A stretch of DNA of 64,000 bases from Hydractinia symbiolongicarpus (Eukaryota > Cnidaria > Hydrozoa > Anthoathecata > Hydractiniidae): positions 17,484,001 to 17,548,000 of the forward strand of contig NC_079876.1 of NCBI RefSeq assembly GCF_029227915.1, read 5' to 3'. Within the stretch, counting starts at the first letter, position 1, and each line of letters starts with the position of its first letter. Shown here piece by piece: positions 1 through 64,000 of this stretch. The notes beneath the pieces are model-generated. The model had not been told where the DNA came from, did no database searches, and saw nothing but the letters and a program-made list of their open reading frames with translations. The position numbers and the translations under genes were made by a program.

Positions 1-8
1 TTCTGTCA

Positions 9-80
9 GCGTCGGTGGTGTGAAGGTTAGTATTGTTGCCTTCCAAGCAATAGATCCGGGTTCCATTCCCGGCCGACGCA
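9..80 (+). pseudogene. tRNA-Gly-like body, type C
   Basis: First copy in the window. A14G loses the usual T8-A14 contact, C23T leaves a G-T wobble in the D stem, and G57C damages both the T-loop and the B box. The acceptor, anticodon arm (TCC) and T stem are intact, so it may be weakly transcribed or dead. Confidence 0.65.
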
Positions 81-283
81 TTTCGCTACTAGATTACATG
101 TTCTAGTCTATTAAATTCAGTACGTGTCGTTTCTTCTTTGAAGATGATTAGGAGGGCAACTTGTTTTTCCAGGAAATTTTTTCAAGTTGTTAAACACAAG
201 GGAAATGCATATAGTACGAAAGATGTCCTTACTTTAATCGCGAAAGTACCTTACCTGCAATAACTCCAACAATTCTGCTGTCT

Positions 284-355
284 GCGTCGGTGGTGTAAAG
301 GTTAGCATTGTTGCCTTCCAAGCAATAGATCCGGGTTCGATTCCCGGCGGACGCA
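284..355 (+). tRNA. tRNA-Gly(UCC), type B
   Basis: All arms match the consensus except the 3' acceptor strand CGGACGC, which leaves a G6-G67 mismatch. It is preceded by TCT instead of TCA, so T-1 could pair with the discriminator A. Confidence 0.75.
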
Positions 356-535
356 TTTGGGCGCTAGATTACATGTTCTAGTCTATCAAATTCAGTACGT
401 GTCGTTTCTACTTTGAAGGTGATTAGGAGGGCAAATTCTGTTTGGACAGTTAATGTTTTCAAGTTGTGAAAACACAAGGGAAGTGCATATGATACGAAAG
501 ATGCCCTTATTTTGATCGCGAAAGTACCTTACCTG

Positions 536-550
536 TAATAACTCCAACAA
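536..550 (+). promoter_or_regulatory. Representative upstream TAATAA...CAACAA element
   Basis: TAATAA lies at -26 to -21 and CAACAA at -17 to -12 relative to the body at 562. The arrangement is kept before most bodies; some monomers read GCAATAA or GTAAAA instead. A/T-rich boxes near -25 and CAA start motifs are known aids to Pol III initiation at tRNA genes in some eukaryotes; the role here is inferred from position only. Confidence 0.45.
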
Positions 551-561
551 TTAACCTGTCA

Positions 562-633
562 GCGTCGGTGGTGTAAAGGTTAGCATTGTTGCCTTCCAAG
601 CAATAGATCCGGGTTCGATTCCCGGCCGACGCA
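562..633 (+). tRNA. tRNA-Gly(UCC), type A reference copy
   Basis: Exact consensus, used as the reference. The 72-nt cloverleaf has a 7-bp Watson-Crick acceptor, GG in the D-loop, T33, anticodon TCC at 34-36, AA at 37-38, and TTCGATT in the T-loop. Both internal Pol III boxes are intact. CCA is not encoded. It would read GGA codons, and by wobble possibly GGG. Closely resembles eukaryotic cytosolic tRNA-Gly(UCC). Confidence 0.92.
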
Positions 634-733
634 TTTGGCTGCTAGATTACATGTTCTAGTCTATTAAATTCAGTACGTGTCGTTTCTACTTTGAAGGTGA
701 TTAGGAGGGCAAATTCTGTTTGGACAGTTAATG

Positions 734-737
734 TTTT
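734..737 (+). terminator. First T4 run downstream of the consensus copy at 562
   Basis: This TTTT in AATGTTTTCAAG is the first run of four T after the body ending at 633, 101 nt downstream. Only TTT follows the body directly. It is a weak candidate terminator. Confidence 0.3.
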
Positions 738-839
738 CAAGTAGTGAAAACACAAGGGAAGTGCATATAATACGAAAGATGCCCTTATTTTGATCGCGAA
801 AGTACCTTACCTGTAATAACTCCAACAATTCTTCTGTCA

Positions 840-911
840 GCGTCGGTGGTGTGAAGGTTAGTATTGTTGCCTTCCAAGCAATAGATCCGGGTTCCATTCC
901 CGGCCGACGCA
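840..911 (+). pseudogene. tRNA-Gly-like body, type C
   Basis: Type C, no private change. Confidence 0.65.
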
Positions 912-1116
912 TTTCGCTACTAGATTACATGTTCTAGTCTATTAAATTCAGTACGTGTCGTTTCTTCTTTGAAGATGATTAGGAGGGCAACTTGTTTTTG
1001 CCAGGAAATTTTTTCAAGTTGTGAAGACACAAGGGAAATGCATATAATACGAAAGATGTCCTTACTTTGATCGCGAAAGTACCTTACCTGCAATAACTCC
1101 AACAATTCTGCTGTCT

Positions 1117-1188
1117 GCGTCGGTGGTGTAAGGGTTAGCATTGTTGCCTTCCAAGCAATAGATCCGGGTTCGATTCCCGGCGGACGCA
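1117..1188 (+). tRNA. tRNA-Gly(UCC), type B
   Basis: Type B with D-loop AAGGG instead of AAAGG. Confidence 0.7.
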
Positions 1189-1393
1189 TTTGGGCGCTAG
1201 ATTTCATGTTCTAGTCTATTAAATTCCGTACGTGTGGTTTCTGCTTTGAAGGTGATTAAGAGGGCAAATTTTTTTGGACAGTTAATGTTTTCATGTTGTG
1301 AAGACACAAGGGAAGTGCATATGATACGAAAGATGCCCTTATTTTGATCGCGAAAGTACCTTACCTGTAATAACTCCAACAATTAACCTGTCA

Positions 1394-1465
1394 GCGTCGG
1401 TGGTGTAAAGGTTAGCATTGTTGCCTTCCAAGCAATAGATCCGGGTTCGATTCCCGGCCGACGCA
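1394..1465 (+). tRNA. tRNA-Gly(UCC), type A
   Basis: Exact consensus. Confidence 0.9.
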
Positions 1466-1671
1466 TTTGGCTGCTAGATTACATGTTCTAGTCTAGTAAA
1501 TTCAGTACGTGTCGTTTCTACTTTGAAGGTGATTAGGAGGGCAAATTCTGTTTGGACAGTTAATGTTTTCAAGTTGTGAAAACACAAGGGAAGTGCATAT
1601 AATACGAAAGATGCCCTTATTTTGATCGCGAAAGTACCTTACCTGTAATAACTCCAACAATTCTTCTGTCA

Positions 1672-1743
1672 GCGTCGGTGGTGTGAAGGTTAGTATTGTT
1701 GCCTTCCAAGCAATAGATCCGGGTTCCATTCCCGGCCGACGCA
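1672..1743 (+). pseudogene. tRNA-Gly-like body, type C
   Basis: Type C, no private change. Confidence 0.65.
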
Positions 1744-1948
1744 TTTCGCTACCAGATTACATGTTCTAGTCTATTAAATTCAGTACGTGTCGTTTCTTCT
1801 TTGAAGATGATTAGGAGGGCAACTTGTTTTTGCCAGGAAATTTTTTCAAGTTGTGAAGACACAAGGGAAATGCATATAATACGAAAGATGTCCTTACTTT
1901 GATCGCGAAAGTACCTTACCTGCAATAACTCCAACAATTCTGCTGTCT

Positions 1949-2020
1949 GCGTCGGTGGTGTAAAGGTTAGCATTGTTGCCTTCCAAGCAATAGATCCGGG
2001 TTCGATTCCCGGCGGACGCA
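1949..2020 (+). tRNA. tRNA-Gly(UCC), type B
   Basis: Type B, T at -1. Confidence 0.75.
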
Positions 2021-2225
2021 TTTGGGCGCTAGATTACATGTTCTAGTCTATTAAATTCCGTACGTGTGGTTTCTGCTTTGAAGGTGATTAGGAGGGCAAA
2101 TTTTTTTGGACAGTTAATGTTTTCATGTTGTGAAGACACAAGGGAAGTGCATATGATACGAAAGATGCCCTTATTTTGATCGCGAAAGTACCTTACCTGT
2201 AATAACTCCAACAATTATCCTGTCA

Positions 2226-2297
2226 GCGTCGGTGGTGTAAAGGTTAGCATTGTTGCCTTCCAAGCAATAGATCCGGGTTCGATTCCCGGCCGACGCA
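2226..2297 (+). tRNA. tRNA-Gly(UCC), type A
   Basis: Exact consensus. Confidence 0.9.
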
Positions 2298-2503
2298 TTT
2301 GGCTGCTAGATTACATGTTCTAGTCTATTAAATTCAGTACGTGTGGTTTGTACTTTGAAGGTGATTAAGAGGGCAAATTCTGTTTGGACAGTTAATGTTT
2401 TCAAGTTGTGAAAACACAAGGGAAGTGCATATAATACGAAAGATGCCCTTATTTTGATCGCGAAAGTACCTTACCTGTAATAACTCCAACAATTCTTCTG
2501 TCA

Positions 2504-2575
2504 GCGTCGGTGGTGTGAAGGTTAGTATTGTTGCCTTCCAAGCAATAGATCCGGGTTCCATTCCCGGCCGACGCA
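2504..2575 (+). pseudogene. tRNA-Gly-like body, type C
   Basis: Type C, no private change. Confidence 0.65.
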
Positions 2576-2780
2576 TTTCGCTACTAGATTACATGTTCTA
2601 GTCTATTAAATTCAGTACGTGTCGTTTCTTCTTTGAAGATGATTAGGAGGGCAACTTGTTTTTGCCAGGAAATTTTTTCAAGTTGTGAAGACACAAGGGA
2701 AATGCATATAATACGAAAGATGTCCTTACTTTGATCGCGAAAGTACCTTACCTGCAATAACTCCAACAATTCTGCTGTCT

Positions 2781-2852
2781 GCGTCGGTGGTGTAAAGGTT
2801 AGCATTGTTGCCTTCCAAGCAATAGATCCGGGTTCGATTCCCGGCGGACGCA
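2781..2852 (+). tRNA. tRNA-Gly(UCC), type B
   Basis: Type B, T at -1. Confidence 0.75.
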
Positions 2853-3057
2853 TTTGGGCGCTAGATTACATGTTCTAGTCTATTAAATTCCGTACGTGTG
2901 GTTTCTGCTTTGAAGGTGATTAGGAGGGCAAATTTTTTTGGACAGTTAATGTTTTCATGTTGTGAAGACACAAGGGAAGTGCATATGATACGAAAGATGC
3001 CCTTATTTTGATCGCGAAAGTACCTTACCTGTAATAACTCCAACAATTATCCTGTCA

Positions 3058-3129
3058 GCGTCGGTGGTGTAAAGGTTAGCATTGTTGCCTTCCAAGCAAT
3101 AGATCCGGGTTCGATTCCCGGCCGACGCA
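3058..3129 (+). tRNA. tRNA-Gly(UCC), type A
   Basis: Exact consensus. Confidence 0.9.
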
Positions 3130-3335
3130 TTTGGCTGCTAGATTACATGTTCTAGTCTATTAAATTCAGTACGTGTGGTTTGTACTTTGAAGGTGATTAA
3201 GAGGGCAAATTCTGTTTGGACAGTTAATGTTTTCAAGTTGTGAAAACACAAGGGAAGTGCATATAATACGAAAGATGCCCTTATTTTGATCGCGAAAGTA
3301 CCTTACCTGTAATAACTCCAACAATTCTTCTGTCA

Positions 3336-3407
3336 GCGTCGGTGGTGTGAAGGTTAGTATTGTTGCCTTCCAAGCAATAGATCCGGGTTCCATTCCCGGC
3401 CGACGCA
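3336..3407 (+). pseudogene. tRNA-Gly-like body, type C
   Basis: Type C; opens the 3050-bp 11-mer repeated at 6386. Confidence 0.65.
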
Positions 3408-3612
3408 TTTCGCTACTAGATTACATGTTCTAGTCTATTAAATTCAGTACGTGTCGTTTCTTCTTTGAAGATGATTAGGAGGGCAACTTGTTTTTGCCAG
3501 GAAATTTTTTCAAGTTGTGAAGACACAAGGGAAATGCATATAATACAAAAGATACCCTTATTTTGATCGCGAAAGTACCTTACCTGTAATAACTCCAACA
3601 ATTCTGCTGTCT

Positions 3613-3684
3613 GCGTCGGTGGTGTAAAGGTTAGCATTGTTGCCTTCTAAGCAATAGATCCGGGTTCGATTCCCGGCGGACGCA
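3613..3684 (+). tRNA. tRNA-Gly body with anticodon TCT, type B
   Basis: Anticodon loop CTTCTAA: C36T turns the anticodon into TCT (Arg). The rest is type B. Its 3050-bp partner at 6663 keeps TCC, so the change arose after that duplication. Confidence 0.65.
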
Positions 3685-3889
3685 TTTGGGCGCTAGATTA
3701 CATGTTCTAGTCTATTAAATTCCGTACGTGTGGTTTCTGCTTTGAAGGTGATTAGGAGGGCAAATTTTGTTTGGACAGTTAATGTTTTCAAGTTGTGAAG
3801 ACACAAGGGAAATTCATATAATTCTAAAGATGCCCTTATTTTGATCGCGAAAGTACCTTACCTGTAAAACTCCAACAACTCTTCTGTCA

Positions 3890-3961
3890 GCGTCGGTGGT
3901 GTAAAGGTTAGCATTGTTGCCTTCCAAGCAATAGATCCGGGTTCGATTCCCGGCCGACGCA
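3890..3961 (+). tRNA. tRNA-Gly(UCC), type A
   Basis: Exact consensus; upstream spacer has GTAAAACTCC in place of GTAATAACTCC. Confidence 0.9.
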
Positions 3962-4167
3962 TTTGGCTGCTAGATTACATGTTCTAGTCTATTAAATTCA
4001 GTACGTGTCGTTTCTACTTTGAAGGTGATTAGGAGGGCAAATTCTGTTTGGACAGTTAATATTTTTAAGTTGTGAAAACACAAGGGAAGTGCATATAATA
4101 CGAAAGATGTCCTTACTTTGATCGCGAAAGTACCTTACCTGCAATAACTCCAACAATTCTGCTGTCT

Positions 4168-4239
4168 GCGTCGGTGGTGTAAAGTTTAGCATTGTTGCCT
4201 TCCAAGCAATAGATCCGGGTTCGATTCCCGGCGGACGCA
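4168..4239 (+). tRNA. tRNA-Gly(UCC), type B
   Basis: Type B with D-loop G19T. Confidence 0.55.
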
Positions 4240-4444
4240 TTTGGGCGCTAGATTACATGTTCTAGTCTATTAAATTCCGTACGTGTGGTTTCTGCTTTGA
4301 AGGTGATTAGGAGGGCAAATTTTTTTGGACAGTTAATGCTTTCATGTTGTGAAGACACAAGGGAAGTGCATATGATACGAAAGATGCCCTTATTTTGATC
4401 GCGAAAGTACCTTACCTGTAATAACTCCAACAATTATCCTGTCT

Positions 4445-4516
4445 GCGTCGGTGGTGTAAAGGTTAGCATTGTTGCCTTCCATGCAATAGATCCGGGTTCG
4501 ATTCCCGGCGGACACA
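4445..4516 (+). tRNA. tRNA-Gly(UCC)-like, type B variant
   Basis: Anticodon loop CTTCCAT (A38T) and 3' acceptor CGGACAC, a second acceptor mismatch. Confidence 0.5.
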
Positions 4517-4721
4517 TTTGGGCGCTAGATTACATGTTCTAGTCTATTAAATTCCGTACGTGTGGTTTCTGCTTTGAAGGTGATTAGGAGGGCAAATTTT
4601 GTTTGGACAGTTAATGTTTTCAATTTGTGAAGACACAAGGGAAATTCATATAATTCTAAAGATGCCCTTATTTTGATCGCGAAAGTACCTTATCTGTAAA
4701 ACTCCAACAATTCTTCTGTCA

Positions 4722-4793
4722 GCGTCGGTGGTGTAAAGGTTAGCATTGTTGCCTTCCAAGCAATAGATCCGGGTGCGATTCCCGGCCGACGCA
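4722..4793 (+). tRNA. tRNA-Gly(UCC), A-like
   Basis: T55G in the T-loop hits the B box. Confidence 0.55.
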
Positions 4794-4998
4794 TTTGGCT
4801 GCTAGATTACATGTTCTAGTCTATTAAATTCAGTACGTGTCGTTTCTTCTTTGAAGATGATTAGGAGGGCAACTTGTTTTTGCCAGGAAATTTTTTCAAG
4901 TTGTGAAGACACAAGGGAAATGCATATAATACGAAAGATGTCCTTACTTTGATCGCGAAAGTACCTTACCTGCAATAACTCCAACAATTCTGCTGTCT

Positions 4999-5070
4999 GC
5001 GTCGGTGGTGTAAAGGTTAGCATTGTTGCCTTCCAAGCAATAGATCCGGGTTCGATTCCCGGCGGACGCA
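4999..5070 (+). tRNA. tRNA-Gly(UCC), type B
   Basis: Type B, T at -1. Confidence 0.75.
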
Positions 5071-5275
5071 TTTGGCCGCTAGATTACATGTTCTAGTCTA
5101 TTAAATTCCATACGTGTGGTTTCTGCTTTGAAGGTGATTAGGAGGGCAAATTTTTTTGGACAGTTAATGTTTTCATGTTGTGAAGACACAAGGGAAGTGC
5201 ATATGATACGAAAGATGCCCTTATTTTGATCGCGAAAGTACCTTACTTGTAATAACTCCAACAACTATCCTGTCA

Positions 5276-5347
5276 GCGTCGGTGGTGTAAAGGTTAGCAT
5301 TGTTGCCTTCCAAGCAATAGATCCGGGTTCGATTCCCGGCCGACGCA
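5276..5347 (+). tRNA. tRNA-Gly(UCC), type A
   Basis: Exact consensus. Confidence 0.9.
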
Positions 5348-5553
5348 TTTGGCTGCTAGATTACATGTTCTAGTCTATTAAATTCAGTACGTGTGGTTTC
5401 TACTTTGAAGGTGATTAGGAGGGCAAATTCTGTTTGGACAGTTAATGTTTTCAAGATGTGAAAACACAAGGGAAGTGCATATAATACGAAAGATGCCCTT
5501 ATTTTGATCGCGAAAGTACCTTACCTGTAATAACTCCAACAATTCTTCTGTCA

Positions 5554-5625
5554 GCGTCGGTGGTGTGAAGGTTAGTATTGTTGCCTTCCAAGCAATAGAT
5601 CCGGGTTCCATTCCCGGCCGACGCA
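5554..5625 (+). pseudogene. tRNA-Gly-like body, type C
   Basis: Type C, no private change. Confidence 0.65.
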
Positions 5626-5830
5626 TTTCGCTACTAGATTACATGTTCTAGTCTACTAAATTCAGTACGTGTCGTTTCTTCTTTGAAGATGATTAGGAGG
5701 GCAACTTGTTTTTGCCAGGAAATTTTTTCAAGTTGTGAAGACACAAGGGAAATGCATATAATACGAAAGATGTCCTTACTTTGATCGCGAAAGTACCTTA
5801 CCTGCAATAACTCCAACAATTCTGCTGTCT

Positions 5831-5902
5831 GCGTCGGTGGTGTAAAGGTTAGCATTGTTGCCTTCCAAGCAATAGATCCGGGTTCGATTCCCGGCGGACG
5901 CA
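5831..5902 (+). tRNA. tRNA-Gly(UCC), type B
   Basis: Type B, T at -1. Confidence 0.75.
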
Positions 5903-6107
5903 TTTGGGCGCTAGATTACATGTTCTAGTCTTTTAAATTCCGTACGTGTGGTTTCTGCTTTGAAGGTGATTAGGAGGGCAAATTTTTTTGGACAGTTAAT
6001 GTTTTCATGTTGTGAAGACACAAGGGAAGTGCATATGATACGAAAGATGCCCTTATTTTGATCGCGAAAGTACCTTACCTGTAATAACTCCAACAATTAT
6101 CCTGTCA

Positions 6108-6179
6108 GCGTCGGTGGTGTAAAGGTTAGCATTGTTGCCTTCCAAGCAATAGATCCGGGTTCGATTCCCGGCCGACGCG
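6108..6179 (+). tRNA. tRNA-Gly(UCC), A-like
   Basis: Consensus except discriminator A73G, which may weaken glycine charging. Confidence 0.75.
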
Positions 6180-6385
6180 TTTGGCTGCTAGATTACATGT
6201 TCTAGTCTATTAAATTCAGTACGTGTGGTTTCTACTTTGAAGGTGATTAAGAGGGCAAATTCTGTTTGGACAGTTAATGTTTTCAAGTTGTGAAAACACA
6301 AGGGAAGTGCATATAATACGAAAGATGCCCTTATTTTGATCGCGAAAGTACCTTACCTGTAATAACTCCAACAATTCTTCTGTCA

Positions 6386-6457
6386 GCGTCGGTGGTGTGA
6401 AGGTTAGTATTGTTGCCTTCCAAGCAATAGATCCGGGTTCCATTCCCGGCCGACGCA
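6386..6457 (+). pseudogene. tRNA-Gly-like body, type C
   Basis: Type C; second copy of the 11-mer. Confidence 0.65.
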
Positions 6458-6662
6458 TTTCGCTACTAGATTACATGTTCTAGTCTATTAAATTCAGTAC
6501 GTGTCGTTTCTTCTTTGAAGATGATTAGGAGGGCAACTTGTTTTTGCCAGGAAATTTTTTCAAGTTGTGAAGACACAAGGGAAATGCATATAATACAAAA
6601 GATACCCTTATTTTGATCGCGAAAGTACCTTACCTGTAATAACTCCAACAATTCTGCTGTCT

Positions 6663-6734
6663 GCGTCGGTGGTGTAAAGGTTAGCATTGTTGCCTTCCAA
6701 GCAATAGATCCGGGTTCGATTCCCGGCGGACGCA
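6663..6734 (+). tRNA. tRNA-Gly(UCC), type B
   Basis: Type B, T at -1; TCC-bearing partner of the TCT copy at 3613. Confidence 0.75.
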
Positions 6735-6939
6735 TTTGGGCGCTAGATTACATGTTCTAGTCTATTAAATTCCGTACGTGTGGTTTCTGCTTTGAAGGTG
6801 ATTAGGAGGGCAAATTTTGTTTGGACAGTTAATGTTTTCAAGTTGTGAAGACACAAGGGAAATTCATATAATTCTAAAGATGCCCTTATTTTGATCGCGA
6901 AAGTACCTTACCTGTAAAACTCCAACAATTCTTCTGTCA

Positions 6940-7011
6940 GCGTCGGTGGTGTAAAGGTTAGCATTGTTGCCTTCCAAGCAATAGATCCGGGTTCGATTCC
7001 CGGCCGACGCA
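6940..7011 (+). tRNA. tRNA-Gly(UCC), type A
   Basis: Exact consensus; upstream spacer has the GTAAAACTCC form. Confidence 0.9.
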
Positions 7012-7217
7012 TTTGGCTGCTAGATTACATGTTCTAGTCTATTAAATTCAGTACGTGTCGTTTCTACTTTGAAGGTGATTAGGAGGGCAAATTCTGTTTG
7101 GACAGTTAATGTTTTCAAGTTGTGAAAACACAAGGGAAGTGCATATAATACGAAAGATGTCCTTACTTTGATAGCGAAAGTACCTTACCTGCAATAACTC
7201 CAACAATTCTGCTGTCT

Positions 7218-7289
7218 GCGTCGGTGGTGTAAAGGTTAGCATTGTTGCCTTCCAAGCAATAGATCCGGGTTCGGATTCCGGCGGACGCA
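7218..7289 (+). pseudogene. tRNA-Gly(UCC)-like, type B variant
   Basis: A G gained and a C lost shift the T-loop to TTCGGATTCCGG, breaking the T-arm and B box. Confidence 0.55.
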
Positions 7290-7494
7290 TTTGGTCGCTA
7301 GATTACATGTTCTAGTCTATTAAATTCCGTACGTGTGGTTTCTGCTTTGAAGGTGATTAGGAGGGCAAATTTTTTTGGACAGTTAATGTTTTCATGTTGT
7401 GAAGACACAAGGGAAGTGCATATGATACGAAAGATGCCCTTATTTTGATCGCGAAAGTACCTTACCTGTAATAACTCCAACAATTATCCTGTCT

Positions 7495-7566
7495 GCGTCG
7501 GTGGTGTAAAGGTTAGCATTGTTGCCTTCCAAGCAATAGATCCGGGTTCGATTCCCGGCGGACGCA
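7495..7566 (+). tRNA. tRNA-Gly(UCC), type B
   Basis: Type B; 3' flank CTT instead of TTT. Confidence 0.7.
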
Positions 7567-7771
7567 CTTGGGCGCTAGATTACATGTTCTAGTCTATTAA
7601 ATTCCGTACGTGTGGTTTCTGCTTTGAAGGTGATTAGGAGGGCAAATTTTGTTTAGACAGTTAATGTTTTCAAGTTGTGAAGACACAAGGGAAATTCATT
7701 AAATTCTAAAGATGCCCTTATTTTGATCGCGAAAGTACCTTATCTGTAAAACTCCAACAATTCTTCTGTCA

Positions 7772-7843
7772 GCGTCGGTGGTGTAAAGGTTAGCATTGTT
7801 GCCTTCCAAGCAATAGATCCGGGTTCGATTCCCGGCCGACGCA
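7772..7843 (+). tRNA. tRNA-Gly(UCC), type A
   Basis: Exact consensus. Confidence 0.9.
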
Positions 7844-8049
7844 TTTGGCTGCTAGATTACATGTTCTAGTCTATTAAATTCAGTACGTGTCGTTTCTACT
7901 TTGAAGGTGATTAGGAGGGCAAATTCTGTTTGGACAGTTAATGTTTTCAAGTTGTGAAAACACAAGGGAAGTGCATATAATACGAAAGATGCCCTTATTT
8001 TGATCGCGAAAGTACCTTACCTGTAATAACTCCAACAATTCTTCTGTCA

Positions 8050-8121
8050 GCGTCGGTGGTGTGAAGGTTAGTATTGTTGCCTTCCAAGCAATAGATCCGG
8101 GTTCCATTCCCGGCCGACGCA
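8050..8121 (+). pseudogene. tRNA-Gly-like body, type C
   Basis: Type C, no private change. Confidence 0.65.
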
Positions 8122-8326
8122 TTTCGCTACTAGATTACATGTTCTAGTCTATTAAATTCAGTACGTGTCGTTTCTTCTTTGAAGATGATTAGGAGGGCAA
8201 ATTGTTTTTGCCAGGAAATTTTTTCAAGTTGTGAAGACACAAGGGAAATGCATATAATACGAAAGATGTCCTTACTTTGATCGCGAAAGTACCTTACCTG
8301 CAATAACTCCAACAATTCTGCTGTCT

Positions 8327-8398
8327 GCGTTGGTGGTGTAAAGGTTAGCATTGTTGCCTTCCAAGCAATAGATCCGGGTTCGATTCCCGGCGGACGCA
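8327..8398 (+). tRNA. tRNA-Gly(UCC), type B
   Basis: Type B with acceptor GCGTTGG, a T5-G68 wobble. Confidence 0.65.
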
Positions 8399-8603
8399 TT
8401 TGGGCGCTAGATTACATGTTCTAGTCTATTAAATTCCGTACGTGTGGTTTCTGCTTTGAAGGTGATTAGGAGGGCAAGTTTTTTTGGACAGTTAATGTTT
8501 TCATGTTGTGAAGACACAAAATAAATGCATGTAATACGAAAGATGCCCTTATTTTGATCGCGAAAGTACCTTACCTGTAATAACTCCAACAATTATCCTG
8601 TCA

Positions 8604-8675
8604 GCATCTGTGGTGTAAAGGTTAGCATTGTTGCCTTCCAAGCAATAGATCCGGGTTCGATTCCCGGCCGACGCA
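8604..8675 (+). tRNA. tRNA-Gly(UCC), A-like
   Basis: 5' acceptor GCATCTG gives two mismatches; other arms consensus. Confidence 0.5.
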
Positions 8676-8880
8676 TTTGGCTGCTAGATTACATGTTCTA
8701 GTCTAATAAATTCAGTACATGTCGTTTCTACTTTGAAGGTGATTAGGAGGGCAAATTGTGTTTGGACAGTTAATGTTTTCAAGTTGTGAAGACACAAGAG
8801 AAATTCATATAATTCTAAAGATGCCCTTATTTTGATGGCGAAAGTACCTTACCTGTAAAACTCCTACAATTCTTCTGTCA

Positions 8881-8952
8881 GCGTCGGTGGTGTAAAGGTT
8901 AGCATTGTTGCCTTCCAGGCAATAGATCCGGGTTCGATTCCCGGCCGACACA
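8881..8952 (+). tRNA. tRNA-Gly(UCC)-like, type J
   Basis: Loop CTTCCAG: A38G could pair with C32 and shrink the loop to five. 3' acceptor CCGACAC. Confidence 0.5.
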
Positions 8953-9157
8953 TTTCGCTACTAGATTACATGTTCTAGTCTATTAAATTCAGTACGTGTC
9001 GTTTCTTTTTTGAAGATGATTAGGAGGGCAACTTGTTTTGGCCAGGAAATGCTTTCAAGTTGTGATGACACAAGGGAAATGCATATAATACGAAAGATGT
9101 CCTTACTTTGATCGGGAAAGTACCTTACCTGCAATAACTCCAACAATTATCCTGTCA

Positions 9158-9229
9158 GCGTCGGTGGTGTAAAGGTTAGCATTGTTGCCTTCCAAGCAAT
9201 AGATCCGGGTTCGATTCCCGGCCGACGCA
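9158..9229 (+). tRNA. tRNA-Gly(UCC), type A
   Basis: Exact consensus. Confidence 0.9.
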
Positions 9230-9435
9230 TTTGGCTGCTAGATTACATGTTCTAGTCTATCAAATTCAGTACGTGTCGTTTCTACTTTGAAGGTGATTAG
9301 GAGGGCAAATTCTGTTTGGACAGTTAATGTTTTCAAGTTGTGAAAACACAAGGGAAGTGCATATGATACGAAAGATGCCCTTATTTTGATCGCGAAAGTA
9401 CCTTACCTGTAATAACTCCAACAATTCTTCTGTCA

Positions 9436-9507
9436 GCGTCGGTGGTGTGAAGGTTAGTATTGTTGCCTTCCAAGCAATAGATCCGGGTTCCAATCCCCGC
9501 CGACGCA
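9436..9507 (+). pseudogene. tRNA-Gly-like body, type C
   Basis: Type C with T-arm 3' side further changed to CAATCCCCG. Confidence 0.65.
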
Positions 9508-9712
9508 TTTCGCTACTAGATTACATGTTCTAGCCTATTAAATTCAGTACGTGTCGTTTCTTCTTTGAAGATGATTAGGAAGGCAACTTGTTTTTGCCAG
9601 GAAATTTTTTCAAGTTGTGAAGACACAAGGGAAATGCATATAATACGAAAGATGTCCTTACTTTGGTCGCGAAAGTACCTTACCTGCAATAACTCCACCA
9701 ATTCTGCTGTCT

Positions 9713-9784
9713 GCGTCGGTGGTGTAAAGGTTAGCATTGTTGCCTTCCAAGCAATAGATCCGGGTTCGATTCCCGGCGGACGCA
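9713..9784 (+). tRNA. tRNA-Gly(UCC), type B
   Basis: Type B; 3' flank CTT. Confidence 0.72.
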
Positions 9785-9989
9785 CTTGGGCGCTAGATTA
9801 CATGTTCTAGTCTATTAAATTCCGTACGTGTGGTTTCTGCTTTGAAGGTGATTAGGAGGGCAAATTTTTTTGGACAGTTAATGTTTTCATGTTGTGAAGA
9901 CACAAAATAAATGCATGTAATACGAAAGATGCCCTTATTTTGATCGCGAAAGTACCTTAACTGTAATAACTCCAACAATTATCCTGTCA

Positions 9990-10061
9990 GCGTCGGTGGT
10001 GTAAAGGTTAGCATTGTTGCCTTCCAAGCAATAGATCCGGGTTCGATTCCCGGCCGACGCA
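9990..10061 (+). tRNA. tRNA-Gly(UCC), type A
   Basis: Exact consensus. Confidence 0.9.
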
Positions 10062-10266
10062 TTTGGCTGCTAGATTACATGTTCTAGTCTAATAAATTCA
10101 GTACATGTCGTTTCTACTTTGAAAGTGATTAGGAGGGCAACTAGTTTTGGCCAGGAATTGCTTTCAAGTTGTGATGACACAAGGGAAATGCATATAATAC
10201 GAAAGATGTCCTTACTTTGATCGGGAAAGTACCTTATCTGCAATAACTCCAACAATTATCCTGTCA

Positions 10267-10338
10267 GCGTCGGTGGTGTATAGGTTAGCATTGTTGCCTT
10301 CCAAGCAATAGATCCGGGTTCGATTCCCGGCCGTCGCA
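10267..10338 (+). tRNA. tRNA-Gly(UCC), A-like
   Basis: D-loop ATAGG and 3' acceptor CCGTCGC (T4-T69 mismatch). Confidence 0.5.
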
Positions 10339-10543
10339 TTTGGCTGCTAGATTACATGTTCTAGTCTATTAAATTCGGTACGTGTGGTTTCTTCTTTGAA
10401 GATGATTAGGAGGGCAACTTGTTTTTGCCAGGAAATTTTTTCAAGTTGTGAAGACACAAGGGAAATGCATATAATACGAAAGATGTCCTTACTTTGATCG
10501 CGAAAGTACCTTACCTGCAATAACTCCAACAATTCTGCTGTCA

Positions 10544-10615
10544 GCGTCGGTGGTGTAGAGAGTAGCATTTTTGCCTTCCAAGCAATAGATCCGTGTTCGA
10601 TTCCCGGCGGACGCA
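10544..10615 (+). pseudogene. tRNA-Gly-like, type B variant with internal T5
   Basis: D-loop AGAGAGTA loses GG, G27T creates a TTTTT run inside the body, and the T stem reads CCGTG. Confidence 0.6.
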
Positions 10616-10820
10616 TTTGGGCGCTAGATTACATGTTCTAGTCTATTAAATTCCGTACGTGTGGTTTCTGCTTTGAAGGTGATTAGGAGGGCAAATTTTT
10701 TTGGACAGTTAATGTTTTCATGTTGTGAAGACACAAAATAAATGCATGCAATACGAAAGATGCCCTTAATTTGATCGCGAAAGTACCTTACCTGTAATAA
10801 CTCCAACAATTATCCTGTCA

Positions 10821-10892
10821 GCGTCGGTGGTGTAAAGGTTAGCATTGTTGCCTTCCAAGCAATAGATCCGGGTTCGATTCCCGGCCGACGCA
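10821..10892 (+). tRNA. tRNA-Gly(UCC), type A
   Basis: Exact consensus. Confidence 0.9.
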
Positions 10893-11097
10893 TTTGGCTG
10901 CTAGATTACATGTTCTAGTCTAATAAACTCAGTACATGTCGTTTCTACTTTGAAGGTGATTAGGAGGGCAAATTTTGTTTGGACAGTTAATGTTTTCAAG
11001 TTGTGAAGACACAAGGGAAATTCATATAATTCTAAAGATGCCCTTATTTTGATCGCGAAAGTACCTTACCTGTAAAACTCCAACAATTCTTCTGTCA

Positions 11098-11169
11098 GCG
11101 TCGGTGGTGTAAAGGTTAGCATTGTTGCCTTCCAGGCAATAGATCCGGGTTCGATTCCCGGCCGACGCA
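11098..11169 (+). tRNA. tRNA-Gly(UCC)-like, type J
   Basis: Type J, otherwise consensus. Confidence 0.55.
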
Positions 11170-11374
11170 TTTCGCTACTAGATTACATGTTCTAGTCTAT
11201 TAAATTCAGTACGTGTCGTTTCTACTTTGAAGATGATTAGGAGGGCAACTTGTTTTGGCCAGGAAATGCTTTCAAGTTGTGATGACACAAGGGAAATGCA
11301 TATAATACGAAAGATGTCCTTACTTTGATCGGGAAAGTACCTTACCTGCAATAACTCCAACAATTATCCTGTCA

Positions 11375-11446
11375 GCGTCGGTGGTGTAAAGGTTAGCATT
11401 GTTGCCTTCCAAGCAATAGATCCGGGTTCGATTCCCGGCCGACGCA
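11375..11446 (+). tRNA. tRNA-Gly(UCC), type A
   Basis: Exact consensus. Confidence 0.9.
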
Positions 11447-11652
11447 TTTGGCTGCTAGATTACATGTTCTAGTCTATCAAATTCAGTACGTGTCGTTTCT
11501 ACTTTGAAGGTGATTAGGAGGGCAAATTCTGTTTGGACAGTTAATGTTTTCAAGTTGTGAAAACACAAGGGAAGTGCATATGATACGAAAGATGCCCTTA
11601 TTTTGATCGCGAAAGTACCTTACCTGTAATAACTCCAACAATTATCGTGTCA

Positions 11653-11724
11653 GCGTCGGTGGTGTAAAGGTTAGCATTGTTGCCTTCCAAGCAATAGATC
11701 TGGGTTCGATTCCCGGCCGTCGCA
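11653..11724 (+). tRNA. tRNA-Gly(UCC), A-like
   Basis: C50T in the T stem (T-G wobble) and acceptor CCGTCGC. Confidence 0.5.
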
Positions 11725-11930
11725 TTTGGCTGCTAGATTACATGTTCTAGTCTATTAAATTCAGTACGTGTCGTTTCTACTTTGAAGGTGATTAGGAGGG
11801 CAAATTCTGTTTGGACAGTTAATGTTTTCAAGTTGTGAAAACACAAGGGAAGTGCATATAATACGAAAGATGCCCTTATTTTGATCGCGAAAGTACCTTA
11901 CCTGTAATAACTCCAACAATTCTTCTGTCA

Positions 11931-12002
11931 GCGTCGGTGGTGTGAAGGTTAGTATTGTTGCCTTCCAAGCAATAGATCCGGGTTCCATTCCCGGCCGACG
12001 CA
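11931..12002 (+). pseudogene. tRNA-Gly-like body, type C
   Basis: Type C, no private change. Confidence 0.65.
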
Positions 12003-12206
12003 TTTCGCTACTAGATTACATGTTCTAGTCTATTAAATTCAGTACGTGTCGTTTCTTCTTTGAAGATGATTAGGAGGGCAACTTGTTTTTGCCAGGAAAT
12101 TTTTTCAAGTTGTGAAGACACAAGGGAAATGCATATAATACGAAAGATGTCCTTACTTTGATCGCGAAAGTACCTTACCTGTAAAACTCAAACAATTCTT
12201 CTGTCA

Positions 12207-12278
12207 GCGTCGGTGGTGTAAAGGTTAGCATTGTTGCCTTCCAGGCAATAGATCCGGGTTCGATTCCCGGCCGACGCA
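12207..12278 (+). tRNA. tRNA-Gly(UCC)-like, type J
   Basis: Type J, otherwise consensus. Confidence 0.55.
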
Positions 12279-12483
12279 TTTCGCTACTAGATTACATGTT
12301 CTAGTCTATTAAATTCAGTACGTGTCGTTTCTACTTTGAAGATGATTAGGAGGGCAACTTGTTTTGGCCAGGAAATGCTTTCAAGTTGTGATGACACAAG
12401 GGAAATGCATATAATACGAAAGATGTCCTTACTTTGATCGGGAAAGTACCTTACCTGCAATAACTCCAACAATTATCCTGTCA

Positions 12484-12555
12484 GCGTCGGTGGTGTAAAG
12501 GTTAGCATTGTTGCCTTCCAAGCAATATATCCGGGTTCGATTCCCGGCCGACGCA
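12484..12555 (+). tRNA. tRNA-Gly(UCC), A-like
   Basis: Variable loop ATAT instead of AGAT; all stems intact. Confidence 0.8.
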
Positions 12556-12761
12556 TTTGGCTGCTAGATTACATGTTCTAGTCTATTAAATTCAGTACGT
12601 GTCGTTTCTACTTTGAAGGTGATTAGGAGGGCAAATTCTGTTTGGACAGTTAATGTTTTCAAGTTGTGAAAACACAAGGGAAGTGCATATGATACGAAAG
12701 ATGCCCTTATTTTGATCGCGAAAGTACCTTACCTGTAATAACTCCAACAATTCTTCTGTCA

Positions 12762-12833
12762 GCGTCGTTGGTGTGAAGGTTAGTATTGTTGCCTTCCAAG
12801 CAATAGATCCGGGTTCCATTCCCGGCCGACGCA
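12762..12833 (+). pseudogene. tRNA-Gly-like body, type C
   Basis: Type C plus acceptor GCGTCGT (G7T). Confidence 0.65.
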
Positions 12834-13038
12834 TTTCGCTACTAGGTTACATGTTCTAGTCTATTAAATTCAGTACGTGTCGTTTCTTCTTTGAAGATGA
12901 TTAGGAGGGCAACTTGTTTTTGCCTGGAAATTTTTTGAAGTTGTGAAGACACAAGGGAAATTCATATAACACGAAACATGTCCTTACTTTGATCGCGAAA
13001 GTACCTTACCTGTAATAACTCCAACAATTATCCTGTCA

Positions 13039-13110
13039 GCGTCGGTGGTGTAAAGGTTAGCATTGTTGCCTTCCAAGCAATAGATCCAGGTTCGATTCCC
13101 GGCCGACGCA
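13039..13110 (+). tRNA. tRNA-Gly(UCC), A-like
   Basis: T stem CCAGG, one A-C mismatch. Confidence 0.6.
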
Positions 13111-13315
13111 TTTGGCTGCTAGATTACATGTTCTAGTCTAATAAATTCAGTACATGTCGTTTCTATTTTGAAAGTGATTAGGAGGGCAAATTTTGTTTGG
13201 ACAGTTAATGTTTTCAAGTTGTGAAGACACAAGGGAAATTCATATAATTCTAAAGATGCCCTTATTTTGATCGCGAAAGTACCTTACCTGTAAAACTCCA
13301 ACAATTCTTCTGTCA

Positions 13316-13387
13316 GCGTCGGTGGTGTAAAGGTTAGCATTGTTGCCTTCCAGGCAATAGATCCGGGTTCGATTCCCGGCTGACGCA
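13316..13387 (+). tRNA. tRNA-Gly(UCC)-like, type J
   Basis: Type J with acceptor CTGACGC (G6-T67 wobble). Confidence 0.5.
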
Positions 13388-13592
13388 TTTCGCTACTAGA
13401 TTACATGTTCTAGTCTATTAAATTCAGTACGTGTCGTTTCTACTTTGAAGATGATTAGGAGGGCAACTTGTTTTGGCCAGGAAATGCTTTCAAGTTGTGA
13501 TGACACAAGGGAAATGCATATAATACGAAAGATGTCCTTACTTTGATCGGAAAAGTACCTTACCTGCAATAACTCCAACAATTATCCTGTCA

Positions 13593-13664
13593 GCGTCGGT
13601 GGTGTAAAGGTTAGCATTGTTGCCTTCCAAGCAATAGATCCGGGTTCGATTCCCGGCCGACGCA
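13593..13664 (+). tRNA. tRNA-Gly(UCC), type A
   Basis: Exact consensus. Confidence 0.9.
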
Positions 13665-13870
13665 TTTGGCTGCTAGATTACATGTTCTAGTCTATCAAAT
13701 TCAGTACGTGTCGTTTCTACTTTGAAGGTGATTAGGAGGGCAAATTCTGTTTGGACAGTTAATGTTTTCAAGTTGTGAAAACACAAGGGAAGTGCATATG
13801 ATACGAAAGATGCCCTTATTTTGATCGCGAAAGTACCTTACCTGTAATAACTCCAACAATTCTTCTGTCA

Positions 13871-13942
13871 GCGTCGGTGGTGTGAAGGTTAGTATTGTTG
13901 CCTTCCAAGCAATAGATCCGGGTTCCATTCCCGGCCGACGCA
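13871..13942 (+). pseudogene. tRNA-Gly-like body, type C
   Basis: Type C, no private change. Confidence 0.65.
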
Positions 13943-14147
13943 TTTCGCTACTAGATTACATGTTCTAGTCTATTAAATTCAGTACGTGTCGTTTCTTCTT
14001 TGAAGATGATTAGGAGGGCAACTTGTTTTTGCCAGGAAATTTTTTCAAGTTGTGAAGACACAAGGGAAATGCATATAATACGAAAGATGTCCTTACTTTG
14101 ATCGCGAAAGTACCTTACCTGCAATAACTCCAACAATTCTGCTGTCT

Positions 14148-14219
14148 GCGTCGGTGGTGTAAAGGTTAGCATTGTTGCCTTCCAAGCAATAGATCCGGGT
14201 TCGATTCCCGGCGGACGCA
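14148..14219 (+). tRNA. tRNA-Gly(UCC), type B
   Basis: Type B, T at -1. Confidence 0.75.
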
Positions 14220-14424
14220 TTTGGGCGCTAGATTACATGTTCTAGTCTAATAAATTCAGTACATGTCGTTTCTACTTTGAAGGTGATTAGGAGGGCAAAT
14301 TTTGTTTGGACAGTTAATGTTTTCAAGTTGTGAACACACTAGGGAAATTCATATAATTCTAAAGATGCCCTTATTTTGATCGCGAAAGTACCTTACCTGT
14401 AAAACTCAAACAATTCTTCTGTCA

Positions 14425-14496
14425 GCGTCGGTGGTGTAAAGGTTAGCATTGTTGCCTTCCAGGCAATAGATCCGGGTTCGATTCCCGGCCGACGCA
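14425..14496 (+). tRNA. tRNA-Gly(UCC)-like, type J
   Basis: Type J, otherwise consensus. Confidence 0.55.
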
Positions 14497-14701
14497 TTTC
14501 GCTACTAGATTACATGTTCTAGTCTATTAAATTCAGTACGTGTCGTTTCTACTTTGAAGATGATTAGGAGGGCAACTTGTTTTGGCCAGGAAATGCTTTC
14601 AAGTTGTGATGACACAAGGGAAATGCATATAATACGAAAGATGTCCTTACTTTGATCGGGAAAGTACCTTACCTGCAATAACTCCAACAATTATCCTGTC
14701 A

Positions 14702-14773
14702 GCGTCGGTGGTGTAAAGGTTAGCATTGTTGCCTTCCAAGCAATATATCCGGGTTCGATTCCCGGCCGACGCA
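14702..14773 (+). tRNA. tRNA-Gly(UCC), A-like
   Basis: Variable loop ATAT, as at 12484. Confidence 0.8.
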
Positions 14774-14979
14774 TTTGGCTGCTAGATTACATGTTCTAGT
14801 CTATTAAATTCAGTACGTGTCGTTTCTACTTTGAAGGTGATTAGGAGGGCAAATTCTGTTTGGACAGTTAATGTTTTCAAGTTGTGAAAACACAAGGGAA
14901 GTGCATATGATACGAAAGATGCCCTTATTTTGATCGCGAAAGTACCTTACCTGTAATAACTCCAACAATTATCCTGTCA

Positions 14980-15051
14980 GCGTCGGTGGTGTAAAGGTTA
15001 GCATTGTTGCCTTCCAAGCAATAGATCCAGGTTCGATTCCCGGCCGACGCA
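14980..15051 (+). tRNA. tRNA-Gly(UCC), A-like
   Basis: T stem CCAGG, as at 13039. Confidence 0.6.
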
Positions 15052-15256
15052 TTTGGCTGCTAGATTACATGTTCTAGTCTAATAAATTCAGTACATGTCG
15101 TTTCTATTTTGAAAGTGATTAGGAGGGCAAATTTTGTTTGGACAGTTAATGTTTTCAAGTTGTGAAGACACAAGGGAAATTCATATAATTCTAAAGATGC
15201 CCTTATTTTGATCGCGAAAGTACCTTACCTGTAAAACTCCAACAATTCTTCTGTCA

Positions 15257-15328
15257 GCGTCGGTGGTGTAAAGGTTAGCATTGTTGCCTTCCAGGCAATA
15301 GATCCGGGTTCGATTCCCGGCTGACGCA
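15257..15328 (+). tRNA. tRNA-Gly(UCC)-like, type J
   Basis: Type J with CTGACGC, as at 13316. Confidence 0.5.
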
Positions 15329-15480
15329 TTTCGCTACTAGATTACATGTTCTAGTCTATTAAATTCAGTACGTGTCGTTTCTACTTTGAAGATGATTAGG
15401 AGGGCAACTTGTTTTGGCCAGGAAATGCTTTCAAGTTGTGATGACACAAGGGAAATGCATATAATACGAAAGATGTCCTT

Positions 15481-15600
15481 ACTTTGATCGGAATAGCAAT
15501 AGATCCGGGTTCCATTCCCGGCCGACGCATTTCGCTACTAGATTACATGTTCTAGTCTATTAAATTCAGTACGGTAGTAGATGTCCTTACTTTGATCGGA
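15481..15600 (+). repeat. Scrambled junction with a truncated monomer
   Basis: The spacer breaks in GATCGGAATAG and jumps into the 3' half of a type C body ending at 15529. About 44 nt of normal spacer follow, then a second break (CAGTACGGTAGTAG) jumps back to GATGTCCTTACTTTGATCGG, already read just before the first break. Body spacing across the junction is 385 bp instead of 277. Confidence 0.85.
15495..15529 (+). pseudogene. 3' fragment of a type C body
   Basis: Only AGCAATAGAT onward remains, with the G57C T-loop. The A box and anticodon are missing. It sits in the scrambled junction. Confidence 0.85.
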
Positions 15601-15641
15601 AAAGTACCTTACCTGCAATAACTCCAACAATTATCCTGTCA

Positions 15642-15713
15642 GCGTCGGTGGTGTAAAGGTTAGCATTGTTGCCTTCCAAGCAATAGATCCGGGTTCGATT
15701 CCCGGCCGACGCA
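15642..15713 (+). tRNA. tRNA-Gly(UCC), type A
   Basis: Exact consensus; first intact body after the junction. Confidence 0.9.
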
Positions 15714-15919
15714 TTTGGCTGCTAGATTACATGTTCTAGTCTATTAAATTCAGTACGTGTCGTTTCTACTTTGAAGGTGATTAGGAGGGCAAATTCTGTT
15801 TGGACAGTTAATGTGTTCAAGTTGTGAAAACACAAGGGAAGTGCATATGATACGAAAGATGCCCTTATTTTGATCGCGAAAGTACCTTACCTGTAATAAC
15901 TCCAACAATTCTTCTGTCA

Positions 15920-15991
15920 GCGTCGGTGGTGTGAAGGTTAGTATTGTTGCCTTCCAAGCAATAGATCCGGGTTCCATTCCCTGTTGACGCA
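15920..15991 (+). pseudogene. tRNA-Gly-like body, type C
   Basis: Type C whose 3' end CCCTGTTGACGC also mismatches the T stem and acceptor. Confidence 0.7.
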
Positions 15992-16196
15992 TTTCGCTAC
16001 TAGATTACATGTTCTAGACTATTAAATTCAGTACGTGTCGTTTCTACTTTGAAGATGATTAGGAGGGCAACTTGTTTTTGCCAGGAAATTTTTTCAAGTT
16101 GTGAAGACACAAGGGAAATGCATATAATACGAAAGATGTCCTTACTTTGATCGCGAAAGTACCTTACCTGCAATAACTCCAACAATTCTGCTGTCA

Positions 16197-16268
16197 GCGT
16201 CGGTGGTGTAAAGGTTAGCATTGTTGCCTTCCAAGCAATAGATCCGGGTTCGATTCCCGGCGGACGCA
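16197..16268 (+). tRNA. tRNA-Gly(UCC), type B
   Basis: Type B body, but with the usual A at -1. Confidence 0.72.
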
Positions 16269-16473
16269 TTTGGCCGCTAGATTACATGTTCTAGTCTATT
16301 AAACTCCGTACGTGTGGTTTCTGCTTTGAAGGTGATTAGGAGGGCAAGTTTTTTTGGACAGTTAATGTTTTCATGTTTTGAAGACACAAAATAAATGCAT
16401 GTAATACGAAAGATGCCCTTATTTTGATCGCGAAAGTGCCTTACCTGTAATAACTCCAACAATTATCCTGTCA

Positions 16474-16545
16474 GCGTCGGTGGTGTAAAGGTTAGCATTG
16501 TTGCCTTCCAAGCAATAGATCCGGGTTCGATTCCCGGCCGACGCA
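16474..16545 (+). tRNA. tRNA-Gly(UCC), type A
   Basis: Exact consensus. Confidence 0.9.
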
Positions 16546-16751
16546 TTTGGCTGCTAGATTACATGTTCTAGTCTATTAAATTCAGTACGTGTCGTTTCTA
16601 CTTTGAAGGTGATTAGGAGGGCAAATTCTGTTTGGACAGTTAATGTGTTCAAGTTGTGAAAACACAAGGGAAGTGCATATGATACGAAAGATGCCCTTAT
16701 TTTGATCGCGAAAGTACCTTACCTGTAATAACTCCAACAATTCTTCTGTCA

Positions 16752-16823
16752 GCGTCGGTGGTGTGAAGGTTAGTATTGTTGCCTTCCAAGCAATAGATCC
16801 GGGTTCCATTCCCTGTTGACGCA
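16752..16823 (+). pseudogene. tRNA-Gly-like body, type C
   Basis: Duplicate of 15920, same private 3' end. Confidence 0.7.
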
Positions 16824-17028
16824 TTTCGCTACTAGATTACATGTTCTAGACTATTAAATTCAGTACGTGTCGTTTCTACTTTGAAGATGATTAGGAGGGC
16901 AACTTGTTTTTGCCAGGAAATTTTTTCAAGTTGTGAAGACACAAGGGAAATGCATATAATACGAAAGATGTCCTTACTTTGATCGCGAAAGTACCTTACC
17001 TGCAATAACTCCAACAATTCTGCTGTCA

Positions 17029-17100
17029 GCGTCGGTGGTGTAAAGGTTAGCATTGTTGCCTTCCAAGCAATAGATCCGGGTTCGATTCCCGGCGGACGCA
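17029..17100 (+). tRNA. tRNA-Gly(UCC), type B
   Basis: Type B, A at -1. Confidence 0.72.
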
Positions 17101-17305
17101 TTTGGCCGCTAGATTACATGTTCTAGTCTAGTAAACTCCGTACGTGTGGTTTCTGCTTTGAAGGTGATTAGGAGGGCAAATTTTTTTGGACAGTTAATGT
17201 TTTCATGTTTTGAAGACACAAAATAAATGCATGTAATACGAAAGATGCCCTTATTTTGATCGCGAAAGTGCCTTACCTGTAATAACTCCAACAATTATCC
17301 TGTCA

Positions 17306-17377
17306 GCGTCGGTGGTGTAAAGGTTAGCATTGTTGCCTTCCAAGCAATAGATCCGGGTTCGATTCCCGGCCGACGCA
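17306..17377 (+). tRNA. tRNA-Gly(UCC), type A
   Basis: Exact consensus. Confidence 0.9.
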
Positions 17378-17583
17378 TTTGGCTGCTAGATTACATGTTC
17401 TAGACTATTAAATTCAGTACATGTCGTTTCTACTTTGAAGGTGATTAGGAGGGCAAATTTTGTTTGGACAGTTAATGTTTTCAAGTTGTGAAAACACAAG
17501 GGAAGTGCATATAATACGAAAGATGCCCTTATTTTGATCGAAAAAGTACCTTACCTGCAATAACTCCAACAATTCTGCTGCCA

Positions 17584-17655
17584 CCGGCGGTGGTGTAAAG
17601 GTTAGCATTGTTGCCTTCCCAGCAATATATCCGGGTTCGATTCCCGGCCGACGCA
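17584..17655 (+). pseudogene. Mosaic body: type D 5' end, type A 3' end
   Basis: 5' acceptor CCGGCGG faces a normal CCGACGC, leaving mismatches. Anticodon loop CTTCCCA (A37C). The T-arm is complete. Confidence 0.6.
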
Positions 17656-17861
17656 TTTGGCTGCTAGATTACATGTTCTAGTCTATTAAATTCAGTACGT
17701 GTCGTTTCTACTTTGAAGGTGATTAGGAGGGCAAGTTCTGTTTGGACAGTTAATGTTTTCAAGTTGTGAAAACACAAGGGAAGTGCATATGATACGAAAG
17801 ATGCCCTTATTTTGATCGCGAAAGTACCTTACCTGTAATAACTCCAACAATTCTTTTGTCA

Positions 17862-17933
17862 GCGTCGGTGGTGTGAAGGTTAGTATTGTTGCCTTCCAAG
17901 CAATAGATCCGGGTTCCATTTCCGGCCGACCCA
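17862..17933 (+). pseudogene. tRNA-Gly-like body, type C
   Basis: Type C plus T-stem TCCGG and acceptor CCGACCC. Confidence 0.7.
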
Positions 17934-18138
17934 TTTCGCTACTAGATTACATGTTCTAGACTATTAAATTCAGTACGTGTCGTTTCTACTTTGAAGATGA
18001 TTAGGAGGGCAACTTGTTTTTGCCAGGAAATTTTTTCAAGTTGTGAAGACACACGGGAAATGCATATAATACGAAAGATGTCCTTACTTTGATCGCAAAA
18101 GTACCTTACCTGTAATAACTCCAACAATTCTTCTGTCA

Positions 18139-18210
18139 GCGTCGGTGGTGTGAAGGTTAGTATTGTTGCCTTTCAAGCAATAGATCCGGGTTCCATTCCC
18201 GGCCGACGCA
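18139..18210 (+). pseudogene. tRNA-Gly-like body with anticodon TTC, type C
   Basis: Loop CTTTCAA: C35T gives anticodon TTC (Glu). The T-loop has the type C defect, so expression is doubtful. Confidence 0.65.
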
Positions 18211-18415
18211 TTTCGCTACTAGATTACATGTTCTAGTCTATTAAATTCAGTACGTGTCGTTTCTTCTTTGAAGATGATTAGGAGGGCAACTTGTTTTTGC
18301 CAGGAAATTTTTTCAAGTTGTGAAGACACAAGGGAAATTCATATAATACGAAAGATGTCCTTACTTTGATCGCGAAAGTACCTTACCTGTAATAACTCCA
18401 ACAATTATCCTGTCA

Positions 18416-18487
18416 GCGTTGGTGGTGTAAAGGTTAGCATTGTTGCCTTCCAAGCAATAGATCCAGGGTCGATTCCCGGCCGACGCA
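18416..18487 (+). tRNA. tRNA-Gly(UCC), A-like
   Basis: Acceptor GCGTTGG, T stem CCAGG and T54G (loop GTCGATT). Confidence 0.45.
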
Positions 18488-18692
18488 TTTGGCTGCTAGA
18501 TTACATGTTCTAGTCTAATAAATTCAGTACATGTCGTTTCTACTTTGAAGGTGATTAGGAGGGCAAATTTTGTTTGGACAGTTAATGTTTTCAAGTTGTG
18601 AAGACACAAGGGAAATTCATATAATTCTAAAGATGCCCTTATTTTGATCGCGAAAGTACCTTACCTGTAAAACTCCAACAATTCTTCTGTCA

Positions 18693-18764
18693 GCGTCGGT
18701 GGTTTAAAGGTTAGCAATGCTGCCTTCCAGGCAATAGATCCGGGTTCGATTCCCGGCTGACGCA
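18693..18764 (+). tRNA. tRNA-Gly(UCC)-like, type J
   Basis: Type J with D-stem GTTT, anticodon-stem C28-A42 mismatch and acceptor CTGACGC. Confidence 0.4.
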
Positions 18765-18969
18765 TTTCGCTACTAGATTACATGTTCTAGTCTATTAAAT
18801 TCAGTACGTGTCGTTTCTACTTTGAAGATGATTAGGAGGGCAACTTGTTTTGGGCAGGAAATGCTTTCAAGTTGTGATGACACAAGGGAAATGCATATAA
18901 TACGAAAGATGTCCTTACTTTCATCGGAAAAGTACCTTACCTGCAATAACTCCAACAATTATCCTGTCA

Positions 18970-19041
18970 GCGTCGGTGGTGTAAAGGTTAGCATTGTTGC
19001 CTTCCAAGCAATAGATCCGGGTTCGATTCCCGGCCGACGCA
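18970..19041 (+). tRNA. tRNA-Gly(UCC), type A
   Basis: Exact consensus. Confidence 0.9.
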
Positions 19042-19247
19042 TTTGGCTGCTAGATTACATGTTCTAGTCTATTAAATTCAGTACGTGTCGTTTCTACTTT
19101 GAAGGTGATTAGGAGGGCAAATTCTGTTTGGACAGTTAATGTGTTCAAGTTGTGAAAACACAAGGGAAGTGCATATGATACGAAAGATGCCCTTATTTTG
19201 ATCGCGAAAGTACCTTACCTGTAATAACTCCAACAATTCTTCTGTCA

Positions 19248-19319
19248 GCGTCGGTGGTGTGAAGGTTAGTATTGTTGCCTTCCAAGCAATAGATCCGGGT
19301 TCCATTCCCAGCCGACGCA
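19248..19319 (+). pseudogene. tRNA-Gly-like body, type C
   Basis: Type C plus T-stem 3' strand CCCAG. Confidence 0.7.
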
Positions 19320-19524
19320 TTTCGCTACTAGATTACATGTTCTAGACTATTAAATTCAGTACGTGTCGTTTCTACTTTGAAGATGATTAGGAGGGCAACT
19401 TGTTTTTGCCAGGAAATTTTTTCAAGTTGTGAAGACACAAGGGAAATGCATATAATACGAAAGATGTCCTTACTTTGATCGCGAAAGTACCTTACCTGCA
19501 ATAACTCCAACAATTATCCTGTCA

Positions 19525-19596
19525 GCGTTGGTGGTGTAAAGGTTAGCATTGTTGCCTTCCAAGCAATAGATCCAGGGTCGATTCCCGGCCGACGCA
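19525..19596 (+). tRNA. tRNA-Gly(UCC), A-like
   Basis: Same changes as 18416. Confidence 0.45.
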
Positions 19597-19801
19597 TTTG
19601 GCTGCTAGATTACATGTTCTAGTCTAATAAATTCAGTACGTGTCGTTTCTACTTTGAAGGTGATTAGGAGGGCAAATTTTGTTTGGACAGTTAATGTTTT
19701 CAAGTTGTGAAGACACAAGGGAAATTCATATAATTCTAAAGATGCCCTTATTTTGATCGCGAAAGTACCTTACCTGTAAAACTCCAACAATTCTTCTGTC
19801 A

Positions 19802-19873
19802 GCGTCGGTGGTGTAAAGGTTAGCAATGTTGCCTTCCAGGCAATAGATCCGGGTTCGATTCCCGGCTGATGCA
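19802..19873 (+). tRNA. tRNA-Gly(UCC)-like, type J
   Basis: Type J with acceptor CTGATGC, two wobbles. Confidence 0.45.
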
Positions 19874-20078
19874 TTTCGCTACTAGATTACATGTTCTAGT
19901 CTATTAAATTCAGTACGTGTCGTTTCTACTTTGAAGATGATTAGGAGGGCAACTTGTTTTGGCCAGGAAATGCTTTCAAGTTGTGATGACACAAGGGAAA
20001 TGCATATAATACGAAAGATGTCCTTACTTTCATCGGAAAAGTACCTTACCTGCAATAACTCCAACAATTCTTTTGTCA

Positions 20079-20150
20079 GCGTCGGTGGTGTGAAGGTTAG
20101 TATTGTTGCCTTCCAAGCAATAGATCCGGGTTCCATTTCCGGCCGACCCA
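20079..20150 (+). pseudogene. tRNA-Gly-like body, type C
   Basis: Octamer partner of 17862, same CCGACCC end. Confidence 0.7.
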
Positions 20151-20355
20151 TTTCGCTACTAGATTACATGTTCTAGACTATTAAATTCAGTACGTGTCGT
20201 TTCTACTTTGAAGATGATTAGGAGGGCAACTTGTTTTTGCCAGGAAATTTTTTCAAGTTGTGAAGACACACGGGAAATGCATATAATACGAAAGATGTCC
20301 TTACTTTGATCGCAAAAGTACCTTACCTGTAATAACTCCAACAATTCTTCTGTCA

Positions 20356-20427
20356 GCGTCGGTGGTGTGAAGGTTAGTATTGTTGCCTTTCAAGCAATAG
20401 ATCCGGGTTCCATTCCCGGCCGACGCA
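20356..20427 (+). pseudogene. tRNA-Gly-like body with anticodon TTC, type C
   Basis: Octamer partner of 18139, same TTC anticodon. Confidence 0.65.
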
Positions 20428-20632
20428 TTTCGCTACTAGATTACATGTTCTAGTCTATTAAATTCAGTACGTGTCGTTTCTTCTTTGAAGATGATTAGGA
20501 GGGCAACTTGTTTTTGCCAGGAAATTTTTTCAAGTTGTGAAGACACAAGGGAAATTCATATAATACGAAAGATGTCCTTACTTTGATCGCGAAAGTACCT
20601 TACCTGTAATAACTCCAACAATTATCCTGTCA

Positions 20633-20704
20633 GCGTTGGTGGTGTAAAGGTTAGCATTGTTGCCTTCCAAGCAATAGATCCAGGGTCGATTCCCGGCCGA
20701 CGCA
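20633..20704 (+). tRNA. tRNA-Gly(UCC), A-like
   Basis: Same changes as 18416. Confidence 0.45.
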
Positions 20705-20909
20705 TTTGGCTGCTAGATTACATGTTCTAGTCTAATAAATTCAGTACATGTCGTTTCTACTTTGAAGGTGATTAGGAGGGCAAATTTTGTTTGGACAGTT
20801 AATGTTTTCAAGTTGTGAAGACACAAGGGAAATTCATATAATTCTAAAGATGCCCTTATTTTGATCGCGAAAGTACCTTACCTGTAAAACTCCAACAATT
20901 CTTCTGTCA

Positions 20910-20981
20910 GCGTCGGTGGTGTAAAGGTTAGCAATGCTGCCTTCCAGGCAATAGATCCGGGTTCGATTCCCGGCTGACGCA
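20910..20981 (+). tRNA. tRNA-Gly(UCC)-like, type J
   Basis: Type J with C28-A42 mismatch and CTGACGC; D stem normal, unlike its partner at 18693. Confidence 0.42.
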
Positions 20982-21186
20982 TTTCGCTACTAGATTACAT
21001 GTTCTAGTCTATTAAATTCAGTACGTGTCGTTTCTACTTTGAAGATGATTAGGAGGGCAACTTGTTTTGGCCAGGAAATGCTTTCAAGTTGTGATGACAC
21101 AAGGGAAATGCATATAATACGAAAGATGTCCTTACTTTCATCGGAAAAGTACCTTACCTGCAATAACTCCAACAATTATCCTGTCA

Positions 21187-21258
21187 GCGTCGGTGGTGTA
21201 AAGGTTAGCATTGTTGCCTTCCAAGCAATAGATCCGGGTTCGATTCCCGGCCGACGCA
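21187..21258 (+). tRNA. tRNA-Gly(UCC), type A
   Basis: Exact consensus. Confidence 0.9.
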
Positions 21259-21464
21259 TTTGGCTGCTAGATTACATGTTCTAGTCTATTAAATTCAGTA
21301 CGTGTCGTTTCTACTTTGAAGGTGATTAGGAGGGCAAATTCTGTTTGGACAGTTAATGTGTTCAAGTTGTGAAAACACAAGGGAAGTGCATATGATACGA
21401 AAGATGCCCTTATTTTGATCGCGAAAGTACCTTACCTGTAATAACTCCAACAATTCTTCTGTCA

Positions 21465-21536
21465 GCGTCGGTGGTGTGAAGGTTAGTATTGTTGCCTTCC
21501 AAGCAATAGATCCGGGTTCCATTCCCAGCCGACGCA
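21465..21536 (+). pseudogene. tRNA-Gly-like body, type C
   Basis: Type C plus CCCAG, as at 19248. Confidence 0.7.
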
Positions 21537-21741
21537 TTTCGCTACTAGATTACATGTTCTAGACTATTAAATTCAGTACGTGTCGTTTCTACTTTGAAGA
21601 TGATTAGGAGGGCAACTTGTTTTTGCCAGGAAATTTTTTCAAGTTGTGAAGACACAAGGGAAATGCATATAATACGAAAGATGTCCTTACTTTGATCGCG
21701 AAAGTACCTTACCTGCAATAACTCCAACAATTATCCTGTCA

Positions 21742-21813
21742 GCGTTGGTGGTGTAAAGGTTAGCATTGTTGCCTTCCAAGCAATAGATCCAGGGTCGATT
21801 CCCGGCCGACGCA
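21742..21813 (+). tRNA. tRNA-Gly(UCC), A-like
   Basis: Same changes as 18416. Confidence 0.45.
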
Positions 21814-22018
21814 TTTGGCTGCTAGATTACATGTTCTAGTCTAATAAATTCAGTACATGTCGTTTCTACTTTGAAGGTGATTAGGAGGGCAAATTTTGTT
21901 TGGACAGTTAATGTTTTCAAGTTGTGAAGACACAAGGGAAATTCATATAATTCTAAAGATGCCCTTATTTTGATCGCGAAAGTACCTTACCTGTAAAACT
22001 CCAACAATTCTTCTGTCA

Positions 22019-22090
22019 GCGTCGGTGGTGTAAAGGTTAGCAATGTTGCCTTCCAGGCAATAGATCCGGGTTCGATTCCCGGCTGATGCA
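22019..22090 (+). tRNA. tRNA-Gly(UCC)-like, type J
   Basis: Octamer partner of 19802. Confidence 0.45.
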
Positions 22091-22295
22091 TTTCGCTACT
22101 AGATTACATGTTCTAGTCTATTAAATTCAGTACGTGTCGTTTCTACTTTGAAGATGATTAGGAGGGCAACTTGTTTTGGCCAGGAAATGCTTTCAAGTTG
22201 TGATGACACAAGGGAAATGCATATAATACGAAAGATGTCCTTACTTTCATCGGAAAAGTACCTTACCTGCAATAACTCCAACAATTATCCTGTCA

Positions 22296-22367
22296 GCGTC
22301 GGTGGTGTAAAGGTTAGCATTGTTGCCTTCCAAGCAATAGATCCGGGTTCGATTCCCGGCCGACGCA
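22296..22367 (+). tRNA. tRNA-Gly(UCC), type A
   Basis: Exact consensus. Confidence 0.9.
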
Positions 22368-22573
22368 TTTGGCTGCTAGATTACATGTTCTAGTCTATTA
22401 AATTCAGTACGTGTCGTTTCTACTTTGAAGGTGATTAGGAGGGCAAATTCTGTTTGGACAGTTAATGTGTTCAAGTTGTGAAAACACAAGGGAAGTGCAT
22501 ATGATACGAAAGATGCCCTTATTTTGATCGCGAAAGTACCTTACCTGTAATAACTCCAACAATTCTTCTGTCA

Positions 22574-22645
22574 GCGTCGGTGGTGTGAAGGTTAGTATTG
22601 TTGCCTTCCAAGCAATAGATCCGGGTTCCATTCCCAGCCGACGCA
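22574..22645 (+). pseudogene. tRNA-Gly-like body, type C
   Basis: Type C plus CCCAG; opens the decamer. Confidence 0.7.
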
Positions 22646-22850
22646 TTTCGCTACTAGATTACATGTTCTAGACTATTAAATTCAGTACGTGTCGTTTCTA
22701 CTTTGAAGATGATTAGGAGGGCAACTTGTTTTTGCCAGGAAATTTTTTCAAGTTGTGAAGACACAAGGGAAATGCATATAATACGAAAGATGTCCTTACT
22801 TTGATCGCGAAAGTACCTTACCTGCAATAACTCCAACAATTCTGCTGTCA

Positions 22851-22922
22851 GCGTCGGTGGTGTAAAGGTTAGCATTGTTGCCTTCCAAGCAATAGATCCG
22901 GGTTCGATTCCCGGCGGACGCA
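22851..22922 (+). tRNA. tRNA-Gly(UCC), type B
   Basis: Type B, A at -1. Confidence 0.72.
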
Positions 22923-23127
22923 TTTGGCCGCTAGATTACATGTTCTAGTCTATTAAACTCCGTACGTGTCGTTTCTACTTTGAGGGTGATTAGGAGGGCA
23001 AATGTTTTTGGACAGTTAATGTTTTCATGTTTTGAAGACACAAAATAAATGCATGTAATACGAAAGATGCCCTTATTTTGATCGCGAAAGTGCCTTACCT
23101 GTAATAACTCCAACAATTATCCTGTCA

Positions 23128-23199
23128 GCGTCGGTGGTGTAAAGGTTAGCATTGTGGCCTTCCAAGCAATAGATCCGGGTTCGATTCCCGGGCGATGCA
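23128..23199 (+). tRNA. tRNA-Gly(UCC)-like, type H
   Basis: G29-A41 mismatch; acceptor GCGATGC gives a G7-G66 mismatch and a G3-T70 wobble. First body followed by the second spacer family. Confidence 0.45.
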
Positions 23200-23404
23200 T
23201 TTGGCTGTTAGATTTCATGTTCTAGTCTATTAAATTCAGTTCTTGAGGTTCCTACTTAAAAGATGATTAGGAGGATAAATTTTTTTTGACACTTAATGTT
23301 TTCAAGTTGTGAATACACAAGGGAAATGCATATAATACGAAAGATTCCCTTATTTTGATCGCTAAAGTACCTTATCTGTCACAACTCCAACAATTATGCT
23401 GTCA

Positions 23405-23476
23405 GCGTCGGTGGTGTAAAGGTTAGTATTGTTGCATTCCGAGCAATAGATCCGGGTTCGATTCCCGGCAGACGCA
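23405..23476 (+). tRNA. tRNA-Gly(UCC)-like, type L
   Basis: Anticodon loop ATTCCGA (C32A, A37G), C23T, acceptor CAGACGC with a G6-A67 mismatch. Confidence 0.45.
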
Positions 23477-23681
23477 TTTGGCTGTTAGATTTCATGTTCT
23501 AGTCTATTAAATTCAGTTCTTGTGGTTCCTACTTAAAAGATGATTAGGAGGATAAATTTTTTTTGACACTTAATGTTTTCAAGTTGTGAATACACAAGGG
23601 AAATGCATATAATACGAAAGATTCCCTTATTTTGATCGCTAAAGTACCTTATCTGTCACAACTCCAACAATTATGCTGTCA

Positions 23682-23753
23682 GCGTCGGTGGTGTAAGTGT
23701 TAGTATTGTTGCATTCCGAGCAATAGATCCGGGTTCGATTCCCGGCCGACGCA
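23682..23753 (+). tRNA. tRNA-Gly(UCC)-like, type L
   Basis: Type L with D-loop AAGTG and a fully paired acceptor. Confidence 0.5.
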
Positions 23754-23959
23754 TTTGGCTGCTAGATTACATGTTCTAGTCTATTAAATTCAGTACGCGT
23801 CGTTTCTACTTTGAAGGTGATTAGGAGGGCAAGTTCTGTTTGGACAGTTAATGTTTTCAAGTTGTGAAAACACAAGGGAAGTGCATATGATACGAAAGAT
23901 GCCCTTATTTTGATCGCGAAAGTACCTTACCTGTAATAACTCCAACAATTCTTTTGTCA

Positions 23960-24031
23960 GCGTCGGTGGTGTGAAGGTTAGTATTGTTGCCTTCCAAGCA
24001 ATAGATCCGGGTTCCATTTCCGGCCGACCCA
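23960..24031 (+). pseudogene. tRNA-Gly-like body, type C
   Basis: Type C with CCGACCC, as at 17862. Confidence 0.7.
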
Positions 24032-24236
24032 TTTCGCTACTAGATTACATGTTCTAGACTATTAAATTCAGTACGTGTCGTTTCTACTTTGAAGATGATT
24101 AGGAGGGCAACTTGTTTTTGCCAGGAAATTTTTTCAAGTTGTGAAGACACACGGGAAATGCATATAATACGAAAGATGTCCTTACTTTGATCGCAAAAGT
24201 ACCTTACCTGTAATAACTCCAACAATTCTTCTGTCA

Positions 24237-24307
24237 GCGTCGGTGGTGTGAAGGTTAGTATTGTTGCCTTCCAAGCAATAGATCCGGGTTCCATTCCGGC
24301 CGACGCA
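24237..24307 (+). pseudogene. tRNA-Gly-like body, type C, 71 nt
   Basis: Type C missing one C of the T-stem 3' strand. Confidence 0.7.
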
Positions 24308-24512
24308 TTTCGCTACTAGATTACATGTTCTAGTCTATTAAATTCAGTACGTGTCGTTTCTTCTTTGAAGATGATTAGGAGGGCAACTTGTTTTTGCCAG
24401 GAAATTTTTTCAAGTTGTGAAGACACAAGGGAAATTCATATAATACGAAAGATGTCCTTACTTTGATCGCGAAAGTACCTTACCTGTAATAACTCCAACA
24501 ATTATCCTGTCA

Positions 24513-24584
24513 GCGTCGGTGGTGTAAAGGTTAGCATTGTTGCCTTCCAAGCAATAGATCCAGGGTCGATTCCCGGCCGACGCA
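24513..24584 (+). tRNA. tRNA-Gly(UCC), A-like
   Basis: T stem CCAGG and T54G; acceptor fully paired. Confidence 0.48.
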
Positions 24585-24789
24585 TTTGGCTGCTAGATTA
24601 CATGTTCTAGTCTAATAAATTCAGTACATGTCGTTTCTACTTTGAAGGTGATTAGGAGGGCAAATTTTGTTTGGACAGTTAATGTTTTCAAGTTGTGAAG
24701 ACACAAGGGAAATTCATATAATTCTAAAGATGCCCTTATTTTGATCGCGAAAGTACCTTACCTGTAAAACTCCAACAATTCTTCTCTCA

Positions 24790-24861
24790 GCGTCGGTGGT
24801 GTAAAGGTTAGCAATGTTGCCTTCCAGGCAATAGATCCGGGTTCGATTCCCGGCTGACGCA
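24790..24861 (+). tRNA. tRNA-Gly(UCC)-like, type J
   Basis: Type J with CTGACGC; upstream CTCTCA instead of CTGTCA. Confidence 0.48.
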
Positions 24862-25066
24862 TTTCGCTACTAGATTACATGTTCTAGTCTATTAAATTCA
24901 GTACGTGTCGTTTCTACTTTGAAGATGATTAGGAGGGCAACTTGTTTTGGCCAGGAAATGCTTTCAAGTTGTGATGACATAAGGGAAATGCATATAATAC
25001 GAAAGATGTCCTTACTTTCATCGGAAAAGTACCTTACCTGCAATAACTCCAACAATTATCCTGTCA

Positions 25067-25138
25067 GCGTCGGTGGTGTAAAGGTTAGCATTGTTGCCTT
25101 CCAAGCAATAGATCCGGGTTCGATTCCCGGCCGACGCA
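25067..25138 (+). tRNA. tRNA-Gly(UCC), type A
   Basis: Exact consensus. Confidence 0.9.
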
Positions 25139-25344
25139 TTTGGCTGCTAGATTACATGTTCTAGTCTATTAAATTCAGTACGTGTCGTTTCTACTTTGAA
25201 GGTGATTAGGAGGGCAAATTCTGTTTGGACAGTTAATGTGTTCAAGTTGTGAAAACACAAGGGAAGTGCATATGATACGAAAGATGCCCTTATTTTGATC
25301 GCGAAAGTACCTTACCTGTAATAACACCAACAATTCTTCTGTCA

Positions 25345-25416
25345 GCGTCGGTGGTGTGAAGGTTAGTATTGTTGCCTTCCAAGCAATAGATCCGGGTTCC
25401 ATTCCCAGCCGACGCA
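25345..25416 (+). pseudogene. tRNA-Gly-like body, type C
   Basis: Type C plus CCCAG; second decamer start. Confidence 0.7.
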
Positions 25417-25621
25417 TTTCGCTACTAGATTACATGTTCTAGACTATTAAATTCAGTACGTGTCGTTTCTACTTTGAAGATGATTAGGAGGGCAACTTGT
25501 TTTTGCCAGGAAATTTTTTCAAGTTGTGAAGACACAAGGGAAATGCATATAATACGAAAGATGTCCTTACTTTGATCGCGAAAGTACCTTACCTGCAATA
25601 ACTCCAACAATTCTGCTGTCA

Positions 25622-25693
25622 GCGTCGGTGGTGTAAAGGTTAGCATTATTGCCTTCCAAGCAATAGATCCGGGTTCGATTCCCGGCGGACGCA
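25622..25693 (+). tRNA. tRNA-Gly(UCC), type B
   Basis: Type B with G27A, which turns the 27-43 wobble into an A-T pair. Confidence 0.7.
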
Positions 25694-25897
25694 TTTGGCC
25701 GCTAGATTACATGTTCTAGTCTATTAAACTCCGTACGTGTCGTTTCTACTTTGAGGGTGATTAGGAGGGCAAATGTTTTTGGACAGTTAATGTTTTCATG
25801 TTTTGAAGACACAAAATAAATGAAGTAATACGAAAGATGCCCTTATTTTGATCGCGAAAGTGCCTTACCTGTAATAACTCCAACAATTATCCTGTCA

Positions 25898-25969
25898 GCG
25901 TCGGTGGTGTAAAGGTTAGCATTGTGGCCTTCCAAGCAATAGATCCGGGTTCGATTCCCGGGCGATGCA
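25898..25969 (+). tRNA. tRNA-Gly(UCC)-like, type H
   Basis: Decamer partner of 23128. Confidence 0.45.
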
Positions 25970-26174
25970 TTTGGCTGTTAGATTTCATGTTCTAGTCTAT
26001 TAAATTCAGTTCTTGAGGTTCCTACTTAAAAGATGATTAGGAGGATAAATTTTTTTTGACACTTAATGTTTTCAAGTTGTGAATACACAAGGGAAATGCA
26101 TATAATACGAAAGATTCCCTTATTTTGATCGCTAAAGTACCTTATCTGTCACAACTCCAACAATTATGCTGTCA

Positions 26175-26246
26175 GCGTCGGTGGTGTAAAGGTTAGTATT
26201 GTTGCATTCTGAGCAATAGATCCGGGTTCGATTCCCGGCAGACGCA
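26175..26246 (+). tRNA. tRNA-Gly body with anticodon TCT, type L
   Basis: Loop ATTCTGA: C36T gives TCT (Arg). Acceptor CAGACGC mismatch. Confidence 0.45.
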
Positions 26247-26451
26247 TTTGGCTGTTAGATTTCATGTTCTAGTCTATTAAATTCAGTTCTTGTGGTTCCT
26301 ACTTAAAAGATGATTAGGAGGACAAATTTTTTTTGACAGTTAATGGTTTCAAGTTTTGAAGACACAAGGGAAATGCTTATAATACTAAAGATGCCCTTAT
26401 TTTGATCGCGAAAGTACCTTACCTGCAATAACTCCAACAATTCTGCTGTCA

Positions 26452-26523
26452 GCGTCGGTGATGTAAAGGTTAGCATTGTTGCCTTCCAAGCAATAGATCC
26501 GGGTTCGATTCCCGGCCGACGCA
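26452..26523 (+). tRNA. tRNA-Gly(UCC), A-like
   Basis: G10A in the D stem and A box; otherwise consensus. Confidence 0.7.
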
Positions 26524-26729
26524 TTTGGCTGCTAGATTACATGTTCTAGTCTATTAAATTCAGTACATGTCGTTTCTACTTTGAAGGTGATTAGGAGGGC
26601 AAATTTTGATTGGACAGTTAATGTTTTCAAGTTGTGAAAACACAAGGGAAGTGCATATAATACGAAAGATGCCCTTATTTTGATCGCGAAAGTACCTTAC
26701 CTGTAATAACTCCAACAATTCTTTTGTCA

Positions 26730-26801
26730 GCGTCGGTGGTGTGAAGGTTAGTATTGTTGCCTTCCAAGCAATAGATCCGGGTTCCATTTCCGGCCGACCC
26801 A
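26730..26801 (+). pseudogene. tRNA-Gly-like body, type C
   Basis: Decamer partner of 23960. Confidence 0.7.
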
Positions 26802-27006
26802 TTTCGCTACTAGATTACATGTTCTAGACTATTAAATTCAGTACGTGTCGTTTCTACTTTGAAGATGATTAGGAGGGCAACTTGTTTTTGCCAGGAAATT
26901 TTTTCAAGTTGTGAAGACACACGGGAAATGCATATAATACGAAAGATGTCCTTACTTTGATCGCAAAAGTACCTTACCTGTAATAACTCCAACAATTCTT
27001 CTGTCA

Positions 27007-27077
27007 GCGTCGGTGGTGTGAAGGTTAGTATTGTTGCCTTCCAAGCAATAGATCCGGGTTCCATTCCGGCCGACGCA
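27007..27077 (+). pseudogene. tRNA-Gly-like body, type C, 71 nt
   Basis: Decamer partner of 24237, same 1-nt loss. Confidence 0.7.
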
Positions 27078-27282
27078 TTTCGCTACTAGATTACATGTTC
27101 TAGTCTATTAAATTCAGTACGTGTCGTTTCTTCTTTGAAGATGATTAGGAGGGCAACTTGTTTTTGCCAGGAAATTTTTTCAAGTTGTGAAGACACAAGG
27201 GAAATTCATATAATACGAAAGATGTCCTTACTTTGATCGCGAAAGTACCTTACCTGTAATAACTCCAACAATTATCCTGTCA

Positions 27283-27354
27283 GCGTCGGTGGTGTAAAGG
27301 TTAGCATTGTTGCCTTCCAAGCAATAGATCCAGGGTCGATTCCCGGCCGACGCA
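27283..27354 (+). tRNA. tRNA-Gly(UCC), A-like
   Basis: Decamer partner of 24513. Confidence 0.48.
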
Positions 27355-27559
27355 TTTGGCTGCTAGATTACATGTTCTAGTCTAATAAATTCAGTACATG
27401 TCGTTTCTACTTTGAAGGTGATTAGGAGGGCAAATTTTGTTTGGACAGTTAATGTTTTCAAGTTGTGAAGACACAAGGGAAATTCATATAATTCTAAAGA
27501 TGCCCTTATTTTGATCGCGAAAGTACCTTACCTGTAAAACTCCAACAATTCTTCTGTCA

Positions 27560-27631
27560 GCGTCGGTGGTGTAAAGGTTAGCAATGTTGCCTTCCAGGCA
27601 ATAGATCCGGGTTCGATTCCCGGCTGACGCA
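27560..27631 (+). tRNA. tRNA-Gly(UCC)-like, type J
   Basis: Type J with CTGACGC; last J copy in the window. Confidence 0.48.
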
Positions 27632-27836
27632 TTTCGCTACTAGATTACATGTTCTAGTCTATTAAATTCAGTACGTGTCGTTTCTACTTTGAAGATGATT
27701 AGGAGGGCAACTTGTTTTGGCCAGGAAATGCTTTCAAGTTGTGATGACACAAGGGAAATGCATATAATACGAAAGATGTCCTTACTTTCATCGGAAAAGT
27801 ACCTTACCTGCAATAACTCCAACAATTATCCTGTCA

Positions 27837-27908
27837 GCGTCGGTGGTGTAAAGGTTAGCATTGTTGCCTTCCAAGCAATAGATCCGGGTTCGATTCCCGG
27901 CCGACGCA
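27837..27908 (+). tRNA. tRNA-Gly(UCC), type A
   Basis: Exact consensus. Confidence 0.9.
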
Positions 27909-28114
27909 TTTGGCTGCTAGATTACATGTTCTAGTCTATTAAATTCAGTACGTGTCGTTTCTACTTTGAAGGTGATTAGGAGGGCAAATTCTGTTTGGAC
28001 AGTTAATGTGTTCAAGTTGTGAAAACACAAGGGAAGTGCATATGATACGAAAGATGCCCTTATTTTGATCGCGAAAGTACCTTACCTGTAATAACTCCAA
28101 CAATTCTTCTGTTA

Positions 28115-28186
28115 GCGTCGGTGGTGTGAAGGTTAGTATTGTTGCCTTCCAAGCAATAGATCCGGGTTCCATTCCCAGCCGACGCA
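28115..28186 (+). pseudogene. tRNA-Gly-like body, type C
   Basis: Type C plus CCCAG; last type C copy in the window. Confidence 0.7.
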
Positions 28187-28391
28187 TTTCGCTACTAGAT
28201 TACATGTTCTAGACTATTAAATTCAGTACGTGTCGTTTCTACTTTGAAGATGATTAGGAGGGCAACTTGTTTTTGCCAGGAAATTTTTTCAAGTTGTGAA
28301 GACACAAGGGAAATGCATATAATACGAAAGATGTCCTTACTTTGATCGCGAAAGTACCTTACCTGCAATAACTCCAACAATTCTGCTGTCA

Positions 28392-28463
28392 GCGTCGGTG
28401 GTGTAAAGGTTAGCATTGTTGCCTTCCAAGCAATAGATCCGGGTTCGATTCCCGGCGGACGCA
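28392..28463 (+). tRNA. tRNA-Gly(UCC), type B
   Basis: Type B, A at -1. Confidence 0.72.
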
Positions 28464-28668
28464 TTTGGCCGCTAGATTACATGTTCTAGTCTATTAAACT
28501 CCGTACGTGTCGTTTCTACTTTGAGGGTGATTAGGAGGGCAAATGTTTTTGGACAGTTAATGTTTTCATGTTTTGAAGACACAAAATAAATGCATGTAAT
28601 ACGAAAGATGCCCTTATTTTGATCGCGAAAGTGCCTTACCTGTAATAACTCCAACAATTATCCTGTCA

Positions 28669-28740
28669 GCGTCGGTGGTGTAAAGGTTAGCATTGTGGCC
28701 TTCCAAGCATTAGATCCGGGTTCGATTCCCGGGCGATGCA
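28669..28740 (+). tRNA. tRNA-Gly(UCC)-like, type H
   Basis: As 23128, with a further anticodon-stem change (GCATT). Confidence 0.4.
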
Positions 28741-28945
28741 TTTGGCTGTTAGATTTCATGTTCTAGTCTATTAAATTCAGTTCTTGAGGTTCCTACTTAA
28801 AAGATGATTAGGAGGATAAATTTTTTTTGACACTTAATGTTTTCAAGTTGTGAATACACAAGGGAAATGCATATAATACGAAAGATTCCCTTATTTTGAT
28901 CGCTAAAGTACCTTATCTGTCACAAGTCCAACAATTATGCTGTCA

Positions 28946-29017
28946 ACGTCGGTGGTGTAAAGGTTAGTATTGTTGCATTCTAAGCAATAGATCCGGGTTC
29001 GATTCCCGGCAGACGCA
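28946..29017 (+). tRNA. tRNA-Gly body with anticodon TCT, type L
   Basis: Loop ATTCTAA gives TCT. G1A also opens the first acceptor pair. Confidence 0.42.
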
Positions 29018-29222
29018 TTTGGCTGTTAGATTTCATGTTCTAGTCTATTAAATTCAGTTCTTGTGGTTCCTACTTAAAAGATGATTAGGAGGACAAATTT
29101 TTTTTGACACTTAATGGTTTCAAGTTTTGAAGACACAAGGGAAATGCTTATAATACTAAAGATGCCCTTATTTTGATCGCGAAAGTACCTTACCTGCAAT
29201 AACTCCAACAATTCTGCTGTCA

Positions 29223-29294
29223 GCGTCGGTGGTGTAAAGGTTAGCATTGTTGCCTTCCAAGCAATAGATCCGGGTTCGATTCCCGGCCGACGCA
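29223..29294 (+). tRNA. tRNA-Gly(UCC), type A
   Basis: Exact consensus. Confidence 0.9.
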
Positions 29295-29500
29295 TTTGGC
29301 TGCTAGATTACATGTTCTAGTCTATTAAATTCAGTACATGTCGTTTCTACTTTGAAGGTGATTAGGAGGGCAAACTTTGATTGGACAGTTAATGTTTTCA
29401 AGTTGTGAAAACACAAGGGAAGTGCATATAATACGAAAGATGCCCTTATTTTGATCGCAAAAGTACCTTACCTGCAATAACTCCAACAATTCTGCTGCCA

Positions 29501-29572
29501 CCGGCGGTGGTGTAAATGTTAGTATTGTTGCCTTCCAAGCAATAGATCCGGGTTCGATTCCCGGCCGACGCA
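29501..29572 (+). pseudogene. Mosaic body: type D 5' end, type A 3' end
   Basis: CCGGCGG acceptor, G18T and C23T, but a complete consensus 3' half. Confidence 0.6.
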
Positions 29573-29777
29573 TTTCGCTACTAGATTACATGTTCTAGTC
29601 TATTAAATATAGTACGTGTCGTTTCTACTTTGAAGATGATTAGGAGGGCAACTTGTTTTTGCCAGGAAATGTTTTCAAGTTGTGAAGACACAAGGGAAAT
29701 GCATATAATACGAAAGATGTCCTTACTTTGATCGCGAAAGTACCTTAGCTGCAATAACTCCAACAATTCTGCTGTCA

Positions 29778-29849
29778 GCGTCGGTGGTGTAAAGGTTAGC
29801 ATTGTGGCCTTCCAAGCAATAGATCCGGGTTTGATTCTCGGCCGACGCA
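29778..29849 (+). tRNA. tRNA-Gly(UCC)-like, type H
   Basis: Type H with C56T and T-stem CTCGG. Confidence 0.4.
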
Positions 29850-30054
29850 TTTGGCTGTTAGATTTCATGTTCTAGTCTGTTAAATTCAGTTTTTGTGGTT
29901 CCTACTTAAAAGATGATTAGAAGGACAAATTTTTTTTGACACTAAATGTTTTCAAGTTGTGAAGACACAAGGGAAATTCATATAATTCGAAAGATGCCCT
30001 TATTTTGATCGCGAAAGTACCTTACCTGCAATAACTACAACAATTCTGCTGTCA

Positions 30055-30126
30055 GCGTCGGTGGTGTAAGGGTTGGCATTGTTGCTTTCCAAACAATAGA
30101 TCCAGGTTCGATTCCCGGCTGACGCA
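30055..30126 (+). tRNA. tRNA-Gly(UCC), degenerate A-like
   Basis: D-arm AAGGGTTGGCAT, C32T, G39A (C31-A39 mismatch), T stem CCAGG, acceptor CTGACGC. Confidence 0.4.
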
Positions 30127-30332
30127 TTTGGCTGCTAGATTACATGTTCTAGTCTATTAAATTGAGTACGTGTGGTTTCTACTTTGAAGGTGATTAGGAG
30201 GGCAAATTTTGTTTGGACAGTTAATGTTTTCAAGTTGTGAAGACACAAGGGAAATGCATATAATACGAAAGATGTCCTTACTTTGATCGCGAAAATACCC
30301 TACCTGCAGTAACTCCAACAACTCTGCTGTCA

Positions 30333-30404
30333 GCGTCGGTGGTGTAAAGGTTAGCATTGTTGCCTTCCAAGCAATAGATCCGGGTTCGATTCCCGGGCGA
30401 CGCA
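30333..30404 (+). tRNA. tRNA-Gly(UCC), A-like
   Basis: Acceptor GCGACGC leaves a G7-G66 mismatch. Confidence 0.65.
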
Positions 30405-30609
30405 TTTGGCTGTTAGATTTCATGTTCTAGTCTATTAAATTCAGTACGTGTGGTTCCTACTTAAAAGATGATTAGGAGGGCAAATTTTTTTTGACACTTA
30501 ATGTTTTCAAGTTGTGAAGACACAAGGGAAGTGCATATAAATCGAAAAATGCCCTTATTTTGATTGCAAAAGTACCTTACCTGCATTAACTCCAACAATT
30601 CTGCTGTCA

Positions 30610-30681
30610 GAGTCGGTGGTGTAAAAGATAGCATTTTTGTCTTCCAATCAATAGATCCTGGTTCACTTCCAATTTGACGCA
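30610..30681 (+). pseudogene. tRNA-Gly-like body, type E
   Basis: Acceptor GAGTCGG/TTGACGC, D-loop AAAAGATA, internal TTTTT, T-arm CCTGGTTCACTTCCAAT. First type E copy; the following monomer is 270 bp. Confidence 0.75.
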
Positions 30682-30879
30682 TTTGGCTGCTAGATTTCAT
30701 TTTCTAGTCTATTAAATTCAGTACGTGTGGTTTCTTCCTTGAAGATGATTAGGAGGGCAACTGCCAGCTAATGTTTTCAAGTTGTGAAGACATTAGGGAA
30801 ATGCATATAATGTGAAAGATATCCTTACTTTGATCGCCAAAATACCTTACCTGCAATAACTCCAACAATTCTGCTGTCA

Positions 30880-30951
30880 GCGTCGGTGGTGTAAAGGTTA
30901 GCATTGTTACCTTCCAAGCAATAGATCCGGGTTCGATTCCCGCCGAACGCA
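30880..30951 (+). tRNA. tRNA-Gly(UCC), degenerate A-like
   Basis: G30A (A30-C40 mismatch) and acceptor CGAACGC with two mismatches. Same variant at 33332 and 34997. Confidence 0.42.
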
Positions 30952-31157
30952 TTTGGCTGCTAGATTACATGTTCTTGTCTATTAAATTGAGTACGTGTGG
31001 TTTCTACTTTGAGGGTGATTAGGAGGGCAAATTTTGTTTGGACAGTTAATGTTTTCAAGTTGTGAAGACACAAGGGAAATGCATAAAACACGAAAGATGT
31101 CCTTACTTTGATCGCGAAAATACCTTACCTGCAATAACTCCAACAATTCTGCTGTCA

Positions 31158-31229
31158 GCGTCGGTGGTGTAAAGGTTAGCATTGTTGCCTTCCAAGCAAT
31201 AGATCCGGGTTCGATTCCCGGCGGACGCA
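31158..31229 (+). tRNA. tRNA-Gly(UCC), type B
   Basis: Type B, A at -1. Confidence 0.72.
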
Positions 31230-31434
31230 TTTGGCCGCTAGATTACATGTTATAGTCTATTAAATTCCGTACGTGTGGTTTCTGCTTTGAAGGTGATTAG
31301 GAGGGCAAAGTTTTTTGGACATTTAATGTTTTCAAGTTGTGAAGACACAAAAGAAATGCATGTAGTACGAAAGATGCCCTTATTTTGATCGCGAAAGTAC
31401 CTTACCTGTAATAAGTCCGACAATTATCCTGTCA

Positions 31435-31506
31435 GCGTCGGTGGTGTAAAGGTTAGCATTGTTGCCTTCCAAGCAATAGATCCGGGTTCGATTCCCGGCC
31501 GATGCA
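31435..31506 (+). tRNA. tRNA-Gly(UCC), A-like
   Basis: Acceptor CCGATGC, a G3-T70 wobble only. Confidence 0.8.
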
Positions 31507-31712
31507 TTTGGCTGCTAGACTACATGTTCTAGTCTATTAAATTCAGTACGTGTCATTTCTACTTTGAAGGTGATTAGGAGGGCAAATTTTGATTGGGCAG
31601 TTAATGTTTTCAAGTTGTGAAAACACAAGGGAAGTGCATATAATGCGAAAGATGCCCTTATTTTGATCGCGAAAGTACCTTACCTGCAATAACTCCAACA
31701 ATTCTGCTGCCA

Positions 31713-31783
31713 CCGGCGGTGGTGTAAAGGTTAGTATTGTTGCCTTCCAAGCAATAGATCTGGTTTCGATTCCGGCCGACCCA
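31713..31783 (+). pseudogene. tRNA-Gly-like body, type D
   Basis: 71 nt. 5' acceptor CCGGCGG pairs poorly with CCGACCC. T-arm shortened to CTGGTTTCGATTCCGG. Anticodon arm TCC intact. Confidence 0.75.
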
Positions 31784-31988
31784 TTTGGTTGCTTGTTTTG
31801 ATGTTCTAGTCTGTTAAATTGTGTACGTGTGGGTTCTACTTTGAAGATGATTAGGAGGGCAACTTGTTTTTGCCAGAAAATATTTTTAAGTTGTGAAGAC
31901 ACAAGGGAAATGCATATAATACGAAAGATGTCCTTACTTTGATCGCGAAAGTACCTTACCTGCAATAACTCCAACAATTCTGCTGTCA

Positions 31989-32060
31989 GCGTCGGTGGTG
32001 TAAAGGTTAGCATTGTTGGCTTCCAAGCAATAAATCCGGGTTCGATTCCCGGCCAACACA
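31989..32060 (+). tRNA. tRNA-Gly(UCC), degenerate A-like
   Basis: C31G (G31-G39 mismatch), variable loop AAAT, acceptor CCAACAC. Confidence 0.4.
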
Positions 32061-32265
32061 TTTGGCCGCTAGATTTCATGTTCTAGTCTATTAAATTCAG
32101 TTCTTGTGGTTCCTACTTAAAAGATGATTAGGAGGACAAATTTTTTTTGACACTTAATGTTTTCAAGTTGTGAATACACAAGGGAAATGCATATAGTACA
32201 AAAGATGCCCTTATTTTGATCGCGAAAGTACCTTACCTGTAATAATTCCAACAATTATCCTGTCA

Positions 32266-32337
32266 GCGTCGGTGGTGTAAAGGTTAGCATTGTTGCCTTC
32301 CAAGCAATAGATCCGGGTTCGATTCCCGGCCGACGCA
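32266..32337 (+). tRNA. tRNA-Gly(UCC), type A
   Basis: Exact consensus. Confidence 0.9.
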
Positions 32338-32543
32338 TTTGGCTGCTAGACTACATGTTCTAGTCTATTAAATTCAGTACGTGTCGTTTCTACTTTGAAG
32401 GTGATTAGGAGGGCAAATTTTGTTTGGACAGTTAATGTTTTCAAGTTGTGAAAACACAAGGGAAGTGCATATAATACGAAAGATGCCCTTATTTTGATCG
32501 CGAAAGTACCTTACCTGCTATAACTCCAACAATTCTGCTGTCA

Positions 32544-32615
32544 GCGTCGGTGGTGTAAAGGTTAGCATTGTTGCCTTCCAAGCAATAGATCCCGATTCGA
32601 TTCCCGGCAGACGCA
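32544..32615 (+). tRNA. tRNA-Gly(UCC)-like, type B variant
   Basis: T-arm CCCGATTCGATTCCCGG (stem mismatches), acceptor CAGACGC. Confidence 0.42.
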
Positions 32616-32817
32616 TTTAGCCGCTAGATTACATGTTATAGTCTATTAAATTCCGTACGTGTGGTTTCTGCTTTGAAGGTGATTAGGAGGGCAAATTTTT
32701 TTGGACAAATAATGTTTTCAAGTTGGGAAGACACAAAAGAAATGCATGTAATACGAAAGATGCCCTTATTTTGATCGCGAAAGTACCTTACCTCTAATAA
32801 CTCCAACAATTATCCTG

Positions 32818-32856
32818 TCCAAGCAATAGATCCGGGTTCGATTCCCGGCGGACGCA
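32818..32856 (+). pseudogene. 3' half of tRNA-Gly body (36-nt 5' deletion)
   Basis: TGTC joins directly to CAAGC, removing acceptor, D-arm, A box and most of the anticodon arm. The B box survives. Same junction at 38046. Confidence 0.9.
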
Positions 32857-33061
32857 TTTGGCTGTTAGATTTCATGTTCTAGTCTATTAAATTCAGTACG
32901 TGTGGTTCCTACTTAAAAGATGATTAGGAGGGCAAATTTTTTTTGACACTTAATGTTTTCAAGTTGTGAAGACACAAGGGAAGTGCATATAAATCGAAAA
33001 ATGCCCTTATTTTGATTGCAAAAGTACCTTACCTGCATTAACTCCAACAATTCTGCTGTCA

Positions 33062-33133
33062 GAGTCGGTGGTGTAAAAGATAGCATTTTTGTCTTCCAAT
33101 CAATAGATCCTGGTTCACTTCCAATTTGACGCA
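33062..33133 (+). pseudogene. tRNA-Gly-like body, type E
   Basis: Copy of 30610 with the same GAGTCGG, AAAAGATA and T5. Confidence 0.75.
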
Positions 33134-33331
33134 TTTGGCTGCTAGATTTCATTTTCTAGTCTATTAAATTCAGTACGTGTGGTTTCTTCCTTGAAGATGA
33201 TTAGGAGGGCAACTGCCAGCTAATGTTTTCAAGTTGTGAAGACATTAGGGAAATGCATATAATGTGAAAGATATCCTTACTTTGATCGCGAAAATACCTT
33301 ACCTGCAATAACTCCAACAATTCTGCTGTCA

Positions 33332-33403
33332 GCGTCGGTGGTGTAAAGGTTAGCATTGTTACCTTCCAAGCAATAGATCCGGGTTCGATTCCCGCCGAAC
33401 GCA
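33332..33403 (+). tRNA. tRNA-Gly(UCC), degenerate A-like
   Basis: Same changes as 30880. Confidence 0.42.
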
Positions 33404-33608
33404 TTTGGCTGCTAGATTACATGTTCTTGTCTATTAAATTGAGTACGTGTGGTTTCTACTTTGAGGGTGATTAGGAGGGCAAAGTTTTTTGGACAGTTAA
33501 TGTTTTCAAGTTGTGAAGACACAAAAGAAATGCATGTAGTACGAAAGATGCCCTTATTTTGATCGCGAAAGTACCTTACCTGTAATAAGTCCGACATTTA
33601 TCCTGTCA

Positions 33609-33680
33609 GCGTCGGTGGTGTAAAGGTTATCATTGTTGCCTTCCAAGCAATAGATCCGGGTTCGATTCCCGGCCGACGCA
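33609..33680 (+). tRNA. tRNA-Gly(UCC), A-like
   Basis: G22T in the D stem (TTATCAT). Confidence 0.65.
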
Positions 33681-33886
33681 TTTGGCTGCTAGACTACATG
33701 TTCTAGTCTATTAAATTCAGTACGTGTCGTTTCTACTTTGAAGGTGATTAGGAGGGCAAATTTTGATTGGGCAGTTAATGTTTTCAAGTTGTGAAAACAC
33801 AAGGGAAGTGCATATAATGCGAAAGATGCCCTTATTTTGATCGCGAAAGTACCTTACCTGCAATAACTCCAACAATTCTGCTGCCA

Positions 33887-33957
33887 CCGGCGGTGGTGTA
33901 AAGGTTAGTATTGTTGCCTTCCAAGCAATAGATCTGGTTTCGATTCCGGCCGACCCA
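33887..33957 (+). pseudogene. tRNA-Gly-like body, type D
   Basis: Same as 31713. Confidence 0.75.
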
Positions 33958-34162
33958 TTTGGTTGCTTGTTTTGATGTTCTAGTCTGTTAAATTGTGTAC
34001 GTGTGGGTTCTACTTTGAAGATGGTTAGGAGGGCAACTTGTTTTTGCCAGAAAATATTTTTAAGTTGTGAAGACACAAGGGAAATGCATATAATACGAAA
34101 GATGTCCTTACTTTGATCGCGAAAGTACCTTACCTGCAATAACTCCAACAATTCTGCTGTCA

Positions 34163-34234
34163 GCGTCGGTGGTGTAAAGGTTAGCATTGTTGGCTTCCAA
34201 GCAATAAATCCGGGTTCGATTCCCGGGCAACACA
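34163..34234 (+). tRNA. tRNA-Gly(UCC), degenerate A-like
   Basis: As 31989 but acceptor GCAACAC. Confidence 0.38.
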
Positions 34235-34440
34235 TTTGGCCGCTAGATTTCATGTTCTAGTCTATTAAATTCAGTACTTGTCCTTTCTACTTTGAAGGTG
34301 ATTAGCAGGGCAAATATTGTTTAGACAGTTAATGTTTTCAAGTTGTGAAGACACAAGGGAAATGCATATAATACGAAGGATGCCCTTATTTTGATCGCGA
34401 AAGTGCCTTACCATCAATACCTCCAACAATTCTGCTGTCA

Positions 34441-34512
34441 GCGTCGGTGGTGTAAAAGTTATTATTTTTGTCTTCCAAGCAAAAGATCCTGGTTCACTTC
34501 CCAGTTGACGCA
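34441..34512 (+). pseudogene. tRNA-Gly-like body, type E
   Basis: GCGTCGG/TTGACGC acceptor, D-arm AAAAGTTATTAT, internal T5, anticodon stem TTTGT, T-loop TTCACTT (A58C). Anticodon side reads GCAAA. Confidence 0.75.
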
Positions 34513-34718
34513 TTTGACTGCTAGATATGATGTTCTAGTCTATTAAAATTCTGTACGTGTGGGTTCTCCTTTGAAGATGATTAGGAGGGCAACTTGTTTT
34601 TGCCAGCTAATGTTTTCAAGTTGTGCAGACACAAGGGAAATGGATATAATACGAAAGATGCCCTTATTTTGATCGCGAAAGTACCTTACCTGTAATAACT
34701 CCAACAATTCTTCTGTCA

Positions 34719-34790
34719 GCGTCGGTGGTGTAAAGGTTAGCATTGTTGCCTTCCAAGCAATAGATCCGGGTTCGATTCCCGGCCGACGCA
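34719..34790 (+). tRNA. tRNA-Gly(UCC), type A
   Basis: Exact consensus. Confidence 0.9.
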
Positions 34791-34996
34791 TTTGGCTGCT
34801 AGATTACATGTTCTAGTCTATTAAATTCAGTACGTGTCGTTTCTACTTTGAAGGTGATTAGGAGGGCAAATTTTGTTTGGAGAGCTAATGTTTTCAAGTT
34901 GTGAAAACACAAGTGAAGTGCATATAATACGAAAGATGCCTTTATTTTTATCGCGAAAGTACCTTACCTGTAATAACTCCAACAATTCTTCTGTCA

Positions 34997-35068
34997 GCGT
35001 CGGTGGTGTAAAGGTTAGCATTGTTACCTTCCAAGCAATAGATCCGGGTTCGATTCCCGCCGAACGCA
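34997..35068 (+). tRNA. tRNA-Gly(UCC), degenerate A-like
   Basis: Same changes as 30880. Confidence 0.42.
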
Positions 35069-35274
35069 TTTGGCTGCTAGATTACATGTTCTTGTCTATT
35101 AAATTGAGTACGTGTGGTTTCTACTTTGAGGGTGATTAGGAGGGCAAATTTTGTTTGGACAGTTAATGTTTTCAAGTTGTGAAGACACAAGGGAAATGCA
35201 TAAAACACGAAAGATGTCCTTACTTTGATCGCGAAAATACCTTACCTGCAATAACTCCAACAATTCTGCTGTCA

Positions 35275-35346
35275 GCGTCGGTGGTGTAAAGGTTAGCATT
35301 GTTGCCTTCCAAGCAATAGATCCGGGTTCGATTCCCGGCGGACGCA
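35275..35346 (+). tRNA. tRNA-Gly(UCC), type B
   Basis: Type B, A at -1. Confidence 0.72.
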
Positions 35347-35551
35347 TTTGGCCGCTAGATTACATGTTATAGTCTATTAAATTCCGTACGTGTGGTTTCT
35401 GCTTTGAAGGTGATTAGGAGGGCAAAGTTTTTTGGACAGTTAATGTTTTCAAGTTGTGAAGACACAAAAGAAATGCATGTAGTACGAAAGATGCCCTTAT
35501 TTTGATCGCGAAAGTACCTTACCTGTAATAAGTCCGACAATTATCCTGTCA

Positions 35552-35623
35552 GCGTCGGTGGTGTAAAGGTTAGCATTGTTGCCTTCCAAGCAATAGATCC
35601 GGGTTCGATTCCCGGCCGACGCA
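35552..35623 (+). tRNA. tRNA-Gly(UCC), type A
   Basis: Exact consensus. Confidence 0.9.
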
Positions 35624-35829
35624 TTTGGCTGCTAGACTACATGTTCTAGTCTATTAAATTCAGTACGTGTCGTTTCTACTTTGAAGGTGATTAGGAGGGC
35701 AAATTTTGATTGGGCAGTTAATGTTTTCAAGTTGTGAAAACACAAGGGAAGTGCATATAATGCGAAAGATGCCCTTATTTTGATCGCGAAAGTACCTTAC
35801 CTGCAATAACTCCAACAATTCTGCTGCCA

Positions 35830-35900
35830 CCGGCGGTGGTGTAAAGGTTAGTATTGTTGCCTTCCAAGCAATAGATCTGGTTTCGATTCCGGCCGACCCA
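35830..35900 (+). pseudogene. tRNA-Gly-like body, type D
   Basis: Same as 31713. Confidence 0.75.
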
Positions 35901-36105
35901 TTTGGTTGCTTGTTTTGATGTTCTAGTCTGTTAAATTGTGTACGTGTGGCTTCTACTTTGAAGATGATTAGGAGGGCAACTTGTTTTTGCCAGAAAATAT
36001 TTTTAAGTTGTGAAGACACAAGGGAAATGCATATAATACGAAAGATGTCCTTACTTTGATCGCGAAAGTAGCTTACCTGCAATAACTCCAACAATTATGC
36101 TGTCA

Positions 36106-36177
36106 GCGTCGGTGGTGTAAAGGTTAGCATTGTTGGCTTCCAAGCAATAAATCCGGGTTCGATTCCCGGCCAACACA
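36106..36177 (+). tRNA. tRNA-Gly(UCC), degenerate A-like
   Basis: Same changes as 31989. Confidence 0.4.
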
Positions 36178-36383
36178 TTTGGCCGCTAGATTTCATGTTC
36201 TAGTCTATTAAATTCAGTACTTGTCCTTTCTACTTTGAAGGTGATTAGCAGGGCAAATATTGTTTAGACAGTTAATGTTTTCAAGTTGTGAAGACACAAG
36301 GGAAATGCATATAATACGAAGGATGCCCTTATTTTGATCGCGAAAGTGCCTTACCATCAATACCTCCAACAATTCTGCTGTCA

Positions 36384-36455
36384 GCGTCGGTGGTGTAAAA
36401 GTTATTATTTTTGTCTTCCAAGCAAAAGATCCTGGTTCACTTCCCAGTTGACGCA
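36384..36455 (+). pseudogene. tRNA-Gly-like body, type E
   Basis: 1943-bp partner of 34441, same GCAAA. Confidence 0.75.
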
Positions 36456-36661
36456 TTTGACTGCTAGATATGATGTTCTAGTCTATTAAAATTCTGTACG
36501 TGTGGGTTCTCCTTTGAAGATGATTAGGAGGGCAACTTGTTTTTGCCAGCTAATGTTTTCAAGTTGTGCAGACACAAGGGAAATGGATATAATACGAAAG
36601 ATGCCCTTATTTTGATCGCGAAAGTACCTTACCTGTAATAACTCCAACAATTCTTCTGTCA

Positions 36662-36733
36662 GCGTCGGTGGTGTAAAGGTTAGCATTGTTGCCTTCCAAG
36701 CAATAGATCCGGGTTCGATTCCCGGCCGACGCA
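36662..36733 (+). tRNA. tRNA-Gly(UCC), type A
   Basis: Exact consensus. Confidence 0.9.
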
Positions 36734-36939
36734 TTTGTCTGCTAGATTACATGTTCTAGTCTATTAAATTCAGTACGTGTCGTTTCTACTTTGAAGGTGA
36801 TTAGGAGGGCAAATTTTGTTTGGAGAGCTAATGTTTTCAAGTTGTGAAAACACAAGTGAAGTGCATATAATACGAAAGATGCCTTTATTTTTATCGCGAA
36901 AGTACCTTACCTGTAATAACTCCAACAATTCTTCTGTCA

Positions 36940-37011
36940 GCGTCGGTGGTGTAAAGGTTAGTATTGTTGCCTTCCAAGCAATAGATCCGGGTTCGATTCC
37001 CGGCCGACGCA
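36940..37011 (+). tRNA. tRNA-Gly(UCC), A-like
   Basis: C23T only (G12-T23 wobble). Confidence 0.82.
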
Positions 37012-37216
37012 TTTCGCTACTAGATTACATGTTCTAGTCTATTAAATTCAGTACGTGTCGTTTCTTCTTTGAAGATGATTAGGAGGGCAACTTGTTTTTG
37101 CCAGGAAATGTTTTCAAGTTGTGCAGACACAAGGGAAATGCATATAATACGAAAGATGTCCTTACTTTGATCGCGAAAGTACCTTACCTGTAATAACTCC
37201 AACAATTATCCTGTCA

Positions 37217-37288
37217 GCGTCGGTGGTGTAAAGGTTAGCATTGTTGCCTTCCAAGCAATAGATCCCGATTCGATTCCCGGCGGACGCA
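37217..37288 (+). tRNA. tRNA-Gly(UCC)-like, type B variant
   Basis: Type B with CCCGA T-stem mismatches. Confidence 0.45.
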
Positions 37289-37493
37289 TTTGGCCGCTAG
37301 ATTACATGTTCTAGTGTATTAAATTCCGTACGTGTGGTTTCTGCTTTGAAGGTAATTAGGAGGGCAAATTTTTTTGGACAGGTAATGTTTTCAAGTTGTG
37401 AAGACACAAAAGAGTCGCATGTAATACGAAAGATGCCCTTATTTTGATCGCGAAAGTACCTTACCTGTAATAACTCCAACAATTATCCTGTCA

Positions 37494-37565
37494 CTGTCGG
37501 CGGTGTAAAGGTTAGCATTGTTGCCTTCCAAGCAATAGCTCCGGGTTCGATTCCCGGCCGACGCA
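37494..37565 (+). tRNA. tRNA-Gly(UCC), A-like
   Basis: 5' acceptor CTGTCGG (C1 opposite C72), A box CGGTGTAAAGG, variable loop AGCT. Confidence 0.45.
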
Positions 37566-37771
37566 TTTGGCTGCTAGATTACATGTTCTAGTCTATTAAA
37601 TTCAGTACGTGTCGTTTCTACTTTGAGGGTGATTAGGAGGGCAAATTTTGTTTGGACAGTTAATGTTTTCAAGTTGTGAAAACACAAGGGAAGTGCATAT
37701 AATACGAAAGATGCCCTTATTTTGATCTCGAAAGTACCTTACCTGCAATAACTCCAACAATTCTGCTGTCA

Positions 37772-37843
37772 GCGTCGGTGGTGTAAAGGTTAGCATTGTT
37801 GCCTTCCAAGCAATAGATCCCGATTCGATTACCGGCGGACGCA
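37772..37843 (+). tRNA. tRNA-Gly(UCC)-like, type B variant
   Basis: CCCGA T-stem and ACCGG on the 3' strand. Confidence 0.4.
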
Positions 37844-38045
37844 TTTGGCCGCTAGATTACATTTTATAGTCTATTAAATTCCGTACGTGTGGTTTCTGCT
37901 TTGAAAGTGATTAGGAGGGCAAATTTTTTTGGGCAGTTAATGTTTTTAAGTTGTGAAGACACAAAGGAAATGCATGTAATACGAAAGATGACCTTATTTT
38001 GATCGCGAAATTACCTTACCTGTAATAACTCCAACAATTATCCTG

Positions 38046-38084
38046 TCCAAGCAATAGATCCGGGTTCGATTCCCGGCCGACGCA
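38046..38084 (+). pseudogene. 3' half of tRNA-Gly body (36-nt 5' deletion)
   Basis: Same TGTC|CAAGC junction as 32818, but with a CCGACGC acceptor end. Confidence 0.9.
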
Positions 38085-38288
38085 TTTGGCTGTTAGATTT
38101 CATGTTCTAGTCTATTAAATTCAGTTTTTGTGGTTCCTACTTAAAAGATGATTAGGAGGACAAATTTTTTTGACACTTATTGTTTTCAAGTTGTGAAGAC
38201 ACAAGGGAAATGCATATAATTCTAAAGATGCCCTTATTTTGATCGCGAAAGTACCTTACCTGTAATAACTCCAACAATTCTTCTGCCA

Positions 38289-38360
38289 GCGTCAGTGGTG
38301 TAAAGGTTAGCATTGTTGCCTTCCAAGCAATAGATCCGGGTTCGATTCCCGGCCAACGCA
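38289..38360 (+). tRNA. tRNA-Gly(UCC), A-like
   Basis: Acceptor GCGTCAG/CCAACGC with two mismatches. Confidence 0.45.
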
Positions 38361-38565
38361 TTTCGCTACTAGATTACATGTTCTAGTCTGTTAAATTCAG
38401 TACGTGTCGTTTCTACTTTGAAGATGATTAGGAGGGCAACTTGTTTTTGCCAGGAAATGTTTTCAAGTTGTGAAGACACAAGGGAAATGCATATAATACG
38501 AAGGATGCCCTTATTTTGATCGCGAAAGTGCCTAACCTGCAATACCTCCAACAAATCTGCTGTTA

Positions 38566-38637
38566 GCGTCGGTGGTGTAAAAGTTATTATTTTTGTCTTC
38601 CAAGCGATAGATCCTGTTTCACTTCCCAGTTGACGCA
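38566..38637 (+). pseudogene. tRNA-Gly-like body, type E
   Basis: Type E with GCGAT and CCTGTTTCACTTCC. Confidence 0.75.
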
Positions 38638-38842
38638 TTTGGCTGCTAGATATGATGTTCTAGTCTATTATATTCCGTACGTGTGGGTTCTCCTTTGAAG
38701 ATGATTAGGAGGGCAACTTGTTTTTGCCAGCTAATGTTTTCAAGTTGTGGAGACACAAGGGAAATGCATATAATACGAAAGATGTCCTTACTTTGATCGC
38801 AAAAATACCTTACCTGCAATAACTCCAACAATTCTGCTGTCA

Positions 38843-38914
38843 GCGTCGGTGGTGTAAAGGTTAGCATTGTTGCCTTCTAAGCAATAGATCCCGATTCGAT
38901 TCCCGGCGGACGCA
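38843..38914 (+). tRNA. tRNA-Gly body with anticodon TCT, type B variant
   Basis: Loop CTTCTAA gives TCT (Arg); T-stem CCCGA mismatches. Confidence 0.42.
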
Positions 38915-39119
38915 TTTGGCCGCTAGATTACATGTTCTAGTCTATTAAATTCCGTACGTGTGGTTTCTGCTTTGAAGGTGATTAGGAGGGCAAATTTTTT
39001 TTGACAGTTAATGTTTTCAAGTTGTGAAGACACAAAAGAAATGCATGTAATACGAACGATGCCCTTATTTTGATCGCGAAAGTACCTTACCTGTAATAAC
39101 TTCAACAAATATCCTGTCA

Positions 39120-39191
39120 GCGTCGGTGATGTAAAGGTTAGCATTGTTGCCTTCCAAGTAATAGATCCGGGTTCGATTCCCGCCGAACGCA
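39120..39191 (+). tRNA. tRNA-Gly(UCC), degenerate A-like
   Basis: G10A, C40T and acceptor CGAACGC. Confidence 0.4.
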
Positions 39192-39397
39192 TTTGGCTGC
39201 TAGATTACATGTTCTTGTCTATTAAATTGAGTACGTGTGGTTTCTACTTTGAGGGTGATTAGGAGGGCAAATTTTGTTTGGACAGTTAATGTTTTCAAGT
39301 TGTGAAGACACAAGGGAAATGCATATAATACGAAGGATGCCCTTATTTTGATCGCGAAAGTGCCTTACCTGCAATAACTCCAACAATTTTGCTGCTA

Positions 39398-39468
39398 CCG
39401 GCGGTGGTGTAAAGGTTAGTATTGTTGCCTTCCAAGCAATATATCCGGTTTTGATTCCGGCCGACCCA
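39398..39468 (+). pseudogene. tRNA-Gly-like body, type D
   Basis: Type D preceded by GCTA; variable loop ATAT, T-loop C56T. Confidence 0.75.
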
Positions 39469-39673
39469 TTTGGCTGCTTGTTTTGATGTTCTAGTCTATT
39501 AAATTGTGTACGTGTGGGTTCTCCTTTGAAGATGATTAGGAGGGCAACTTGTTTTTGCCAGAAAATATTTTCAAGTTGTGAAGACACAAGGGAAATCCAT
39601 ATAATTCTAAAGATGCCCTTATTTTGATCGCGAAAGTACCTTACCTGTAATAACTCCAACAATTCTTCTGTCA

Positions 39674-39745
39674 GCGTCGGTGGTGTAAAGGTTAGCATTG
39701 TTGCCTTCCAAGCAATAGATCCGGGTTCGATTCCCGGCCGACGCA
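39674..39745 (+). tRNA. tRNA-Gly(UCC), type A
   Basis: Exact consensus. Confidence 0.9.
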
Positions 39746-39950
39746 TTTCGCTACTAGATTACATGTTCTAGTCTATTAAATTCAGTACGTGTCGTTTCTA
39801 CTTTTAAGATGATTAGGAGGGCAACTTGTTGGTTGCCAGAAAATATTTTCAAGTTGTGAAGACACAAGGGAAATGCATATAATACGAAAGATGTCCTTAC
39901 TTTGATCACAAAATACCTTACCTGCAATAACTCCAACAATTCTTCTGTCA

Positions 39951-40022
39951 GCGTCGGTGGTGTAAAGGTTAGCATTGTTGCTTTCCAAGCAATAGATCCG
40001 GGTTCGATTCCCGGCCGACGCA
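39951..40022 (+). tRNA. tRNA-Gly(UCC), A-like
   Basis: C32T only (loop TTTCCAA); plausible functional tRNA. Confidence 0.82.
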
Positions 40023-40228
40023 TTTCGCTGCTAGATTACATGTTCTAGTCTATTAATTTCAGTACGTGTCGTTTCTACTTTGAAGGTGATTAGCAGGGCA
40101 AATATTGTTTGGACAGTTAATGTTTTCAAGTTGTGAAGACACAAGGGAAATGCATATAATACGAAGGATACCCTTATTTTGATCGCGAAAGTGCCTTACC
40201 TGCAATACCTCCAACAATTCTGCTGTCA

Positions 40229-40300
40229 GCATCGGTGGTGTAAAAGTTATTATTTTTGTCTTCCAAGCAATAGATCCTGGTTCACTTCCCAGTTGACACA
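40229..40300 (+). pseudogene. tRNA-Gly-like body, type E
   Basis: Type E with acceptor GCATCGG/TTGACAC. Confidence 0.75.
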
Positions 40301-40505
40301 TTTGGCTGCTAGGTATGATGTTCTAGTCTATTAATTTTTGTACGTGTGGGTTCTCCTTTGAAGATGATTAGGGGGGCAACTTGTTTTTGCCAGCTAATGT
40401 TTTCAAGTTGTGCAGACACAAGGGAAATGCATATAATACGAAAGATGTCCTTACTTTGATCGCGAAAATACCTCACCTGCAATAACTCCAACAATTCTGC
40501 TGTCA

Positions 40506-40577
40506 GCGTCGGTGGTGTAAAGGTTAGCATTGTTGCCTTCCAAGCAATAGATCCGGGTTCGATTCCCGGCCGACGCA
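40506..40577 (+). tRNA. tRNA-Gly(UCC), type A
   Basis: Exact consensus. Confidence 0.9.
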
Positions 40578-40783
40578 TTTGGCTGCTAGACTACATGTTC
40601 TAGTCTATTAAATTCGGTACGTGTCGTTTCTACTTTGAAGGTGATTAGGAGGGCAAATTTTGTTTGGACAGTTAATGTTTTCAAGTTGTGAAGACACAAG
40701 GAAAGTGCATATAATACGAAAGATGCCCTTATTTTGATCGCAAAAGTACCTTACCCGCAATAACTCCAATAATTCCGCTGCCA

Positions 40784-40854
40784 CCGGCGGTTGTGTAAAG
40801 GTTAGTATTGTTGCCTTCCAAGCAATAGATCTGGTTTTGATTCCGGCCGACCCA
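40784..40854 (+). pseudogene. tRNA-Gly-like body, type D
   Basis: Type D with T9 (CGGTTGTG) and T-loop C56T. Confidence 0.75.
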
Positions 40855-41059
40855 TTTGGCTGCTTGTTTTGATGTTCTAGTCTATTAAATTGTGTACGTG
40901 TGGGTTCTCCTTTGAAGATGATTAGGAGGGCAACTTGGTGGTTGCCAGAAAATATTTTCAAGTTGTGAAGACACAAGGGAAATGCATATAATACGAAAGA
41001 TGTCCTTACTTTGATCACAAAATACCTTACCTGCAATAACTCCAACAATTCTTCTGTCA

Positions 41060-41131
41060 GCGTCGGTGGTGTAAAGGTTAGCATTGTTGCTGTCCAAGCA
41101 ATAGATCCGGGTTCGATTCCCGGCCAACGCA
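41060..41131 (+). tRNA. tRNA-Gly(UCC), A-like with G33
   Basis: Loop TGTCCAA: the near-invariant T33 is G. Acceptor CCAACGC has a C5-A68 mismatch. Confidence 0.4.
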
Positions 41132-41337
41132 TTTCGCTGCTAGATTACATGTTCTAGTCTATTAATTTCAGTACGTGTCGTTTCTACTTTGAAGGTGATT
41201 AGCAGGGCAAATATTGTTTGGACAGTTAATGTTTTCAAGTTGTGAAGACACAAGGGAAATGCATATAATACGAAGGATACCCTTATTTTGATCGCGAAAG
41301 TGCCTTACCTGCAATACCTCCAACAATTCTGCTGTCA

Positions 41338-41409
41338 GCGTCGGTGGTGTAAAAGTTATTATTTTTGTCTTCCAAGCAATAGATCCTGGTTCACTTCCCA
41401 GTTGACACA
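41338..41409 (+). pseudogene. tRNA-Gly-like body, type E
   Basis: Type E, acceptor 3' strand TTGACAC. Confidence 0.75.
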
Positions 41410-41614
41410 TTTGGCTGCTAGATATGATGTTCTAGTCTATTAATTTTTGTACGTGTGGGTTCTCCTTTGAAGATGATTAGGGGGGCAACTTGTTTTTGCC
41501 AGCTAATGTTTTCAAGTTGTGCAGACACAAGGGAAATGCATATAATACGAAAGATGTCCTTACTTTGATCGCGAAAATACCTTACCTGCAATAAATCCAA
41601 CAATTCTGCTGTCA

Positions 41615-41686
41615 GCGTCGGTGGTGTAAAGGTTAGCATTGTTGCCTTCCAAGCAATAGATCCGGGTTCGATTCCCGGCCGACGCA
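41615..41686 (+). tRNA. tRNA-Gly(UCC), type A
   Basis: Exact consensus. Confidence 0.9.
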
Positions 41687-41892
41687 TTTGGCTGCTAGAC
41701 TACATGTTCTAGTCTATTAAATTCGGTACGTGTCGTTTCTACTTTGAAGGTGATTAGGAGGGCAAATTTTGTTTGGACAGTTAACGTTTTCAAGTTGTGA
41801 AGACACAAGGAAAGTGCATATAATACGAAAGATGCCCTTATTTTGATCGCGAAAGTACCTTACCCGCAATAACTCCAATAATTCCGCTGCCA

Positions 41893-41963
41893 CCGGCGGT
41901 TGTGTAAAGGTTAGTATTGTTGCCTTCCAAGCAATAGATCCGGTTTTGCTTTCGGCCGACCCA
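41893..41963 (+). pseudogene. tRNA-Gly-like body, type D
   Basis: Type D with T-arm GGTTTTGCTTTCGG, B box lost. Confidence 0.78.
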
Positions 41964-42168
41964 TTTGGCTGCTTGTTTTGATGTTCTAGTCTATTAAATT
42001 GTGTACGTGTGGGTTCTCCTTTGAAGATGATTAGGAGGGCAACTTGTTGGTTGCCAGAAAATATTTTCAAGTTGTGAAGACACAAGGGAAATGCATATAA
42101 TGCGAAAGATGTCCTTACTTTGATCACAAAATACCTTACCTGCAATAACTCCAACAATTCTTCTGTCA

Positions 42169-42240
42169 GCGTCGGTGGTGTAAAGGTTAGCATTGTTGCT
42201 TTCCAAGCAATAGATCCGGGTTCGATTCCCGGCCGACGCA
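42169..42240 (+). tRNA. tRNA-Gly(UCC), A-like
   Basis: C32T only. Confidence 0.82.
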
Positions 42241-42446
42241 TTTCGCTGCTAGATTACATGTTCTAGTCTATTAATTTCAGTTCGTGTCGTTTCTACTTTG
42301 AAGGTGATTAGCAGGGCAAATATTGTTTGGACAGTTAATGTTTTCAAGTTGTGAAGATACAAGGGAAATGCATATAATACGAAGGATACCCTTATTTTGA
42401 TCGCGAAAGTGCCTTACCTGCAATACCGCCAACAATTCTGCTGTCA

Positions 42447-42517
42447 GCGTCGGTGGTGTAAAAGTTATTATTTTTGTCTTCCAAGCAATAGATCCGGTTT
42501 TGCTTTCGGCCGACCCA
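42447..42517 (+). pseudogene. Chimeric body: type E 5' half, type D 3' half
   Basis: E sequence up to GTCTTCCAAGC, then the D form GATCCGGTTTTGCTTTCGG seen at 41893. The internal T5 is kept. Confidence 0.82.
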
Positions 42518-42722
42518 TTTGGCTGCTTGTTTTGATGTTCTAGTCTATTAAATTGTGTACGTGTGGGTTCTCCTTTGAAGATGATTAGGAGGGCAACTTG
42601 TTGGTTGCCAGAAAATATTTTCAAGTTGTGAAGACACAAGGGAAATGCATATAATACGAAAGATGTCCTTACTTTGATCACAAAATACCTTACCTGCAAT
42701 AACTCCAACAATTCTTCTGTCA

Positions 42723-42794
42723 GCGTCGGTGGTGTAAAGGTTAGCATTGTTGCTTTCCAAGCAATAGATCCGGGTTCGATTCCCGGCCGACGCA
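42723..42794 (+). tRNA. tRNA-Gly(UCC), A-like
   Basis: C32T only. Confidence 0.82.
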
Positions 42795-43000
42795 TTTCGC
42801 TGCTAGATTACATGTTCTAGTCTATTAATTTCAGTTCGTGTCGTTTCTACTTTGAAGGTGATTAGCAGGGCAAATATTGTTTGGACAGTTAATGTTTTCA
42901 AGTTGTGAAGACACAAAGGAAATGCATATAATACGAAGGATACCCTTATTTTGATCGCGAAAGTGCCTTACCTGCAATACCTCCAACAATTCTGCTGTCA

Positions 43001-43072
43001 GCGTCGGTGGTGTAAAAGTTATTATTTTTGTCTTCCAAGCAATAGATCCTGGTTCACTTCCCAGTTGACACA
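43001..43072 (+). pseudogene. tRNA-Gly-like body, type E
   Basis: Type E, acceptor TTGACAC. Confidence 0.75.
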
Positions 43073-43277
43073 TTTGGCTGCTAGATATGATGTTCTAGTC
43101 TATTAATTTTTGTACGTGTGGGTTCTCCTTTGAAGATGATTAGGGGGGCAACTTGTTTTTGCCAGCTAATGTTTTCAAGTTGTGCAGACACAAGGGAAAT
43201 GCATATAATACGAAAGATGTCCTTACTTTGATCGCGAAAATACCTCACCTGCAATAACTCCAACAATTCTGCTGTCA

Positions 43278-43349
43278 GCGTCGGTGGTGTAAAGGTTAGC
43301 ATTGTTGCCTTCCAAGCAATAGATCCGGGTTCGATTCCCGGCCGACGCA
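43278..43349 (+). tRNA. tRNA-Gly(UCC), type A
   Basis: Exact consensus. Confidence 0.9.
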
Positions 43350-43555
43350 TTTGGCTGCTAGACTACATGTTCTAGTCTATTAAATTCGGTACGGGTCGTT
43401 TCTACTTTGAAGGTGATTAGGAGGGCAAATTTTGTTTGGACAGTTAATGTTTTCAAGTTGTGAAAACACAAGGGAAGTGCATATAATTTGAAAGATGCCC
43501 TTATTTTGATCGCGAAGGTACCTTACCTGCAATACCTCCAACAATTTTGCTGCCA

Positions 43556-43626
43556 CCGGCGGTGGTGTAAAGGTTAGTATTGTTGCCTTCCAAGCAATAT
43601 ATCCGGTTTCGATTCCGGCCGACCCA
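43556..43626 (+). pseudogene. tRNA-Gly-like body, type D
   Basis: Type D, variable loop ATAT. Confidence 0.75.
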
Positions 43627-43831
43627 TTTGGCTGCTTGTTTTGATGTTCTAGTCTATTAAATTGTGTACGTGTGGGTTCTCCTTTGAAGATGATTAGGAG
43701 GGCAACTTGTTTTTGCCAGAAAATATTTTCAAGTTATGAACACACAAGGGAAATCCATATAATTCTAAAGATGCCCTTATTTTGATCGCGAAAGTACCTT
43801 ACCTGTAATAACTCCAACAATTCTTCTGTCA

Positions 43832-43903
43832 GCGTCGGTGGTGTAAAGGTTAGCATTGTTGCCTTCCAAGCAATAGATCCGGGTTCGATTCCCGGCCGAC
43901 GCA
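43832..43903 (+). tRNA. tRNA-Gly(UCC), type A
   Basis: Exact consensus. Confidence 0.9.
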
Positions 43904-44108
43904 TTTCGCTACTAGATTACAAGTTCTAGTCTATTAAATTCCGGACGTGTCGTTTCTACTTTGAAGATGATTAGGAGGGCAACTTGTTTTTTCCAGGAAA
44001 TGTTTTCAAGTGGTGAAGACACAAGCAAAATGCATATAATACGAAATATGTCCTTACTTTGATCGCGAAAGTACCTTAACTGCAATAACTCCAACAATTC
44101 TTCTGTCA

Positions 44109-44180
44109 GCGTCGGTGGTGTAAAGGTTAGCATTGTTGCCTTCCAAGGAATAGATCCGGGTTCGATTCCCGGCCGACGCA
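44109..44180 (+). tRNA. tRNA-Gly(UCC), A-like
   Basis: C40G leaves a G30-G40 mismatch. Confidence 0.55.
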
Positions 44181-44386
44181 TTTCGCTGCTAGATTACATG
44201 TTCTAGTCTATTAAATTCAGTACGTGTCGTTTCTACTTTGAAGGTGATTAGCAGGGCAAATATTGTTTGGACAGTTAATGTTTTCAAGTTGTGAAAACAC
44301 AAGGGAAATGCATATAATACGAAGGATACCCTTATTTTGATCGCGAAAGTGCCTTACCTGCAATACCTCCAACAATTCTGCTGTCA

Positions 44387-44458
44387 GCGTCGGTGGTGTA
44401 AAAGTTATTATTTTTGTCTTCCAAGCAATAGATCCTGGTTCACTTCCCAGTTGACGCA
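44387..44458 (+). pseudogene. tRNA-Gly-like body, type E
   Basis: Type E, no private change. Confidence 0.75.
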
Positions 44459-44663
44459 TTTGGCTGCTAGATATGATGTTCTAGTCTAATAATTTTTGTA
44501 CGTGTGGGTTCTCCTTTGAAGATGATTAGGGGGGCAACTTGTTTTTGCCAGCTAATGTTTTCAAGTTGTGCAGACACAAGGGAAATGCATATAATACGAA
44601 AGATGTCCTTACTTTGATCGCGAAAATACCTTACCTGCAATAACTCCAACAATTCTGCTGTCA

Positions 44664-44735
44664 GCGTCGGTGGTGTAAAGGTTAGCATTGTTGCCTTCCA
44701 AGCAATAGATCCGGGTTCGATTCCCGGCCGACGCA
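44664..44735 (+). tRNA. tRNA-Gly(UCC), type A
   Basis: Exact consensus. Confidence 0.9.
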
Positions 44736-44941
44736 TTTGGCTGCTAGACTACATGTTCTAGTCTATTAAATTCGGTACGTGTCGTTTCTACTTTGAAGGT
44801 GATTAGGAGGGCAAATTTTGTTTGGACAGTTAATGTTTTCAAGTTGTGAAGACACAAGGGAAGTGCATATAATACGAAAGATGCCCTTATTTTGATCGCG
44901 AAAGTACCTTACCCGCAATAACTCCAATAATTCCGCTACCA

Positions 44942-45012
44942 CCGGCGGTTGTGTAAAGGTTAGTATTGTTGCCTTCCAAGCAATAGATCCGGTTTTGACT
45001 CCGGCCAACCCA
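44942..45012 (+). pseudogene. tRNA-Gly-like body, type D
   Basis: Type D with CGGTTGTG and 3' end CCAACCC. Confidence 0.75.
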
Positions 45013-45216
45013 TTTGGCTGCTTGTTTTGATGTTCTAGTCTATTAAATTGTGTACGTGTCGGTTCTCCTTTGAAGATGATTAGGAGGGCAACTTGTTTTT
45101 GCCAGAAAATATTTTCAAGTTATGAAGACACACGGGAAATGCATATAATACGAAAGATGTCCTTACTTTGATCGCAAAATACCTTACCTGCAATAACTCC
45201 AGCAATTCTTCTGTCA

Positions 45217-45288
45217 GCGTCGGTGGTGTAAAGGTTAGCATTGTTGCTTTCCAAGCAATAGATCCGGGTTCGATTCCCGGCCGACGCA
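45217..45288 (+). tRNA. tRNA-Gly(UCC), A-like
   Basis: C32T only. Confidence 0.82.
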
Positions 45289-45494
45289 TTTCGCTGCTAG
45301 ATTACATGTTCTAGTCTATTAATTTCAGTTCGTGTCGTTTCTACTTTGAAGGTGATTAGCAGGGCAAATTTTCTTTGGACAGTTAATGTTTTCAAGTTGT
45401 GAAGACACAAGGGAAATGCATATAATACGAAGGATGCCCTTATTTTGATCGCGAAAGTGCCTTACCTGCAATACCTCCAACAATTTTGCTGTCA

Positions 45495-45566
45495 GCGTCG
45501 GTGGTGTAAATGTTATTATTTTTGTCTTCCAAGCAATAGATCCGGGTTCACTTCCCAGTTGACGCA
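45495..45566 (+). pseudogene. tRNA-Gly-like body, type E
   Basis: Type E with D-loop AAATGTTA and CCGGGTTCACTTCCCAG. Confidence 0.75.
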
Positions 45567-45771
45567 TTTGGCTGCTAGATATGATGTTCTAGACGATTAA
45601 ATTCTGTACGTGTGGGTTCTCCTTTGAAGATGATTAGGGGGGCAACTTGTTTTTGCCAGCTAATGTTTTCAAGTTGTGCAGACACAAGGGAAATGCATAT
45701 AATACGAAAGATGTCCTTACTTTGATCGCGAAAATACCTTACCTGCAATAACTCCAACAACTCTGCTGTCA

Positions 45772-45843
45772 GCGTCGGTGGTGTAAAGGTTAGCATTGTT
45801 GCCTTCCAAGCAATAGATCTCGATTCGATTCCCTGCGGACGCA
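45772..45843 (+). tRNA. tRNA-Gly(UCC)-like, type B variant
   Basis: T-arm CTCGATTCGATTCCCTG with stem mismatches. Confidence 0.4.
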
Positions 45844-46048
45844 TTTGGCGGCTAGATTACATGTTCTAGTCTATTAAATTCCGTACGTGTGGTTTCTGCT
45901 TTGAAGGTGATTAGGAGGGAAAATTTTTTTGGACAGTTAATGTTTTCAAGTTGTGAAGACACAAAAGAAATGCATGTAATACGAAAGATGCCCTTATTTT
46001 GATCGCAAAAGTACCTTACCTGTAATAACTCCAACAATTATCCTGTCA

Positions 46049-46120
46049 GCGTCGGTGGTGTAAAGGTAAGCATTGTTGCCTTCCAAGCAATAGATCCGGG
46101 TTCGATTCCCGGCCGACGCA
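46049..46120 (+). tRNA. tRNA-Gly(UCC), A-like
   Basis: One D-loop change (GGTAAGC). Confidence 0.75.
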
Positions 46121-46325
46121 TTTGGCTGCTAGACTACATGTTCAGTCTATTAAATTCAGTACGTGTCGTTTCTTCTTTGAAGGTGATTAGGAGGGCAAAT
46201 TTTGTTTGGACAGTTAATGTTTTCAAGTTGTGAAAACACAAGGGAAGTGCATATAATACAAAAGATGCCCTTATTTTGATCGCGAAAGTACGTTACCTGC
46301 AATAACTCCAACAATTCTGCTGCCA

Positions 46326-46396
46326 CCGGCGGTGGTGTAAAGGTTAGTATTGTTGCCTTCCAAGCATTAGATCCGGTTTCGACTCCGGCCGACCCA
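46326..46396 (+). pseudogene. tRNA-Gly-like body, type D
   Basis: Type D with GCATTAGAT and T-loop TTCGACT. Confidence 0.75.
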
Positions 46397-46602
46397 TTTG
46401 GCTGCTTGTTTTGATGTTCTAGTCTATTAAATTGTGTACGTGTGGGTTCTCCTTTGAAGATGATTAGGAGGGCAAATATTGTTTGGACAGTTAATGTTTT
46501 CAAGTTGTGAAGACACAAGGGAAATGCATATAATACGAAGGATGTCCTCACTTTGATCGCGAAAGTAGCTTACCTGCAATAACTCCAACAATACTTTTGT
46601 CA

Positions 46603-46674
46603 GCGTCGGTGGTGTAAAGGTTAGCATTGTTGCCTTCCAAGCAATAGATCCGGGTTCGGTTCCCGGCCGACGCA
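46603..46674 (+). tRNA. tRNA-Gly(UCC)-like, type I
   Basis: A58G (T-loop TTCGGTT) hits the B box and the T54-A58 contact; rest consensus. First type I copy. Confidence 0.5.
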
Positions 46675-46880
46675 TTTCGCTGCTAGATTACATGTTCTAG
46701 TCTGTTAAATTGAGTACGTGTCGTTTCTACTTGGAAGGAGATTAGCAGGGCAAATATTGTTTGGACAGTTAATGTTTTCAAGTTGTGAAGACACAAGGGA
46801 AATGCATATAATACGAAGGATGCCCTTATTTTGATCGCGAAAGTGCCTTACCTGCAATACCTCCAACAATTCTGCTGTCA

Positions 46881-46952
46881 GCGTCGGTGGTGTAAAAGTT
46901 ATTATTTTTATCTTCCAAGCAATAGATCCTGGTTCACTTCCCAGTTGACGCA
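46881..46952 (+). pseudogene. tRNA-Gly-like body, type E
   Basis: Type E with anticodon stem TTTAT. Confidence 0.75.
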
Positions 46953-47157
46953 TTTGGCTGCTAGATATGATGTTTTAGTCTATTAAATTCAGTACGTGTC
47001 GTTTCTACTTTGAAGATGATTAGGAGGGCAACTTGTTTTTGCCAGCTAATGTTTTCAAGTTATGCAGACACAAGGGAAATGCATATAATACGAAAGATGT
47101 CCTTACTTTGATCGCGAAAATACCTTACCTGCAATAACTCCAACAATTCTGCTGTCA

Positions 47158-47229
47158 GCGTCGGTGGTGTAAAGGTTAGCATTGTTGCCTTCCAAGCAAT
47201 AGATCCGGGTTCGATTCCCGGCCGACGCA
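47158..47229 (+). tRNA. tRNA-Gly(UCC), type A
   Basis: Exact consensus. Confidence 0.9.
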
Positions 47230-47435
47230 TTTGGCTGCTAGACTACATGTTCTAGTCTATTAAATTCAGTACGTGTCGTTTCTACTTTGAAGGTGATTAG
47301 GAGGACAAATTTTGTTTGGACAGTTAATGTTTTCAAGTTGTGAAAACACAAGGGAAGTGCATATAATACGAAAGATGCCCTTATTTTGATCGCGAAAGTA
47401 CATTACCTGCAATAACTCCAACAATTCTTCTGTCA

Positions 47436-47507
47436 GCGTCGGTGGTGTAAAGGTTAGCATTGTTGCCTTCCAAGCAATAGATCCGGGTTCGATTCCCAGC
47501 CGACGCA
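47436..47507 (+). tRNA. tRNA-Gly(UCC), A-like
   Basis: T-stem 3' strand CCCAG, one C-A mismatch. Confidence 0.65.
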
Positions 47508-47713
47508 TTTCGCTGCTAGATTACATGTTCTAGTCTATTAAATTCAGTACGTGTCGTTTCTACTTTGAAGGTGAGTAGCATGGCAAGTATTGTTTGGACA
47601 GTTAATGTTTTCAAGTTGTGAAGACACAAGGGAAATGCATATAATTCTAAAGATGCCCTTATTTTGATCGCGAAAGTGCCTTACCTGCAATACCTCCAAC
47701 AATTCTGCTGTCA

Positions 47714-47785
47714 GCGTCGGTGGTGTAAAAGTTATTATTTTTGTCTTCCAAGCAATAGATTCTGGTTCACTTCCCACTTGACGCA
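47714..47785 (+). pseudogene. tRNA-Gly-like body, type E
   Basis: Type E with GATTCTGG and CTTGACGC. Confidence 0.75.
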
Positions 47786-47991
47786 TTTGGCTGCTAGATA
47801 TGATGCTCTAGTCTATTAAATTCTGTACGTGTGGGTTCTCCTTTGAAGGTGATTAGGAGGGCAAATATTGTTTGGACAGTTAATGTTTTCAAGTTGTGAA
47901 GACACAAGGGAAATGCATATAATACGAAGGATGTCCTCACTTTGATCGCGAAAGTAGCTTACCTGCAATAACTCCAACAAAACTTTTGTCA

Positions 47992-48063
47992 GCGTCGGTG
48001 GTGTAAAGGTTAGCATTGTTGCCTTCCAAGCAATAGATCCGGGTTCGGTTCCCGGCCGACGCA
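47992..48063 (+). tRNA. tRNA-Gly(UCC)-like, type I
   Basis: Type I, no private change. Confidence 0.5.
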
Positions 48064-48269
48064 TTTCGCTGCTAGATTACATGTTCTAGTCTGTTAAATT
48101 GAGTACCTGTCGTTTCTACTTTGAAGGTGATTAGCAGGGCAAATATTGTTTGGACAGTTAATGTTTTCAAGTTGTGAAGACACAAGGGAAATGCATATAG
48201 TACGAAGGATGCCCTTATTTTGATCGCGAAAGTGCCTTACCTGCAATACATCCAACAATTCTGCTGTCA

Positions 48270-48341
48270 GCGTCGGTGGTGTAAAAGTTATTATTTTTGT
48301 CTTCCAAGCAATAGATCCTGGTTCACTTCCCAGTTGACGCA
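48270..48341 (+). pseudogene. tRNA-Gly-like body, type E
   Basis: Type E, no private change. Confidence 0.75.
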
Positions 48342-48547
48342 TTTGGCTGCTAGATATGATGTTTTAGTCTATTAAATTCAGTACGTGTCGTTTCTACTTT
48401 GAAGGTGAGTAGCATGGCAAATATTGTTTGGACAGTTAATGTTTTCAAGTTGTGAAGACACAAGGGAAATGCATATAATACGAAGAATAACCTTATTTTG
48501 ATCGCGAAAGTACCTTACCTGCAATAACTCCAACAATTCTGCTGTCA

Positions 48548-48619
48548 GCGTCGGTGGTGTAAAGATTAGCATTGTGGCCTTCCAAGCAATAGATCCGGGT
48601 TCGATTCCCGGCCGACGCA
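48548..48619 (+). tRNA. tRNA-Gly(UCC)-like, type H
   Basis: G19A and G29-A41 mismatch; T5 run 41 nt downstream. Confidence 0.45.
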
Positions 48620-48659
48620 TTTGGCTGTTAGATTTCATGTTCTAGTCTATTAAATTCAG

Positions 48660-48664
48660 TTTTT
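48660..48664 (+). terminator. Representative T5 run in second-family spacer
   Basis: TTTTT starts 41 nt after the body ending at 48619, in the CAGTTTTTGTGG form of the spacer. It is the nearest run of four or more T downstream. Most first-family spacers have TACGTG here and no T4 for about 84-101 nt. Pol III usually stops at T4-T6, so this is a candidate terminator. Confidence 0.45.
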
Positions 48665-48823
48665 GTGGTTCCTACTTAAAAGATGATTAGGAGGACAAAT
48701 TTTTTTGACACTTATTGTTTTCAAGCTGTGAAGACACAAGGGAAATGCGTATAATACGAAGAATACCCTTATCTTGATCGTGAAAGTACCTTACCTGCAA
48801 TAACTCCAACAATTTTGCTGTCA

Positions 48824-48895
48824 GCGTCGGTGGTGTAAAGATTAGCATTGTGGCCTTCCAAGCAATAGATCCGGTTTCGATTCCCGGCCGACGCA
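48824..48895 (+). tRNA. tRNA-Gly(UCC)-like, type H
   Basis: Type H with G19A and T-stem CCGGT. Confidence 0.4.
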
Positions 48896-49100
48896 TTTGG
48901 CTGTTAGATTTCATGTTCTAGTCTATTAAATTCAGTTTTTGTGGTTCCTACTTAAAAGATGATTAGGAGGACAAATTTTTTTTGACACTTATTGTTTTCA
49001 AGTTGTGAAGACACAAGGGAAATGCATATAATTCTAAAGATGCCCTTATTTTGATCGCGAAAGTGCCTTACCTGCAATACCTCCAACAATTCTGCTGTCA

Positions 49101-49172
49101 GCGTCGGTGGTGTAAAAGTTATTATTTTTGTCTTCCAAGCAATAGATTCTGGTTCACTTCCCACTTGACGCA
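49101..49172 (+). pseudogene. tRNA-Gly-like body, type E
   Basis: Type E, GATTCTGG and CTTGACGC form. Confidence 0.75.
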
Positions 49173-49378
49173 TTTGGCTGCTAGATATGATGTTCTAGTC
49201 TATTAAATTCTGTACGTGTGGGTTCTCCTTTGAAGGTGATTAGGAGGGCAAATATTGTTTGGACAGTTAATGTTTTCAAGTTGTGAAGACACAAGGGAAA
49301 TGCATATAATACGAAGGATGTCCTCACTTTGATCGCGAAAGTAGCTTACCTGCAATAACTCCAACAATACTTTTGTCA

Positions 49379-49450
49379 GCGTCGGTGGTGTAAAGGTTAG
49401 CATTGTTGCCTTCCAAGCAATAGATCCGGGTTTGGTTCCCGGCCGACGCA
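49379..49450 (+). tRNA. tRNA-Gly(UCC)-like, type I
   Basis: Type I plus C56T. Confidence 0.42.
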
Positions 49451-49655
49451 TTTCGCTGCTAGATTACATGTTCTAGTCTGTTAAATTGAGTACGTGTCGT
49501 TTCTACTTTGAAGATGATTAGGAGGGCATCTAGTTTTTGCCAGAAAATATTTTCAAGTTGTGAAGACACAAGGGAAATGCATATAATTCTAAAGATGCCC
49601 TTATTTTGATCGCGAAAGTACCTTACCTGTAATAACTCCAACAATACTTCTGTCA

Positions 49656-49727
49656 GCGTCGGTGGTGTAAAGGTTAGCATTGTTGCCTTCCAAACAATAG
49701 ATCCGGGTTCGATTCCCAACCGACGCA
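49656..49727 (+). tRNA. tRNA-Gly(UCC), degenerate A-like
   Basis: G39A (C31-A39 mismatch) and T-stem CCCAA. Confidence 0.42.
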
Positions 49728-49932
49728 TTTGGCTGTTAGATTTCATGTTCTAGTCTATTAAATTCAGTTTTTGTGGTTCCTACTTAAAAGATGATTAGGA
49801 GGACAAATTTTTTTTGACACTTATTGTTTTCAAGTTGTGAAGACACAAGGGAAATACATATAATTCTAAAGATGCCCTTATTTTGATCGCGAAAGTACCT
49901 TACCTGTAATAACTCCAACAATACTTCTGCAA

Positions 49933-50004
49933 GCGTCGGTGGTGTAAAGGTTAGCATTGTTGCCTTCCAAGCAATAGATCGGGGTTCGATTCCCGGCCGA
50001 CGCA
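49933..50004 (+). tRNA. tRNA-Gly(UCC), A-like
   Basis: T-stem CGGGG, one G-G mismatch; upstream TGCA instead of TGTCA. Confidence 0.6.
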
Positions 50005-50209
50005 TTTCGCTACTAGTTTACATGTTCTAGTCTATTAAATTCAGTACGTGTCGTTTCTACTTTGAAGATGATTAGGAGGGCAACTTGTTTTTGCCAGGAA
50101 ATGTTTTCAAGTTGTGAAGACACAAGGGAAATGCATATAATACGAAAGATGTCCTTACTTTGATCGCGAAAGTACCTTACCTGCAATAACTCCAACAGTT
50201 CTGCTGCCA

Positions 50210-50280
50210 CCGGCGGTGGTGTAAAGGTTAGTATTGTTGCCTTCCAAGCAATAGATCCGGTTTCGATTCTGGCCGACCCA
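50210..50280 (+). pseudogene. tRNA-Gly-like body, type D
   Basis: Type D with T-stem 3' strand TCTGG. Confidence 0.75.
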
Positions 50281-50484
50281 TTTAGCTGCTTGTTTTGATG
50301 TTCTAGTCTATTAAATTGTGTACGTGTGGGTTCTCATTCGAAGATGATTAGGAGGGCAACTTGTTTTTGCCAGTGAAAATTTTCAAGTTGTGAAGACACA
50401 AGGGAAATTCATATAATACGAAAGATGTCCTTACCTTGATCGCGAAAGTACCTTGCCTGCAAAACTCCAACAATTCTGCTGTCA

Positions 50485-50556
50485 GCGTCGGTGGTGTAAA
50501 GATTAGCATTGTGGCTTTCCAAGCAATAGATCCGGGTTCGATTCCCGGCCGACGCA
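50485..50556 (+). tRNA. tRNA-Gly(UCC)-like, type H
   Basis: Type H with G19A and C32T. Confidence 0.43.
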
Positions 50557-50761
50557 TTTGGCTGTTAGATTTCATGTTCTAGTCTATTAAATTCAGCTTT
50601 TGTGGTTCCTACTTAAAAGATGATTAGGAGGACAAATTTTTTTTGACACTTATTGTTTTCAAGTTGTGAAGACACAAGGGAAATGCATATAATTCTAAAG
50701 ATGTCCTCACTTTGATCGCGAAAGTACCTTACCTGCAATAACTCCAACAATACTTTTGTCA

Positions 50762-50833
50762 GCGTCGGTGGTGTAAAGGTTAGCATTGTTGCCTTCCAAG
50801 CAATAGATCCGGGTTCGGTTCCCGGCCGACGCA
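50762..50833 (+). tRNA. tRNA-Gly(UCC)-like, type I
   Basis: Type I, no private change. Confidence 0.5.
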
Positions 50834-51039
50834 TTTCGCTGCTAGATTACATGTTCTAGTCTGTTAAATTCAGTACTTGTAGTTTCTACTTTGAAGGTGA
50901 TTAGCAGGGCAAATATTGTTTGGACAGTTGATGTTTTCAAGTTGTGAAGACACAAGGGAAATGCATATAATACGAAGGATGCCCTTATTTTGATCGCAAA
51001 AGTGCCTTACCTGCAATACCTCCAACAATTCTGCTGTCA

Positions 51040-51111
51040 GCGTCGGTGGTGTAAAAGTTATTATTTTTTTCTTCCAAGCAATAGATCCTGGTTCACTTCC
51101 CAGTTGACGCA
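51040..51111 (+). pseudogene. tRNA-Gly-like body, type E
   Basis: Type E in which the internal T run is lengthened to T7. Confidence 0.78.
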
Positions 51112-51316
51112 TTTGGCTGCTAGATATGATGTTCTAGTCTATTAAATTCTGTACGTGTCGGTTCTCCTTTGAAGATGATTAGGAGTGCAACTTGTTTTTG
51201 CCAGAAAATATTTTCAAGTTGTGAAGACACAAGGGAAATGCATATAATACGAAAGATGTCCTTACTGTGATCGCGAAAGTACCTTACCTGCAATAACTCC
51301 AACAATTCTGCTGTCA

Positions 51317-51388
51317 GCGTCGGTGGTGTAAAGATTAGCATTGTGGCCTTCCAAGCAATAGATCCGGGTTCGATTCCCGGCCGACGCA
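51317..51388 (+). tRNA. tRNA-Gly(UCC)-like, type H
   Basis: Type H with G19A. Confidence 0.45.
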
Positions 51389-51593
51389 TTTGGCTGTTAG
51401 ATTTCATGTTCTAGTCTATTAAATTCAGTTTTTGTGGTTCCTACTTAAAAGATGATTAGGAGGACAAATTTTTTTTGACACTTATTGTTTTCAAGTTGTG
51501 AAGACACAAGGGAAATGCATATAATTCTAAAGATGCCCTTATTTTGATCGCGAAAGTACCTTACCTGTAATAACTCCAACAATACTTCTGTCA

Positions 51594-51665
51594 GCGTCGG
51601 TGGTGTAAAGGTTAGCATTGTTGCCATCCAAGCAATAGATCCGGGTTCGATTCCCGGCCGACGCA
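51594..51665 (+). tRNA. tRNA-Gly(UCC), A-like with A33
   Basis: Loop CATCCAA: the near-invariant T33 is A; all stems perfect. Confidence 0.5.
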
Positions 51666-51870
51666 TTTCGCTACTAGATTACATGTTTTAGTCTATTAAA
51701 TTCAGTACGTGTCGTTTCTACTTTGAAGATGATTAGGAGGGCAACTTGTTTTGGCCAGGAAATGCTTCCAAGTTGTGATGACACAAGGGAAATGCATATA
51801 ATACGAAAGATGTCCTTACTTTGATCGCGAAAGTACCTTACCTGCAATAACTCCAACAATTCTGCTGTCA

Positions 51871-51942
51871 GCGTCGGTGGTGTAAAAGTTAGCATTGTGG
51901 CCTTCCAAGCAATAGATCCGGGTGCGATTCCCGGGCGACGCA
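51871..51942 (+). tRNA. tRNA-Gly(UCC)-like, type H
   Basis: Type H with D-loop AAAAG, T55G and acceptor GCGACGC. Confidence 0.38.
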
Positions 51943-52148
51943 TTTGGCTGTTAGATATCATGTTCTAGTCTATTAAATTCAGTACATGTTGTTTCTACTT
52001 TGAAGGTGATTAGGAGGGCAAATTTTGTTTGGACAGTTAATGTTTTCAAGTTGTGAAAACACAAGGGAAGTGCATATAATACGAAAGATGCCCTTATTTT
52101 GATCGCAAAAGTACCTTACCTGCAATAACTCCAACAATTCTGCTGTCA

Positions 52149-52220
52149 GCGTCGGTGGTGTAAAGATTAGCATTGTTGCCTTCCAAGCAATAGATCCGGG
52201 TTCGATTCCCGGCCGACGCA
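52149..52220 (+). tRNA. tRNA-Gly(UCC), A-like
   Basis: G19A only. Confidence 0.6.
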
Positions 52221-52426
52221 TTTCGCTGCTAGATTACATGTTCTAGTCTATTAAATTCAGTACGTGTCGTTTCTACTTTGAAGGTGAGTAGCAGGGCAAA
52301 TATTGTTTGGACAGTTAATGTTTTCAAGTTGTGAAGACACAAGGGAAATGCATATAATACGAAGAATACCCTTATTTTGATCGCGAAAGTACCTTACCTG
52401 CAATAACTCCAACAATTCTGCTGTCA

Positions 52427-52498
52427 TCGTCGGTGGTGTAAAGATTAGCATTGTGGCCTTCCAAGCAATAGATCCGGGTTCGATTCCCGGCCGACGCA
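52427..52498 (+). tRNA. tRNA-Gly(UCC)-like, type H
   Basis: Type H with G19A and G1T, opening the first acceptor pair. Confidence 0.4.
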
Positions 52499-52703
52499 TT
52501 TGGCTGTTAGATTTCATGTTCTAGTCTATTAAATTCAGTTTTTGTGGTTCCTACTTAAAAGATGATTAGGAGGACAAATTTTTTTTGACACTTATTGTTT
52601 TCAAGTTGTGAAGACACAAGGGAAATGCATATAATTCTAAAGATGCCCTTATTTTGATCGCGAAAGTGCCTTACCTGCAATACCTCCAACAATTCTGCTG
52701 TCA

Positions 52704-52775
52704 GCGTCGGTGGTGTAAAAGTTATTATTTTTGTCTTCCAAGCAATAGATTCTGGTTCACTTCCCACTTGACGCA
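52704..52775 (+). pseudogene. tRNA-Gly-like body, type E
   Basis: Type E, GATTCTGG and CTTGACGC form. Confidence 0.75.
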
Positions 52776-52980
52776 TTTGGCTGCTAGATATGATGTTCTA
52801 GTCTATAAATTCTGTACGTGTGGGTTCTCCTTTGAAGGTGATTAGGAGGGCAAATATTGTTTGGACAGTTAATGTTTTCAAGTTGTGAAGACACAAGGGA
52901 AATGCATATAATACGAAGGATGTCCTCACTTTGATCGCGAAAGTAACTTACCTGCAATAACTCCAACAATACTTTTGTCA

Positions 52981-53052
52981 GCGTCGGTGGTGTAAAGGTT
53001 AGCATTGTTGCCTTCCAAGCAATAGATCCGGGTTCGGTTCCCGGCCGACGCA
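52981..53052 (+). tRNA. tRNA-Gly(UCC)-like, type I
   Basis: Type I, no private change. Confidence 0.5.
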
Positions 53053-53258
53053 TTTCGCTGCTAGATTACATGTTCTAGTCTGTTAAATTGAGTACGTGTC
53101 GTTTCTACTTTGAAGGTGATTAGCAGGGCAAATATTGTTTGGACAGTTAATGTTTTCAAGTTGTGAAGACACAAGGGAAATGCATATAATACGAAGGATG
53201 CCCTTATTTTGATCGCGAAAGTGCCTTACCTGCAATACCTCCAACAATTCTGCTGTCA

Positions 53259-53330
53259 GCGTCGGTGGTGTAAAAGTTATTATTTTTGTCTTCCAAGCAA
53301 TAGATCCTGGTTCACTTCCCAGTTGACGCA
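53259..53330 (+). pseudogene. tRNA-Gly-like body, type E
   Basis: Type E, no private change. Confidence 0.75.
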
Positions 53331-53535
53331 TTTGGCTGCTAGATATGATGTTTTAGTCTATTAAATTCAGTACGTGTCGTTTCTACTTTGAAGATGATTA
53401 GGAGGGCAACTTGTTTTTGCCAGAAATAATTTTCAAGTTGTGAAGACACAAGGGAAATGCATATAATACGAAAGATGTCCTTACTTTGATCGCGAAAGTA
53501 CCTTACCTGCAATACCTCCAACAATTCTGCTGTCA

Positions 53536-53607
53536 GCGTCGGTGGTGTAAAAGTTATTATTTTTGTCTTCCAAGCAATAGATCCTGGTTCACTTCCCAGT
53601 TGACGCA
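53536..53607 (+). pseudogene. tRNA-Gly-like body, type E
   Basis: Type E where the octamer partner at 55753 is type H; a local conversion. Confidence 0.75.
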
Positions 53608-53812
53608 TTTGGCTGTTAGATTTCATGTTCTAGTCTATTAAATTCAGTTTTTGTGGTTCCTACTTAAAAGATGATTAGGAGGACAAATTTTTTTTGACAC
53701 TTATTGTTTTCAAGTTGTGAAGACACAAGGGAAATGCATATAATTCTAAAGATGCCCTTATTTTGATCGCGAAAGTGCCTTACCTGCAATACTTCCAACA
53801 ATTCTGCTGTCA

Positions 53813-53884
53813 GCGTCGGTGGTGTAAAAGTTATTATTTTTGTCTTCCAAGCAATAGATTCTGGTTCACTTCCCACTTGACGCA
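53813..53884 (+). pseudogene. tRNA-Gly-like body, type E
   Basis: Type E, GATTCTGG form; third E body in a row. Confidence 0.75.
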
Positions 53885-54090
53885 TTTGGCTGCTAGATAT
53901 GATGTTCTAGTCTATTAAATTCTGTACGTGTGGGTTCTCCTTTGAAGGTGATTAGGAGGGCAAATATTGTTTGGACAGTTAATGTTTTCAAGTTGTGAAG
54001 ACACAAGGGAAATGCATATAATACGACAGATGTCCTTACTTTGATCGCGAAAGTACCTTACCTGCAATAACTCCAACAGTTCTGCTGCCA

Positions 54091-54161
54091 CCGGCGGTGG
54101 TGTAAAGGTTAGTATTGTTGCCTTCCAAGCAATAGATCCGGTTGCGATTCCGGCCGACCCA
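54091..54161 (+). pseudogene. tRNA-Gly-like body, type D
   Basis: Type D with T-loop change GGTTGCGATT. Confidence 0.75.
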
Positions 54162-54365
54162 TTTAGCTGCTTGTTTTGATGTTCTAGTCTATTAAATTGT
54201 GTACGTGTGGGTTCTCATTTGAAGATGATTAGGAGGGCAACTTGTTTTTGCCAGTAAATATTTTCAAGTTGTGAAGACACAAGGGAAATGCATATAATAC
54301 GAAAGATGTCCTTACCTTGATCGCGAAAGTACCTTGCCTGCAAAACTCCAACAATTCTGCTGTCA

Positions 54366-54437
54366 ACGTCGGTGGTGTAAAGATTAGCATTGTTGCCTTT
54401 CAAGCAATAGATCCGGGTTCGATTCCCGGCCGACGCA
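54366..54437 (+). tRNA. tRNA-Gly body with anticodon TTC, A-like
   Basis: Loop CTTTCAA gives TTC (Glu). G1A and G19A; T-arm consensus. Confidence 0.45.
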
Positions 54438-54643
54438 TTTCGCTGCTATATTACATGTTCTAGTCTATTAAATTCAGTACGTGTCGTTTCTACTTTGAAG
54501 GTGAGTAGCAGGGCAAATATTGTTTGGACAGTTAATGTTTTCAAGTTGTGAAGACACAAGGGAAATGCATATAATACGAAGAATACCCTTATTTTGATCG
54601 CGAAAGTACCTTACCTGCAATAACTCCAACAATTCTGCTGTCA

Positions 54644-54715
54644 TCGTCGGTGGTGTAAAGATTAGCATTGTGGCCTTCCAAGCAATAGATCCGGGTTCGA
54701 TTCCCGGCCGACGCA
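54644..54715 (+). tRNA. tRNA-Gly(UCC)-like, type H
   Basis: Octamer partner of 52427, same G1T. Confidence 0.4.
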
Positions 54716-54920
54716 TTTGGCTGTTAGATTTCATGTTCTAGTCTATTAAGTTCAGTTTTTGTGGTTCCTACTTAAAAGATGATTAGGAGGACAAATTTTT
54801 TTTGACACTTATTGTTTTCAAGTTGTTTAGACACAAGGGAAATGCATATAATTCTAAAGATGCCCTTATTTTGATCGCGAAAGTGCCTTACCTGCAATAC
54901 CTCCAACAATTCTGCTGTCA

Positions 54921-54992
54921 GCGTCGGTGGTGTAAAAGTTATTATTTTTGTCTTCCAAGCAATAGATTCTGGTTCACTTCCCACTTGACGCA
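54921..54992 (+). pseudogene. tRNA-Gly-like body, type E
   Basis: Octamer partner of 52704. Confidence 0.75.
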
Positions 54993-55197
54993 TTTGGCTG
55001 CTAGATATGATGTTCTAGTCTATAAATTCTGTACGTGTGGGTTCTCATTTGAAGGTGATTAGGAGGGCAAATATTGTTTGGACAGTTAATGTTTTCAAGT
55101 TGTGAAGACACAAGGGAAATGCATATAATACGAAGGATGTCCTCACTTTGATCGCGAAAGTAACTTACCTGCAATAACTCCAACAATACGTTTGTCA

Positions 55198-55269
55198 GCG
55201 TCGGTGGTGTAAAGGTTAGCATTGTTGCCTTCCAAGCAATAGATCTGGGTTCGGTTCCCGGCCGACGCA
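55198..55269 (+). tRNA. tRNA-Gly(UCC)-like, type I
   Basis: Type I with C50T wobble. Confidence 0.47.
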
Positions 55270-55475
55270 TTTCGCTGCTAGATTACATGTTCTAGTCTGC
55301 TAAATTGAGTACGTGTCGTTTCTACTTCGAAGGTGATTAGCAGGGCAAATATTGTTTGGACAGTTAATGTTTTCAAGTTGTGAAGACACAAGGGAAATGC
55401 ATATAATACGAAGAATGCCCTTATTTTGATCGCGAAAGTGCCTTACCTGCAATACCTCCAACAATTCTGCTGTCA

Positions 55476-55547
55476 GCGTCGGTGGTGTAAAAGTTATTAT
55501 TTTTGTCTTCCAAGCAATAGATCCTGGTTCACTTCCCAGTTGACGCA
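55476..55547 (+). pseudogene. tRNA-Gly-like body, type E
   Basis: Last type E copy in the window. Confidence 0.75.
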
Positions 55548-55752
55548 TTTGGCTGCTAGATATGATGTTTTAGTCTATTAAATTCAGTACGTGTCGTTTC
55601 TACTTTGAAGATGATTAGGAGGGCAACTTGTTTTTGCCAGAAAATATTTTCAAGTTGTGAAGACACAAGGGAAATGCATATAATACGAAAGATGTCCTTA
55701 CTTTGATCGCGAAAGTACCTTACCTGCAATAACTCCAACAATTCTGCTGTCA

Positions 55753-55824
55753 GCGTCGGTGGTGTAAAGATTAGCATTGTGGCCTTCCAAGCAATAGATC
55801 CGGGTTCGATTCCCGGCCGACGCA
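55753..55824 (+). tRNA. tRNA-Gly(UCC)-like, type H
   Basis: Type H with G19A. Confidence 0.45.
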
Positions 55825-56029
55825 TTTGGCTGTTAGATTTCATGTTCTAGTCTATTAAATTCAGTTTTTGTGGTTCCTACTTAAAAGATGATTAGGAGGA
55901 CAAATTTTTTTTGACACTTATTGTTTTCAAGTTGTGAAGACACAGGGGAAATACATGTAATTCTAAAGATGCCCTTATTTTGATCGCGAAAGTACCTTAC
56001 CTGTAATAACTCCAACAATACTTCTGTCA

Positions 56030-56101
56030 GTGTCGGTGGTGTAAAGGTTAGCATTGTTGCCTTCCAAGCAATAGATCCGGGTTCGATTCCCGGCCGACGC
56101 A
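56030..56101 (+). tRNA. tRNA-Gly(UCC), A-like
   Basis: Acceptor GTGTCGG, a T2-G71 wobble only. Confidence 0.8.
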
Positions 56102-56306
56102 TTTCGCTACTAGATTACATGTTCTAGTCTATTAAATTCAGTACGTGTCGTTTCTACTTTGAAGATGATTAGGAGGGCAACTTGTTTTTGCCAGGAAATG
56201 TTTTCAAGTTGTGAAGACACAAGGGAAATGCATATAATACGAAAGATGTCCTTACTTTGATGGCGAAAGTACCTTACTTGCAATAACTCCAACAGTTCTG
56301 CTGCCA

Positions 56307-56377
56307 CCGGCGGTGATGTAAAGGTTAGTATTGTTGCCTTCCAAGCAATAGATGCGGTTTCGATTCCGGCCGACCCA
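56307..56377 (+). pseudogene. tRNA-Gly-like body, type D
   Basis: Type D with G10A and GATGCGG; its 3' spacer carries the 74-nt deletion. Confidence 0.75.
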
Positions 56378-56509
56378 TTTAGCTGCTTGTTTTGATGTTC
56401 TAGTCTAGTCTGTTCTAGTACACAAAAGAAATGCATGTAATACGAAAGATGCCCTTATTTTGATCGCGAAAGTGGCTTAGCTGTAATAACTCCAACAATT
56501 ATCCTGTCA

Positions 56510-56581
56510 GCGTCGGTGGTGTAAAGGTTAGCATTGTTGCGTTCCAAGCAATAGATCCGGGTTCGATACCCGGCCGACGCA
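56510..56581 (+). tRNA. tRNA-Gly(UCC), type M
   Basis: T60A (T-loop TTCGATA) and C32G; stems fully paired. Confidence 0.7.
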
Positions 56582-56787
56582 TTTGGCTGCTAGACTACAT
56601 GTTACAGTCTATTAAATTGAGTACGTGCCGTTTCTACTTTGAAGGTAACTAGGAGGGCAAATTTTGTTTGGACAGTTAATGTTTTCAAGTTGTGAAAACA
56701 CAAGGGAAGTGCATATAATACGAAAGATGCCCTTATTTTGATCGCGAAAGTGCCTTACCTGTCATAACTCCAACAATTCTGCTATCA

Positions 56788-56859
56788 GCGTCGGTGGTGT
56801 AAAGGTTGACATTGTTGCTTTCCAAGCAATAGATCCGGGTTCGATTCCCGGCCGACGCA
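56788..56859 (+). tRNA. tRNA-Gly(UCC), type N
   Basis: D-arm TTGACAT: G22A turns the T13-G22 wobble into T-A. C32T also. Preceded by TATCA. Confidence 0.75.
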
Positions 56860-57064
56860 TTTGGGTGTTAGATTTCATGTTCTAGTTTATTAAATTCAGT
56901 TTTTGTGGTTCCTAGTTAAAAGATGATTAGGAGGACAAATTTTTTTTGACACTTATTATTTTCCAGTTGTGAAGACACAAGGGAAATGCATATAATACGT
57001 AAGATGCACTTATTTTGATTGCGAAAGTACCTTACCTGCCAGAACTCCAACAATTCTGCTGTCA

Positions 57065-57136
57065 GCGTCGGTGGTGTAAAGGTTGACATTGTTGCCTTCC
57101 AAGCAATAGATCCGGGTTCGATTCCAAGCCGACGCA
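57065..57136 (+). pseudogene. tRNA-Gly-like body, type F
   Basis: T-stem CCGGG opposite CCAAG leaves two mismatches; D-arm TTGACAT. Acceptor intact. Confidence 0.55.
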
Positions 57137-57341
57137 TTTGGCTGTTAGATTTCATGTTCTAGTCTATTAAATTCAGCTTTTGTGGTTCCTACTTAAAAGA
57201 TGATTAGGAGGGCAACTTGTTTTTGCCGGCTAATGTTTTCAAGTTGTGCAGACACAAGGGAAATGCATATAATACGAAAGATGTCCTTACTTTGATCGCG
57301 AAAGTACCTTACTTGCAATAACTCCAACAATTCTGCTGTCA

Positions 57342-57413
57342 GCGTCGGTGGTGTAAATGTTAGCATTGTGGCTTTCCAAGCAATAGATCCGGGTTTGATT
57401 CCCGGCCGACGCA
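57342..57413 (+). pseudogene. tRNA-Gly-like body, type G
   Basis: G18T and C56T both hit the D-loop/T-loop contact and the A and B boxes; G29-A41 mismatch. Confidence 0.6.
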
Positions 57414-57618
57414 TTTGGCTGTTAGATTTCATGTTCTAGTCTATTAAATTCAGTTTTTGTGGTTCCTACTTAAAAGATGATTAGGAGGACAAATTTTTTT
57501 TGACACTTATTGTTTTCAAGTTGTGAAGACACAAGGGAAATGCATATAGGTCTAAAGATGCCCTTATTTTGATCGCCAAAGTACCTTACCTGTAATAACT
57601 CCAACAATACTTCTGTCA

Positions 57619-57690
57619 GCGTCGGTGGTGTAAAGGTTAGCATTGTTGCCTTCCAAGCAATAGATCCGGGTTCGATTCCCGGCCGACGCA
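57619..57690 (+). tRNA. tRNA-Gly(UCC), type A
   Basis: Exact consensus. Confidence 0.9.
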
Positions 57691-57898
57691 TTTCGCTACT
57701 AAATTACATGTTCTAGTCTATTAAATTCAGTACGTGTCGTTTCTACATTGAAGGTGATTAGGAGGGCGCTAATTTTGTTTGGGCAGTTAATGTTTTCAAG
57801 TTGTGAAGACACAAGGGAAATGCATATAATACGAAGGATGTCCTTACTTTGATCGCGAAAGTACCTTACCTGCAATAACTCCAACAATAATTTTGTCA

Positions 57899-57970
57899 GC
57901 GTCGGTGGTGTAAAGGTTAGCATTGTTGTCTTCCAAGCAATAGATCCGGGTTCGGTTCCCGGCCGACGCA
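57899..57970 (+). tRNA. tRNA-Gly(UCC)-like, type I
   Basis: Type I plus C31T wobble. Confidence 0.47.
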
Positions 57971-58177
57971 TTTCGCTTCTAGTTTACATGTTCCAGTCTG
58001 TTAAATTCAGTACGTGTCGTTTCTACTTTAAAGGTGATTAGCAGGGCAAATATTGTTTGGACAGTTAATGTTTTCAAGTTGTGAAGACACAAAAGAAATG
58101 CATGTAATACGAAAGATGCTCTTATTTTGATCGCGAAAGTGGCTTACCTGTAATAACTCCAACAATTATCCTGTCAA

Positions 58178-58249
58178 GCGTCGGTGGTGTAAAGGTTAGC
58201 ATTGTTGCCTTCCAAGCAATAGATCCGGGTTCGATACCCGGCCGACGCA
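58178..58249 (+). tRNA. tRNA-Gly(UCC), type M
   Basis: T60A only; one extra A upstream. Confidence 0.8.
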
Positions 58250-58455
58250 TTTGGCTGCTAGACTACATGTTACAGTCTATTAAATTGAGTACGTGCCGTT
58301 TCTACTTTGAAGGTAACTAGGAGGGCAAATTTTGTTTGGACAGTTAATGTTTTCAAGTTGTGAAAACACAAGGGAAGTGCATATAATACGAAAGATGCCC
58401 TTATTTTGATCGCGAAAGTACCTTACCCGCAATAACTCCAACAATTCTGCTGCCA

Positions 58456-58526
58456 CCGGCGGTGGTGTAAAGGTTAGTATTGTTGCCTTCCAAGCAATAG
58501 ATCCGGTTTCGATTCCGGCCGACGCA
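58456..58526 (+). pseudogene. tRNA-Gly-like body, type D
   Basis: Type D 5' end and T-arm, but 3' acceptor CCGACGC. Confidence 0.72.
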
Positions 58527-58731
58527 TTTCGCTACTACATTACATGTTCTAGTTTATTAAATTCAGTACGTGTCGTTTCTACTTTGAAGATGATTAGGAG
58601 GGCAACTTGTTTTTGCAAGAAAATGTTTTCAAGTTGTGAGGACACAAGGGATATGCATATAATACGTAAGATGCCCTTATTTTGATCGCGAAAGTGCCTT
58701 ACCTGTCATAACTCCAACAATTCTGCTATCA

Positions 58732-58803
58732 GCGTCGGTGGTGTAAAGGTTGAGATTGTAGCCTTCCAAGCAATAGATCCGGGTTCGATTCCCGGCCGAC
58801 GCA
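58732..58803 (+). tRNA. tRNA-Gly(UCC), type N variant
   Basis: D-arm TTGAGAT and T29A mismatch. Confidence 0.5.
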
Positions 58804-59008
58804 TTTGGCTGTTAGATTTCATGTTCTAGTCTATTAAATTCAGTTTTTGTGGTTCCTAGTTAAAAGATGATTAGGAGGACAAATTTTTTTTGACACTTAT
58901 TATTTTCCAGTTGTGAAGACACAAGGGAAATGCATATAATACGTAAGATGCCCTTATTTTGATCGCGAAAGTACCTTACCTGCCATAACTCCAACAATTC
59001 TGCTGTCA

Positions 59009-59080
59009 GCGTCGGTGGTGTAAAGGTTGACATTGTTGCCTTCCAAGCAATAGATCCGGGTTCGATTCCAAGCCGACGCA
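59009..59080 (+). pseudogene. tRNA-Gly-like body, type F
   Basis: 1944-bp partner of 57065. Confidence 0.55.
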
Positions 59081-59285
59081 TTTGGCTGTTAGTTTTCATG
59101 TTCTAGTCTATTAAATTCAGTTTTTGTGGTTCCTACTTAAAAGATGATTAGGAGGGCAACTTGTTTTTGCCAGCTAATGATTTCAAGTTGTGCAGACACA
59201 AGGGAAATGCATATAATACGAAAGATGTCCTTACTTTGATCGCGAAAGTACCTTACTTGCAATAACTCCAACAATTCTGCTGTCA

Positions 59286-59357
59286 GCGTCGGTGGTGTAA
59301 ATGTTAGCATTGTGGCTTTCCAAGCAATAGATCCGGGTTTGATTCCCGGCCGACGCA
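59286..59357 (+). pseudogene. tRNA-Gly-like body, type G
   Basis: 1944-bp partner of 57342. Confidence 0.6.
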
Positions 59358-59562
59358 TTTGGCTGTTAGATTTCATGTTCTAGTCTATTAAATTCAGTTT
59401 TTGTGGTTCCTACTTAAAAGATGATTAGGAGGACAAATTTTTTTTGACACTTATTGTTTTCAAGTTGTGAAGACACAAGGGAAATGCATATAATTCTAAA
59501 GATGCCCTTATTTTGATCGCCAAAGTACCTTACCTGTAATAACACCAACAATACCTCTGTCA

Positions 59563-59634
59563 GCGTCGGTGGTGTAAAGGTTAGCATTGTTGCCTTCCAA
59601 GCAATAGATCCGGGTTCGATTCCCGGCCGACGCA
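59563..59634 (+). tRNA. tRNA-Gly(UCC), type A
   Basis: Exact consensus; last exact copy in the window. Confidence 0.9.
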
Positions 59635-59842
59635 TTTCGCTACTAAATTACTTGTTCTAGTCTATTAAATTCAGTACATGTCGTTTCTACTTTGAAGGTG
59701 ATTAGGAGGGCGCTAATTTTGTTTGGGCAGTTAATGTTTTCAAGTTGTGAAGACACAAGGGAAATGCATATAATTCTAAAGATGCCCTTATTTTGATCGC
59801 CAAAGTACCTTACCTGTAATAACACCAACAATACCTCTGTCA

Positions 59843-59914
59843 GCGTCGGTGGTGTAAAGGTTGACATTGTTGCCTTCCAAGCAATAGATCCGGGTTCGAT
59901 TCCAAGCCGACGCA
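59843..59914 (+). pseudogene. tRNA-Gly-like body, type F
   Basis: Type F, upstream monomer 280 bp. Confidence 0.55.
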
Positions 59915-60119
59915 TTTGGCTGTTAGATTTCATGTTCTAGTCTATTAAATTCAGCTTTTGTGGTTCCTACTTAAAAGATGATTAGGAGGGCAACTTGTTT
60001 TTGCCGGCTAATGTTTTCAAGTTGTGCAGACACAAGGGAAATGCATATAATACGAAAGATGTCCTTACTTTGATCGCGAAAGTACCTTACTTGCAATAAC
60101 TCCAACAATTCTGCTGTCA

Positions 60120-60191
60120 GCGTCGGTGGTGTAAATGTTAGCATTGTGGCTTTCCAAGCAATAGATCCGGGTTTGATTCCCGGCCGACGCA
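60120..60191 (+). pseudogene. tRNA-Gly-like body, type G
   Basis: Type G; opens the hexamer. Confidence 0.6.
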
Positions 60192-60396
60192 TTTGGCTTT
60201 TAGATTTCATGTTCTAGTCTATTAAATTCAGTTTTTGTGGTTCTTACTTAAAAGATGATTAGGAGGACAAATTTTTTTTGACACTTTTTGTTTTCAAGTT
60301 GTGAAGACACTAGGGAAATGCATATAGGTCTAAAGATGCCCTTATTTTGATCGCCAAAGTACCTTACCTGTAATAACTCCAACAATACTTCTGTCA

Positions 60397-60468
60397 GCGT
60401 CGGTGGTGTAAAGGTTAGCATTGTTGCCTTCCAAGCAATAGATCCGGGTTCGATTCCCGGCTGACGCA
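60397..60468 (+). tRNA. tRNA-Gly(UCC), A-like
   Basis: Acceptor CTGACGC, a G6-T67 wobble only. Confidence 0.8.
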
Positions 60469-60676
60469 TTTCGCTACTAAATTACATGTTCTAGTCTATT
60501 AAATTCAGTACGTGTCGTTTCTACTTTGAAGGTGATTAGGAGGGCGCTAATTTTGTTTGGGCAGTTAATGTTTTCAAGTTGTGAAGACACAAGGGAAATG
60601 CATATAATACGAAGGATGTCCTTACTTTGATCGCGAAAGTACCTTACCTGCAATAACTCCAACAATACTTTTGTCA

Positions 60677-60748
60677 GCGTCGGTGGTGTAAAGGTTAGCA
60701 TTGTTGTCTTCCAAGCAATAGATCCGGGTTCGGTTCCCGGCCGACGCA
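60677..60748 (+). tRNA. tRNA-Gly(UCC)-like, type I
   Basis: Type I plus C31T. Confidence 0.47.
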
Positions 60749-60954
60749 TTTCGCTTCTAGTTTACATGTTCCAGTCTGTTAAATTCAGTACGTGTCGTTT
60801 CTACTTTAAAGGTGATTAGCAGGGCAAATATTGTTTGGACAGTTAATGTTTTCAAGTTGTGAAGACACAAAAGAAATGCATGTAATACGAAAGATGCCCT
60901 TATTTTGATCGCGAAAGTGCCTTACCTGTAATAACTCTAACAATTATCCTGTCA

Positions 60955-61026
60955 GCGTCGGTGGTGTAAAGGTTAGCATTGTTGCCTTCCAAGCAATAGA
61001 TCCGGGTTCGATACCCGGCCGACGCA
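60955..61026 (+). tRNA. tRNA-Gly(UCC), type M
   Basis: T60A only. Confidence 0.8.
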
Positions 61027-61232
61027 TTTGGCTGCTAGACTACATGTTACAGTCTATTAAATTGAGTACGTGCCGTTTCTACTTTGAAGGTAACTAGGAG
61101 GGCAAATTTTGTTTGGACAGTTAATGTTTTCAAGTTGTGAAAACACAAGGGAAGTGCATATAATACGTAAGATGCCCTTATTTTGATCGCGAAAGTGCCT
61201 TACCTGTCATAACTCCAACAATTCTGCTATCA

Positions 61233-61304
61233 GCGTCGGTGGTGTAAAGGTTGACATTGTTGCCTTCCAAGCAATAGATCCGGGTTCGATTCCCGGCCGA
61301 CGCA
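61233..61304 (+). tRNA. tRNA-Gly(UCC), type N
   Basis: Type N, all stems paired. Confidence 0.8.
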
Positions 61305-61509
61305 TTTGGATGTTAGATTTCATGTTCTAGTTTATTAAATTCAGTTTTTGTGGTTCCTAGTTAAAAGATGATTAGAAGGACAAATTTTTTTTGACACTTA
61401 TTATTTTCCAGTTGTGAAGACACAAGGGAAATGCATATAATACGTAAGATGCCCTTATTTTGATCGCGAAAGTACCTTACCTGCCATAACTCCAACAATT
61501 CTGCTGTCA

Positions 61510-61581
61510 GCGTCGGTGGTGTAAAGGTTGACATTGTTGCCTTCCAAGCAATAGATCCGGGTTCGATTCCAAGCCGACCCA
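61510..61581 (+). pseudogene. tRNA-Gly-like body, type F
   Basis: Type F with acceptor CCGACCC. Confidence 0.58.
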
Positions 61582-61786
61582 TTTGGCTGTTAGATTTCAT
61601 GTTCTAGTCTATTAAATTCAGTTTTTGTGGTTCCTACTTAAAAGATGATTAGGAGGGCAACTTGTTTTTGCCAGCTAATGTTTTCAAGTTGTGCAGACAC
61701 AAGGGAAATGCATATAATACGAAAGATGTCCTTACTTTGATCGCGAAAGTACCTTACTTGCAATAACTCCAACAATTCTGCTGTCA

Positions 61787-61858
61787 GCGTCGGTGGTGTA
61801 AATGTTAGCATTGTGGCTTTCCAAGCAATAGATCCGGGTTTGATTCCCGGCCGTCGCA
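61787..61858 (+). pseudogene. tRNA-Gly-like body, type G
   Basis: Type G with acceptor CCGTCGC. Confidence 0.62.
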
Positions 61859-62063
61859 TTTGGCTTTTAGATTTCATGTTCTAGTCTATTAAATTCAGTT
61901 TTTGTGGTTCCTACTTAAAAGATGATTAGGAGGACAAATTTTTTCTGACACTTTTTGTTTTCAAGTTGTGAAGACACAAGGGAAATGCATATAATTCTAA
62001 AGATGCCCTTATTTTGATCGCGAAAGTACCTTACCTGTAATAACTCCAACAATACTTCTTTCA

Positions 62064-62135
62064 GCGTCGGTGGTGTAAAGGTTAGCATTTTTGCCTTCCA
62101 AGCAATAGATCCGGGTTCGATTCCGGGCCGACGCA
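62064..62135 (+). tRNA. tRNA-Gly(UCC), A-like with internal T5
   Basis: G27T makes a TTTTT run inside the body; T-stem CCGGG/CCGGG has one mismatch. Confidence 0.45.
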
Positions 62136-62343
62136 TTTCGCTACTAAATTACATGTTCTAGTCTATTAAATTCAGTACGTGTCGTTTCTACTTTGAAGGT
62201 GATTAGGAGGGCGCTAATTTTGTTTGGGCAGTTAATGTTTTCAAGTTGTGAAGACACAAGGGAAATGCATATAATACGAAGGATGTCCTTACTTTGATCG
62301 CGAAAGTACCTTACCTGCAATAACTCCAACAATACTTTTGTCA

Positions 62344-62415
62344 GCGTCGGTGGTGTAAAGGTTAGCATTGTTGTCTTCCAAGCAATAGATCCGGGTTCGG
62401 TTCCCGGCCGACGCA
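62344..62415 (+). tRNA. tRNA-Gly(UCC)-like, type I
   Basis: Type I plus C31T. Confidence 0.47.
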
Positions 62416-62621
62416 TTTCGCTGCTAGATTACATGTTCCAGTCTGTTAAATTCAGTACGTGTCGTTTCTACTTTGAAGGTGATTAGCAGGGCAAATATTG
62501 TTTGGACAGTTAATGTTTTCAAGTTGTGAAGACACAAAAGAAATGCATGTAATACGAAAGATGCCCTTATTTTGATCGCGAAAGTGCCTTACCTGTAATA
62601 ACTCTAACAATTATCCTGTCA

Positions 62622-62693
62622 GCGTCGGTGGTGTAAAGGTTAGCATTGTTGCCTTCCAAGCAATAGATCCGGGTTCGATACCCGGCCGACGCA
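62622..62693 (+). tRNA. tRNA-Gly(UCC), type M
   Basis: T60A only. Confidence 0.8.
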
Positions 62694-62899
62694 TTTGGCT
62701 GCTAGACTACATGTTACAGTCTATTAAATTGAGTACGTGCCGTTTCTACTTTGAAGGTAACTAGGAGGGCAAATTTTGTTTGGACAGTTAATGTTTTCAA
62801 GTTGTGAAAACTCAAGGGAAGTGCATATAATACGAAAGATGCCCTTATTTTGATCGCGAAAGTGCCTTACCTGTCATAACTCCAACAATTCTGCTATCA

Positions 62900-62971
62900 G
62901 CGTCGGTGGTGTAAAGGTTGACATTGTTGCCTTCCAAGCAATAGATCCGGGTTCGATTCCCGGCCGACGCA
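62900..62971 (+). tRNA. tRNA-Gly(UCC), type N
   Basis: Type N, all stems paired. Confidence 0.8.
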
Positions 62972-63176
62972 TTTGGATGTTAGATTTCATGTTCTAGTTT
63001 ATTAAATTCAGTTTTTGTGGTTCCTAGTTAAAAGATGATTAGGAGGACAAATTTTTTTTGACACTTATTATTTTCCAGTTGTGAAGACACAAGGGAAATG
63101 CATATAATACGTAAGATGCCCTTATTTTGATCGCGAAAGTACCTTACCTGCCATAACTCCAACAATTCTGCTGTCA

Positions 63177-63248
63177 GCGTCGGTGGTGTAAAGGTTGACA
63201 TTGTTGCCTTCCAAGCAATAGATCCGGGTTCGATTCCAAGCCGACGCA
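63177..63248 (+). pseudogene. tRNA-Gly-like body, type F
   Basis: Type F, hexamer partner of 61510 with a normal acceptor. Confidence 0.55.
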
Positions 63249-63453
63249 TTTGGCTGTTAGATTTCATGTTCTAGTCTATTAAATTCAGTTTTTGTGGTTC
63301 CTACTTAAAAGATGATTAGGAGGGCAACTTGTTTTTGCCAGCTAATGTTTTCAAGTTGTGCAGACACAAGGGAAATGCATATAATACGAAAGATGTCCTT
63401 ACTTTGATCGCGAAAGTACCTTACTTGCAATAACTCCAACAATTCTGCTGTCA

Positions 63454-63525
63454 GCGTCGGTGGTGTAAATGTTAGCATTGTGGCTTTCCAAGCAATAGAT
63501 CCGGGTTTGATTCCCGGCCGACGCA
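63454..63525 (+). pseudogene. tRNA-Gly-like body, type G
   Basis: Type G; starts the third hexamer cycle. Confidence 0.6.
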
Positions 63526-63730
63526 TTTGGCTGTTAGATTTCATGTTCTAGTCTATTAAATTCAGTTTTTGTGGTTCCTACTTAAAAGATGATTAGGAGG
63601 ACAAATTTTTTTTGACACTTATTGTTTTCAAGTTGTGAAGACACAAGGGAAATGCATATAATTCTAAAGATGCCCTTATTTTGATCGCCAAAGTACCTTA
63701 CCTGTAATAACTCCAACAATACTTCTGTCA

Positions 63731-63802
63731 GCGTCGGTGGTGTAAAGGTTAGCATTGTTGCCTTCCACGCAATAGATCCGGGTTCGATTCCCGGCCGACG
63801 CA
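63731..63802 (+). tRNA. tRNA-Gly(UCC), A-like
   Basis: A38C (loop CTTCCAC); last body in the window. Confidence 0.65.
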
Positions 63803-64000
63803 TTTCGCTACTAAATTACATGTTCTAGTCTATTAAATTCAGTACGTGTCGTTTCTACTTTGAAGGTGATTAGGAGGGCGCTAATTTTGTTTGGGCAGTT
63901 AATGTTTTCAAGTTGTGAAGACACAAGGGAAATGCATATAATACGTAAGATGCCCTTATTTTGATTGCGAAAGTACCTTACCTGTCATAACTCCAACAAT

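Follow-up and report, generated by a model that had tools for sequence, protein, structure and literature searches.

Large clusters of tRNA genes (tDNAs) are said to have arisen independently many times in eukaryotes (PMC2888827). The Entamoeba survey of Tawari et al. (PMC2652664) describes arrays whose units carry one to five acceptor types, among them a [Gly-TCC] array of single-gene units that only E. invadens lacks among the species surveyed; according to that survey, unit copies are mostly uniform within an isolate, there is no clear evidence of pseudogenes, and the array genes of E. histolytica are separated by short tandem repeats. For Phytophthora infestans, 271 tRNA-Cys(GCA) genes are reported from one array of 513-nt units, with tRNA gene numbers that matched read depth, and the monomeric arrays confined to a single chromosome are described as having nearly identical copies, with variants grouped often near an edge (PMC9584435). 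In Nematostella, stickleback and zebrafish, 65-89% of tDNAs are reported as clustered (genes and pseudogenes counted together), and clusters of exceptional size, with at least fifty tDNAs, are described from Nematostella and teleosts (PMC2888827). Plant examples include the tRNA-Pro (25-27) and Tyr/Ser clusters of Arabidopsis and the tRNA-Ile cluster (28) of maize, and a survey of 50 plants lists tRNA clusters of 2 to 110 genes (PMC11700998, PMC12652284). The human tRNA VNTR at 1q23.3 is described as having 9-43 units per allele, each 7.3 kb long and carrying five tRNA genes, at 98% identity (PMC4041453).

The stretch of eukaryote-like DNA analysed here (64,000 nt, hereafter the window) is occupied over its whole length, positions 1..64000 on the + strand, by a tandem array of ~232 head-to-tail monomers with a modal length of 277 bp, each composed of one tRNA-Gly(UCC) gene or its remnant and a spacer, and the array continues past both ends of the window. 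Like the arrays of Entamoeba, one type of which also consists of a single Gly-TCC gene, it is long and tandem; unlike them as described, its copies are 10.6% divergent on average, most fail a test of intactness, and ~277-bp periodicity is the only one that TRF detected. It resembles the P. infestans array in that one chromosome carries hundreds of short units of a single isoacceptor, but its copies are highly diverged, in a pattern of higher-order repeats. A single- or few-isoacceptor tandem arrangement is shared with the plant clusters, although the Arabidopsis and maize examples have ~25-28 repeats; adjacent tDNAs in Nematostella and zebrafish, unlike those here, are reported to be mostly of different amino acids (PMC2888827), and the human 1q23.3 VNTR, another tRNA-bearing tandem repeat, is described as unstable in copy number (PMC4041453). 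A preliminary description of this DNA had called the array a distinct element, a claim that fails as stated because single-isoacceptor arrays (Entamoeba [Gly-TCC] and P. infestans tRNA-Cys) have been published; the array is a fresh variant of known tRNA-gene arrays. Among the published arrays compared, as their papers describe them, none is so diverged, with higher-order repeats and mostly damaged copies.

Architecture of the array

A search of the whole window with nhmmer produced 234 matches, 234/234 on the + strand, which became 232 monomers after joining two monomers that were each split in two. Start-to-start distances among 229 anchored monomers were 277 bp in 126 of 228 cases, 278 bp in 73, 276 bp in 14, and some other value in 15. 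TRF rows spanned positions 1-64000 with a period of 277/278 bp (241/240 bp at two truncated monomers), broken only by a 12-base gap at 56408-56419, and at a score of at least 50 TRF found neither periods outside 240-278 bp in the window nor short tandem repeats in the spacer, a trait of E. histolytica and E. dispar. When the consensus monomer was used as a blastn query, 63,980 of the 64,000 bases were covered, with zero minus-strand matches in the window; the remaining 20 bases lie at the left window edge and in two rearranged monomers, indicating that there is no foreign DNA between the units. The four irregular anchored stretches (15257-15641, 32544-33061, 37772-38288 and 56307-56509) involve internal or 5' deletions (Table 1).

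ARAGORN called 198 tRNAs in the window (191 Gly(TCC), 4 Arg(TCT) and 3 Glu(TTC)) and 0 in five base-shuffled windows. At the gathering score, Rfam RF00005 gave 116 + 93 = 209 tRNA matches, and no family other than tRNA matched anywhere in the window; in a permissive look at positions 500-1400, all non-tRNA matches were sub-threshold. The consensus monomer opens with a full cloverleaf. These results bear out the earlier count of 232 head-to-tail monomers of ~277 bp, their single strand and the lack of other sequence between them. The further claim of one isoacceptor is accurate for an array of head-to-tail units with one tRNA gene each, 191 of 198 calls being Gly(TCC), but has to be qualified for seven monomers in which ARAGORN found a mutated anticodon (UCU in four, UUC in three).

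Table 1. Coordinates of representative monomers, irregular units and repeat zones in the window
Feature	Position	Strand	Details
3-mer higher-order repeat zone, with interruptions	1..8000	+	
Damaged tRNA, A14G, C23T, G56C class	9..80	+	53.7 bits; member of 3-mer higher-order repeat
tRNA with one acceptor-stem mismatch, C66G class	284..355	+	
Example monomer with consensus tRNA	562..839	+	tRNA-Gly(UCC) 562-633, spacer 634-839; ARAGORN; RF00005 66.6 bits
Irregular unit	15257..15641	+	shortened monomer plus internally deleted fragment
4-mer higher-order repeat zone	18139..22573	+	lag-4 divergence 2.5% over 12 monomers
10-mer higher-order repeat zone	22574..28668	+	lag-10 divergence 1.1% over 12 monomers
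5'-truncated monomer	32818..33061 (start approximate)	+	tRNA gene missing its first ~32 bases
Second 5'-truncated monomer	38046..38288 (start approximate)	+	same kind as 32818..33061
Longest stretch without a tRNA passing the intactness test	47436..56029	+	31 analysed monomers
Shortened monomer	56307..56509	+	203 bp; internal spacer deletion

Other contents of the window were also examined. The one spacer that was folded, from the 562..839 monomer, did not exceed its shuffled versions in structure (z 1.19) and so gave no support for a concealed structured RNA; across the window, Rfam families other than tRNA stayed below their gathering scores. Protein coding is unsupported as well: the nine ORFs of at least 100 aa (table 11, closed ends only) are all on the minus strand and all longer than a monomer. 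A search for a strong signature of CpG decay was negative (CpG observed/expected 0.94), and C>T changes per site were 3.08 at CpG vs 2.03-2.55 in other contexts. A plasmid search returned one haloarchaeal record (26% of the query at 79.6%), which we interpret as a tRNA match, although the annotation lists no feature at that place; a phage search found no relatives, viral contigs contained no exact tRNA or spacer pattern, and bacterial and archaeal genome contigs contained no spacer pattern.

Higher-order repeats and the distribution of intact copies

Mean pairwise divergence among 225 monomers was 10.6%, with greater divergence in the right half of the array, and 196 of the 225 monomers were distinct; near-identity of copies, which is typical of single-isoacceptor tRNA arrays such as those described from Entamoeba and P. 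infestans but not strictly defining, is therefore absent. The array contains nested higher-order repeats, clearest as 3-, 4- and 10-mers, and at local lags of 3, 4 and 10 monomers divergence falls to 1.1-2.5%. Within the 3-mer zone, where lag-3 divergence was 1.7% over 12 monomers from position 9, 3.4% from 2226 and 4.4% from 4445, each 832 bp holds one intact gene, one stem-mismatch copy and one A14G-class copy. Pairs less than 2% divergent made up 8.1% at lags 6-10, 0.03% at lags 121-160 and none beyond. Near-identical monomers are thus confined to short distances, as in satellites, and multi-monomer periodicity along a long tandem array is the higher-order organization of satellite DNA. Alpha-satellite monomers are likewise arranged in multi-monomer repeats that are homogenised locally; unlike them, the monomer here carries a tRNA gene, and a pattern for the CENP-B box had 0 matches on either strand of the window.

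Copy-level analyses covered 225 of the ~232 monomers, and a copy was scored as intact if it kept all stems and invariant bases. Sixty copies were intact, occurring in all but one of the eight 8-kb bins, and in 35 the tRNA part was identical to the consensus. The A box was exact in 147 of the 225 copies and the B box in 131; among the 60 intact copies the corresponding numbers were 59 and 56, and by their sequence these canonical tRNA copies could be transcribed by Pol III. The first T4 run downstream of each intact copy was examined, and in 0 of 60 did it lie within 40 nt, which speaks against simple tight termination. Damaged copies recur in classes, with 10 copies carrying exactly the changes A14G, C23T and G56C, and 15 differing by C66G alone. 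Spacer differences were 9.7 for copies with an exact tRNA vs 14.8 overall (correlation 0.55); that copies with an intact tRNA have the least diverged spacers is expected if they are simply younger. About a quarter of the examined copies look like working genes while the rest appear to decay like ordinary satellite DNA.

Selection and satellite dynamics

We consider it likely that the array derives from a tandem-duplicated tRNA-Gly(UCC) gene and is now largely under satellite dynamics with a minority of intact copies. If instead it were a high-dose gene array under selection, in which many Gly-UCC genes supply tRNA and damaged copies hitch-hike, intact copies spread over nearly all bins would be accounted for, as would the closeness of the tRNA columns to consensus: they differ from it by 4.8% on average, against 6.6% when 72 of the 277 columns are drawn at random (one-sided p = 0.036). 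This closeness may be a sign of weak selection, or of intact units spreading more successfully. The 35 exact tRNA copies compare with a random-set mean of 4.5, but random sets reached 52, and spacer columns 169-252 were nearly as conserved as the tRNA columns. In the full-monomer tree, whose counts, like all tree counts here, are blurred by recombination, the tRNA changed as frequently as the spacer (3.35 vs 3.43 Fitch changes per site, p = 0.76), its total of 241 changes falling inside the range of equal-sized spacer blocks (201-304), and the tRNA/spacer ratio was 0.95 on branches with intact parents and 1.00 on those with damaged parents. In the spacer-only tree, in which the root tRNA was not intact, tRNA columns changed more than spacer columns (4.49 vs 3.31, p = 0.10), and the ratio was 1.11 on branches with intact parents and 1.64 on those with damaged ones; the lower value for intact parents might reflect some constraint.

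Of 61 distinct one-sided stem variants, 45 disrupt the pair and 16 (26%) preserve it, compared with 24 of 126 cases (19%) for a random single stem change. Because mutation frequencies in tRNA and spacer are similar and the majority of stem changes disrupt pairing, we conclude that the array evolves mainly like a satellite, with a minority of intact genes; these results and the lack of nearby T4 runs make selection for gene dose unlikely. The preliminary description's phrase "part gene family, part satellite" captures this combination of intact copies, similar tRNA and spacer change rates, and higher-order repeats. Its picture of intact and degenerate copies mixed together was correct as to the presence of both, but they are ordered in nested higher-order repeats, not in a flat mix.

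We think it improbable that the array is an independent chromosomal element, for example a satellite of centromeric, heterochromatic or boundary type, which recruits TFIIIC/Pol III through its tRNA boxes; copies with the boxes would then be favoured for reasons of chromatin or replication and not for glycine tRNA supply. Head-to-tail multimers of a tRNA-Gly-derived SINE, with the tRNA part as Pol III head and the spacer as body, would have a similar outline, with 205 bp of unrelated body downstream of a tRNA head, but the tRNA here is complete and canonical, its acceptor stem is perfect, and no poly(A) or simple-repeat tail was seen in the monomers inspected, so we regard this origin as very unlikely. 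That the assembler inflated a short array seems more doubtful still, given that most monomers are distinct, that pairs differ by 10.6% on average and that the ordered nested repeats and the more diverged right half are unlike simple copying errors; even if the array is real, its true length may differ from the assembled length.

Proposed origin and significance

For a tandem-duplicated gene under satellite dynamics, we propose that one nuclear tRNA-Gly(UCC) gene, together with ~205 bp of flanking DNA, underwent tandem duplication and that the array grew long through unequal crossing-over or local gene conversion. Repeated short-range exchange would have spread multi-monomer blocks, giving rise to the nested higher-order repeats observed here. 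The units now appear to be largely under satellite dynamics, with mutations gathering in the tRNA at about the spacer frequency, within the limits of the tree counts, so that most copies are damaged. The canonical-tRNA minority (60 of 225 analysed) is possibly still transcribed by Pol III, and intact genes probably persist via exchange that copies recent intact parents, not through per-copy selection.

Damaged copies in the array can inflate tRNA gene counts, as the difference between 198 ARAGORN calls and 60 copies passing the strict test cautions. The array represents tRNA genes caught between gene family and satellite in one continuous stretch, with intact and damaged subfamilies co-amplified inside the same higher-order unit, and provides a natural test of whether such arrays are maintained by the dose of tRNA genes, by Pol III chromatin or simply by unequal exchange.

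Array structure and the order of its monomers

The whole 64-kb window is a single tandem array that continues past both window ends. The preliminary description had counted 232 tRNA-Gly(UCC) monomers on one strand, and this was borne out: nhmmer returned 234 matches in the window, all on the plus strand, which make 232 monomers after joining two split ones, and the consensus covered 63,980 of 64,000 bases by blastn, with no minus-strand match. TRF reported periods of 277/278 bp throughout, except for two short 240-241-bp stretches, and left a 12-base gap in coverage at 56408-56419. A regular monomer is composed of a tRNA-Gly(UCC) gene or remnant (~72 bp) and a spacer (~205 bp). In two monomers ~5.2 kb from each other the tRNA gene is truncated at its 5' end in a like manner, as would fit a single deletion spread by block exchange. 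Counts on gene condition, order and change refer to 225 of about 232 monomers; the seven excluded, in four irregular stretches, carry deletions or adjoin a deletion-bearing monomer, and three of them (15257, 32544 and 37772) have an ARAGORN tRNA call.

The arrangement of copies is non-random. At the left end the repeat unit is a 3-mer made up of one intact gene, one stem-mismatch copy and one copy of a damaged class. A 4-mer repeat is clear from 18139 (divergence 2.5%) and a 10-mer repeat from 22574 (1.1%), and elsewhere there are less pronounced periodicities, of 5, 7, 8 and more monomers; random monomer pairs diverge by 10.6%. Of pairs separated by 6-10 monomers, 8.1% differ by <2%; the share is 0.03% at separations of 121-160 and zero farther out, and the left half is more uniform than the right (8.4% versus 11.9% divergence). 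We infer that these nested local repeats are the expected product of repeated short-range unequal exchange.

We found no strong CpG decay in the array, no CENP-B box match within the window, and no unusual structure in one folded spacer (z 1.19). Open reading frames (ORFs) of at least 100 aa occur only on the minus strand, each exceeding one monomer in length, and the six tabulated are probably due to chance.

Coordinates of variant and truncated tRNA copies and of minus-strand ORFs
Feature	Position	Strand	Source or remark
UCU-anticodon copies of Gly-type tRNA	3613, 26175, 28946, 38843	+	ARAGORN reads Arg
UUC-anticodon copies of Gly-type tRNA	18139, 20356, 54366	+	ARAGORN reads Glu; tRNA parts of 18139 and 20356 identical
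5'-truncated tRNA gene	about 32818	+	nhmmer, consensus blastn
5'-truncated tRNA gene	about 38046	+	nhmmer, consensus blastn
Six ORFs, 172-178 aa, each across about two monomers	31543-42795	minus	ORF search

Condition of the tRNA copies

ARAGORN called 198 tRNAs in the window (191 Gly(TCC), 4 Arg(TCT) and 3 Glu(TTC)) and none in five base-shuffled windows; matches to the Rfam tRNA model at the gathering score numbered 209 (116 + 93), and none of the remaining Rfam families reached its own threshold in the window. The seven copies with Arg or Glu anticodons are probably pseudogenes, because all seven carry additional tRNA changes.

The tRNA part matches the consensus exactly in 35 of the 225 copies and differs by one base in 49. 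Following general tRNA rules, intactness required all 21 stem pairs and 15 invariant or near-invariant positions. Sixty copies passed. Taken separately, the stems are free of mispairs in 85, and in 118 the 14 fixed positions are unchanged and the fifteenth is a purine; exact consensus B and A boxes are present in 131 and 147, respectively. Of the eight 8-kb bins, all but the seventh (none among 28 monomers) hold intact copies, and the longest run lacking one is 31 monomers.

Constraint on the tRNA part

Trees were built from full monomers and from the spacer alone, and recombination blurs every count based on them. In the full-monomer tree, changes per site were 3.35 in tRNA columns and 3.43 in the spacer (p = 0.76), the 241 tRNA changes fell within the 201-304 range of equal-size spacer blocks, and the tRNA rate relative to spacer was 0.95 after intact and 1.00 after damaged parents. 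The stem changes include 61 distinct one-sided variants. Pairing is lost in 45 of these and kept in 16 (26%, where random single changes would keep it in 19%); two of five two-sided variants retain pairing. The least diverged spacers belong to copies with intact tRNA, and therefore intactness tracks youth.

Counting against a lack of constraint, the tRNA part deviates less from the consensus than random sets of columns do (one-sided p = 0.036), a result tempered by spacer columns 169-252, which are nearly as conserved; exact copies number 35, where random column sets average 4.5 and reach at most 52. In the spacer-only tree, the tRNA had 4.49 changes versus 3.31 for the spacer (p = 0.10), with ratios of 1.11 after intact and 1.64 after damaged parents, a difference that could be a sign of some constraint. 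We conclude that constraint on individual copies is weak or absent.

Columns 169-252 vary little among copies and lie upstream of each following tRNA gene; this block is possibly promoter-related or merely homogenised.

Relation to published arrays and transcript ends

The preliminary description had also contrasted this element with multi-isoacceptor arrays, a contrast that holds only in part, as single-gene arrays are published. Entamoeba array units hold 1 to 5 acceptor types, with a [Gly-TCC] array in every species surveyed but E. invadens (PMC2652664); in P. infestans, tRNA gene predictions total 11,056, about 64% of them belonging to single-gene arrays, and one chromosome carries 271 tRNA-Cys copies as 513-nt units, with gene numbers matching read depth (PMC9584435); a survey of 74 eukaryotes lists Nematostella and teleosts as having clusters with at least fifty members and states many separate origins for large tDNA clusters (PMC2888827); and plant clusters hold 2 to 110 genes (PMC12652284). 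Single-isoacceptor arrays are thus already known; for the combination of equal divergence, higher-order repeats and mostly damaged copies, we found no match in the passages covered from these papers or among the matches listed in a literature search of titles and abstract starts, where most subscription journals fall outside coverage and absence is unproven.

The description of a part-gene, part-satellite element fared better. The best reading is a satellite derived from one tRNA-Gly(UCC) gene, in which a minority of copies are still gene-like. The tRNA is presumably eukaryotic nuclear, as CCA is not encoded and A and B boxes are present.

TTT directly follows the discriminator base in 223 of 225 copies. 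The first T4 run starts at a median of 81 nt over all 225, nearer in some (e.g. 12 nt in 13 copies), and 40-154 nt downstream in the 60 intact copies: at 100 nt in 18, 80 in 18, 83 in eight, 154 in seven, 82 in four, 40 in three, and 56 and 79 in one each. If termination requires T4, long trailers would be expected on the primary transcripts of intact copies.
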